From the NCBI RefSeq assembly GCF_020520425.1, contig NC_079487.1, positions 51,374,719 through 51,438,718 of the forward strand: DNA of 64,000 nt, given 5' to 3'. Position numbers and translations under genes: made by a program. Within the stretch, counting starts at the first letter, position 1, and every line of letters starts with the position of its first letter. The notes under the pieces were generated by a model. It saw only the letters and a program-made list of their open reading frames with translations. It searched no databases and had not been told where the DNA came from. This stretch comes from Spinacia oleracea. Its lineage: Eukaryota > Streptophyta > Magnoliopsida > Caryophyllales > Amaranthaceae. Below, piece by piece: positions 1-64,000 of the stretch.

Positions 1-591
1 CAATATTTAATATTTCCGATTCCGGAATTAATTTCCGTTTCGAACAAATATTTAATATTTCCGTTTCCGGAATTATTTTCCGATTCCGATAATATTTCCG
101 ATTCTGACAATATTTCCGTTTCCGGCAATATTTCCGATTCCGGCAATATTTCCATTTCCGATAATATTTTCCGATACGTACCATGTTTCCGTTTCCGGCA
201 ACATCTACGACTTGGATAATATTTATATTTCCGATACGATCCATATTTCCGTTTCCGGCAATATCATCGTTTCCGGAGCATTCATTTCTTGCCTGTGACG
301 ATCTCAGCTACCACTGAAACCAAGATCCGTCGATTCCGAATATCCATAGATGGAGTATTTAATGCCATTAAATACTTGATCCGTTTACGTACTATTTGTG
401 TGACCCTACGGGTTCAGTCAAGAGTAAGCTGTGGATTAATATCATTAATTCCACTTGAACTGAAGCGGCCTCTAGCTAGGCATTCAGCTCACTTGATCTC
501 ACTGAATTATTAACTTGTTAATTAATACTGAACCGCACTTATTAGACTTAACATAGAATGCATACTTGGACCAAGGGCATTATTTCCTTCA
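1..591 (-). mobile_element. Partial LTR of the Copia-like family B
   Basis: This is the reverse complement of the first ~600 bases of the LTRs at 13420 and 22290, including the terminal TGAAGGAAATAATG, which here ends at 591. The many short GGAAATATT-type repeats of the U3 are visible. The element continues off the left edge. The bases just outside (592-596, acatg) would be one copy of its target duplication. It inserted into the Gypsy-like internal fragment that follows. Fossil; only a part is visible. Confidence 0.85.
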
Positions 592-1861
592 ACATGGTCC
601 TCTGATCAAGGACCAAGTGGTGGCAAAAATCGAGCCGTAAGGACTAGCTCAAAACCAAAAAGAAGACGGTCACAAGACAAAGGTCCGTCTAAACCCGTTG
701 TCAACCCACATTCAGGTTACAACTAAGTCCGAGCACCCCTCGAAAGAATTCGCTCCTACAAGAATGAATAAAAAGAAATTCTCAAGAGAAATCACAAGAA
801 AAAAATGAAATAGGGACTTGTCCACCTCAATCAGGCAAGACCGCGGCACGCGAATCCCAAATCAAAAAGACGAATTCAGGTTCGCTCACCTCCAGCGAGC
901 GGGGCGTCCACCCTTAGCGGACAGGGCTCGCCCACCTTCAGCGGGCGGGGTCTGCGTCACTAGCCGCGCAGGTCCTCAGTTTTCGAAAAATAAAGTCTTC
1001 AAATTCAAAATAAGCTCGCCATCTTCAGCCGGCGGGGTCTACGTCACAAACCACGTAGGTCCTTATTTTCAAAAAAGCACAAACAAATTTCAAAAAAGAT
1101 TCGTCCACTTCTATCGGACGGGGTGTCCACCCTTAGCGGACAGGTTCGCCATCTTTAGCCGGCAGGGTCTACGTCACAAACCGCGTAGGTCCTTATTTTC
1201 AAATTTCAAAAACAGATTCGTCCACTTCTATCGGACGGGGTGTCCACCCTTAGCGGACAGGCTCGCCATCTTTAGCCGGCGGGGTCTGCGTCACTAACCG
1301 CGCAGGTCCTTAGTCGCTGCAGCGATAACTTTTTCTGGTTTTCCGTTTTTCCAAAAAAGAACGATGTGAGTAGTTTTCCATTTTTTCAAAAATTAAAGTA
1401 TTGGTTATCCGTTTTTCAAAAAAAGAAAGATGTGCTGGATTTTCCTTCGTTTTACGTCCCATAAAAACAAGGGGGTTTTCTCGTTTAGCTAACCCTGAAA
1501 ATGAGAATCTTTAAAAATATTTTTACCTCGTGATTGGGCTTGGCCAGGCCCAATTACACTTCATAGCTTTGATTTCGAAAACATCTGTAGCTACTCCCAA
1601 TGACAAAGTGAGGGAGTTCCTACGCCTCTTTAGATACTTCCAATGACAAAGTGAGGGAGTTTCTATACTATCCGTTGACAAATCCCAATGACACGTGAGG
1701 GATATGTCGACACTTTAAGTGATGACCCTTAAGTCAAATGTTATCACTCGGGGGCTCGTGAGACCCTCGCAAAAAATAGGTCACCATGACTTGTGTGACG
1801 CACTCCGTTTAATACTTTGACCATCGTCTTACCCCAAGACTCAGTCAAAGTGGGGGCTAAC
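592..1861 (+). mobile_element. 3' internal end of a Gypsy (Tat/Ogre-like) element, family C
   Basis: The stretch is closely similar to 9266-10539, the 3' internal end of the neighbouring family C element, and runs into a C-family LTR at 1862 through the same purine-rich tract (gtgggggctaac). It is non-coding, with tandem repeats and no open frame of interest. Together with the downstream element it makes an internal-LTR-internal-LTR series, as expected from recombination between C-family copies. The 5' part of this first unit is lost from view at the family B insertion at 591. Confidence 0.8.
885..1315 (+). repeat. Tandem repeat of ~130 bp (about 3-4 units)
   Basis: Units carry the alternating blocks gtccacccttagcggacagg and a segment containing gccggcggggtctgcgtcac, followed by a cgcaggtcc/cttatttt tail. 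The equivalent place in the second copy (about 9555-9650) has about one unit. The 159-codon frame across this stretch is a by-product of the repeat, not a gene. Confidence 0.8.
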
Positions 1862-3201
1862 TGTAGACACCTACTTTTGTCCCCATTCCCGAAAGGGAAG
1901 GTTCGATGATGAGAACATAAATCTCCACTTGACAACGTATCTCCTATAAAATAACGAATCTCAAATCACCCTTTTCATTTCACCCAAAACCTGCTATTTA
2001 TAGAAACCTGCTATTTATGGAAACCTGCTAAAAATAGTAACTGTCGTAATGGGCAGTTGTTAAAAGTGACAAGTCATAAAAGATAAAAACCTATCAGAAT
2101 TAGGTGTTGCACTCCAACGTAAATCCTAAATGAGATAGAAGTTGCGAGAGAATCTTATTCCTAATACGATTCGAAAATAAGAGTAACGTATTAAATTAAA
2201 ATCCTAACGAGCCTAGAGTTCGTAACGGGCCCAGACGCATTCCGTCATAAAATTAATACGCACTAAAAGACTCGATTAAGTCTCATGCACTCCGGATTCT
2301 AAGAGTCCAAATCTGACAAAGAAACGGCCCAGACCCTATTTTCAACGCCTGGCTCTGGGCGCCGAAATCTTCGGCGCCCAGCCCTGGGCGCTGAAATTAC
2401 CTGGGACGTGTTCTTTCCTAATTCCTCGTGGATTAGAGTTCTACAGTTCTATCTTTCCACGAACTCTTTTCTATAAATAGGGCCCTAAGTTCGACGTGAA
2501 AAGAACACAACACACAATTATTATTCTGAGTATTGACTCCAACCCCTAAGCCTAAGCCTCACGCTGCGAAATTGAACACGCGTTCTGTCGCAATCGATCC
2601 ATAAATCGAACAGAACGTATCCTATCCCGTAACTTGAGATTCGTTAAATAAAAGGAGAAATAGCAAAGTCAAAGTGGTTAGTTTTCTGAGAACCGTGACG
2701 CACCTCTCAAGGGTGCCTCGTAATGTGTCCCTTTTCCATGATTTAATTGCTTTCCTCGCCCTTTTATATGTTGCATATTGTTAAAATCAACTCAGATTAG
2801 TTTAATAGTTAACGCATGTCCCTTCAATTATTTATGCTGAGCTAGTAAGGATATCCTGCCTCTGGAGTTATCGACGAGCGAGTACTCCTCTCGGTAGTTA
2901 CAGTCCCCCGAACCCTCAATCTCTACCCTGCGGGTGTACGTTGAGAGATCCCCACACCAGGGATCACAAGGGAACCTACGGCCGTCGTGGTCAAACATAA
3001 TTGCACTCCCTTTATGTCACGATAACCGGTTTTGTCAGTTTTTCTCATTGTCGTTAAAACTGAATGGCGACTCCTATATTACTAGTCAATTGGGTGTAAA
3101 CTCACAGGAAATCCAATTACACTTGATTTGACAAAAAGAAGCGTCACACCTACGAGGGACGAGGTCACGCATTAGACTCGTGCTTTTTCGACCCCCTCAC
3201 A
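1862..3201 (+). repeat. 5' LTR of family C
   Basis: Begins TGTAGACACC and ends CCCTCACA. TATAAATA at 2472-2479 marks the likely promoter and start of R. The GC-rich hairpin block lies just upstream, at 2341-2398. LTR length differs between the three copies in the window (1340, 1317 and 1457 bp) because of private indels. Confidence 0.88.
2341..2398. repeat. GC-rich double-dyad hairpin block (first of seven)
   Basis: CTGGGCGCCGAA (2355-2366) and TTCGGCGCCCAG (2370-2381) form a perfect 12-bp stem with a 3-base loop, flanked by a second half-dyad ending in tgggcgctgaaa. Related blocks lie at about 3995-4052, 5996-6052, 7664-7720, 8569-8625, 11021-11078 and 62521-62578. They occur in LTRs, in internal non-coding DNA, in the intron-like gap of the antisense gene and upstream of that gene. 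They stand out because the surroundings are AT-rich. Confidence 0.9.
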
Positions 3202-3202
3202 G

Positions 3203-3220
3203 TGGCGACTCCACTGGGGA
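3203..3220 (+). promoter_or_regulatory. Primer binding site
   Basis: TGGCGACTCCACTGGGGA starts two bases after the LTR end, the usual position. The form resembles tRNA-Arg-primed sites of Tat/Ogre elements; that tRNA assignment is from memory. Confidence 0.7.
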
Positions 3221-4424
3221 TAGTGAAGGAAATACCCGTGCTTGTAGGTAATCAAAATAGCCGAAGGGTGAAACGATCCTACCCCGCGTTTATTTCCCCA
3301 TCAAGTTGGGACGACCTGAAAATCAGCATATTAATGTGAACGGGTAGAACCGCATAACGAATCTTGGCTCCCTCCGGGAGTTTGGACTAAGGATACCCAT
3401 CGCTAACCGGGGGGTGCATACGCTTCGAATGTTGTCCACTCGGCACTTTTCGCTAGTAGTACACCCGTCCCAAACCCAATCGCTCGCCCACTAGGTCCCT
3501 CTCATTGGTGTATGCCCCCTTGGCTTACATCGTGATTGGCCTCTTGGGCGAAATTCGTCTGTTGAAGGCACTACCTCGACCGGGGCATGTGTTGGATCTG
3601 CGATAGAAGCGGTACCAAGCCGGCGCAAATATTACCCATAGAAGCCTATCATAAACTACATGACATATTATTATTTTGCCTTATGATGTAATGTTAGTTA
3701 TGTGTAGCGAATTATGTGATTGTGTGTGACTAATAATGCTAGAAAACCAACGACCTTAAAAATTGCTCAAACATTCATAAACCAATTGGCCAAAGAGTTA
3801 TACCAAAATACGTGTTCCGCAAACCCGAATGATTGCCACAAAAATAAGCGACGCTCGGGATGGCCCGTAACGAATCCCACAAACGCCGCACAACGCGTAA
3901 AGGACGTTATTAGGCAAACACGCAAAATCAAAGTCGCATAAACAAAAAGTATACGCAAACAAAAGACAAGAACCAGCCAGGGACGCATTTACAACGCCCC
4001 TGGCTGGGTGCCAAAATTTCTCACGCCCTACGCTGGGCGCCGAAATTGCTGCCTGGCCTTTGGGTCAGGCGCAGCAGCCTCGGTGCCCGCGCAAAAAATA
4101 CGTAGCAAAAAAAAAACTTTTCGTAAGAATTGCTGCAAGGGCGTATGAAAAGCACTCGATTCTAAAAGCGACTAAAACAACAATAAATAACTCTTTGTGT
4201 CGCTGTTAGGCCTCCTACGACGACAATGCTCGGCACCAAAACCGAACATGCTAATAACTATGAATGTCACAACGGGCAAGTGTTTCGAAAATCCAAAGAA
4301 TGACCAAAAGAAAAACCAAAAAGTGTACCAATAAAAGAAAGAGCGAAAAAAAAACCAATAGAGAGAGTCAAAGTCTAGACTAAGTAATGCTTGAAACTTT
4401 GGGGCCTAAACTTTAGCTTATCTT
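3221..4424 (+). other. Family C leader region, no gene seen
   Basis: This is the untranslated leader between primer site and gag remnant. It contains one GC-rich hairpin block (3995-4052) and otherwise shows no convincing coding signal. Confidence 0.6.
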
Positions 4425-5450
4425 ATGCATAAGGAAGGTCCTTCCACTTGGTGCCGATCTGAAAATCAAAGGTTAGTGCGTCTCGAAGATACATCACCAA
4501 CACCAGGTTTAGTGACTCCAAGCTCCGTCCGTCATCCCTCATTTCAAGGATCTCCGCTTCCCCAACCTCGATTCGCACCCTCAAATATGTCTATAAAAGA
4601 GCTACAGAACCAAATGACTCAAATGACCCTACTCATGAACCAACTGAAAATGGAAAACGAATCCTTAGCGGCTGCGCAAGCCAAAAATTTTGCATTACTG
4701 GTCATTTGGCCTCCCGAAACCGAATTAGTCCAAAAATTCATTGACAACCTGGACCCAACTTACAAACCACATCTTAGATACTTGAGCCGTGATACCTTCA
4801 AGAGGGTTTATGAAGTAGGAATGAAGATCGAGGATGACCTCACAAAAACAGTACAAAGGAAACCTGCATACAAGAGTAGCACCTACCACAGGGGCCCCAT
4901 GCCCCAAGCCCAAGAGGTCCATGTTGTGAAAGAAACTCCAACCCGAAGGAGCCCGGGAGGGTGGACCCGAAATTGAAAGTTTGCCCCACTCGGGTCGACT
5001 CTAATACAAGCTTTCCAAAGACTAACCAATCAAGGAAAACTAAGGCCCATAGGCCCGACACCCGACCCTCCAGTCAAAAGTAAGTACTGGGTCGAGGGCG
5101 CTCGTTGCGAGTTCCATCAAGGGAATGGGCATGATACTGAAATCGAGAGAGAAGTGTGCGGTGTGTGCGACGATGATGCTGAAGATGTCTACCTGTCTCA
5201 AGTATCGGGCCAGGACCTCTTTACTAAAACTTGGCCCAGATTTGAAATTTCCCATGAACGCCATACCTTGGATGAGGCACCTCACCTCACCAAGACCAAA
5301 ACAGCTGAAATATTGGACAACCAGGATCTATGGACATTGTTTAACGAGTCGAGGACTATGGAGAACGAGACTGTGATGACTACCCTAGCTTTCCTTACTT
5401 TCCAAATTAATAAAGGACTATGGAGAACGAGACGTTTTCCTTACTTTCCA
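4425..5450 (+). pseudogene. gag remnant of family C
   Basis: The frame at 4425-4976 contains a gag-like stretch (FIDNLDPTYKPHLRYL, then DTFKRVYEVGMKIEDDL). Slightly downstream is a zinc-knuckle-like part (CEFHQGNGHDTE). Both resemble the end of the retrotransposon gag domain and the nucleocapsid of Tat-type elements. The N-terminal section is Gln/Met-rich and may form a coiled coil. Much of the expected gag core is absent, and the region is broken in several places. No protease, RT, RNase H or integrase follows. Fossil. Confidence 0.6.
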
Positions 5451-5451
5451 A

Positions 5452-6499
5452 ATTAATAAAGGCGTTAGATTTCTCCTAAAAACTTTTATTCTAACACTAA
5501 AGAAACACCAAATGTACTTGCAAATACAAAAACAAAAAAGCAGCCCACTCTAGGCCCAATAAACAAGGCCCACTCGGTCTTGAATCGTGACATCGAAATG
5601 AACCACACTATCATATTGCCACAACATAAGGGTCTAACCCATGCAACCCAAAGAAATCAAAAAGGAAATCAAATTCAAAACAATACAAATGTTGCTCAAG
5701 AAAAATCTCATAAAAATAAACACCGCCTCCCGCATCAACACGCACCTCAGCCAACTCAAAAGCCTATACAAAGATCTTTATATCTTCCACACACTAACCC
5801 CATTCTCAAAACCGTTTCGAGTCACGAATAGAAAAAATTAATCCGGACAAAAATGCGTCTCACGCCAACAGTAAAAAAACCTCCGAAATAGCGGCAAAAT
5901 TGATTTTAATACGAGTAAAAAAGTGAAACACAAAAAAAGTGAAATGCAAGAACATGTGAAGCAAAGCGTCGAAAGGACCGCCCAGAAATCATTTTCAGCG
6001 CCCAGGGCTGGGCGCCGAAATCTTTGACGCCCCAGCCTGGGCGTTGAAACTCTCTGCCTGCCTAACTTTTTCCAGAAGTGCTCGTCATTTTATCCGCACA
6101 TAACGGAAAAATAACGAGCACTTGGGGGGTACAGCACGTACTCAGATATGCGTACCAAAAAAAATAGTCGTACAAAAAACACATGGAATATTCACTTTTA
6201 TAAACTCAGGTACACGGCTTACGACAAAAACAGCAGACTAAGATAATGATAATACTTCACTCATTTTACCGATTAAATAATATGTTTCCACCTCAGGGCA
6301 TATCTATTAAAATCCGGCATCCTAGAATTTATTCTAGCTAGAACTACGCGCGACCTGATTCTAAGTTAAAAATATTTAGCAAAGGTACGTAGGCAATCCT
6401 ATTTATGGATTCGGTCCAATCAAGTAAAAAACATATATACATTGTGCAAAAGTGTTAGACATATATAAAAAAAAGGAGAAAAAAAGGGAGAAACAAAAA
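5452..6499 (+). other. Family C internal non-coding stretch
   Basis: AT-rich sequence with a hairpin block at 5996-6052 and A-rich tracts. I see no polymerase remnants where pol would be expected. Confidence 0.6.
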
Positions 6500-6520
6500 A
6501 AAGTAAAAATAAAATACGCC

Positions 6521-6526
6521 TTTATT
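6521..6526 (-). terminator. Antisense poly(A) signal
   Basis: AATAAA on the minus strand about 100 bases beyond the antisense reading frame's stop, in a T-rich stretch. Confidence 0.5.
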
Positions 6527-8478
6527 ATATAATGATAAGAAGGAAAACAAAAGTGCTAAGAAGGAAAAAACAAACACAACTGAAATAAATAAAGGGCACC
6601 TACACCCTAGCAAGAATTACATTACTCTAGTTCTTCCGGATCATCAAATAAAGTCTTGTAGAGGGCAATGTTCGCAGGGTCCACCCCCACAGATTTCTGC
6701 GCTGCCCCTATATCAATCTCCATAAGAACCGGCTCCTGGACACTAACTTCCAAAGATGCCAAGGCTTCAGAAACATTCTCAGTTTGAACAGCTATAGCCC
6801 GCTCAGCCTCAAGGGCACAGACAATGGTGGGGGAAGGATTATCGACATCAACTGGATTAGTCACTGTTTCTACTAGCGGCTGAGCCTTCCTAACCCATAC
6901 GTTGTTCCGGCGACGATCTCCGCGAGAGCTTGCATTTCTATTAGCAACAGCAGGCCCCTTCATGTTAGGCATCTTCTTAGGCCTAGAACTGGAACGAGGA
7001 GGAACTTCCTTTCGCTTTCGATCAGGACGAGCTTTCACAGTCTTAATACCATGGGTGCGAGGATTGGCAGAATCACGACCCTCATATCTAACGCGAATAC
7101 GAGGTATCAAAAGCTCAGCCGGCTCCCCATTTCGAGCCTCGGTCCTCACAGCCTTATCATCGGAGCTCATCCACAACTTGTAGTTTTCAGAAAGACCCAC
7201 AAAGCCATTTGTAGCTACGGCCCAACGCGGGAGACCATCATAATACTTAGCCCATGCTTGAACCCGTGCTTGTGAAAAGGTCGCTACTTTAGGTGGTACC
7301 GTATCAGAAAAGGGGATAGTCTGCCTTAAACCGTATTAACGCATGACTCGGTAAGGGAAGATATAAATGGGCCGAGATAGCCCCAACAAGGAAACATAAA
7401 TCGATACATCAGAACCCCCCGTCATAGTAGTCAAACCCCACCACGGTACCACCCACTTAATAGAACAGATACCATGAGTAAAAAAGGAGGCCCACTCGGC
7501 CTCGTCCTGGCCTCGGTGCAAATATTTTCGGTTACCCAAGGCTATAGGGCGATAATGTTAAGGATCGGCAGGAATTTCCAAAAGCCTAAGTCGTTCCATG
7601 AGCCAAATCTGCAAAAAACGGGTACGATCAGATCAAAAAAAAAACGGTTCTTGGGGCGCAGTTTCAACGCCCAGGGCCAGGCGCCGAAAATCCTAGCGCC
7701 CAGTCCTGGGCGCTGAAACTCAGCTCCAATGCGGGGCGAATAAAAAATATGCAAAAAAAATGTATATGTGCGCAAGGAAAAGATCGATTACCTGCAGCAA
7801 TAGGGGGCTCCCCTTAAAATATTCAGATTTGGCATCCTTCTTCAGCTCATCCGCACTCAGCAAAGTCTCGGCAACAACCAACGGCATAATAGAATAGCAA
7901 CTTTCCATCTGGCTAATCAAGGGGATCAACCTTATGTCACCGAACTCGCCATTGTTATTCGACAGCAAATAATGATTCAACAAGCAAAATACTAGGCCTA
8001 AAATGATGTTTTACAAGTTTTGCCAAATTAACCTCATCACCTACAACAATCTCAGCAAGCATGTTAGCATCTAGTCCTAGAAAAGCCCCTGTGGTTGTTT
8101 TACCCTCTTCAATGGTGCCAGGAGTGGCAGGAGTAGCATTAGTAGGATAACCAAGGATCGCAGCAAATTCATCTGGCAAAGGACATATTTCGTTGCCCCG
8201 AAAAATAAAAACATGATGATCGGAATCCCAAAAGCTTAGGGCTGCATGCAGAAAGTTGTAATCAATATTAATTTGTTGTAAGCCTAAAAGTGCCTCTAAG
8301 CAGTATTCTTTAAACAAAGCCTTTTCTGTAGGAGTAAGGGCTCGTAGCCAACGCCTAACAGCCCGTTGGAGTGAGAAAGGAGGAATCGACATGACAAAAG
8401 CAAGGAGTAATTAAAACGCAGCAATTACAAGAGAGAAGGAATTTGAGAGTGATGGGAAATAGGGACGTATCTAGCCCC

Positions 8479-8486
8479 TATATATA
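8479..8486 (-). promoter_or_regulatory. Antisense TATA box
   Basis: TATATATA flanked by C/G lies about 87 bases upstream of the antisense PMD start codon, on the minus strand. That is the usual plant distance. It suggests the antisense gene had its own promoter and was not read from the LTR. Confidence 0.55.
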
Positions 8487-8490
8487 GCTG

Positions 8491-9265
8491 AAGACATCAA
8501 GTGACATCCTGATCCCATTCGGAAACGCGCTAAGAAATCCGAAAATCAAAATTCGCCAGGAAAGGACTTTCAGCGCCCATGGCTGGGCGCCGGAATAATT
8601 AACGCCTAGCCTTGGGCGCCGAAAATGCAGCCCAAGGCCCAGATTTCACAAAACGCGGAACAGGAAATGACTTAAAACCGTGTCGCTAGACACGAGGCCC
8701 TATTGCAATTAAGATCAAGCCCAAAAGCACCTTTAGCACCCAAATAGCAAAAATGAATGTTAAAACTTGGTCGAAACTTAGACTTGTCTCAAGGAATATA
8801 TGTGTACACTTTTCAAAACAAATATGAGCAAAATAAATATCAAAGTCATTCTTCGAAACACCAAAAAAAATCGTTAAGTCGTTGGTTTCTCAAAATAAAA
8901 AATGTTTGTCTGTCAAAAGATTAATCCGGGCCATGCCAAACCGGATGTTATGGGAAAATAAACTTTGTCGCCCGAAAACTGAAGTCGCACTCCACGACTT
9001 CACCAAAATAGCACACCACTATAAAGGTCGCTCGCACATACGAGCGTGACCCCAAACATGATTAAAAGACGTTATAAACATCCCTCTCTTGGCGAAAAAT
9101 GACCGACAAGCCCAAGTGCTTGGGGGCTCGCGAAAAAATATATACTCCAACAAAGAGTGCGCGGAGTCAAAATCATATTCCCGGACTACGCTATATACAG
9201 TCCCATGTTTGGATAAACTAAAAAAAACGGACTTCGATCTCACAGCAAAGGTCGCCGTTGATACT
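8491..9265. other. Family C spacer upstream of the antisense gene
   Basis: Contains a hairpin block (8569-8625) and AT-rich DNA. The open frames at 9019-9451 on both strands mirror each other and resemble nothing I know. Confidence 0.5.
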
Positions 9266-9654
9266 TGTACGTGGTCCTCTGATAAAAGACCCAAGTGGTG
9301 GCAAAATCGAGCCATAAAGACTAGCTCAAAAACCACGAAAGAAGATGACCACAAAGCAATGGTCCGTCTAAGCACGTTGTCAACCCATATTCAGGTTACA
9401 ACGAAAATCCGAGCATCCCTCGAAAGAATTCGCTCCTGCGAGAATGAATAAGAAAAGAAATTCTCAAAAGAAATCACAAGAACCAATGAAATAGGGACTT
9501 GCCCACCTCAATTGGGCAAGATCGCGCCACGAACCGCGCGAGTTCCAAATCGAAAAACGAATTCATGGACGTCCACCATCAACGGACAAGGCTCGCCATC
9601 TTCAGCCGGCGGGGTCTGCGTCACTAGCCGCGCAGGTCCTTAGTCGTTGCAGCG

Positions 9655-10125
9655 ATAACTTTTTCTGGTTTTCCGTTTTTCCAAAAAAAGCGATGTGAGT
9701 AGCTTTCCTTTTTTTAAAGGATTGGTTTTCCGTTTTTCCAAAAAAGCGATGTGAGTAGCTTTCTTTTTTTTTTAGGATTGGTTTTCCGTTTTTCCTAAAA
9801 AAGCGATGTGAGTAGCTTTCCTTTTTTAAAGGATTGGTTTTCCGTTTTTCCAAAAAAAGCGATGTGAGTAGCTTTCCTTTTTTTAAAGGATTGGTTTTCC
9901 GTTTTTCCAAAAAGGCGATGTGAGTAGCTTTCCCTTTTTTTAAAAGGATTGGTTTTCCGTTTTTCCAAAAAGAACGATGTGAGTAGTTTTCCTTTTTTCC
10001 AAAAATTAAAGGATTGGTTTTCCGTTTTTCCAAAAAAGATCGATGTGAGTAGTTTTCCCTTTTTTCAAAAATTAAAGTATTGGTTATCCGTTTTTCAAAA
10101 AAAGAAAGATGTGCTGGATTTTCCT
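9655..10125 (+). repeat. Tandem repeat of ~60 bp (about eight units)
   Basis: The unit core is ggttttccgtttttccaaaa, followed by gcgatgtgagtagctttcc and a variable T tract. The matching site in the first copy (about 1330-1440) has only about two units. The minus-strand frame with repeating SYSHR / KNGKPI motifs is a by-product. Confidence 0.88.
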
Positions 10126-10539
10126 TCGTTTTACGTCCCATAAAAACAAGGGGGTTTTCTCGTTTAGCTAACCCTGAAAATGAGAATCTTTAAAAATATT
10201 TTTACCTCGTGATTGGGCTTGGCCAGGCCCAATTACACTTCATAGCTTTGATTTCGAAAACATCTGTAGCTACTCCCAATGACAAAGTGAGGGAGTTCCT
10301 ACGCCTCTTTAGATACTTCCAATGACAAAGTGAGGGAGTTTCTATACTATCCGTTGACAAATCCCAATGACACGTGAGGGATATGTCGACACTTCAAATG
10401 ATGACCCTTAAGTCAAATGTTATCACTCGGGGGCTCGTGAGACCCTCGCAAAAGAAGGTCACCATGACTTGTGTGGCGCACTCCGTCTAAAACTTTGACC
10501 ATCGTCTTACTCCAAGACTCAGTAAAAGTGGGGGCTAAC

Positions 10540-11856
10540 TGTAGACACCTACTTTTGTCCCCATTCCCGAAAGGGAAGGTTCGATGATGAGAACATAAAT
10601 CTCCACTTGACAACGCATCTCCTATAAAATAACGAATCTCAATTCCCCTTTTCATTTCACCCTAAACCTGCTATTTATAGAAACCTGCTATTTATGGAAA
10701 CCTGCTAAAAATAGTAACTTCCGTAATGGGTAGTTGTTAAAAGTGGCAAGTCATAAAAGATAGAAACCTGTCAGAATTAGGTGTTGCACTCCAACATAAA
10801 TCCTAAATGAGATAGAAATTGCGAGAGAATCCTATTCCTAATACGATTCGAAAATAAGAGTTACGTATTAATTAAAATCCTAACGAGCCTAGAGTTCGTA
10901 ACGGGCCCAGATGCATTCCATCATAAAATTAATACGCACTAAAAGACTTGATTAAAGTCTCATACACTCCGGATTCTAAGAATCCTAATCTGACAAAGAA
11001 ACGGCGCAGACCCTATTTTCAACGCCTGGCTCTGGGCGCCGAAATCTTCGGCGCCCAGCCCTGGGCGCTGAAATTACCTGGGACGTGTTCTTTCCTAATT
11101 CCTTGTGGATTAGAGTTCTACACTTCTATCTTTCCACGAACTCTTTTCTATAAATAGGGCACTAAGTTCGACGTGAAAAGAACACAACACACAATTATTA
11201 TTCTGAGTATTGACTCCAACTCCTAAGCCTAAGCCTCACGCTGCGAAATTGATCACGCGTTCTGTCGCAATCGATCCATAAATCGAACAGAACGCATCCT
11301 GTCCCGTAACTTGAGATTCGTTAAATAAAAGGAGAAATAGCAAAGTCAAAGTGGTTAGTTTTCTGAGAACCGTGACGCACCTCTCAAGGGTGCGTCGTAA
11401 TGTGTCCCTTTTCAATGATTTAATTGCTTTCCTCGCCCTTTTATGAACTGTTAAACTAATTGAATCTGATTGTTCTATCACGCCTAATAAATATAATATT
11501 TTTGGGAAATTGGATTATCATGCTAGGTCCCTTAATACAATCTAAATCAGATAATCGCGCTCGATTTAGTATTATATGTTGCATATTGTTAAAATCAACT
11601 CAGATTAGTTTAATAGTTAACGCATGTCCCTTCAATTATTTATGCTGAGCTAGTAAGGATATCCTGCCTCTAGAGTTATCGACGAGCGAGTACTCCTCTC
11701 GGTAGTTACAGACCCCCGAACCCTCAATCTCTACCCTGCGGGTGTACATTGAGAGATCCTCACACCAGGGATCACAAGGGAACCTACGGCCGTCGTGGTC
11801 ACACCCACGAGGGACGAGGTCACGCATTAGACTCGTGCTTTTTCGACCCCCTCACA
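10540..11856 (+). repeat. 3' LTR of family C
   Basis: Starts TGTAGACACC after the purine tract gtgggggctaac and ends CCCTCACA; followed by TTAAT, the probable target duplication. TATAAATA at 11149-11156; hairpin block at 11021-11078. Confidence 0.88.
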
Positions 11857-11861
11857 TTAAT

Positions 11862-13419
11862 CATTGGTGTTCTACTAGAACGAGGAGACCAAAGGCAAAA
11901 CAAGGAGCAACTATATAAACCCCAACACACCCTAGTCCCAAAGAATCTGACCAGTTCCTAGAAGTGCAATTACTATCAGTTTATAATTTTGCAAGCTGAA
12001 ATGACCAAGATCCCACGACTGCCACGTCTTATGTCCGTGGAGATTTCTCCATTCAATTTCAACCTCAACTATGTATATCTCATGCCATAATTAACTAAAA
12101 TGCAAACATGTTTAATCAGAAAATAAAACTGGAAGAAGCATAGATCAATATAAATAAAAGAACAACATGATCCCTATTTTGTAGAGACCGATGTTACTCA
12201 GACTGAGTAGTAGGTGCCTGAGATTGGTACATGTCCAAGAGACTAGGCTATTTTATTTCAGTAATAGAATTCCATGTTTTAGCAGAAGATCCAACACGAG
12301 TGCTTGAAGTTAGAATAGCATAGGCACAATTCACAAACACAGTTTCAAGATCCAGAAGCATAAAAGCAAAAGGCAAATATCTAAAAATCGTGATCGCTAC
12401 AGGCCAATGATAGCAATAAATCAGAGTCCTTGAAATACAGACACTTTCTACTTACATTAACTCGTTCCACTCTCCGCATGTCATCTTCAAGCAAAGATAG
12501 TTGTGCAGCAGAAGACCAATGGATACAATCAACTGGGGTGTAAATCAGCAACCTTAATCGATGAACCAACTGCAAACAACATTTCAACCCCACTTTTCAG
12601 CTCATAAAACCAACTGCAATCAGAAATCGAGAGCTCGCTGAAGTTGGCACTGCAAGATCATCCTGAACCAAGTCAAGCAACTACTGACTAGAATTTACCA
12701 AGGGGTGTGGTATCTATGCATCGTCATCATGATCATAGGATTTTGCCTGATTCCTCCTCCATCCAAATTAAGATTCAAGAGAACTCCTCCTTATAGGAAT
12801 ACATCAAGAAACCAAGAAACAAAGCAGTAAAGAGCCAACCATTGACATCAGCATTACACCAAGACAATGAACTACCTACACTATCAACTGGAAGAATAAT
12901 GATCAGCAGGTCCTAATCATCATTTTCAATTCAAATTTTGTTTACTAAAATATTAAAATCCTTAAATTAAGTAATCAAATCGCTGATTAAGACACTGAAA
13001 CACAGAATTCCAGAAACCCTAACTTCAACAATTAAAATCGCAAATAATTGAATAAATCGGACAAATTGAAACAAAATCAAATAATGGAATACGTACCTGG
13101 CGAATTGAAAGAAGAAAATTGTAAAGGTACAGGAATTGGAGAAATCGGAGATGAACCAACCCCAATTTTAGCAAACAAAATTGCAATAACTTAAAATGAA
13201 AGAGCAAACAAATCGGAAATAGTAGAAAATAAAACATTTATAAACCCAAATTCACTTACTTTCACGAAAAAATGATGAATGAGAGAAGATGCGAATGTAA
13301 GAAGTACAAAGCGATGAACTGGATGAACGTGAATCGTAGAGGAGAGGGGATTTGCAGGAGGAGAGAGAAAACGGGGGAAGAGAGAGAAACGAAAACTGAA
13401 AATCGGGTTGTGGGGGGAG
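11862..13419 (-). other. Fragment of a host locus with CT-rich leader, minus strand
   Basis: Read on the minus strand, the right end (13415-13265) is a pyrimidine-rich leader typical of plant 5' UTRs, ending at a good donor (gtgaaa|gtaagtg at about 13260). Further on, an exon-like segment with LLEDDMRRVERVN ends at another consensus donor (gtaagtaga at about 12455). I do not recognise the product. A transcribed but non-coding locus is possible. The locus is cut on its 3' side by the Gypsy insertion at 11857 and on its 5' side by the Copia insertion at 13420, so it can hardly be expressed normally. Confidence 0.4.
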
Positions 13420-14816
13420 TGAAGGAAATAATGCCCTTGGTCCAAGTATGCATATAATATTAAGTCTAATAAATGCGGTTCAGTATTAATTAACAAGTTA
13501 ATAATTCAGTGAGATCAAGTGAGCTGAATGCCTAGCTAGAGGCCGCTTCAGTTCAAGTGGAATTAATAATATTAATCCACAGCTTACTCTTGACTGAACC
13601 CGTAGGGTCACACAAATAGTACGTAAACGGATCAAGTATTTAATGGCATTAAATACTCCATCTATGGATATTCGGAATCGACGGATCTTGGTTTCAGTGG
13701 GAGCTAAGATCGTCAAAGGCAAGCAAATGAATACTCCGGAAATGATGATATTGCCGGAAACGGAAATATGGATCGTATCGGAAATATAAATATTATCCAA
13801 GTCGTAGATGTTGCTGGAAACGGAAACATGGTACGTATCGGAAAATATTAATGGAAATGGAAATATTGCCGGAATCGGAAATATTGCCGGAAACGAAAAT
13901 ATTGTCAGAATCGGAAATATTATCGGAATCGGAAAATAATTCCGGAAACGGAAATATTAAATATTTGTTCGAAACGGAAATTAATTCCGGAATCGGAAAT
14001 ATTAAATATTGTTCGTATCGGAAATGAATTCCGGAACCGGGAATTTAATCGGAAGCGCATCGTACGAATTAGCATCGGACGAGGCTTGCTAGACGAAGGC
14101 CCAGCACGAAGCCAGGCCCGCACCCAGCAAGCCAAGCGCCCAAACACGAAGCTACCACAGCCTCGCCAGGCCCAGCGCAAGGCCAGGCCCAGCAAGGCCA
14201 TAGGCGCGCGCGGGCTTATGCTCGTGGGCTGCGAGGCAGCGCCCGCTCGTGTGGGCCGCAAGGCCTGCGCGGGTGCGTGTGTTCCTCGTGGTCGTGCAAC
14301 ACTCGTGTTCGTAACGAATCCTAATCCTATTGGAATTCGTGCATTGATTAAATCCTAATCCTAAAAGATTAAATTTATTATTTAGAGTTTTAATAGGATT
14401 CTAATTAATAAATCCATATCCTAGTAGGATTATAGTTCCTTACCATAAACTCTATAAATAGGTGCCTAGGGTCACATATTTACATCGAGATTTGAAGTAT
14501 TCAAAAGGTAAGATTTTCAAGCAAAAATCAGCCAAACACTTGCAACCCAAATAGCCGAAAATCCTAGTAACCTTAAGGGCGATTCTAGTTGGTCAAGCTT
14601 AAGGCGGATCCGGACGTGCTGTGGACTATCTACGGAGGGACGACACTTGGAGTCCTAAAGACTTGTTCTTGTTCGGTTCAGGCGCAGCTAGGGAGGGCAC
14701 GCTACAAAGTGTATGCATCTGAATTATGCTAAATGATTATGTGTAAATAATATGTTTCCTGGCTTTATGGTTTTTCCGCATGATTTATGTTTATTCATAT
14801 GTATCTTAACCTAACA
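13420..14816 (+). repeat. 5' LTR of family B
   Basis: Starts TGAAGGAAAT and ends CCTAACA. U3 has an array of short GGAAATATT/CCGGAA repeats (13725-14045), a GC-rich block (14085-14290) and TATAAATA at 14453-14460. Confidence 0.9.
13725..14045 (+). repeat. Short-repeat array in U3 of family B
   Basis: Imperfect copies of cggaatcggaaatattgcc and close variants follow one another. The same array is in the 3' LTR (22610-22925) and, reversed, at 1-280. It could be an enhancer-like array, but that is inference. Confidence 0.75.
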
Positions 14817-14817
14817 G

Positions 14818-14831
14818 TGGTATCACGAGCC
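14818..14831 (+). promoter_or_regulatory. Primer binding site
   Basis: TGGTATCACGAGCC one base after the LTR end; close to the initiator tRNA-Met sites of Copia elements. Confidence 0.7.
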
Positions 14832-15529
14832 TCTTATTATTTTCATAATCTAAATTGCATGAACATGGTTAAATTTTACAAATTTGCAAAGAATTAAAGG
14901 GGTGATTAATTTTCGTAATTAATTGCAAATTGCGTTTATTTAATTATATGTACGCAGTTTTTCGGCAGTTTCTTCGTTACTCATCCAAATCGAGTGATTT
15001 TTGTGTCAATTTCGCATGTAAAAGGCATTCTAAAATTTTGACAAAAATAGTATTTTTCGGCCGAACCCAGAATTCCCAAATTCGAAGCTTAACTATGACT
15101 TTTCGGAGGTTTTAGTTTTTCGAACGCAAAAGTTTGTAAATTTAAGATGTTAAATTAAGTATTTGCGATTCTTGTTGATAAATCTTGAGTTTTTGATTGA
15201 CCTACTATATATGTTTAACAATTATGAATGCCTAGACTTGTTAATTATACAACCTAATTTGTAATTATGATTAATTTGTTGAAATTCGAATAATTTAGGA
15301 TTGATTTGTTTTTCATAATTAATTAATAATTTAATTAGGTATCCATGATTAAAATCCACCATAAAAATTGTTAATTTATGTTAAATTTTTAATTTTTATG
15401 ACCTAGATTTGAATCCATGTTAATCGGAAATTAATTGATTAATAAATTTTCGATTTTTCGCCCTAAAATTATGAAATTAATATGTTTTATTAATTTGTCA
15501 TTAATTTTAAATTAAAAATTTTAAATTTT

Positions 15530-16050
15530 TATGAAAACGCCCATAAATGTTGCACGCACAAAGCAATGGAAGCTACGTGTTACCCTTAAGGGGTGTTGTA
15601 TAGTGCGGGCACGAGACGACGAGCAAGGGAGCTCGTCGCCCGTGCGGTACGAATGCAGCGAGCAACGAGCGTGGCATGCGCAAGGCTATGCGCCTAAGGG
15701 GCGTGTGCTACGCGTGTGGGCGATGGGGCAACGGGCGAGCAAGTGCAGCGAGCAAGGCAAGCACGCGTGGGCAGCGATGGATGCTGCGCCACACATGCGT
15801 TGCCTCGCTCAGCAGCACGCCAAGGCAGTAGCCAAGGCAGCGACAAGCGCAGCACAACGTGCACGCGGACAGCGTTGGCTGGCCTGTCCAACGAGCGTTG
15901 CCCAGCAGCGCGCCAAGGCGATGGGCGAGTGGGCTGCGCGCAAGCGTGGCTCGCTGGGCCTGACGCATTGGTGCGTTGTTGCTTGGGCTTTGCGGTACGA
16001 TCAATCGAGTGACAAGGGGTTTGTTGCTTGTTGGACTTGATGAGGTATGG
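15530..16050 (+). repeat. GC-rich low-complexity block in the Copia interior
   Basis: A sudden GC-rich island (many gcg, gca, agc) in AT-rich DNA. Open frames occur on both strands with Ala/Arg/Gln-rich translations and no family likeness, so I regard none as a gene. Confidence 0.65.
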
Positions 16051-18379
16051 GCGCAAGCCCATGGCCTTGTCTTGACACGATTGGTGGGTCTTAAATTTTA
16101 ATTTAGGAATTTCAGTTCGGAAATAATTTTAATTAATTTTAAAATTAATAATTTAAATTGTTTTCTCGGATTTAATTTTGAATATTATAATTAATATAAA
16201 TTTTAATTTATACTAATTATTTTACTAAAATTAAACCTTGAATTAATTTAAATTCATTTAAATCAACTGAAAATAAATTAAATAAAATGGATTCAATTAT
16301 AAATTTATATGAGCTTTAAATTTTAATTAAATTTATATGTTTTCGGTTAGACTAGAAATACATTTTTATGTTTAAAATTAGTAAAGCATATGAATTTATT
16401 GGTTTAAGTGGGAGAATTTTAGTCATAAACTCTTGATTAGGTCTACAAATCCTTTAAGGTTAAACAACTTGATTAGAATTAATAAGGAATGAATAATTGG
16501 TAGATTATTGGTGCCCTTAATTAATTGCTGCAAATATTTATGTGATGCATACAATGTGTTTTAACTAACCAATTATGTGGGCCATTCATGATAATGAATG
16601 GATGAATGGTATATATTGTATATGTACTGTTTTGCAGGTTATGAAGTGACTAGTATAGCCCAAATAGGATAGAAAATATGGTTTGCGTACCATTAATTTG
16701 AATGTAATTGGTCTAAAGCACCAAATTTATTTTTCAATTCAAATATGGTCTGCGTACCATCAAATAGCTGTAATTAGTTTAATTATAGCTTATCCTATTT
16801 GAAGAAAATGGCGCCTTCCAATCCATTTTCAAGACGGACTTTGAAGTCGAAGCTTCAAGATGAAGTCGGGCCATACTAGATCACATTTATCTTATGCATG
16901 CTTTAATTTATTTATTGCTTTTAAATATGTCTTAAATATGCATGAGATCGAAGCTTGATTATGTTTCATGATTAAGGATTTTAGTTCACTTAAAATCTAA
17001 CCAACATAGTAAGAGCCTTAAGTTCCAAACTTAAAAAAAATTGAGTTAAAAGGTGCCATGCCAAAATAATACTTACTTGGATATCCTTTACATCGATCTT
17101 AGTAATAGTTTTCCGCCATAGCGAGGTGTTACTTATCGATACTAAAGGGGTAAGGTACGCAAATAATTGTGAGTACATGTTAGTTTTGGTGAAACTCAAC
17201 GATATAAGTAAGGAGTCCTTTTATGTCGTGGCAAAATCGATAGGTTTACCTAATAAGTTCTTAGACGTACCTATCAACCAAGAGTAGTTTCTAGACTATT
17301 GGCAAAAGGCTTTTGCTTACCTAAAATATTTTAGAATTGAGTCAAATACATAATGTGCTTAATTCTTCAATGATTTTAGGGTCTTGGAATCATTATTCAC
17401 ACCTGCCGGAACAATAAATTCGAATAAAATGCTAATAACTTGTTTAAATTGCATGAATGCTTTAATTTTCAAAGTTATTACTCATGATAAATGTTTAGAC
17501 TTTGCATGCTTCAATGTATGTTTTAATTATTGTTTATAATTAAATATCTTGCAATGCAGTAAACCCTTTTAGAAAGGTAATAGTAAATTTCCTCGATTGG
17601 TAGAGAATCCAAGAACGATTCACGAAAATGAGAGAAAATGAGCAATTTAAAATGTACGTTTCTTTTAGCGACTTTTATGGTTGTTTTCGATATCAAAATC
17701 GAATGGCAAACCAATTGGTGCTTGTGAATTCAAAATACACTGTAGTTTTGAGATCATAAAGCATTGAGTTTAAACACTCAGCTTTACTAATGTTTAACAA
17801 CCTAATATCTTTGTCCATTTAATTCTCGAATGAGTCTAGTCCCTAGACATTCGAATAGATCGATGCTTAGAGAACTTTAGAAGCTTCTGGTAAGATCATC
17901 TAGTTGAAATAGAATATTCAACATAAATTAAATGGTAAGAACCTTGTTGGAGTGACATTGGACATGTCTAAACAATGTATAAAAGTCAACACTAAAGAAT
18001 TCAATTCTTAAGACTATAAGAAAGGGTACAAGAAATAGGAAAATAAGGAACAAATGAAAGAAATTTTACGATTTCGTTTCTACCTATAAGTTTATGTTTA
18101 AAGAGAAGTGACCTAGCAATCAAACTTCCTTGGTATCATATACCGCTTGAGGTTCTTACTTCGGTAATAACTCAAATAATGGAAGCTAGGATACACTACT
18201 GACCTACAAGTGGGAAATGAAGCAAGGCAATGCTACATTAGTTGTAGGGTCATCTAGTTTGTTTTAAGTCCGTTCAAAGGCTGGAACTTAATGGCTATTT
18301 TGTTCCATAATCAGCATACCTAAATTTCTGCTTCAAACACAGAAAGACTCACATTCAGAAGAACGAAAACAATGCTTGT

Positions 18380-21240
18380 TTGTTTGTTTATTTGAATGAA
18401 AATGGTCATTTACGGGTTGAGTCAATATGCTTGATTAAAACAAACAACTCTTTAACAATAAAAACTTTACTAAGTTCAAATCAATCTCATGATTTGAGTT
18501 CCACTAATCTTTGGCATTGTTACTTAGACCATGTCAACAAGTTAACATTCAAAAGCTCTATTCTGATTGACTTTTGAAAGTTGATTGATTTCTAGATCAA
18601 TTCAAGACAAGCTAGTCTTACTTGTTGAAAGTAACAAAAGATATGAACTATTGTTAGAACACCTAGAAAATAGAGTTCAAAGCTAAAGAAAGGTTTTATG
18701 ACTTTATTATTTCACACAGACTTGAGTGAATATAGGTTTATTTACTCAATGTGATATAAGTTTGAATCTGTTTGGCTAGTTCAAAGATTCAGAAGTATAA
18801 ATCCCACTTGGCAAGAAATCGTATAGATCTAGGTTAGATCATGACAATGATTACTTTAAGACCAAATATGATCATCTATGATTGTGTGTTGTAATTTCAC
18901 GATCTAGCTCCAAAAGATATGGCATATCTAAGTTGGAATGATTGAAGTCAATTAGTACTTGATTCGTTCAATGATGATTCATAAAGACTTTTCCTATAAT
19001 TTCTAAAAATGCTCAACTACCACCAAACTAAACCAAATTCGTCAAAGCTATTGAAAAGTAATTTCAGAATATCTTTTCAATAATATATATCTAAAGAGTT
19101 GCTAAACTCAGTGGGAGCTTAACGTTTGTTATTCGACAAACTAAGGCCCAAGTATAGATATATGTTTCATTGTGATTTATTCAAATGAGACACAAGGGTA
19201 TTGTTTCTACCACGCATTTTTGAGAACATAATGTTTGTTTGCTCGAAATAATGTCCTTTTGGAGATTCGTTTCCAAAATAACAAGTGGGAGAAAATAGAC
19301 CTCGAAAGTCTTCGAGGCGAACAACAAACATAAACGGACATTCCGGAGGATTTTCGAAGTTCTTCAGAAAAACCGAACACTTATTCTTTAAAGACTTTAG
19401 AAGCGGCTTTAAAGAATAGACATCTCTTAGAAGACTTTACAAGTGCTTCAAGGAGAACAGAATATTCAAAGGACTTTCAAGTGGTTGTTGATATTCTATT
19501 GTTTGATGTTCTATACCCAAGTAGGCATAGAGTTCAAATCACTGAAACTATGAGATTCTTCTATTAGATAGTGAAGAAACATGGAGTTCAAGTCACTGAA
19601 GCTATGCGATTCTTCTATTAGATAGTGAAGAAACCTACAACTTGCAGTCAAACTATTATCATGTAGATTAATGAGTTTGTGACCTGTAAGAAAGCTATGA
19701 CGAAACCCAGATTCCCTAAAATGGTTAGAGGCCATATATAGACTTAAATGTTTTAAATGGTTAGAGGCCATAAAACATACTCAATGTTTTGATGACAAAA
19801 TTGAAATTTTGTTGATTTGCAAGAATAGTTTCACACCTATTGATTGCAAATTTGTTTTAAGGATAAAAACCATCAAACATGAAATTGTGTTCACACACAA
19901 AGCTAGATTAGTTGCTAAAGGTTACAAGAAAATTCATGGCGTGGATTGTGTTGAAACCTCATGCATAATCGTGATGCTCAAGTCTATAAATCAAGCAATG
20001 ATTGCATATTGGTACATATGGCAATTGGATGACAAAACAATTCCTCAATCAAATGTTGGAATAAACTATGTACATGGTATGTCATAGAATTTGTGGATCC
20101 AAATAAATGCTTGAAAAGAAAAGCTAGCTTATGAAATCTAAGTACAGATTTAAGCAAGAAATTGGGAATTAGAAATGTATTTTAGTGAAGCTAATAAATA
20201 TTTTAGTTTCATAAAATGTACATGACTCTTATAGATATATAAGAAGTTTAGTGGGAGTACGTAAAACTTAATTGGTCCTATGTGTATCACACACATATCT
20301 CTCTATTATGAAATAACATTCAAAAGCTAATGACGTAGGTTTGAAATTATTCATCAATAATGGACCAAGGCGAAACTTAGTACATACTGTATATTAAGAT
20401 CTATTTACAAAGATCTTATGATATTGTTTTGGATCAAGTAATGGCATTTACTAAATCAAACACGAAAGACTCCATTGGAGATATTCGACCCATGTGAATA
20501 AATATAAGTAATGAATGTTTGAACTATGTATAAGCATTTACTAAGTTAAACATCAAAGAGTCTAAATGAGATTCTTAACCTATATTATATGTCAAAGAAC
20601 TTAGCTGGATTCAGTATCTACTGAAATTGAATGAGCTAAAGTTACATGAATATAATTCAATTGAGAATAATTCTGCAAAAGAATTTATCATGTATGATAT
20701 AATATGAGGATCGCCAAAAATGTATCGTATGGCTTTAGGCATGACGAACATATACCAATCTCTATTGATCTAAGTGGAGATCAACTAGATTGAGATCAAG
20801 GAAAACTTATGGTACTTGAAAAGGTACATAGGAATAGTTCTTGATTTAAGGAAATAAAGATATGCTAAATATTGATGCTACACGCATAAACACTGGCAAA
20901 GGATCAAGCAAGATCCCTTTGGAGTTAACCATTGGCAAGAGCGAGCTATATGCATCGTGGTTTGAAATGGCAACATGGATTGGAGACCATGAGTTGTTGG
21001 CCTGGGAAATATTAATTTCTATGTTCTAAAATAAAGTTGGAAAGTCTTCCACATATCTGTGAACTGCTTGGATAAGTATATCCAAACAAAGCATCACTAG
21101 CAACCTGAACAATTGAAGTAAAAGTACTTATTGCCTAAGAAGCAATAAAACAGGGTTGTTTATGTTAAAGAGTTCTTCATTGAACTTGGGTAGATCACAT
21201 GTCTGCTGACTTGATGGTTCTTCATTGAAAAATGCGTAGA
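18380..21240 (+). pseudogene. Copia polyprotein remnants
   Basis: Recognisable islands only: GAG-pre-integrase-like LWHCYLDHVNKL near 18510, RT-like HKARLVAKGYKKIHGVD near 19890, and a possible RNase H end near 21110-21195. The order agrees with Copia (integrase side before RT). Heavily broken; no gag or protease is recognisable. Fossil. Confidence 0.6.
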
Positions 21241-22289
21241 ACAACTCTTGTAGCTGGACAGACTAGATCACAAAATAAACATACTCAAAAGATCTTATCA
21301 TCATATCTCGAAGAACATTCAAGAAAAGGATATCAAGATTGGCAAAGCATGATAACTAAACCTATGCAACAAGTGAGAAGCAACACTCACATTGTAGCAC
21401 TGGAAATCAAGCATAGCTTTGAAATTCCATGAACTGTTTTAAAAATGGGTTCGAGGCCCATGGTTGTAAAACATTGGGGTTGAACATTTATCATATATGA
21501 AATGTATTTTCATATTCCATTTAATCTTGGTTTAGTATTAAATGATGAGTCCCTTCAATTTGACGATATATTCAAGATAGACTGCCAGGACCAGTCCTGT
21601 GACTAAGAAATGTCTATCAAGTGAACTTGAATGTCAAAAATTGAAAATGGTCCCTGGTCGGAGTTTTCTATAAAGATGGACGCATAGAAAACGTTAGACG
21701 ACTAGAATGCAAGATGACTAGTAGTTATGTTTCTTGAACTATGTGGACATGGCAATGTCGCAATCATTTGCATAGATACATACTTTGGGAAGATTAGTAT
21801 CGGACAGACCTATGAAACTTTACTGTAAGAGATGAAAATCTATCATAAGTAAATTTCATTAAAATTATTAGACACTAAATCCTCAATACCTGAGTGATTT
21901 GAGATTACTTGCTTGAGAACTGGTTACTTTGACGTTGACCAACCGCCGCACCGTAAAAGGAGGCTATAAAGGCAACGTTCAGGTAATCACCTATCAAACG
22001 AAGTCTAATCTCAAGATCGCAAGATTGGGATTGTCCTCCCATAAATCGGGATGAGATGCTTAAAAGTTGTACAAGGCCACTCGGAGAGCTAGAAACTGTA
22101 AAATGCATGGTCGTGCTCGGATGAATCATAGGCTATGATTATATGTTTATTTGATCAGTTGAACTCTGAAACCGAGAAACACCTCTGGACATAATAAGGA
22201 TGACAACTCTTACCTTATGTTCAAGAGCAAGCATCGAGCGACAAAGGAATTAGTAAATGCACACTTGTCCCTAAGGACAAGTGGGAGAC

Positions 22290-23675
22290 TGAAGGAAATA
22301 ATGCCCTTGGTCCAAGTATGCATATAATATTAAGTCTAATAAATGAGGTTCAGTATTAATTAACAAGTTAATAATTCAGTGAGATCAAGTGAGCTGAATG
22401 CCTAGCTAGAGGCCGCTTCAGTTCAAGTGGAATTAATAATATTAATCCACAGCTTACTCTTGACTGAACCCGTAGGGTCACACAAATAGTACGTAAACGG
22501 ATCAAGTATTTAATGGCATTAAATACTCCATCTATGGATATTCGGAATCGACGGATCTTGGTTTCAGTGGGAGCTAAGATCGTCAAAGGAAAGCAAATGA
22601 ATACTCCGGAAATGATGATATTGCCGGAAACGGAAATATGGATCGTATCGGAAATATAAATATTATCCAAGTCGTAGATGTTGCTGGAAACGGAAACATG
22701 GTACGTATCGGAAAATATTAATGGAAATGGAAATGGAAATATTGCCGGAATCGGAAATATTGCCGGAAACGGAAATATTGTTAGAATCGGAAATATTATC
22801 GGAATCGGAAAATAATTCCGGAAACGGAAATATTAAATATTTGTTCGAAACGGAAATTAATTCCGGAATCGGAAATATTAAATATTGTTCGTATAGGAAA
22901 TGAATTCCGGAACCGGGAATTTAATCGGAAGCGCATCGTACGAATTAACATCGGACGAGGCTTGCTAGACGGAGGCCCATCACGAAGCCAGGCCCGCGCC
23001 CAGCAAGCCAAGCGCCCAAACACGGAGCTGCCACAGCCTCGCCAGGCCCAGCAAGGCCATAGGCGCGCGCGGGCTTATGCTCGTGGGCTGCGAGGCAGCG
23101 CCCGCTCGTGTGGGCCGCAAGGCCTGCGAGGGTGCGTGCGTTCCTCGTGGTCGTGCAACACTCGTGTTCGTAAAGAATCCTAATCCTATTGGAATTCGTG
23201 CATTGATTAAATCCTAATCTTAAAAGATTAAATTTATTATTTAGAGTTCTAATAGGATTCTAATTAATAAATCCATATCCTAGTAGGATTATAATTCCTT
23301 TCCATAAACTCTATAAATAGGTGTCTAGGGTCACATATTTACATCGAGATTTGAAGTATTCAAAAGGTAAGATTTTCAAGCAAAAATCAGCCAAACACTT
23401 GCAACCCAAATAGCCGAAAATCCTAGTAACCTTAAGGGCGATTCTAGTTGGTCAAGCTTAAGGCGGATCCGGACGTGCTGTGGACTATCTACGGAGGGAC
23501 GACACTTGGAGTCCTAAAGACTTATTCTTGTTCGGTTCGGGCGCAGCTAGGGAGGGCACGCTACAAAGTGTATGCATCTTAATTATGCTATATGATTATG
23601 TGTAAATAATATGTTTCCTGGCTTTATGGTTTTTCCGCATGATTTATGTTTATTCATATGTATCATAACCTAATA
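22290..23675 (+). repeat. 3' LTR of family B
   Basis: Same structure as the 5' LTR; TATAAATA at 23312-23319. Followed by the target duplication GGGAG. Confidence 0.9.
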
Positions 23676-23680
23676 GGGAG

Positions 23681-23819
23681 GAGGTTATTCAACAATGCGA
23701 TATTACCAGATTACCCTTACTTTTTGATTTGTTCGGGTGAGATGTGGACCGTAGGATTAAATTGATCGAGGGCTGAGATTGGTTCTCAGTTCTCATCTTA
23801 AAGGTTGGTTCTCACCGGA
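23681..23819. other. Flank of the Copia insertion, origin unclear
   Basis: No coding signal. Contains repeated ggttctca words. If the host locus at 11862-13419 is real, this should be its upstream region. Confidence 0.35.
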
Positions 23820-23824
23820 TCCTG

Positions 23825-23916
<92 letters not shown>

Positions 23917-24567
23917 TAAATTTTCTGAACTATTAGAGCGCCACGTAGGATTACTAATAGTTTCGGCTAATGAAAAATAAGATTTCTAATTTATTTTTGA
24001 ATTAAAAAAATCGAGTGCCACGTATATAATTAATTAGGTGCCATGTAGATATTCTAATTAATTAATTACTACATTTCAAAAAAAATTAATTAATTACTAA
24101 TATATACAACTCCATCAAAAATCAAATACTCTCAAATTAAAAAATAAATCTAAAATTAAAATTCAATCCAAAATCAAACACTAATCTAAAATAAAATTCA
24201 ATCTAAAATAAAATTCAATCTAAAATCAAACAATAATCCAATATTAGAGCACCACTTTGGAAATCTAATGGTTTTGATGAATGAAAAATAAGATTTCAAA
24301 ATTATTTATGAATTAAAAAAGTCGAGTGCCACGCAGATAAATAATTAGGTGACATGTAGGTAATTAATTACGAACACTGCATATATACAACTCCATCCAA
24401 AATCAACCACTCTAACAGTAAAATAAAATAAATCTAAAATGAAATTCAATCCAACATTAAACACTTATCTAATCTAATATTTAAAATATAGCAGTTGATA
24501 TATATAACAATTTTTTTTTAACTTAACAGTTTAATAGAATCCGTGCATCGCACAGGCTAAAATCTAG
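23820..24567 (+). mobile_element. Helitron-like non-autonomous element
   Basis: The 3' end fits a Helitron: an imperfect hairpin (ccgtgcatcgcacagg) about 8 bases before a terminal CTAG at 24564-24567, followed by T. The 5' end is less sure; TC after an A at 23819 followed by an AT tract is the best candidate. Inside are two diverged copies of one ~290-bp unit (about 23930 and 24243), each with gaatgaaaaataagattt and tcgagtgccacg. Confidence 0.5.
23827..23910. repeat. (AT)n microsatellite
   Basis: About 84 bases of almost pure AT dinucleotides inside the Helitron-like element. Confidence 0.95.
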
Positions 24568-24739
24568 TTATAAAATAAACAAATAATAATAATCTTATCA
24601 TTAAAATATTAACATTTCCAAGTCAAAAATAAAATTCTCATTAATCAAATTAAACGTTGAAATTTGGATTTAAAATAATTTTACGCTAATAAAAATAATG
24701 AAGCATAATTAATCGAGTTTTAAAAATTCGGGGTATTAC
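24568..24739 (+). repeat. Possible 3' end of a TGTAACACCC-type LTR
   Basis: The segment ends ttcggggtattaca, like the end of the solo LTR at 55120-57979. The rest of the LTR is not visible; the Helitron-like element abuts it. Confidence 0.4.
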
Positions 24740-25487
24740 AAAAGGGGGAGGGGGAACAAAATTAAAATAAATATTTTTTAAAAGTTTTTTAAGTTCACGT
24801 AACTGACACATGATGGGTCAACACCGAAAAATGATGGTCAACGTCATTTCCCGACTTAAAATCCCAGTCAACAACAATGCACCCAATTTAGGTTTCATTG
24901 TGCCATATACGGAGTAGCTTAGATAAGGTCCTTTCCACAAAGTCAACCTCTATAAAACATCATTTCTAAAAAAAAATCTTTAAAGAGATAATTGGTGGGG
25001 TTACCTCAACTCCTGTAAAACTTTCTTAAATGCTCAAAAAGTGGATCCCTCTCTAATATCTCCGAATCAATTAAATACATGCATTAAGATACGAAAGAGC
25101 AATTTTAGAGAGACGCGAAAGCGAAAGCCTGTTCGTTGGGATCTTAAATTAAGGTCATCCAAAGACAGTATGAAAACGAACAGCAAAAAGGGGGAAAGAA
25201 GTTGAAGGAATAGAAAACAGAGGAGACACCACCATAAAGAAAGTTATAGAAACAAAAGTGGGCAAAGAACCACCATAAATTGAGGGCAGTCTCAACTTCT
25301 TACTAGAGCACAAAAAGAAAAAGTGAGGTTATACCCCAAGTGCAACACATACATATTATTCTTAAGAAAATTTTGAGTATTTTGAAGAAATATTTTACGG
25401 TTATGGTGACCATTAAGCTGTTATTAAAGGTCATACTTTTGTTTTTCAAAAGTTTAGGAATAGGATTGGTTTCCAAATCCATAACAA
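24740..25487. other. Intergenic stretch, no gene seen
   Basis: AT-rich with purine-rich patches. No recognisable gene or element beyond a short tacggagta word typical of Stowaway remains. Confidence 0.5.
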
Positions 25488-25882
25488 CTAGCTCTTGAGC
25501 CCGTTCAAAGAACGGGCAGTTATACATATAAGGATTATTTAACCGTTTTTTAAAGTTCTAATTTTATCAAGGGTTTGTTATTTTAGTGGAAATACATGAT
25601 TTAAATAGATGTAGAATTTGAAGGTTGAAATATTATATAAATAAATTTAATGATAAATTCATATCTAGTGTTAAAGAGGGAGATGAGGTGAAAATGTTGA
25701 TGAATAAATGTATTAAATAGTGAATTGATATTGAATGACAATACTAAAGTGGAAGAGACTTTAGTGTTGTAAAAATAACAACAAAGAGGAAATTGAAAAA
25801 ACTAAATTGATTGATGAAAGAAGAAGATGCCACGTGTCATCTAATAAGCTATGGTTATGCTTTTTTATAGACTAGGTATAGA
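25488..25882 (-). mobile_element. Small non-autonomous Helitron
   Basis: Minus strand: 5' end A|TCTATACC at 25882, 3' end CTAG|T at 25488. A perfect 8-bp stem (GCCCGTTC/GAACGGGC, 25499-25517) with a 3-base loop lies 11 bases before the end. All four hallmarks (A-T insertion site, TC start, hairpin, CTRR end) are met. 395 bp, no coding. Confidence 0.8.
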
Positions 25883-26244
25883 TTATTGATGAATAATACA
25901 AATGACATGACATAATCTTAAATAAACATACTTTCAAGATATACATTTAACTTCAATTTTTATTCATTTAAACTCTCATGTTATTCATTTAACTTCAAAT
26001 TTTAATCATTTAACATCAAATATAATTCATCTAAATTCGTTTTTTCGTTTCTTTTTTTATTTTCACATTTTTTTAGTTTCCTTACCGATTTAATTACGAT
26101 AATACATGTTATTTTCACTATTCACTAGGCCTAGCCAAAAGTGTCAGATCCGGGTTTTCCAATTTCAGATCGGAGGTTTTCGGATCGAATTTGGATCTCT
26201 ACTTCAAAATTTTCGGATATCTAATATATCTGAAAATCCGATTT

Positions 26245-26279
<35 letters not shown>

Positions 26280-26818
26280 AAATCGGATATTTCATATATA
26301 AAAGAAAACCTTAAACTATTGTTGTGTCAGTTCACTCACTCACTCTCCTCTCCCGCAACCAACAACCTCCCTTTCCTCACTCTCCTCTATCCCGTAGCCA
26401 TGCTCCACTATCTAGTAGTAGCATATTCGAAAATATTTGATTGTTTTTTGACAGCTACTTGTTATTTTAAGTAGGAATTCTAGTCTAGATAAGATATGAT
26501 ATCCGACGACCAGATCCGAAAGTTCGAATATCTGAAAAACTGAATATCCGATCGGGTTAGGATCATGTTCAGATCGAATTTGAAGAGCGGTTTTAACATG
26601 TGAGAACGGCTTTAACATGACGAAGATATACGAACGACATTAATTTGTGCAAATAGGTTGATTATACCGAGATGAATTGATAGGAGAATTAAGTACATGT
26701 AGTGTTCTAATCACAAATACATAACTTATCATATGATCGATTTGATAACATTTGAAATTCTATTTTAGTTTTTAAAATGGGATAACTATCTTTTTCTCTT
26801 ATTATCTTTACTGGGTTT
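25883..26818. other. AT-rich intergenic stretch
   Basis: Contains near-repeats of attcatttaacttcaaat (25940-26035), an AT tract near 26250, and dispersed ttcggatatc/gatccg words (26140-26580) that suggest an old repeat of unknown class. No gene. Confidence 0.45.
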
Positions 26819-26827
26819 ATTATCTTT

Positions 26828-28702
26828 TTCAAACTTTTATGTAAAGCGGTCTTACAGAAAAACCGCCTTGATGGCACTGGAAATGTCACGTAATTGCCGA
26901 GTCATGGTGACATCAGCAATATACATACCTATTTTCCCTTCATTTTCCAAACCCTAATTCATTCTCTCCCTCCTAAACACTCTACCCCTTTCTCTCCCCT
27001 AAACACTCTACCCCTTTCTCTCCCCTAAACACTCTGCCACAATTCGGTGGCGTGAGGTTATTTTCGACAATGTTGAAGCTGGAAGGTGATTGTTTCGTCG
27101 AGGAAGGCGGCGTGTTGTCGCTAAATGAGGTAACGATTCCATCTCTCTCCTCCTTTCTTTAATTCGTTTAAGTTTTTGAATTTTAATTTCTTTTTAGGTT
27201 TTTGATTTTTCAATTCTTATGAAGAATCGGAGGTTTCAGTAATGGATGAGGGAGAATCAGAGTTGTAGAAGAGGTGGAGGAAGATATCGGCGGTGGCGAG
27301 AGAACAAAGCAACCTCCAGGTTAGTTTATTTTAAAAGTTTTATTTGTGCGTTCTTGTTAATTCGATTGCAGTTTTGAAATCTTCTTCTACACTTATTAAT
27401 GGTGTTGTTAATTCATTTTAAACGTTCAGATCGGTGGCAGATTGATGGCGGATTGATGGAGGATTGGTGGAAACAAGGATTTCTTTAACAGGAGGTTGTG
27501 ATGGAATCGCTGCAAACAAGGATTATGTTGTTGTCGACTTGTTGCTGGTTTTTTAATTTTGTTGTAGTTTTAGATAAGAATTGTAATGTTTTACTTATGA
27601 ATAATCCGGGTTTAGTTAAAAATAAAATATTTTACTTATACGGAGTATTGGTTTGCATTTAAGTAATTTTTAGTTAGTTATATTTTTCTTGTGTTTAGTT
27701 AAGAATAATTATGTTTTAGTTTTAGTTATAATTGTGAAATAATGGTTCTTAGTGGAATTGCTGGATTGATTTTCTATGTTTTAGTTATGAATTTTTAAGT
27801 TTTAGTTGCGATTTTCTTGGTTTTAGTTAAGTTCTTTTGAGCTTTAGTTACATATTTTTGAGTTTCAATACATGGCTTTAGTTACGATTTTCCGAGCTTT
27901 AGTTATGATTTCACGAGTTTAAGTTACGATTATCTTGGTTTTAGTTAAGATTTTTTGAGTTTTAGTTATGTATATTTTTGAGTTTCAGATACCGAATATC
28001 AGAGTTTTAGTTAAGATACAAAATTTTAGACATTGAAACCAATTAGTTAAGCAATTGGATCAATTAGTTAAAAAATGAAACTAATAAGTTAAGTTTCAGA
28101 ATCAATTAATGTAACCTATTAGTTAAACAATGCAACCAATTAGTGAAGCACTTGAACTAATTAAGTTAACCACTGAAACCAATTAGTTAAGTTTGAAATT
28201 CAATTAGTTAAGCAACGAAATCAATTAGTTAAGCACCGAATCAATTAGTTAAGCATTGAAATCAATTAGTTAGTTAAGCATTGAAATCAATTAGTTAAGA
28301 TTTTATGAGTTTTAGTTAATAATAAGTTTGTTTAAAAATAATAACTATTCGACTCATAAGTTTAACTATTTGTTTTTATACCTTAACTATTTTGTTATTC
28401 AATTAGTTATGATTTTATTACTTTTAGTTATGTTTTACACTAGTTTAGTTAGTGCAAAAAAAAATTGAAAATTTTAATTTTCGAATAAAAAAAATTGAAT
28501 ATTTTTTTCGGAAAAAAAAAGAAAAATTTAAGCCTGAAATCCAATTAGTTAAGTCTGAAGACCAATTAGTTAAGCCTGAAAAAAATCGAATTTTTTTTTA
28601 AAAAAAAAAGATCCGGAAAAAAGTTACATGATGACGTCAGCACATGCGCCACATGGCTGCCAATGGGGCTGCCAACAAGGTGGTCTTACACAAAAGTTTC
28701 TC
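26828..28702. mobile_element. MULE-like non-autonomous DNA transposon
   Basis: Flanked by a 9-bp direct repeat ATTATCTTT (26819-26827 and 28703-28711). The ends are imperfect inverted repeats: near 26831-26874 aaactttt..gtaa, a short insert, then accgccttgatggca; near 28671-28700 tgccaacaaggtggtctta..aaaagttt. The left part has a CT-rich leader and a short exon-like start (ATG at 27071, MLKLEGDCFVEEGG, then a donor gtaacg), perhaps a captured gene start that I do not recognise. The rest is simple repeat. Confidence 0.6.
27720..28320. repeat. Imperfect short tandem repeats (gttttagttatg and caattagttaagca types)
   Basis: The first half is built of ~25-bp words around gagttttagttatgatt. The second half uses ~20-bp words around aatcaattagttaagcattg, at least ten copies. 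They make up much of the MULE-like element's interior. Confidence 0.85.
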
Positions 28703-28738
28703 ATTATCTTTTTCTGAGTCTTTACTTATCGAATTTTA

Positions 28739-29284
28739 TTGTTTAATAAATTTGAAATAATATTAGTATTTAATGAGGTCCTGTCCCCAGTTGGTAGTGT
28801 TAAAATTAACACGGATGCGCATGTGGTCGAACATTGTAGCACGGGCCTTGGAGTGGTGATACGTGATGATACGGGACAATTGTTGGCTGTAGCAGTAAGG
28901 AGAGGACACGCCACTACACCAGAATTTGCGAAGGCTATGGCGGTTTGGTTTGGCTTACAACTTGCTAGGAGGTTAGGCTATGATCGGGTCTGTGTAGAGA
29001 GTGATGCTATAAATGTGGTCGAAGCTACGAAGCATGGTAAAGGCGATCTAACACCTATCCATCTAATATACGAAGACATTATAATTGATATCTTGCTTTT
29101 TGATAATTTTGATATTTCTCATGTGAAAGAGGCATGTAACACGGTAGCTCTTAGAGGCAAGGTGGGATACTAGTGATAACTCTGAGTATGTATGTATTGG
29201 TTCCTTCCCTCAGAGTATTACTATGCCGAAAATCGACTTGATTTAATAAAATGTCCGAACTATCTTCCCCTCAAAAAAAAAAAA
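28739..29284 (+). pseudogene. LINE 3' fragment with RNase H-like domain and poly(A)
   Basis: A 144-codon frame resembles the RVT_3 RNase H-like domain found at the end of plant L1 LINEs: GSVKINTDAH, LGVVIRDDTGQLLAVA, EFAKAMAVWFGLQLA, VCVESDAINVVEA. The usual REANxxAH signature is altered (KEACNTVAL). About 80 bases after the stop, AATAAA-like sequence and a run of A (~29270-29282) end the element. No upstream RT is present, so it is 5'-truncated, as is usual for LINEs. A free-standing RNase H-like host gene is less likely. No clear target duplication. Confidence 0.65.
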
Positions 29285-29356
29285 TAAGATCCTAAATGTG
29301 ATACTCCGAAAAAAAAAACTCATATTTACATAGTTAGAATAGGACAATAGTCAATG

Positions 29357-29475
29357 TGTATCGCTATTCGACGTCCGCATACGCTAAAATCGCCCGCAGC
29401 ATTTAAGGTGAAAGTACAATGTTACCCTTATAAAAGAGAACCCCACTTCTTCACTTTTCACCTCAAGTTTTCACC
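29357..29475 (+). repeat. Left terminal inverted repeat of the MULE
   Basis: Pairs with 37272-37385. Identity is patchy, highest in the outer 40 bases and the ttacccttataaaa block. Confidence 0.8.
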
Positions 29476-29725
29476 TCAACTTTTCACTCTCTACTTTCCG
29501 GCAGCCCTCCCCACCCCGGTTAAATTTTCCGGCCGCCCCACATATTTTTTCCGGCAGCCCCACTTAAACTTTTCTGGCATTCCTAATTCTTCTTTGCTCC
29601 AACCACCATTTTGCCCACCGCCACCCTCCACCCTCCACCCTCCACCGGTCCACCGCCACCTACCACCGACTTGAGCTGACCACCTCATGGACGACTTCGC
29701 TCCTTCAACGTCGTAGTCGTCGTTC

Positions 29726-32700
29726 ATGATGGACGCATCGTCGCCGGAGGTTTGAAATTAATTTTTTTTTTTTTAATTTTTGGGCCACCCAGAGATGGCG
29801 GCCCAAACCATGTACGGGCCGCCCAGAGATGGCGGTCGGAACCATGTCACAGCCGCCATCTCTGAGCGGCCCGTACATGGTTTGGGCCGCCATCTCTGGG
29901 CGGCCGGAACCATGTCTTGTCCGCCCGGAGATGGCGGCCCAAACCATGTACGGGCCGCCCAGAGATGGCGGCCGTGACATGGTTTGGGCCGCCATCTCTG
30001 GGGGGGCCCGTACATGGTTTGGGCCGCCATCTCTGGGGGGCCCGTACATGGTTTGGGCCGCCATCTCTTGGCGGCCCAAATAATCTGAACTTTTTTTTTT
30101 TGAATTTTTTCGGAATTGTAGGCTACTTAAAAAAATAAATTGTTATAATTATTTTTTAAAAAAATTATTTATTTATTTATTAATGTAGATTAAAAAATAA
30201 TGTGATTTTTTATATAATTCCTTTATAATTTATATAATGTCTTAATGAAAAGTGAATAAGTATAATTTTTTATATTTTATATAATGTCTTAATGAAAAAT
30301 GAATAATTATAATTTGAAAGCATATATTTGTTTATTTAATGTTATCAAATGATTTAAATAAGTTCAAAACATATATTTGTTCTTATCGTCGAGTTAAAAA
30401 ATAAGTTACGAACAACGTTGTAATTATATAATTTAATTGGTGATTTCGTTATTTAAATGGCATGGAATTTGTCAAATTATGAATAGGATGTTTAAAAAGT
30501 AAATTCAATGTACGCTATATACTATAAATTTTTAGCGTATGCATTAAGTAATAAAATAATATTGAAAATATTTTACTATAAATATTATTTTAGCTTTGCG
30601 TTAATTTAAATTAGAGAAATATAAATATCAATGTTGTGCTTTTTTAATAGGTTCCACTTCCGGATTATGGTGGTGACGGTGTTGACTATAGTGATCGATT
30701 TGTGATAAATGAAATTTTTGATGGTTTTGAGAACGCGGCGAATTGGGCAAGGCAAGTTGCTATCGGATTAGGATTCATCTTGATAGGTAGCTCGTACAAA
30801 AAGACGTGAAAGGATGGTCGAATGTACCAGTACTTGAAATGTGGCCGTGGAAGGAGAGAAAACAATTCTAGGGATCCAGAGATCGCAAAACGTCCGAACA
30901 CAAAAGGCAAGGCATGTGGTTGTCGGTTTACGATTAACTGTGAACAACTACGAGTAGAAGAAAATAATTGGGTTATTGAGTTGCTTCATGATCGTGGCAC
31001 ACATAACCACGAACTGATTGTGTACCCGGAGGGTCACCGCGGTGTCAGCGGTCTGAGTGAAGGCGCGAAGGAAGTTATTCGTGAGATGAAAGATGCACAA
31101 GCTAAGCCAAAACACATTATGGTGGCCATTAAGAACAAGTATCCAGATGACCATCCCAACATGAGGCACATTTACAACTTCAAAGATAAGATCAGGCGAG
31201 AAGGTTCAGAAGGAAGAAACGTAGCTAAGCAGATGTTGCATCTAGCGAGAGAGCACAACTACATAAACTGGGTCTCATGTAGTGACCGTACGAGAAAAGT
31301 CATAAACCGCGCATTCTTAGCTCACCCTGCAATGGTGGAGGTGTTACGCACATATCCACTTGTTATTGGTCTGGATTCGACGTACAAGACAAATAGATAT
31401 GGATTTCCATTCTTGGAGATTGTTGGCGTGACACCAACGAATCAGAATTTCCTCATCGCCTACGCATTTATGAAGGACGAGACAGCAATGAGCTACCGTT
31501 GGGTGTTACAGAAGTTGAAGTTGCTCCTCAGGGAGGCCATCATTCCCACGGCTATCCTTACGGATAAAGAGGGTGGTCTTATGAGACCGGTCGCTGAGGT
31601 ATTCCCACATTCTCGACATTTGCTATGTACTTGGCATATCAACCATGACGTGGAGGCCCGTGTATCATTTTTGTGCAACAAGAACAAGGATGCTGGTGCG
31701 GCGTTCAAGAATGGAGTATGGAAAAGAATCATGGAGGCTTTGACCGAGGAAGAATATGAACGTGCAGTTGTAGTCATGGAAGATCGTTATGGAAGATGGC
31801 CGGCAGTCCTCGATTATGTGCATAAAACGTGGCTTAATGATCATCGGAAGAAATTCGTCTTAGCTTGGACGAATGAGGTCCTTCACTTTGGCAACATAAG
31901 GACTTGTAGGGTTGAGAGTCAACACTCCGTCATTAAGAGTTGGCTTGGAAGTTCTCAAGGGTCGTTGGATACTGTTTTTAGAAAAGTGCATGCGTCGATC
32001 AATAACCAAGTTACAGAGATTAAAAATGGTTTGGAGGGTTCGAGGCGGCGACACGGTGTTCTGTTCAAGCATTATCTATACCAACACCTTATTGGTCGTG
32101 TTTCCCACCATGCTTTGGAACTTATTCTGGATGAACATACGAGGATGCGAAATTTAAGTACCGAGGTGTACGAGAGGTGTGGTTGTGCTATGTTAACGAC
32201 TCATGGACTCCCTTGTGCTTGCAACATATTTACGGCGCTCCAAGGTGGAGTTGGGATATACATTGACCTTGTTCATCCATTTTGGAGGACCTTGGAGATT
32301 GGAGAAGGGGCGGAGATTCCAGAGGTTGTGGCGGAGTCCGCACAAGTTACTGAGCTGTTTCGATCCCTCGTCGACGATGTATTAGCTAGAGATATTGCCG
32401 TTATTCGAGATATTTCAAGGATCGTTCACAATGAGTTACATCTAGAGCATGCAGGTTATGAGGAACCGGAGCCCAACTTAACTAGGAGAGGGAGGCCAAG
32501 GAGACAAAGAAACTCAACTACAAGGAATCTGAGCTTGATCGAACATGTGCGGAATACGGGCCCTCGTACGATTTCTGATCAAGGGGCTTCGTCATCGGGA
32601 AACCCACAATCAAGATCTTCCCTAGGTACAAGTTATTTTATTACATATATTTATTTCATATATTTATTTCTTATTGTGGGGAAACTAATCGTTTTTTTCA

Positions 32701-33349
32701 TTTTACAGGGAGTTACATGAGCATTGATCTAATTCCACCTCGTTTCAAGGAATCCTTACCGGACTTCATGTTGCAGTATATTAGAGGATATCGTGATGTT
32801 ATACCTAATGGTAACTGCGGATTTCGATGTGCAGCAGAGTTCTTTTTAGGTGATCAAGAACGTTATGGCGAGATTCTTTCAACGGTTGTGGGAGAGATTA
32901 AAAAGCTTGATCAATACAAGAGAGTTTATCTTCCGGAAACTATAAGTAATGCCTCGTATCGAATAGATTGGAGAGGTGGAATGTGTGGACAAGAACATTG
33001 GATGATTACTGATCCAGATTTATGGCCGATAGCCACACACTTCAATGCGGTTGTGGTCATCTTTGCAATCGGTGGTGAATCCAGTTTAATCCCATCCGCG
33101 ACCATTCTTCCGTTGGAAAACCGATATGAAGCAACTAGGACGACGAAGGAGATTGTTTTGGCATTTGTAAATAAGTGTCACTACATTCTTTTGGATATGG
33201 CGCCCGATTGTCCATTACCATCAATACCCCACCGTTGGAGAGCATTAGCAGATTATGGCGTTCGTGAATGGGAATCAAGATATGAGACTAGGATTCAAGC
33301 TTGGACTCGATATTCCGACGAGTTTAATTTTAGGATGGGCAGATATTAG
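29726..33349 (+). CDS. MULE transposase with C-terminal OTU cysteine protease-like domain
   Basis: Probable exons 29726-29749 (MMDASSPE), 30651-32625 and 32709-33349, all with GT/AG ends and matching phases. Residue numbers count from the ATG at 30822. A FAR1-type zinc DNA-binding part is followed by the MULE catalytic core with the DDE triad D185 (IGLDSTYK), D248 (ILTDKEGG) and E365 (CRVESQHS), the CTWHI motif at 269-273 and a SWIM-like zinc site (CGC..HGLPCAC, 453-467). The second large exon encodes an OTU-like fold: PNGNCGFRCAAEFF with the expected Cys, and CHYILLDM with the likely catalytic His. The Asp normally before Gly-Asn-Cys is Asn here. One in-frame stop (TGA, 30807-30809) interrupts the FAR1 part; starting at 30822 would lose that end. 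It would cut and paste the element; the OTU part may remove ubiquitin or a similar tag, which is inference from family. Confidence 0.85.
29770..30080. repeat. Left subterminal GC palindrome array
   Basis: Nine copies of GCCGCCATCTCTGGGCGGC or its reverse, in the order 2 forward, 2 reverse, 2 forward, 3 reverse, spaced 30-40 bases and joined by ccgtacatggtttg-like links. It falls in the likely first intron of the transposase gene. It yields misleading open frames in several phases. Confidence 0.9.
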
Positions 33350-33661
33350 TGCAATCATTGTAATTGATTTAAGTATGGTCAAATATTAGTGCAATCATTG
33401 TAATTGATATCAAGTGCGGATGTACTATTAATATTACTACTTATATTTTTCGGCGTTATTTATAAACATTTAGTCATTTTTTCTGAGCCTAATTTCATAA
33501 CATGTTAATTAAAATAAAACCATTGTCTTAAAAGTTCTATAAATTGAAATTAGATATAAAGTCCATAAAATGTAATCAAATAAATTGTCCATAAAACGAA
33601 ATTACATACAAATCCATAAAGTGTCCACGATATGAAATAAATAACAAAGTCTAAAACGAAA

Positions 33662-35940
33662 TTACATATAAAATCCATAAAATGTCCACAAAATGAAATC
33701 AATAACAAAGTCTATAGAAACTCTCATACGATCACATGCTATCACAAACAACCTTCCACTCTTGAACTCTGTAGCGGCTAATGTAGTCGGGTGACTCGGA
33801 TCATTCTTCTCTTGTAATAACGCATGGATCACTTGCTCATATCGGCCAACCCACTGCAATGCAATATGAATTAAATTAAAATGAAATCGACAATAAAATA
33901 ACTAAATGGTTAACAACAATTAAACGAGCATTTGTACTTACATATTCGGTATGAGTCCGATCATGTATAGGCGTAACCACCGGAACTTCACCAAAACCAG
34001 GAGTAATGTGTGGATGAGACCATTCGAGGAACCAACTCATGTACTGCTCATCAAACGCGTAAGGCACACCTTCAGGAACAGGCGCCAAAGACGAGAGAAT
34101 CAGGCAAGAGGAGTAACCGGCTGCAAAACGATCCCACCACTTTGATACATATGACAAGTCGTGGAAATCCACCTCATAATGCCTAAAGTTAGGTGGCCTA
34201 TACGCTTTGCCAATGAACAGGACATCCTGCGGAATACGCTGCATATACCCCAACTGCCTAGTAACACGATCAAGGTTATACATCTCACCGATATCACGAT
34301 AACATATTGGCCCCATGTAAACAGTTCTCGGACACTGAACAGCGGGGTCGTCGCAAAATGGTGTCCACACAACCTAAGTTAAAACACAAATTATTATTAT
34401 AACTATGTTAAAAACACAACAAAACCAAAGATAAAACAAATGAATTTCACAATACCTCCTCTGGTGTCAATCTATCAAGCCTAGCACGAAACGAAACCAA
34501 TCTATACTTGTCCTTACTCTCAGCAGCATAAACCCAACTCGATGCTAGAGGTTCATCAGGTCCTACATCTTTTCGGACCGAGCGAGGTCGGAAACAAGGA
34601 AAATGCTCATAAATCCACGCCTGAAGAAGCATCAAACAACCTCCGATACCTCGTGACTCTGACCGTGAAGCTACACCTAGCTGGCGGTAAAGAAAATCTA
34701 AACAAGCCGATCCCCAAGAATATTTCGGTACATCATCCAGTCTATCGAGATCAAGCAAGATCTTTGAAAAAAGCCGACTCTTAGTCTTATCAGTAAACAA
34801 ACAACATCCAATAGTAGATATCAACCACCCAGTCACTTAGCACGTTTCATCCCTACCCGACGCTGAACATTTTCCCAAAATAGTGGAAATCTTCACACCG
34901 CCTTTCACACAATGGGCCCCTCGAAGGATCTCCTCTCTAACCGAAAGCAACTCACCAACCCGACTAATCAAGGACCTCTCACGGTCTGTCTCAGAGCAAC
35001 TCAATGCACGTCCATCAATAGGGATCCCCAGTATCGCCTGAACGTCATGCAACATGATCGTCATCTCTCCAAATGGAAGGTGAAAAGTATTCGTATCCGG
35101 TTGCCACCTCTCCACGAAAGCAGATATCAAAGGAGCATCAATGTGGGGAGCCATGATCATAGGCAAATGACTCACCGAAGAACGAAGAACCTTCTCTTTG
35201 ACTTCACAACTCATGCGATAAAACCAGTCATTAATCCGCTTACAAACCAAAAATCTACACTGGCAATGAAGATTACCTCGATCTAAAGTGACATCCCATA
35301 GACATGCAGCAACGTAACGTGAGCCGGATAGCTAGGAATCAGGCTACCAAGTCTAGGACCTCCGCCCATTGGGCCAGTAAAGACAGAATCGACTCTAGCC
35401 CTAACCATGCGATCTCGACGGCTATGCCCGGTGGTCGCCGAACTCCCCTCAGAGCTACGAACAAATTTACCCTCACGTCTCTGAATAATAACAGGAGCCG
35501 AAGAGCGATTGGGTGGAACAACACCCGTGACGACCCTCTCCTCAGCGCGCGTGACCCTGTCCTCTGCACGCGTGTCCCCCTCCTCGGTGCGCGTGTCCCT
35601 CCCCTTGGCGTCCTCATCCTCGCACGAATCATCGTCAAAGTCCCCATCATCCTCACAATATCCATCATCCTCAAACCTATCATCATCCTCCTGCTGAGTG
35701 GGGTCAGCCCTCGATTGACGTGACGAAGGACCCATCGGACGAGGTGGCGAGTAACCCAATGAATGGTGAGGCGAGTAAATCATCTGCGTCTGTGGCGAAT
35801 TGGATCCCAAACCACCTCTCTCCCTTCTAACCGAAGCATTTTCAAAACGACTTCTCGTATGTCTGGCTCCAGATCCGTCAACGACAACATCCACATCATA
35901 ACTAACGTCTCCCTGAATGAGTTCCGAAAATCTCTATTAT
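33662..35940 (-). pseudogene. Antisense PMD (MAIN/MAIL-like) gene carried by the MULE
   Basis: Exons on the minus strand: about 35940-34456, 34373-33942 and 33853-33662, with clean GT/AG introns in phase 0. The N-terminal region is disordered and acidic (DDDRFEDDGYCEDDGDFDDD). The PMD core follows: PHIDAPLISAFVERWQPDTN, FHLPFGEMTIMLHDVQAILG, DVPKYSWGSACLDFLYRQL, LMLLQAWIYEHFPCF. It ends in a Trp-rich part (YVSKWWDRF). PMD proteins are nuclear and of plant or transposon origin. The copy has one in-frame stop (34837-34839, TAA) and an apparent frameshift near 35330 where the N-terminal and core frames meet, so it is nearly but not fully intact. Convergent with the transposase gene; the stops are 312 bases apart. 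Confidence 0.8.
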
Positions 35941-35979
35941 TCATCAAACGTGAAATTTGTTATCTAGTTTCATTTTAAA

Positions 35980-36745
35980 TTTTAATCACTTTTCATAAAC
36001 TATTTATTCACACAAACTCGCATCAAACCAATATTATTCGTCAATTACTATACTTATAACATATATGTTAGAACATACATTATATATATAATATAAATCA
36101 TTACTAAATTATATATATATAATATTAATCATTACTAAATTATATATATATAATATTAATCATTACTAACTTATAATCATAATCATCCATTAACGTTAAT
36201 TTTAATAACTTAAAACATATTTATATTTATTCACACAATTATAATAACCTTCATAGCATTTAAATAACATTTATAATATTTATAATAACGTTATAACATT
36301 TATAATAACATTTATAACATTTATAATAACAATTATAGCATTTATAACTAATAACGTGAATTAATAACGTGAATTTACTAAAATGTTATAATATTAAATT
36401 AACATAATAATAGTAACGTTAACATCAAAAATATAATTTTAACTTAAAAATAAATATAATTTACTTAATTTACAAAATATAACAAAAATATTAGAAAATC
36501 AAGTAATTCCATATTTCAATTTTTTTTTTTAACTATTGTCAAGTAATTCCAAAAAAATTACCTAAAATATAGGCAATTCTTCCCAAAATCAGTTATGCAA
36601 TTATAGGCACAATATTCCAAATTATAGGCAATTAAGGAATAATTATAGGCAATTAAGGAATAAATATAACTGCAATTATAACTTTTTTTAAAAACAAATA
36701 TATAGGCAAATAATTTCAGAAATAAAATTCAATTTTTTTTAAAAA
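35980..36745. other. AT-rich MULE interior
   Basis: Short repeats of tataatattaatcattac and cataatatttataataac; no gene. Confidence 0.6.
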
Positions 36746-36749
36746 AATG

Positions 36750-36926
36750 ACAGGGGTGCCGCCCAGAGATGGCGGCCCCTGCCATGTGAGAGCCGCCATG
36801 TGAGAGCCGCCCTGCAATGGCGGCCACGACCATGGGTCAGCCGCCGCGAAAAATCCAATGTCGTGGCCGCCATCGCTGGGCGGCACTCACATGGCAGGGG
36901 CCGCCATCTCTGGGCGGCACCCCTGT
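36750..36926. repeat. Right subterminal GC palindrome
   Basis: A perfect 41-bp inverted repeat (36750-36790 and 36886-36926) whose arms contain the same GCCGCCATCTCTGGGCGGC core as the left array. Two diverged cores lie between the arms. Flanking A/T tracts extend the pairing imperfectly. Confidence 0.92.
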
Positions 36927-37271
36927 TCAAGAAAAAAAAAAATTGAATTTTACCTAACGCTGTGCCGCACGCGCCGTCGTGGCCGGAGGCGGCATCGTGT
37001 TCCTCTTCGGCGACATCCCTTCTACTTCCGCGTTTCCTCTCCTCCTCCTCGCCGCGTTTCCTCTCCTCCCTTCGCCGCGTTTCCTCTCCTCCCTTCGCCG
37101 GCGCTAAGCTTCTCCTTGCCCTGAAATTATGCTCGGCCGGAAACTCTCGGTGTAGTGCGGTGTGTAATGTGGTGGTCGACGTGAATGGTGGAGGTGTTGG
37201 GCGTGAATGGTGGGGTGGTGGTTGGAGGTGGTGGGCGTGAAATTGGAGGGAGTTTTTCAGATTTGAATGGT

Positions 37272-37385
37272 GGGCTGGGGTGAGAGGTGAAGAAAGGGGG
37301 GTTAATTTTTATAAGGGTAATAACGTACTTTTGCAATTAAAATGAGGGCGATTTTAACGTATGCGAACGTCGAATAAAAACCCCC
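37272..37385 (-). repeat. Right terminal inverted repeat of the MULE
   Basis: Reverse complement of the left end. The outermost bases read gggggttttt on the inward strand, whereas the left tip has diverged. Confidence 0.8.
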
Positions 37386-37409
37386 TAGTTAATAAGTGAC
37401 TCCTAAAAG

Positions 37410-37425
37410 AAATATACGGAGGGAG
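37410..37425. repeat. Stowaway-type end remnant
   Basis: atacggagggagtata matches the right tip of a Stowaway MITE with its TA. The other end is missing, perhaps removed with the MULE insertion. Confidence 0.4.
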
Positions 37426-37540
37426 TATACTTTTCCGATTTCACAAACCAAACACCCCTTCGACTCTCTCTGAAACCGAACCCTTGTTTTATTTCCTGAT
37501 TTTCGTTTCCCGCCACACACTAACTCATATCCAATTCTCC

Positions 37541-38863
37541 ATGGCAGACAAGAGGAAGCGCCGCCGTCCCGACTCCGACTCCGACTCCGACTCCGACGAC
37601 TCACCCCCGACCACTGTAAGTTCCCATTTATCCCAAAAATCTGTCCCTTTCCAAAAACGCCTGAAACCAGACACCACCATCCTCGAATCCCTCCAACAAC
37701 TCGCCTACTCCATCAAAAACCCGTCCCCTTCCACCTCCAAAAAACCCACCACCCTCGCCGATGTCTCCGCAGCCCTTTCCTCCTCTTGCCGTGAGGTCAC
37801 CGACCTCTCTCTGTCCTCCGTTCAGTCGGAGATCGAAACCCTCGTCATCTCCCTCGCCAAATCCATCCTCGGCGGAAACGGCTTCTCCTTCAGCGTCCCC
37901 TCTCGCGCGTCCTCCAACCACCTTTACATCCCTGAGCTCGACCGCATTGTTCTCAAAGACAAGTCCTCCTCCCGCCCCTTCGCTGCCGTTGGATCTGTCC
38001 GTAAAGCGACCATCACCGCCCGTATTCTCTCTCTCATTCACCAGCTCTGCCTCCGCAGCATCCACGTCACGAAGCGTGACCTATTCTACACTGATGTTAA
38101 ACTTTTTCAAGACCAATCCCAAAGCGACGCCGTATTGGACGACGTTTCTTGCCTTCTTGGGTGTACTAGGTCGAGCTTGAACGTGGTGGCCTCCGAGAAA
38201 GGGATTGTTGTTGGTAGGCTTGTGTTCAGTGATAATGGCGATATGATTGATTGCACGAAAATGGGTGTTGGTGGGAAAGCTATTCCGCCCAACATTGATC
38301 GTGTTGGGGATATCAAGAGTGATGCATTGTTTGTTCTGCTCGTTGAGAAGGATGCAGCGTTTATGAGGTTGGCTGAAGATCGATTTTACAATCGATTTCC
38401 GTGTATAATTATCACTGCTAAAGGGCAGCCGGATGTTGCGACTAGGTTGTTTTTAAGGAAGTTGAAACTTGAGTTGAATTTGCCTGTGTTAGCTTTGGTG
38501 GATAGTGATCCTTATGGGCTAAAGATCTTATCAGTTTACGGGTGTGGCTCAAAGAATATGTCATATGATAGCGCAAATCTGACAACTCCAGATATCAAAT
38601 GGTTGGGTATTAGGCCAAGTGATTTGGATAAGTATAAGATACCGGAACAATGTAGGTTGCCAATGACTGAGCAGGATATTAAGACGGGAAAGGATTTGCT
38701 AGAGGAGGATTTTGTGAAGAAGAATCCTGGTTGGGTTCAAGAGTTGGAGTTGATGGTTAAGACCAAACAAAAGGCTGAAATTCAGGCTCTTAGCTCTTTT
38801 GGGTTTCAGTATTTGTCTGAGGTTTATCTGCCTCTCAAGCTGCAGCAGCGAGATTGGCTCTAA
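37541..38863 (+). CDS. TOP6A: DNA topoisomerase VI subunit A (SPO11-3/RHL2/BIN5 type)
   Basis: A single-exon frame of 440 residues from MADKRKRRR; an in-frame ATG 57 bases upstream is rejected because the basic, acidic-repeat start after MADK looks like the plant family's N-terminus. The winged-helix part carries the catalytic tyrosine Y183 in [13 protein letters not shown]. The Toprim part has E269 (LLVEKD) and D321/D323 (LVDSDPYG) for metal binding. Length agrees with plant SPO11-3. With TOP6B and partners it decatenates DNA during endoreduplication in the nucleus; that is family knowledge. The [10 protein letters not shown] stretch near residues 11-20 is a low-complexity acidic run. The MULE end lies about 155 bases upstream, so most of the original promoter is displaced by 8 kb. 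Convergent with the PPR gene. Looks intact. Confidence 0.95.
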
Positions 38864-39380
38864 TCGGATTCAATTTGTATGGGTATTGAAGATAAACTGT
38901 TAATATTGTTGTATACAGGAGAAATCTTATGTTATTAGCAGCAAATTTGATGCATCTTTGAAATTGAAATTTGATTTTAACTTTGAAATTGAAATTTGAT
39001 GTTGGTTGTTGAAGTTTCTTGTACTTGTATTCGACAGAAAACCGGAATAAGAAGTCTTGTTGAATGTCTTATACTTCTGAGAGTTTTGTTATACTTGGTA
39101 TTTGTTTCTTATTGGTGTTATGGCACTTGAGGCACATATTTACTAAGAGAAGCCTCCAGGTGTGTATGATAGGAGTAGAATTTATGCAGATAAATGAATT
39201 GAAGGCAATGAGGAAACAATTCCACCCTTTGTTATTCATTGTAATTTAATATCAGTTTAAATACAAGGCACAGGTTTTGGATTTACATAGCTATTTGGCT
39301 AGTTGGCTGTATGAGATGATTCGTATACATCTGTAGTTAGAATTATTACAGTATGAAATACTAGTAATGCACATGTACAA
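38864..39380. other. Convergent intergenic spacer
   Basis: The 3' ends of the topoisomerase and PPR genes face each other over ~520 bases. Repeated tttgaaattgaaatttgatg words; no gene. Confidence 0.6.
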
Positions 39381-42300
39381 TCAATCCCTAGTTCCAGAAT
39401 CCGATCTTCTTTGTAACCAATGATTCAATGATTTCTTTGTGACCAATAGTCTTTGCAATACAGCAGGTCGCCGTGCTGGTGCATCAAAACTATTAGGCAA
39501 CTCGCTCATTCTAGGAGCATCTCTTGAATTTGAATCTGGGTAGAAAGCACCTTCTTTATATAGGGTTCTATCAACTGTCAAACTTGGATTTACTGCAATA
39601 ACTTCGAGCCCTAGTTCCTTCTTTAAAAGCTTCGTTATTGCATCTTTGACCATGCACTCCACGCCTACATTTGTAATTCCTATTATAACTGTAAGATCAT
39701 CTTTTATTGAACTCCCTGCAAAGAGATAAGATGAATTAATACTAGTGGAGATTATGGAGAACCAGGCGAAATAGACCAGGCGAAACAAAAGGCTTTGAAA
39801 GTGAATCGCCGGACCAGGCCAGGCGATTCACTTTCAAAGGACCATAATGAATAAGACTCGGTACCTGATTCATTATACATCTGAGAACAGAAATAGACCT
39901 TTTAATTAAAAAGGAACAGAAATAAAAAGAATATACTTCTAGTCTCAGAACAGAAATAGACCAGGCGAAACAAAAGGAACAGAAATAAAAAGAATATACA
40001 TCTGAGAATAGCTTTTAATTAATGTTTCTAGTCCGGCGATTCACTTTCAAAGGACCATAATGAATAAGACTCGGTACCTGATTTGTAATTTTCTTTAATC
40101 AGGCGTAAAGCTGCAAGGATTACAAGCCGAGCTTCTACCTGCAAAAGATGTGAAAAACTTTAATTGAAAAAAAGGCAATGAGCTGGAGGCTTGAGATAGA
40201 ACTGGACGCAGATCAAAATTAGAATAGTGGAGGCTATGTAGTGTTTGATACACAAGTTATATTAGTTCTAACATTACAAGTGCACACTTGTCCTGATTTT
40301 TGTCATGGGTACAAGCTGGCCTCTAGATAAGCACTCTAAATCAAATAGATTAGCCGATACTACACATCAAGTACTCATAATTGAATGCTACGAGGCAACA
40401 ATGGGATCTAGCAAGGGGAACCTAAAACCTTTCCTGTATTCTCTAAACACTACTTATTTTCCTACTTCACAAAGTTACCATGGAGATGAGAAATTATTTG
40501 CTGCTAATGTACATTACTCCATTATAGTTAGGGGAATCCTGAACAACTTTGATTTTATGTACCGATTAGTAGTCTTACTTGACCCTCGGGTGTGAGAGTC
40601 TAATTTAAGCAGCTAACTTGGTTTGTCTAAAGAAATAAAATACAACTTAGGCACATAGAATCCATGTCAAACAGAAAGACCAAAACTTGACATGGTGGAT
40701 AAATGAAGATAAAAAAAGCCCTAAGATTCAAAAAGTTGGCTAGAAGTAGTTAGAAGGCTCAATGATTGTTTCTCCGTGTGATCTTTTCACCCACTTTTAT
40801 GAAGCAAATGTGGGTTGGGGGAAGAGGAATTTTCCTAATATTTATGAATCTCTTTTCACTGCAAAAAGGCATGTAACCAATTTACTAATGGTAAACTGAG
40901 AAACCCAAACATAATAAAGAAAAGCTTCATATTACCAGTGCTTAAAATATATTTTCAATGCAAGGTTTCCAATAGATATCGCTGTCTACCTTATGCTACC
41001 AACATGAGAATTTGACTAGGTATAGTATAGTTGGAGATTTTAACCAAACAGTCCGACTCAACTGAAGTTATACTGATCTCAAGTTATAGTTTTGTAGTTG
41101 CGCCACGGATAAAGTAGAAAGAAAGAAATAAGCAAATTATTTGACTGAGTCATCTTTTTAGCTTTTACCATTTACATACCTTTGTAAGCCCCTGAATATC
41201 AACTGCGAGGCTTTTAACCACATTCTTCCGTAAATGGCTTGCTACCCTTTCAAGAATCAAACTTCGCATTTCCCCTATGTCAGCTTTGTTGCGTGAATTA
41301 GGTTGTCCTTCCTGATTGCTTCCTTGAATTACTCCTTCACACCATTCTTCAATAAGTAGTTTTAGATAGTAGTCGTTGGATTTGTAGCTGACAGAAAAAT
41401 ATAATGAACCAAGAAGGATGTGAGCAAATCTTATTTCGACAGAGCCATGGCATGCCGTGGAATGAATAGTATCATGCATGATTGATCAATATCACCAGTT
41501 ATAAGTTACAGCACAAAGTTGGAGGTTTCTTTGAACAAATTTCGCCAAGGGCTCAACTTATCTAACAGGGGGCTGCCAACGATAAACTACTAACTACTAC
41601 AGACTAAGAGAGAAAATATTAAGTAAATCAACCTGATTTCTATGTCGTCCAATACACCAGTGAACTGATGTAGACTTCAAGAAAATAATACAATAGAAAA
41701 GTACTCCCTCCAATCCGCCCCTTTTTTATTGCCCCAATACGGGGTATTCAAAAAAGAACAGGGAGTAGTACAGAGAGAATAAGGAAGAAGGAACATTTCT
41801 AAATGATGACTATTAGCCGAACGTAGATATACACTAGTTATAGAATCCTAAAGTAACAATTCAAAAGTATTTAATAATGGCAAGAATTCTTCCTACTATC
41901 ATTGGACCATTTTCTTGTTGATGAATCTATTTGTACTTGAAAGTTGAAACTCAACTAATTTAATGGCAAGTTACTGTATTTGATATTACTCCCTTGTTGA
42001 CCGTTACTCCTCATGGTTAACCACATTATTTCCATGTACTGGGTGATCAAAGTGAACTCCACTCCAATTTATTTGAACTAAAGGAAAATATCTTCAGCAT
42101 TAAGTGAGGCAATTCCTGTAGATGATTGCCACATCACCACCTCATGCAGCCTCATAGACATAGGTAGAAAATTTATCCCCAAGAGAGGTTAACAGGCAAC
42201 CGAGAAAGATCTGTAATAATTTAGGCCGCACAATACGGCCGGCCCTGGGGATCAAAGTTCCAAAATAGTATGAACATTCGACAAGTTTGCATGAGATGTA

Positions 42301-45300
42301 TCGAGTCCAATTCCTGTTTCAGCTTAAGTATTGTTATCTTGTGAATATAGCATACAAGAAGGTCATTTAGGCACAACTGGACCTGATGAGTTAGTTAGAC
42401 TTCTCATTTTGACCTCAAGGTCCACTGACACAAATTTGACATTCTGACATGTGTATGGACACCTTTTACACTTCAGCTAGTTCATTTCAGATTAAAAGCG
42501 ATACATATTTTTGTAATATTATGAAGTCTAAGTACTACATTCTAAGTAACTGAATGGTAACAATTTATGTCCTAATATCAACTGTTAAGGGATGGGTTTG
42601 CAGGGGACTAGTGAATAGGCAAAGTAGACAAAGTAGACCAACAAAAAGGAACCCTGAAGCGAAGAAGACATAATATGACTATGTGAGACACTTATAATCT
42701 TAGTACTTACCCTGATTTCCGCATATCTTGATATATAGCTAGGCACTGTTGAACTTCTTGTAGGGAACCATATTTAGTACGGGCTCTCAACAGAGTGTTA
42801 TATGTCACCTGGTATAAGCAGGCTTTCACTAATCATCAGATATTAGAAGCATGAATGGCATTCACAAACACAACACGACTCTTAAAGAGACTGTATAACC
42901 TATCTGTGCGACCGTGCATGTAAAAGACATACATAAAATAGGCATGCCAATCTGCTGCAGTAGGAATTCGACCAGATCTAGACACACAGAGAAGCTAGAA
43001 GAATGCAGTGACACTTTCTTATAATTCACAGTTCAAACTTACCAAATTTGGTTTAATGCGGTGCCTCTTCATTTCTGAGAATACTGAAAATGCCATATTC
43101 AAGTTTTTACTTTCCACACAAACCTGAAATTCATAAGGCCAGACATATTAACAACTGGATCAAGCTCATCTTGATATTTGTTCAAGGCGACAGAAGAAAA
43201 CCTTTATAGCAGTTGTATAAGAAATAACATCAGGTCTAATTCCAGAGTCAATCATGGATTTCAATATCTGCAAGGGTAAAGAAATGAAATATAAATATTA
43301 TAAAGTTCATCGATTGATAACGAAAGGTTATCAAGACAAGAAGCAAACCAGCATTGTGATAATTCCTCAGGTGGAGAACTGACATAAATTCAAAGATATA
43401 ATCAAGTGCCCGTCGAAAAAAAACAAGATATAATCAAGTGATTTGGTCACTGGAATATGTAATTCAGTCAAGACGTGGAGTTATAAAACCTATACCCACC
43501 CTTATGCGTGCATCTTAAGTTCTCATCTTGCTATTATCTTCAAAGCCTAGGACAGCCTTTGATGCACTTCAGAAACTAAACCTTGCTTTGCACCAATGAT
43601 AATAAATGAAAATTTAAAACAAGGCCAAAAAAAACTACATTACCAAGTCCTATAGTCTCCATACAACTAGTGTTATGCACGAGATGCGTGTGTGATGTAC
43701 ATTTTATGGTAGTTTTGAAAAATAAAGGTTATACGAAGTAAGTAATTGTTTAGATAAATGGAAAGATTCTATACGTTTTATTTGAAATGACCTTATTCTA
43801 AAATAGATGATTTTTTTAACACGATAAGGGTATAATAGATATTTCACTGAGGACACCAAATGGTCAAATACCTCAGGTGTTCCCTTATCGAATAGATATT
43901 TATACAGTAAACAGCGCAAAGCAGCACTATCCTACTAACTAAACATGTGGAGCCCAAAGAAGGCACTACCCTATTAAACTAAATATGTAGGAAAATGTCA
44001 AACACGCATTATCTCCAACTCGCTGTAGAAGTTAATATAATCCCATAACAATAACAAAAGAAAAGATCTATTGTTTACCTGTAAGGCACCCTCTACATTT
44101 CCTGCTGCTCCGCAAATACCAATTAAAATTGTATAGCTGATATGATTTGGAAAAAGACCCAAGGACTTCATCTCATCTATTAAAGATTTTGCTCGGTAGA
44201 AATCAGTACCACAAGCCTTCAAAAGTATATTGTATGTTGTAGTTGTGGGACTAAATGGAATACTCTTAGCAAAGCTCAACTGACGTGACGTAGCCATGAT
44301 GTGCGGTGTATTTGTGTAAGAATTTTCATCTGTTTGCAGAACACTTGAAGTTCCATCTTGATTGGCAATATCATCTTCAATAAAGTTTTCGGGAGATCCA
44401 TTACTCTTCCAGGCATTGAAAAGGCGAAATGCTCTGTCATACTGACATCCCTCAACACAGGCATGAAGAAGTGTATTAAAACACTGTGAATTAGGTTGAC
44501 AACCGGCCACAATCATCTCTTCAAATAGCTGAGTTGCCTGGTCGACAAGACCACCATTGGCACATGCACTGATCAAAGAAGACCAAGTTACCGTATTGGG
44601 AGTAACACCAGCTGATAACATATCTTCTTTAATTTTAATAGCCATTTGCCACATTTTTGCATCTGCAAATACCTGGAGATTTCATGCACTTGTTGAAATA
44701 AATTGTGCCCACTACACATCATAATTGCACTTTGCACTCCGCAAATGTAAACAGAGAGATACAATGCACAACTAGTGCAATATGTGACAAAACGGAAGCA
44801 TCAAGGAATAGCCAGAGATGCATGTAAAAAATACCTTGATAATTGTGCTGTAAGTAAAAACATCTATTTTAATTGCTCCAGTTGATTCCAATTGCAGTAC
44901 CTCCCTGTAAATCTCCTGAGCCAAGTCAACTCTTCCCGATAGACAGCAAGACTTAAGAAGGATGTTATAAGAAGTCATATCTGTCTCGACGCCTAAATTC
45001 TGGAGGAAAGAAAGTATATGAGAATGACAAATTGACAACTGATGCAGGAGGTTAGCTCACATCTTAAGAACCCAACAATGGTGATAGAATGCAAGAGAGA
45101 GAGAGAGAGAGAGTAGAGCTTTAGAGAGAGAAACAGAATAAGAGAGATAGAAGTATAAGTATTTTTTTACTATTGAATGAATGTAATCAAGTGATTATTA
45201 CAAGTATTTATACAGCTATTAACCAACTGAGCGTAAGACTAATTACACTTGAAACAGAATTCTGTTTGTAACAGAATTTCAATAGAGAAATTGGCGCCAA

Positions 45301-45689
45301 AAGACTTGTAACAGAAATGTGAACTGATTGAAATCAACATCAACATATTTAACTTCTTGCCCTTAACAATAACAATACTATTCATAACTGTGGCAGTACT
45401 AATTTTTTAATAAAGCATAAACAATCTATTACATTATACTAAAACAGACACCAGGAGTGACACGTGTCACTTCATAGTTTAAAATTTTCCCGCCAAAACT
45501 CTTTTCCTAAGAAAAATCTCTATTCTATTTTAAAAAAAAATATCTATCCATTTTATTTACGGTTTATGTAAGGAAAAAAATATTTTTTTATATATATTAT
45601 GGAAATAATACATGCCACATAATAATAGTTTTCTAAAAATAATTTTTGGTAATATTTTAGTCAAATTAATTGTAATACTATTAATAATG

Positions 45690-45730
<41 letters not shown>

Positions 45731-48700
45731 CATATTGTGAAAATTTCTCTATCCGGTATAATTGTTGGTTAAATATTTGGGCCGCCTGTAGGAAATATAA
45801 TCCGCGCACGTGTCAAGTGACACACGAACACGACCCAAACCAGCCGGACGGAGGTGGCGTGCGCGTGGAATGCCCCTTCTAGCCCAAACCACTAAGGGAA
45901 GTGCTTCAAAGTATATACATCACATGCCCATATTTAAACAAGGGAAAAGTTCCTTTTTCTACCAATATGGGACAAACTTATTCCCACCAAATAGTAGTAC
46001 TTAAAACCCATACTTTGCATTATATCCAACACCGCCAATAGTGGGACATAGTGACATGCATTATGTGATTTCCATGCTTATAACCACAGAATAACACTTA
46101 TCCATAATATCTTTGTTAAACCTCATTGACTAAATTGTGTACAATCAAAATCAAAATCAAAATTAAAATCAAAATCAAAATCAAAATCAAAATCAAAATA
46201 GTACATCTTGATATGGACCAATGACATAAAATCACAGAGAGAGAATGAAAATAATGGAAAGAAATATATGTTTCAGTAAGGAGAATTTGGCAAATCAATG
46301 CATGATGAGAACTTCTCTACAGTTGAGATGGGACATTACTTGCATTTTCTTGTACACTTCCATTGTGTAAGTCAAGTCATGGGCATTTACATTCATGAGA
46401 CTGTTGAAAACATAGATATTTGGGGTAACTTTCTGGATCAGGAGATCCTGCAGTAATTACAGAAGCATCAGAAAACAGGGGCTAACAAGAGTAACAACAA
46501 GACTAAATGGAAAATTTGCATAAAAGCATGGCATGAAATCATGATAGACTATCCTTGAGGAATGTAGATGTTAAAATTCATTTTTTTGCAGACAAATTTC
46601 AAGAATTCAGATGCCTGATACCCTTGGTCTCATTTCTGCCAACCAATTTTCAGAAACTGCTCCCTACAGAGAATACATCACTTTTGTATCATGTAAGGAA
46701 GCACGGCAGAGTGGTTAAGGGTGTACATGAAACCCTGTGCTGGTCCTGGTACCATCATAACTGGGTTCAAATTTTATAATAAAAAAGTACAAACTGCCTG
46801 ACCTTATTTTCCTTTTAATTTGCCTCAATACTTCTTTTTCTTGTTCGCTTCCATTTGTTCCCCTTCTTGTCTTACCATTCCGAAATCAGCTACTCTACTC
46901 CTTAAAATCAAACAAAATAAGCAAATGTTTCCTTTCTATAAGTTCTCTCTTTTCACTGCCACTGACTTCAATTCTTTTTTAAAAATCCAATGTATAAATG
47001 AAAGTTTTTTATTTTTGAGCTTTTTATTTGTATTTATTTTCTCAAGTTTCACTCATTGACTTCAAATAATCACAAACATGTACTCTATGAGAATTGATTC
47101 CACAACATGCAGGTACAAGCCTGCAAGGTGGGACCTCTATATAAGGGTGAATTAGGCAAATGATGGTATTTCTCATTTAATTACGGCCGCCCTAGCATGT
47201 GCCTCTGCTAATCCTTCTGAAGAGAACTCAGATTTTATTCATAAAATTTCTCAGGAATTAAGGGATTGAAGGACTGGATGCTCCGAGTCCTCGGATTTGG
47301 CTCGTCGAGAGAGTTTTACTGTATTGGTTTGTGATCGGAAACATTTAAGTGTCGTATTGCACAAAGTGTCCAGCAGTTAGACTCAGGAAGAGATAAAAAT
47401 ACAATAAGAAAGTCAGGACTTAGTTAGCTTCCTTATCAACAAGGGATGTTACTAACCAAATTTCCTCAGTTGTTAAACTCTCTAGAGAGCTATGGTCGCA
47501 GCATCTCCTAAACATAATTAACATAACTCTTCATTTTTACAAAATCGATCCACAAATCAATATATCCATTCCTATATTATGTAATGTGCATAGTCAATTC
47601 AAGAACTAGATGCATTGTAAGAATATGGTAAACTTGCTTAAGTAAATTACTAGCAATCTCTGGTCTACCAAATTCTAGGTTAACCATCCCTATGTTATGT
47701 AATACGCATAGTCATTGCAAGAACTAGATGCATTTTAAGAGTATGTAAAACTTGCATACGTAAATTATGTGCAATCTCTAGTGTACCAAATTCTAGGTTA
47801 GCATATCAATGGTTACAGGCTTCTATGTTGATATTCATGGAAATTAATCCCAATGTCTCTTTCTAATTACATCTCTTCATTTTAAAATTCTCTTCACAAA
47901 TCATATCAGCAACATGTTTCAATAATGAATCCTCCAAACAACAATTTCAGTAGAATAGCTTACTGTTTGATTATTGAACTAAGGCTCCATTTGTTTTGAC
48001 GGAGACACTTTCTAGGAAAATGATTTTTCCATTTTCCGTTGTTTGTTTGGTAAAGGGGTGGAAAACAATTTTCCAAAAGGTGGAAAGAAATTTTCCTTTT
48101 GTGAGGAAAGAATTCCACGTTTCCTCTCGAACCCCATAGATCCCTTTTTCTCTCCTCCCATCCATCCATCCTCTCCTTTCCACTTCCATATCATTTTTCT
48201 TTATAATCTGGTACACAATCAAACAAAGGAAAACTATTTTACAATTGTGTTTCCTTGAAATTGTTTTGGAAAATTTGCTAATTACCACCTAGCTCTTTGG
48301 TGAGTTTGTGAATCACTACCTAGATCTTTAAAAGTTGTCAATCACTACTATATCTTTAAAAGTTGTCAATTACTACCTACATATTTAACATTTGATGTCA
48401 ATTACTACCTAGTTCCTTTAATCAATTTTCTACCCAATTAGTCAACTAAAAACACCATAATCACCCTAATTATATATTACTTATTAATTACAAATTAAAA
48501 AAATCTAAAACTTTAAAAAAAAAAAAAAAAAAACCACAAAATTACTTTAAAATTAACCCACCCAAAACCTAAAAAAGAGAAAAATAAACCGATCAATTTT
48601 ACTCCCCTCTTCTTGTTCGGCTTCTTATTCCTCTTCAATGGAGATTTTCAATTACTACTAGATTTTTCTTTTCTTCAATTCTCCTCTTCTCTTCTAATCG

Positions 48701-51700
48701 GGTTCTAGATGAAGGGAAAATATTTCTCCAATTTTAACTTTCCTACAATGGATTTTGATTCAAACGACGACAGTAATCGAGTATTCAATCGACTCGGAAA
48801 CAAACAACCACAACACTATCAAAATCAGAAAGTATGTTTTCACTGGCAAGCTGGTGGATGTACGAGGAACTCCTGCCTTTTCTTCATATATAACTCGAGC
48901 AGAAGGGAAGAAGAGAATTTAAGAGAAAAAAACTGAGTAGAATTAAAGAACTCCATTGAAGAGCTTTATCGAAGAGGAATAAGAAGCAGACCACGAAGAG
49001 AAGTAGAAATATAAAATTGATTGTTTTTATTTTTTTTAAAAGTTTTAGATGTTTTCAATTTTTAATTAGTAATTAAAATAATTAATATATAATTAGGGTG
49101 ATTATGGTATTATTAGTTGACTAATTGGTTAGAAAATGGATTAAATAACAACTAGGTAGTAATTGACATCAAATGTTAAAGATGTAGGTAGTAATTGACA
49201 ACTTTTAAAGATGTAGGTAGTAATTCACAAACTCACCAAAGAGCGAGGTAGTAATTGGCAAATTTTCCAATTTTTTTTCATGGGAAACCATTTTCCATTA
49301 AAAATGTTTTCCATTAAGGCAAACAAAGCCTAAAGAAACACCCAAATCAAAAGCAACTAGGAAACATAAATGTTGAGGAATTCTCAACGGTTTGTTCTTA
49401 CTTCACTGCTCAATACAGGCTTTAGAAAGACTCCCCAAACACAAGCACACAAATCAAAAGCAACTAAGAAACATAAATGTTCACGGCATACACCATACAT
49501 TTAAAGTAGTAATTATGATCCAGTAAAGAAACAAAACTGAGAAGGGACTACAAAAGGGAAAGCAGCTTATCAATCTATTCATACCTCATGCACCATAATC
49601 CAGTCAAATGTACAATTAAAACAAAATGTTCAGTATCCACCATGACACATAGCAGAGTTTTATCCTAATGTATCTGTTAAAGAAGCTACCTCATAGATCA
49701 ACCTGGACTTGATGCAATCACCACATAAGCCACAAACATCGATTATAGTGCGGTAGACATACATGTTATGACCACTCAACTTCTGTTTGGAAGCTTCAAA
49801 TACTTTTATAGCAGAAACCAGGTCCGTTCTCTTCCCAAATTCCTTAATTATGGTACAAAACAATATCTCTGCATGCGGAAGTAGACAGGCATACCTGCCA
49901 AATTAGATTTTGTAAATACCTAAGAGGACATATAATTTTACAGTTTATCTATGGACGTATTATGAATCATATTCTAAAAATAAATTGATCTACAAAAAAC
50001 GTAAAGTAAAATTCATTGAACAGAACTTCATAAATTTATGTACTTACAGGACAAAAATACACAAAAAGTAACCAATCAGAAGATCAGACTCACAGATCTG
50101 AACACAAACATCATTTGGATCCCGAGCTGTGCTAAAGAACCCAAGCCAAGTGAACAGGGGACCAGTGCCTTCCATTATTACAAAATAACATACTCCCTCC
50201 GTCCCTTAATACTTGCACCGCTTTCCTTTTCGGGCCGTCCCTTAATACTTGCACCGCTTCTATAAATGGAAATCTTTACCAATATTATATTATTTCTCAC
50301 ACTTACCTACTACCCCACCTACACCCCTATTCCCTACAAAAAATCATTTAAAAATCAACACCTCTCACTCACCACTTCCCACCCCTTACACATTTCCCAC
50401 TAACTATATTAAAAAAATACCCCACTATCAACAAACACTCATTAAATTAATAAGTCAATTCAAATGTCTAAACTCCGCACCGGTCAAACCGGTGCGAGTA
50501 TTAAGGGACGGAGGGAGTAACAAATACAACACAGAAGGTATAGTCTATAATTTACTCCTAACATGTGGTAATGGATAGGTGATGCTTGTAGGTCATCCAG
50601 AAAATGAATCTCAAATCAATGCACATTCTCTTTTTTTCTTTCTTCAGCTTTTCAACACCTTATTCTATTTAATTTGATAACACAAATACACTAATTTGGA
50701 GATACTATGCTTATTTGATGCTTCCTCATACAGAAGAAATTGTCATCGTTCTAGAAGAGAATAGGTTGAGCTTTGCCCTATTTTTAATAGCATTTCCAAC
50801 TCAAACCAAAATGAATAAATAGAACACGTTTTACTCTTACCATTTTTCATTATAATGTCATTTACTGTATTTTTTTAGTGGAAATGTATTTCGTTCAGAA
50901 TTTAACATGTGATTATATTAATCAAATGGAGCCTAGATGAAGCAGAACTTTCTAACAGCATCAAGGTAATTTAGCTTCATTTTGGAATATACTAGAGTGT
51001 AATGATAGTTGCAAGTGCCTATCAATAAAATTGTAACATCTGTGCAGCCCTCTCTCCAAACAAGCCAATTAAAAGATGAAGCCATATGATTTCGAGCCAA
51101 GTCTTAAGTTGACGCTTGCACATAAACGGATCATTTTTAAGAGCTTTTAGAAGAATGCACCATGAAGTCAGAACTTAACTTTTCACAAGGGAATTACAGG
51201 ATAAATGCAGTTTTGAAGTCACTACTTATCTTTACTGAGATGTAATGACCGGATCACAGGAGAATTAAATTAACAAATTAGCACAACAAGAAGTTCTTTC
51301 GTCCCACAAAACAATGTAAGATGAAACATACATACCAACAAATTAACTGGGAATAGAAACAATACCTTACGGCCAAGCTAGGGTTACGTTTGTTGACTAA
51401 TATTTTTATCATATCATTGGGCTTTATCAAGTCTTTGATCAAGAATTGGAAACCTGCATAATTCAATGAAAAGTTTGAAGAAAACTAAATTACAAATTTC
51501 GTAACTATTTTAGAAGGCAATAAGTAATTGGAAACAACAAGGTAATGTGTACTAGGCATTCAAGAATTGAAGTAATGGAAACATCTTCAAGTGATCTACA
51601 AGTCTACGACCATATTCTTAATAGAACGCACCAACAGTAAGTAAAAATGACAAGAAAATTAAGACAATATGGGGCACGAAGGCAATATAACTTACAAATG

Positions 51701-52668
51701 GGGGCGGGCGGAATTGAACCTGAAACCTATTGTCTATTGTACATAGGCCCTCGGTCTTAACCACTAGACCAAGACATTATCGGTAATGTGAACACAATAT
51801 CCCCTCCGATCAAGCACATTCATGTCAATTGTCATCTCTAATAATCAAGTAAAAGCAATAGCCTTAAAACTTTGATTAAATCAAGTTCTAAACTATCATG
51901 TGACAATAATTTAAAGACGAGATAGTACTAAGCAACAGTAAGGTGCAAACAATGATTTATGGCAGGAACTGATTTTCACACTCCGACCAACTTAGAAAGG
52001 TGTACTCTCACAGGTCACAATTATGCAAAAAAGAATGTCGTAAAATGCTCGTGTACCCGATTTCTTAAGCATAAAAAAGAAATAGAATTACCTGCTAATG
52101 CTTCCATTAACTCAACCGCTTCCTGAAGATAGCCCTCATTGACTATCCTGAAACACTCTTTTTTAAGCAACTCCATAGCTGACCCATCAAACATCCCCAA
52201 AATACTAACATTCAATTGCGGCAAACATCCCAACAATCCAACAACATCCTTAATTCTGTCTTCCTTCAATCCCTTAATAATTCCTGAAACTACAAGTTTT
52301 GAATTCAACAATTTACCAAAAGACGAAGACCCAGTAGCTCCGGAGCTCAATACACTCTCCACAACCATCCCAAAATCGTCGAATCTCCCATCATCAACCA
52401 GCTTCGAAGCTATTTCCGCATAGAATTTAAGATCAACTTTAGACGAATTGAAGTTCGGTGCGTAAAAATGGGGAGAAATGAGGGGTGTAGAGGTAGAAGA
52501 TGAAGAAGAAGGTGGAGCTGTGGAGGTGGGTTTCGATAGAGAAAGGAAGATGAAGTTGTGAAGAGAGAGAAATGGAGGTTGTTTTGGGGTTAATAAATGG
52601 TAGTGGTTGTAACGACTTGAGGCAACAATGGAGGATGAAGAACCTGTGATGATTACCAGATTCCTCAT
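39381..52668 (-). CDS. Pentatricopeptide repeat protein, chloroplast type (At5g02830-like), 12 exons
   Basis: Exons on the minus strand: 52668-52092, 51453-51366, 49894-49690, 46447-46340, 44999-44835, 44672-44079, 43267-43202, 43123-43043, 42808-42711, 41387-41180, 40138-40078, 39715-39381. All have GT/AG introns and compatible phases, giving 861 residues without a stop. The start MRNLVIITGSSSS leads a Ser/Thr-rich transit-peptide-like region. An upstream in-frame ATG at 52719 is possible. PPR motifs are clear, for example PNTVTWSSLISACANGG, PNHISYTILIGICGAAG, RPDVISYTTAIK and KPNLVTYNTLLRA. The C-terminal domain is non-PPR. Such proteins bind organelle RNA; the exact target is unknown. Introns 2-4, 9 and 10 are long and hold transposons. 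Length and neighbour agree with my memory of Arabidopsis At5g02830. Confidence 0.9.
39793..40083. repeat. Local duplication and perfect hairpin in the last PPR intron
   Basis: A 48-bp segment is present twice without change (39823-39870 and 40036-40083). The second copy includes the end of exon 11 and its donor; the first is a decoy copy in the intron. The first copy also pairs with 39793-39810 as a perfect 18-bp inverted repeat (ctttgaaagtgaatcgcc). Between them, words such as ggaacagaaataaaaagaat recur. Confidence 0.9.
41704..41765. mobile_element. Short Stowaway-type MITE remnant
   Basis: CTCCCTCC at the left, GGGAG at the right, flanked by TA. Only 62 bp, so internally deleted. In PPR intron 9. 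Confidence 0.6.
45692..45728. repeat. (AT)n microsatellite
   Basis: About 37 bases in PPR intron 4. Confidence 0.9.
46143..46199. repeat. (AAAATC)n microsatellite
   Basis: About nine hexamers with one variant, in PPR intron 4. Confidence 0.92.
46695..46786 (+). mobile_element. tRNA-derived SINE-like fragment
   Basis: An A-box-like gcagagtggttaagg and a B-box-like gggttcaaatt lie ~60 bases apart, followed by an A-rich tail (ataataaaaaa). No clover-leaf acceptor stem, so not a tRNA gene. In PPR intron 3. Confidence 0.45.
48268..49268 (+). mobile_element. Pack-MULE with captured ZFWD gene start
   Basis: Long inverted repeats: the outer ~220 bases pair well from ggaaaatttgc to the matching right end, and pairing resumes further in around cttattcctcttcaatggag. 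The flanking 9-mers are AATTGTTTT / AATTTTTTT (one mismatch), as for a MULE. It sits in PPR intron 3 inside a hAT-like MITE. Confidence 0.75.
48709..48936 (+). pseudogene. Captured N-terminus of a CCCH-WD40 (ZFWD) protein
   Basis: The frame contains MDFDSNDDSNRVFNRLG, then KVCFHWQAGGCTRNSC. Plant ZFWD zinc-finger proteins begin in this way (RVF.RLG, then VCFHW.AGRCNR..CP). Likeness stops after the third Cys of the finger and the frame runs on into unrelated sequence, so the WD40 part is missing. A CT-rich leader precedes the ATG, which suggests that 5' UTR and first codons were taken together. Confidence 0.7.
50193..50517. mobile_element. Stowaway-type MITE
   Basis: Tips CTCCCTCCGTCCCTTAATAC and its inverse, flanked by TA (50191-50192 and 50518-50519). 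The left tip unit cgtcccttaatacttgcacc is present twice in a row. In PPR intron 2. Confidence 0.88.
51700..51785 (-). mobile_element. tRNA-derived SINE-like fragment
   Basis: Minus strand: A-box-like tggtctagtggttaaga and B-box-like ggttcaattcc at tRNA-like spacing, without acceptor-stem pairing. In PPR intron 1. Confidence 0.5.
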
Positions 52669-52835
52669 AGTTTGGACTTTGGAGCTCTGGAGGAAGGTGT
52701 TGATAGAACAGTACAACAATGGAGTAAAAAATTTGGATGTGTTATCTTATATTGGGCCACGTAACAAGATAGTTTCCGGCGTGGGTGGTGCAGGATTAAT
52801 TATTGTTTTTGATTTTTTTTTTTTAATACAATAAA

Positions 52836-55021
52836 GGAATTTTTGTCAAAAATGATCTTTTATAGTCCGAAAATTGTGACAAATGACCTTTTAAAAAGAG
52901 TTGTGAGATAGGACCCAAATCAGATTTCTTGTTGTAAATAGGGACCAAAAGTTATTTTCCGACGATCAAAGCATTGACCCCCACGTGCACGACACGTGAC
53001 CCATTTAACTAATTTTTTTTATTTTTTTTCAGGTTTTCCCTCCAAGAATTCCCCCATTTTTCCCAGTTAACTGATTGAGAAACATTAAAAAAAAAAAACC
53101 GTATTCTCTCTCCTCTTAACTATGTGTTCTTCGCCATTTTCTTCCTCTATTTTTGTTCAATTCGTTCTCTTTGGTGTAATAAAAATAAAATTCGTTCAAT
53201 CCCCTTTGATTTTTGTGGCATTTCGTACAAGGTAAAAGTGAAAGCCCCAAATTTTTTTGTTCAATTTCTCAATTTGTCAACTGTTTAAATTAGGGTTCAT
53301 ATGCAAAGCACAGCAGCTCGGCAATATCAGAACATCTGAGCAAGGACAGGAGGCCTCAAAATAACTTCCCAGTAGCTGTTGATTAGCCAGCAGATGATGG
53401 GTATAACTGGAGAAAATATGGGCAGAAGCAAGTGAAAGGAAGTGAATACCCGCGAAGCTATTACCGGTGTACCACTCCTAATTGGCCTGTTAAGAAGTAG
53501 GTGGAGCGCTCTTTTGATGGTCAATTGGTCATATAACTGAGATTATCTACAAGGGTCAGCACAACCACGAGTGGCCTCTAATAGGACGGCGAGGTAAAGA
53601 TAGCAGTCTGCTGCAGCTATCTGGTAATACGTACATCTGATGGTCAGTTGGGTAACTCCTTGTGGCCGAGAGACTATGATTCTGCTCAACTAGCAACCTC
53701 TATGCAGTTAAATGGACCAAGTGATAGTGATGAATCTGGTGAAAACTCGGAATTAATTAATGAAGAAGATTGTAATCAAGAGTTCACGAAAATCAAAGGG
53801 GGTTTGTTCGATGTAGTGTAATAATCAAGATTGTAATTGAACAAATTCTTTCTCCATTTTTTTTATTATACTACTGTAAACACAAATTTAGGGTCTGCAA
53901 AATAACAAAGCTAAAATAATTTGTATTGATTTATGTATTTGGGTACAATCTCTAATGTGTTTATCCACTGATTCGATCTCTACAACTGTAAGAATTTGTT
54001 TTGTCGGACGTCTTGAGCGAGGGCCACCGGGCTTGATCTCTTTCAATGACGTAGTATGGAGATAGAAAGGCGTTTGTGCTTGTTGTTCTTCTTCCACCGA
54101 AATTTGATGTCGACTTGTATGCTTGGAAGCAGTCTTAGGGTTTTCTGGAGAGTAGTGTGTTTTTGGATATTACGTTCAGTCTGTCTGCCAAATGACTTAG
54201 AGAAAACTTTTTATATCCTCCTCTTAGGTTTAGGGTTTTATCTCTTATGGATTAATGTGCCTTTTACTTAATCTTATTTAAATAACCCACTTTTATTAAT
54301 GTGTCCAACAATTATTCCAATAATTACATATCCGATTTGACCTATGGACGAATATGCAAGCATACGTTTCATGCTTGTTTGAGTAATAGCAATGAGATTC
54401 CCCAATATCATGCTAAGAATAGCTAGGATTTCCAGAAGAAGATGTCATTCGTTTGATGAGAAATAAAAGGGAATATCGAAAATTCGAGTGGGCCTTTTAC
54501 TTAAGCTCATTTAAATAACCCACTTTTATTAAATGAACGTCATTTGATTAAAATGGGCCTATTTTATTTATAACCCAAATTTATCTGACATTTAAATAAT
54601 AAAAGTCAACATTTGACTTTTTTGGGACAAGAATTGATGACATGGCATTTATCACACTTTTAATGCCTACAACTACATAGAAGAAAATTGAAGAAAATTT
54701 GGAGGAAGAAAATGGCAAAGAAGACAGAGTCAAGAAGAGAGAGAATACAATTTTTTTTATGTTTCTCAGCTAGTTCACGAGGAATTGGGGGGAATGCTGG
54801 GAGGGAAAGCCTGAAAGAAAGAAAGAAAAAATCGTTAAATGGGGTCACGTGCCGTGCACGTGGAGGTCAACGCCGGAAAATTGGCTTTGACTGCCGGAAA
54901 ATGGATTTTGGTCCCTATTCACAACAAATAAACTGATTTGGGTCCTATCTCACAACTTTTTTTTAAAAGGTCCTTTGTCACAATTTTTGGATTATAAAAG
55001 GTCCTTTCTCACAAAAATTCC
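52836..55021 (+). mobile_element. Pack-MULE with captured WRKY gene
   Basis: A perfect 9-bp target duplication TACAATAAA (52827-52835 and 55022-55030). Inverted repeats of ~190 bp begin GGAATTTTTGT; shared inner blocks include gttgtgagataggacccaaa and tagggaccaaaa. The interior holds a CT-rich leader, a WRKY remnant and unrelated AT-rich DNA. It lies about 170 bases upstream of the PPR start codon, in its promoter. Confidence 0.88.
53375..53590 (+). pseudogene. Dead WRKY domain (group I N-terminal type)
   Basis: Translation shows [43 protein letters not shown] and, in another phase, TEIIYKGQHNHEWP. This is the N-terminal WRKY domain of group I factors. The second zinc Cys (usually PNCPVKK) is Trp. 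Stops lie before the domain (53383-53385), after PVKK (53498-53500) and near 53533, and the last block is shifted in frame. A Ser/Asp/Glu-rich stretch near 53720-53790 may be further WRKY sequence. Confidence 0.85.
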
Positions 55022-55119
55022 TACAATAAAAGTTAGGATAGTGTTCTCTCAACACTGTGTAGTGTGTACTAATTTATCCAAAGAATATAAAATAAGAAAA
55101 CTTATTATGTATAGATCAA

Positions 55120-57979
55120 TGTAACACCCTAATAATTCCTTGCTTTTATTAAACCATTTTCCAACTTAAAATAAAGGAATTACTAAAGCATTACCGCCAC
55201 CGTGATAACGGTTAAGGCTATTACCAGAATTACGCAGCGGAATTAAATGTCAACTAACTTTTAAAAACCATAATTAATGAAATATTGAGGCCTCCTACAA
55301 TTTGGAACCATAACGGCCCAAAACCCAAAATATAAATAATTCAAACATTTCAAACATAATTAAAGTATTAAATAAAATAGTTTCAAAGAACGAAAGCATG
55401 CAACTCTCTCAATCATCCCAATCCACATGATTTCGATCGTACTTGATCTACCAACCTGCTATATTATTCTACTCCCCAACAAAGCAAGTGCAAATGATGG
55501 ATCATCATAGGGTCATTAAGGCAAAGGCCATGACCAGAAACACACAAAGCACGTAGTCAGCAAAAGCTGAGTACTTACAAGCATAGAGTAAATGAAACTA
55601 AAACATGCATCACTCACTAAGTACTAATCAACATGCAAAAGCCATATAATACTTAACAAACAATCATGAGACACAAGACTCGACTCTTGACTCACAATTT
55701 AATTAGAATAAGCTTCGAACGGGCCAAAAGAATAATCCACAAAGGGAAAAGGTGATGGGAGCCAACCATACACCAAATATAATAATAATAAAATCGGGCC
55801 ATACCGACGGAATTCCTGCGCATAATATAAATGAAACAACGTCTTGTATCATTAGTAGGAGTACGAGCTTTCCGGCAAGACTCCCCCCATTGTTCATACT
55901 CAAGGTATATACGTTCCAAGAGTTTTGAAGCTTGTTCCGGTTGCACTTTACGTTTATTAATATTTTAATAAAGGCGAACTCAAGACTCGACAACATGCAT
56001 ACATACCATTAATAAACAACAACCAAAACAATCTTATTTTAATGCTTTAAGACTTGTGATCAACCAAGCAAGACACTTGTGATATTACTACCATGTTCCT
56101 CCCCACCAAAGTGAGACTCCACATCATGCACATTACATGAGGGTTGTGCCCTTGCACGACAAATCCTAATTCATTTCATACATAATATTCCCAACTGAAC
56201 CCTACATGTGTGGTGGCTTACGTGAGCTAACCCTTCACATGTGGTAAAATAAATAGTACAACGAGGTATAAATAAATGGTTCAAAGTATGCTAGACATCC
56301 CGTACAATAGCATACAAATAAATAATCCATCCCTTGCATGTGAAATAAACCATACATGCATAAATATTGAACAACATGATTGACAATGAAATCCATACTC
56401 ATAATAATTTCAACATGCTTGTTCAACAATTAATCCAATAAATCCAACATCACAAATCACATGCTCGTTCACCAAAATAAACATGATTCCACATAATGTA
56501 ATTCACATCATCAACAATCATGTAATGTCATTGACAAAAGGTGTGGTCGCCCTAGACTTGTACGTACCTTGAATACCTAAGCGTAGGGGCCACTTTGCAA
56601 TAACGAGCATTCAACTAGAAATCACCTCCTATCACCAAAATAATAAAACTTAAATTATTTTCATGTTCATTAAATTTCCAGCAACTTTATAAAAATTAAA
56701 ACCTCCTTTAGACTTTAGAATTCAATCGTTTTTCAATAATAAATCGTCTCAATTTGCAAAATCAATCCCTAGTACGAAAACATACTTTTTCCGCCTTTAA
56801 AATCAATAAAAATCGACACTTTAAACCTTTATTCAAATCTGAAAATATAATTGATTATCATAATTAAAATCATCACTTAATTAGGCTAATCAATTGACTC
56901 ATTAGGTCTAGGTTAAAACCCTAACTTGAAAATCCCAATAACACTAGTTTATTATCATAAAAATCAATGCTTTATTCAATAAACAAATCTGAAAATTCAT
57001 CCTTTGATAATTAAAACAAACCTAATGAATCACAACACACAAATCCTCAAACCACGGTATTCATAACCGGTTCCCAGCATTTTAATTACTCAAAACAATA
57101 TTAATATAATAATTTAAAATACGGAATTTAAATAGAATAGGTAAGGAAGAAGAGAATTATACCAAGCCAGCCTATAGCACGGAACAACCACGAATTAATG
57201 TGATTGGGCGAAAAGAGATTGGAAAACGAACACGAACAACACACACACACGACCGTGTGTGTGCGCGCAGCAGCGAGGGGACGAGGCACAGGGGCGCGCG
57301 CTGCGACGAGGGCAGCAGGGGCGCGCGCTGTGCGCGAGGAGAGAGCGAGAGAAGGCAAGAGTGTGGGCGCTGTGCGCGAGGGAAGGTGAGCGAAGCAGGG
57401 GCGCGTTGTGCGCGAGGGAGAGAGAGGAAGAGAGGGAGCGTGCGAGCGACGGGCGCGAGGCACGCAGCGCTGGGCGTGAGGCCGAGTAGCACGGGCGCAC
57501 GAGCACTGCTGTGCGGGCGTGCGGTGTGCCGAGCAAAGAGAGGAGAGGAGTGAGGTGCAAGAAATCAAAAAGGGGCTTTATGAAATTTTAGGGGTTCATT
57601 TAATGATGGGGGAGTCTATTTATAGGCTCCCTAATCCCTTGATGGGCTAGGCTTAGGATATTTGAGTTGGGCTTAGGAATTAAATGAATTGGGCTAGCTT
57701 AGGATTTAAATTAAGCTGTTTGGATTGGGCTCGTTTAATAAAACGAATTGGACTTTTTATTTAAACCCGAAGCTTTAAAAATCATTTGCAACTCATTTAA
57801 TTTCCCGACTCAAGAATTAAATTCGTTTCGTAATTAATTAAAATAATAAATATTCTAATTAATTAGAATACATTAAATGCAATGCGTTTAAATATTATTT
57901 AAACGATAATAAATCGTAAAATGCTTTATAAATATAATAAAATATATTTATAAATATTATAAAAATACGAGGTATTACA
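55120..57979 (+). mobile_element. Solo LTR, Gypsy (TGTAACACCC type, probably Tekay/Del-like)
   Basis: Starts TGTAACACCC, ends GGTATTACA, and is flanked by ATCAA on both sides (55115-55119 and 57980-57984). No interior or primer site, so a solo LTR. A GC-rich block (57230-57540) contains a CA/GT near-palindrome at its left. Open frames in that block run on both strands and are not genes. Inserted in an RNase H-like remnant. Fossil. Confidence 0.85.
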
Positions 57980-57984
57980 ATCAA

Positions 57985-58140
57985 TTTGTGGTGGGTCTGT
58001 ATGGGATGACCTAAGGCGGCAACATAATCTGATGCGCGATTGACTTTTCAAAAAATGTGGCGAGAAGAAATACTATCAAAATTATTCAATAGTTCTTTGA
58101 CATCATTCAGCAATACCTGTATCTTCATGGGCATTAAGTT
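57985..58140 (-). pseudogene. RNase H-like (RVT_3) remnant
   Basis: Minus-strand translation contains VKELLNNFDSISSRHIF, then a stop, then KVNRASDYVAALGH. This resembles the end of the RNase H-like domain (..HV.REANRAAD..A..G). The stop replaces the usual Arg (TGA for CGA). The reading frame continues a few codons past the LTR insertion site. It could be a LINE tail or a host RNase H-like gene. Confidence 0.5.
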
Positions 58141-58157
58141 TGTCCCTGCAAAATATT

Positions 58158-60090
58158 TACAACAACAACAAAGCCTTAGTCCCAAAATGATTTGGGGTCG
58201 GCTAACATGAATCGTCGTAGAAGATCGTCATTGTCACCAATCAAACCAGAAAGGAGCAGGAAGTTAAAAAATAAAAAACAAGGAAGAGGGAGAAAGTGGA
58301 ATTAATGAAAGAAAGATAAGAGGGAAATGTATATATATTACAGACAAAATATTACTCCGTATCAGGGATAATAAAAGTAAGTAAAGTTTAAAATAAATAA
58401 ATAAGTAAAATAAGCACATTTCAAACTAGCATGTAAAATTAAAAAAAATTAAAAAAAGAAAAAAAAATGGAAACTATATAAGTCAAATAAAGTCATCAAT
58501 GTATATTCTCTCCCTTCACTATATCCTATCCAACGCCATATTTTCCTTAATTCCAAGAAAGCTCATATCATGCTCAATCACCTTCCTTCAAGTTTACTTA
58601 GGTCTTTCCTTACCCCTTGCAATTCAATCACTTTGCCACCCTTCTAGCCTCCTAACCGGGGGGCATCACTTGATCTTCTGCTTACATGTCCAAACCATTT
58701 TAAACGATTTCCCATCATCTTAAACTCTATCGGTGCAACCCTAACTTTCTTCCTAATAATCTTATTCCTAAAACGATCCTTTCTTGTATGCTCACACATC
58801 TAACGTAACATTCGCATCTCCGCCACATTCATCTTATGCACGTGTCAATGTTTCACTGCCCAACATTCCGTATAACAAAATCGATCGAATTGTCATGCGG
58901 TAAAATTTTCCCTTCAATATTTGGGGCATGTCTAGATCACATAGGAACCCCGTGGCACCTTTCCACTTCAACCAACCTGCTTTGATTCTATGAGCCACAT
59001 CGCCATCCAATTCCCCATCCTTTTGGATAACAGATCCTAAATAACAGAACATTTAGAGCCTTGGACAATTTTCTCATATAAGGTAATCGCCTCTGTCTCT
59101 CTGTCTTGGACTCCACTAAACTTACACTCCATGTATTCCGTGTTGTTTCTACTCAGCCTAAAACCCCGAGATTCCAAAGTTAGTCTCCATAACTCCAATT
59201 TACTTTCCACTCCTTCTTTTGTTTCATCAATCAACACAATATCATCTGCAAACATCATGCACTAGGGTATACCATCTTGAATTGACCTCGTCAATTCGTC
59301 CATGACTACAGCAAAAAGAAACGGGCTAAGTGCAGAACCTTGATGCACTCCAATCGTAATGGGGAATTATTCGGTCTTACCAACACTAGTTCTCACACTC
59401 GTGCTAACTCCCTCATACATGTCTTTGATGATATCAATATACTTCCTCGGAATTTTTTTTCTACTTAATGCCCACCAAAGAATTTTCCTTGTTACCTTAT
59501 CATACGCCTTCACCAAATCAATGAAAACCATATGTAAATCCTTCTTCTTAACCCGATAATTCTCCATTAGTTTTCTTATAAGATGAATGGCCTACATAGT
59601 CGATCTCCCAGGCATATATCCAAACCGGTTCTCTGAAATCTTCACAGTTCTCCTTAATCTTTGCTCAATAATCTTCTCCCAAAGTTTCAAAGTATGACTC
59701 ATTAATTTGATTCCTCGACAGTTGGCACAATCCTGGACATCACCCTTATTCTTGTACAAGGGGATGATAGTACTTTTCCTCCACTCTAATGGCATCCTAT
59801 TACTTCCCTAAATCTTGTTGAAAAGAGTTGTTATACAACCCCTCTCTCTCCCAAGCATCTCCAGATTTTGATAGGTATACCATCGGGCCCCACTACCCTC
59901 TTGCGTTCCATCTTTTTCAGTGCCATTTCGACTTATCTCTTTTGAATTCTTTGCATAAAGTCTAGGTTAACTTGTATCCCCAATATAGCGCCCTTGATCC
60001 CCATTGAACAAGTTATCAAAGTAGAACCTCCATCTATCCTTGATTTTCTTATCTCCCACCAATTTTTTTGATCAACATCTTTCACGCATT
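58158..60090 (-). pseudogene. LINE of the RTE type, 5'-truncated
   Basis: Minus-strand blocks follow the RTE reverse transcriptase: YKNKGDVQDCANCRGIKLM, SENRFGYMPGRSTM, DLHMVFIDLVKAYDKV, then MMFADDIVLIDET (the FADD active site) and [16 protein letters not shown]. The 3' end has the typical cgaccccaaatcattttggg and a (TTG)n tail at about 58160-58172. Several stops and frame changes separate the blocks; no endonuclease part is seen. A CACTA end abuts its 5' side. Confidence 0.85.
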
Positions 60091-60420
60091 CACTACTACA
60101 AAACGCATTATTTCTCGACGCTTTTTTGGCTAATTATCGACGCTTAAAAGCGTCGAGAAAATTTTTCTCGACACTCAAACCCAGTTTCGAGAATTTGGCT
60201 GTAGAGAAATTCTCGACGCTTGATGGCGTCGAATTTCTCGACGGTTTTTCGTGTCTACATATAGTTTTTGGCGCCTTTCAGCGTCGAGAATGTCGATGAT
60301 GTTTGAAGTAGTGATGTTTATTCTCGACGCCATATAGCGTAAGGATTATTTTTGCGGGTGATCAATTACATATTGCGGAAAGTAGCTTTTGACACTCAAA
60401 CGCGTCGAGAATTTTTTTTT
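60091..60420 (+). mobile_element. CACTA (En/Spm) transposon end or miniature
   Basis: Starts CACTACTACAAAA and carries about ten copies of ttctcgacgc or gcgtcgagaa up to 60415. A possible inverted right tip (gaagtagtg) is at 60313, but the repeats continue past it and the 3-bp flanks (att / atg) do not match. The true right end is therefore unsure. Confidence 0.65.
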
Positions 60421-60687
60421 TTGCACGAATCAAAATCAACCTGCATGAAACCTAATAGGCTAAAATCAAACACAACTATAGCACGAACAACTTCAACTTG
60501 AAATGACACAATGATATCGATAGATGATAACTAATTAAGGATACTAATTATATATTAATTTATATAATAGTACGTACTCGCTCCAAAACATATCGAATTA
60601 AGTTAACATATTATCAAAACTATTTAATTAGCTAGTATCTCCAAAACATCACGTTTACTTTTAAAATTCTAACTTGTTATTCTAAAA
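60421..60687. other. AT-rich stretch, nothing recognised
   Basis: No gene or repeat signature. Confidence 0.4.
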
Positions 60688-60961
60688 CTAGTTTTTGGGC
60701 CCGAGCGATGCCCCAGGTTACCACATTAGTAACATTTTCATTTATTTATTTTTATTTTCGCAATGATAACATGAAACACGTCATGTCATAGTGGTAAATT
60801 CTTTATTATTTAAACACAAGGTTAGGGGTTCAATCCTTATGCAAACCATATTTCTCATTTTTTTCATGTATGTGAAAATCGCATAGAGTTAATGACTAAT
60901 AAGCAGAGCGCCATGTGGCATGTAAACTTCTTTTGAAACGCCTTTTAATATATAGTATAGA
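60688..60961 (-). mobile_element. Small non-autonomous Helitron
   Basis: Minus strand: A|TCTATACTATATATTAAAAGG at the 5' tip (60961) and CTAG|T at the 3' tip (60688), with a decayed hairpin (gcatcgctcgggc) before it. 274 bp. An (AGAT)n run adjoins the 5' tip. Confidence 0.75.
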
Positions 60962-60974
60962 TAGATAGATAGAT

Positions 60975-61894
60975 GTCATCTTCAAAACAAAGGCCACTCG
61001 AATTAAAGCCTACAACTTCAAGAATATGAGCTTCATAGTTTAAGAAGTTATGCATCATCCCTTGATTCTTTTCTTCCACCACCATCATCTTCTTCAAATG
61101 CATCATTGACCTTAAAAAAATAAAAAATGGTAAGTATGTTAATAGTTTCTCCCACAGTGTAAAAATAAACTAAGAGAAGGTCTACGATAAAAAAATAAAA
61201 CAAACTGGTGACTGGAACTTTCGAATTAAAATGAACATGACTTCTTTCGTATTGTTGTGCTAGAGTATTCTCTGTTCATCAAACAAGAACCTATATATTT
61301 GGGTTGTAACAAGATGTGCTAGAATGATCAGCCTAGCGCAGTCTTACCCATCTGTAATTCCATAAGGCAGATGATCTACCATATAGATGACATAAGGCAG
61401 ATGATGCAGCTATCCACTTCTACATTCTAAATCTCCCCGTACGTGATCTACCCTATAGATGACATAAGGCAGATGATGCAACTAATAGCTAGAGAAGTCA
61501 TTTGTAATTCCATGGTACTTTGATGTTCTTAAGAATACATCATAACCATCTAATTGTTTGTGATTCCTTGTGTGGTACAATGATATACAGAAATATCTGA
61601 AATTATTTACTTTTTCAATAAAACAAAATCTGCTGGCACATATGTCAAGTACTCCAAGTGGAGATTGAACCCCGACCTTTTTACATTAAATTTGAGCTAG
61701 GTTTTTATTTTTTTTATCCCCACTGATGGTGTATATGCACCAGTTAAACCAGATAGAATATCACCAGAAAATCTCGTCTTTGTTGACAAGCATTTTGGTG
61801 ATACCTTCCTAGCCTTTCAACCAAGCAGATAATTGAATTTCAAGTATATTAGCAGCTAACTTTTTGAAATATTACTGGCTGTCAGTGGCCTGCT
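60975..61894. other. Intergenic stretch
   Basis: No gene. A twice-repeated word cataaggcagatgatgca (61380-61480) and a lone B-box-like ggggttcaat (minus, ~61665) are the only structures noted. Confidence 0.45.
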
Positions 61895-61899
61895 AGTAT

Positions 61900-64000
61900 T
61901 GTAACACCCCGATAATTCTCTCTTTTCTAAAATAACCGTTTAATATAAAACGTAGAGAATTATCAAGGCATTATCGCCCGTGTGAAAACGTAACGGCTTA
62001 TTCAGAATTTTGCAGTGGAAAACATAAAACTAACTTTAGGTATATAAATAATCGATTACTGTAGACACCTACTTTTGTCCCCGTTCCCGCAAGGGAAAGG
62101 TTCGATGATGAAAGCATAAAAACTCCACTTGACAACGCATCTCCTATAAAATAAACGAATCTCGATTCCCCATTTCATTTCACCCGAAACCTGCTATTTA
62201 TGGAAACCTGCTAAAAATAGTAATTGCCGTAAAAGGTAGCTTCTAAAAGTGGCAAATCATAAAGGATAGAAACCTGTCAGAATTAGGTGTTGCATTCCAA
62301 CATAAATCCTAAATGGGATAGAAAACTGCAAGAATCCTATTCCTAATATGATTCAGAAATAAGAGTTACGTATTAATTAAAATCCTAACGAGCCTAGAGT
62401 TCGTAACGGGCCCAGACGCATTCCGTCACAAAATTGATACGCGCTAAAAGACTCGAATTAATCTCAAACTCTACGGATTTTAGGAATCCGAATCTGACTA
62501 AACAAAACTGCCCAGACCCTATTTTCAACGCCTGGCTCTGGGCGCCGAAATCTTCGGCGCCCAGGCCTGGGCGCTGAAAATACCTGGGTACGTGTTTTTT
62601 CCTAACTCTTTGCGGATTAGAACTCTGCAATTTTATCTTTCCACGAACTCTTCCCTATAAATAGGCCCCTAGTTTCGACGTGAAATAACACAACAACACA
62701 CAATTATATTCTGAGTATTGACTCCAACCCTTAGCCTAAGCCTCTCGCTGCGAAACTGTTCACGCGTTCTGTCGCAATCGATCCATAAATCGAACAGAAC
62801 GTATCCTGTCCCATAATTGAGATTCGTTAAATAAAAAGGAGAAATATCAAAGTCAAAGTGGTTAGTTTTCTGAGAACCGTGACGCACCTCTCAAGGGTGC
62901 GTCGTAATGTGTCCCTTTTCGATGATTTAACTGCTTTCCTCGCCCTTTTGAACTGTTAAACTAACCTAATCTGATCGTTCTATCACGCCTAACAAATATA
63001 ATATTTTGGGAAATCGGATTATCATGCTAGGTCCCTTAATGCTATTTAAATCAGATAATCACGATCGAATTAGTATTATATGTTGCATATTGCTAAAATC
63101 AACTCAGATTAGTTTAATAGTTAACACATGTCCCTTCAATTATTTATGCTGAGCTAGTAAGGATATCCTGCCTCTGGAGTTATCGACGAGCGAAGTACTC
63201 CTCTCGGTAGTTACAGTCCCCCGAACCCTCAATCTCTACCTTGCGGGTGTATATTGAGAGATCCCCACACCAGGGATCACAAGGGAACCTACGGCCGTCG
63301 TGGTCAAACATAATTGCACTCCCTTTATGTCACGATAACCGGGTTTTGTCAGTTTTTCTCATTGTCGTTAAAAACTGAATGGCGACTCCTATATTACTAG
63401 TCAATTGGGTGTAAACTCACAGGAAATCCAATTACACTTGATTGAAATAAAAGAATCGTCACACCCACGAGGGACAAGGTCACGCATTAGCCTCGCGCTT
63501 TTTCGACCCCCTCACAATTACAGGTTTAATACCAAAAACCAACCAACGAAAATAAGGAAATATAAATAGTACAACAAATTTAAAGTCCAAATTAACAAAC
63601 CAAGTCACTTAGCAACCAACATGTCTGTATCAATCATCCATACTAACATGCTATAATTCTCATAACGAAATGTATGCCCAATATGTCCATCCAACAATAT
63701 TAAACATGCAAATTCAACATGACCAAGTTCATCAATAATATCAACATAACCAAGTTCAACAACAATCTGAACATAACCAAGTTCATCAACGATTTCAACA
63801 TGGTTTCAACAAATAACACACATTCCAAGCACACATGTATGTACGTACCTTGTGTAAACAAACTGATACGACACTTTAACACTTTCAAAAGTCGCCTAAA
63901 GAGAATTCTCCGCCTAAAACAACCAACAAGGATTCCCAATCAACTTCTAATCATTGGCAATCATAATAAAGCATTCTGAATGTATCCTAAACATATTTAG
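61900..64000 (+). mobile_element. TGTAACACCCC-type LTR, split by a solo LTR, running off the edge
   Basis: Begins TGTAACACCCCGATAATTC, related to the solo LTR at 55120. The visible parts are 61900-62059 and 63522-64000; between them lies the family C solo LTR. It contains near-repeats of aacataaccaagttcatcaa (63710-63800). Right end not in view. Fossil. Confidence 0.65.
62060..63516 (+). mobile_element. Solo LTR of Gypsy family C
   Basis: Starts TGTAGACACC, ends CCCTCACA, with ATTAC on both sides (62055-62059 and 63517-63521). TATAAATA at 62656-62663; hairpin block at 62521-62578. At 1457 bp it is the longest of the three copies and probably closest to the family's full LTR. Confidence 0.92.

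Follow-up and report, generated by a model that had tools for sequence, protein, structure and literature searches.

The locus described here raises the question of whether an LTR retroelement and a Mutator-like element (MULE) each carry a plant mobile domain (PMD) gene on the strand opposite to their own genes, as an earlier note on this DNA had claimed. The window is the whole stretch of DNA analyzed, 64 kb in length, and comprises bases 51374719-51438718 of its contig within a searched genome of 894 Mb. That Gypsy and MULE elements in general carry PMD genes holds true but is already published (PMC5418596, PMC9289625, PMC6446971, PMC6317226), and the idea that transposon-borne PMD genes act against silencing is published as well (PMC5418596), as far as the available portions of these papers go. 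The notion that PMD cargo is of use to transposons in general is not new either. For the window itself, the best explanation is that the MULE and the retroelement are two unrelated, decayed insertions with ~17.5 kb between them. In this explanation, which is considered likely, the MULE carries an antisense PMD gene and the retroelement an antisense frame with a partial DUF7745 match. The coordinates of all features are collected in Table 1.

Table 1. Features of the retroelement and the MULE, in positions of the window
Feature	Position	Strand	Basis or remark
5' LTR	591..3200	+	ends approximate
gag-like remnant with CEFHQGNGHDTE motif	4410..5453	+	motif alone
second antisense retroelement frame	6622..7200	-	no family over cut-off
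antisense frame, partial DUF7745 match, not PMD	7955..8392	-	PF24924, E 1.3e-05
3' LTR	9268..11860	+	ends approximate
left 9-bp target-site duplication ATAGTCAAT	29347..29355		7 of 9 bases equal the right copy
whole MULE element	29356..37384	+ (oriented by transposase)	TIRs and target-site duplication; ends set by eye from the duplication
left GC-rich subterminal repeats	29755..30080		inverted copies at 36750-36950
MULE transposase main exon, with CGCAMLTTHGLPCAC motif	30822..32625	+	PF10551 match
predicted 83-bp GT-AG intron	32626..32708	+	links transposase in frame with second exon
second exon, OTU-protease-like by motif	32709..33349	+	DVIPNGNCGFR and CHYILLD
antisense PMD gene, broken	33876..35933	-	PF10536 matches, lesions, predicted intron
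predicted GT-AG intron of PMD gene	34374..34455	-	
PMD (PF10536) match	34441..35160	-	profile 7-243; 156.8 bits, E 2.2e-43
right GC-rich subterminal repeats	36750..36950		
right target-site duplication CTAGTTAAT	37385..37393		

The MULE is delimited by a pair of terminal inverted repeats (TIRs; 29365-29465 versus 37276-37376) that are 79.6% alike over 103 columns and lie directly inside ATAGTCAAT and CTAGTTAAT. This arrangement sets the probable span of the element, which is ~8.0 kb long, and may correspond, in diverged form, to the description of Mutator-like elements in the available text of PMC6446971, where terminal inverted repeats are combined with a target duplication of 8-11 bp. With an agreement of only ~80% between the TIRs and of 7 of 9 bases between the copies of the target duplication, the ends are not certain. 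The interval of 33662-35940 that had been assigned to the MULE covers its PMD part, but the element is far larger, at ~29356-37384. About 160 bp beyond the right end, near 37541, a TOP6A/SPO11 gene has its probable start codon; the gene is recognized by its Toprim match in Pfam (2.6e-68). No RNA family reaches its gathering score in the 64-kb window; nine matches at 29796-30131, all under that threshold and all located within the GC-rich inverted repeats, are regarded as chance.

Within this element, a PMD gene on the minus strand lies opposite the transposase on the plus strand, and the earlier description of a MULE with an antisense PMD gene is borne out. The MULE region scores 156.8 bits against PF10536, and two of its frames taken singly reach 82.3 and 69.4 bits, compared with a curated cut-off of 34.9 bits. 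Matches are found in the minus-strand frames 34447-34836 (E 4.9e-23) and 34837-35250 (E 4.1e-19), and a further minus-strand frame at 33876-34370 gives E 5.9e-05 at 22.8 bits, which is under the cut-off. This copy of the PMD gene is a pseudogene: it has an in-frame stop at 34837-34839, and there is a probable frameshift near 35290-35300. Two stops fall within the PMD match in all, one of which (34447-34449) is located inside the predicted intron. When the window PMD is compared with eight PMD loci of the same genome, using the best blastp alignment for each, values of 23-25% are obtained for seven of the eight, and the remaining locus gives 39.6% over a short stretch only.

A broken frame of this kind could also be explained if the PMD were a chance fragment of a host gene, or a separate insertion in one MULE copy, and not a feature of the family. 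This is quite improbable, since the gene order of the MULE and the predicted intron look organized, and since the available portions of PMC6446971 record PMD in several MULE clades of plants, in most of their members, with an antisense position for some to most of them. An antisense PMD gene that belongs to the MULE is the preferred reading, and the sense strand of the same element can be considered alongside it.

The frame at 30822-32720 (+) matches the MULE transposase domain PF10551 with E 2.2e-24, as expected of a Mutator-like element, and contains the CGCAMLTTHGLPCAC motif, which we take to be SWIM-type. Predicted splicing of the transposase to the second exon yields a single open frame of 814 residues. 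The second exon contains DVIPNGNCGFR and CHYILLD, presumably OTU-protease-like motifs, and the sense gene thus appears to splice a transposase to an OTU-protease-like part, with both the splice and the OTU identity predicted from sequence features. No Pfam OTU match was seen for the second exon in the frames scanned, the top PDB match of 32709-33349 is OTUD1 at a non-significant E=0.14, and the single-sequence fold of the OTU-like part has a pLDDT of 32.3, which makes it useless as an identity test. Just upstream of the main exon, a stop codon is located at 30807-30809, and the frame just upstream of 30810 resembles an earlier exon that terminates at this stop. Because the stop closes this putative earlier exon, the transposase is probably broken as well.

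Taken together, the predictions would give a MULE with two genes arranged tail to tail. On the sense strand, a transposase would be joined by splicing to the OTU-like part, and the other gene would be the antisense PMD gene. The latter would have its own predicted intron, which makes a promoter of its own probable. The leading proposal for the PMD protein, put at well under an even chance, is that it would be a nuclear accessory factor of the MULE and might counter a form of host silencing in which the related MAIN/MAIL proteins take part. The present copy would no longer be able to provide any such PMD function, because the PMD frame is interrupted and the transposase probably is too.

The second element has a pair of LTRs, as expected of a Ty3/Gypsy retrotransposon. 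By blastn, the two LTRs are 97.0% alike over the best 1433 columns, 97.9% over 233 columns and 80.1% over 402 columns at the LTR start. Between them lies the gag-like remnant, whose CEFHQGNGHDTE motif is presumably zinc-knuckle-like and whose best Pfam match across 4410-5453 has an E of only 0.058. In the internal pieces of the retroelement scanned, which represent a subset of its frames, no Pfam match was found to gag, RT, RNase H or integrase. Because these pieces give no pol-domain match, the label ‘Gypsy’ is not supported by domains. The LTR pair and the antisense frames between the LTRs that had been attributed to a Gypsy carrier are thus present, but no Gypsy domain match is seen in the pieces scanned. 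The best explanation is a non-autonomous or decayed element that is Tat-like by its layout, from which a Tat lineage is proposed.

The antisense frame at 7955-8392 scores 24.9 bits against DUF7745 (PF24924), just under the curated cut-off of 26 bits. The piece is 145 residues long and matches positions 21-75 of a 341-position profile, and a stop-masked longer frame gives E 1.2e-04 at 21.7 bits. The antisense accessory frame of the retroelement may therefore encode part of a DUF7745 protein. No match to PF10536 is obtained from the two antisense frames at E up to 1. Nor is there one at E up to 5 when the three minus-strand frames across 6400-8600 are read with their stops masked, each of them truncated at its end. 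The earlier note had placed a PMD gene in a Gypsy element at 6500-8490, had proposed that both regions be searched against PF10536, and had named the lack of a match in either one as evidence against its view. Only the MULE region is over the cut-off, and in the frames scanned the retroelement gives no PF10536 match, its antisense frame matching DUF7745. On this evidence, the claim that the window holds two PMD carriers is rejected at the family level.

The PMD and DUF7745 genes are both antisense, and this shared orientation would also suit a mode of action through RNA, in which antisense and sense transcripts form double-stranded RNA that tunes the silencing of the element. A role for RNA is discussed for antisense ORFs of retrotransposons in the available text of PMC7264820. 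It is nevertheless quite improbable here, as the PMD frames lie from 33876 onward, clear of the sense gene, which ends at 33349, and the protein families are still recognizable. Given the gap from 33349 to 33876, an overlap of sense and antisense transcripts in the MULE would require read-through.

A remote homology of the antisense DUF7745 gene to PMD is possible, at somewhat less than an even chance; the earlier claim would then be right at the superfamily level, with both elements carrying antisense genes of one superfamily. When the DUF7745 fragment is searched by blastp against the window PMD alone, the two are aligned at the corresponding motif with E 0.006. Using hhalign, the fragment scores 20.7 when it is compared with an alignment of nine PMD sequences, consisting of eight genic frames and the window PMD. 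All 10 shuffles score lower (maximum 18.9), as do all 7 control ORFs (maximum 19.6) and the reversed sequence (16.7). However, the hhalign probability is only 1.05 with a small margin, and the best-scoring control (19.6) comes from the retroelement itself, being its second antisense frame. In addition, when the fragment is searched by blastp among the eight genic PMD frames, nothing below E 2.4 is obtained, and PF10536 fails to match it even with E values up to 5 admitted. The relationship of DUF7745 to PMD is thus not significant, and the indications are suggestive and no more. A literature search under the family name DUF7745 gave no text.

A remote homology of DUF7745 would fit alongside the rest of the best explanation, and PMD-like genes would then be known from a wider range of transposons in plants. 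A more far-reaching proposal, which is considered unlikely, is that the DUF7745 proteins of LTR retroelements and the PMD proteins of MULEs form one superfamily of antisense accessory proteins, shared by two transposon classes with the same tail-to-tail layout, and that the MULE pairs its PMD with a fusion of transposase and OTU protease. If this were true, the MULE would be equipped with a chromatin factor as well as a deubiquitinase-like one.

Across the genome, at least 126 matches to PF10536 are found (117 of 4487 candidates scored), as are at least 112 matches to DUF7745 (118 of 3501 candidates scored). Four of the DUF7745 matches listed are long, at C1:101805391, C1:51896616, C2:69256947 and C5:19117859, where C1 is the contig of the window. 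Because matches to both families are plentiful, the nearness of the two elements weighs little. Among the PF10536 candidates scored (117 of 4487), the window is represented by the MULE match only, which by itself proves nothing about the rest of the window. Three other PF10536 matches among those listed share the profile span of the window's match, running from position 7 to 237, 240 and 246, and two shorter ones among those listed also start at position 7 and end at 211 and 156.

The MULE with its antisense PMD gene fits a published pattern, to which it adds one further plant example, and the neighboring retroelement provides a caution in that its antisense gene fits DUF7745 better than PMD. 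In the available portions of PMC6446971, the PMD of MUDR is described as lying ‘in antisense for most of them’, that of MUDRAVI2 as ‘often antisense’, and those of MULE-Monocots and MDR as ‘sometimes antisense’; MULE-Solanaceae_1 is listed with an unknown ORF and an antisense PMD. The window MULE resembles these five clades in its putative 9-bp target duplication, its opposite-strand PMD and its transposase with a motif presumed to be of SWIM type. It differs from them, as they are described there, in the predicted splice of transposase to OTU-like part. A term search of PMC8599713 finds neither OTU nor PMD, and among the papers listed on PMD, MULE and antisense and on MULE and OTU, no title or abstract describes a gene that joins transposase and OTU next to an antisense PMD.

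The available text of Ikeda 2017 (PMC5418596) describes PMD genes in Gypsy elements, PMD-MULE fusions and the anti-silencing suggestion. The window MULE is like its PMD-C MULE fusions in having PMD within a MULE, but in those fusions, from several grasses and Amborella, PMD is fused to the transposase, whereas the window PMD is a separate antisense gene. In eudicots it is mainly genic PMD-C that occurs, according to the part of PMC7156037 available.

For the retroelement, the closest comparison is with Ogre and Retand of the Tat group, based on the accessible sections of the papers cited. By the figures of PMC6317226, 57% of Ogre elements contain PMD and 23% of Retand elements contain Transposase_28, antisense Transposase_28 ORFs of Retand are reported in PMC11963269, PMD is the commonest non-canonical domain among the Gypsy consensuses of PMC9289625, and antisense extra ORFs are covered by the review PMC7264820. 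The extra ORFs of Ogre and Retand are PMD or Transposase_28, whereas the window retroelement has DUF7745 and no pol in the pieces scanned. Large LTRs like its own are also known in non-chromoviruses (PMC6317226, PMC11963269), and it shares with Ogre and Retand an antisense extra ORF before the 3' LTR, a layout that is stated for Retand (PMC6317226, PMC11963269).

At least 15 near-equal, full-length plant mobile domain (PMD) matches were found on contigs C2-C6 of the spinach genome in the PF10536 search, each covering profile positions 2-347 with 103-111 bits. The open frames of these 15 matches are 561-703 aa long, and internal stops occur in only one of them; the set as a whole suggests the recent spread of a PMD-carrying element. 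Among the matches listed, there is also a cluster within about 2 Mb on contig C4 (G000:C4:141705962-143718023), and many of its members have long open frames. The six loci retrieved from this cluster (L001 and L004-L008) look genic from their sequences, since each has a single long frame.

In the window, the Mutator-like element (MULE) is adjoined on the outer side of its left end by an RNase H-like frame. Its right end directly precedes the start of a TOP6A/SPO11-type gene, which places the MULE upstream of that gene. The GC-rich repeats near both MULE ends could form hairpins; those at the left end give weak matches to Rfam, likely by chance. Two of the three TTTCCG-rich repeat copies (mutual likeness 96-97%) bracket the LTR element in mutually inverted orientation.

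Features located in the window
Feature	Position	Strand	Match
TTTCCG-rich repeat, copy	1-591	-	
TTTCCG-rich repeat, copy	13413-14400	+	
TTTCCG-rich repeat, copy	22283-23259	+	
RNase H-like frame	28718-29170	+	RVT_3, E 1.3e-18
Dense GC-rich repeats, inverted and tandem, near MULE ends	29780-30080 and 36750-36940		
TOP6A/SPO11-type gene	37400-38860	+	Toprim, E 2.6e-68
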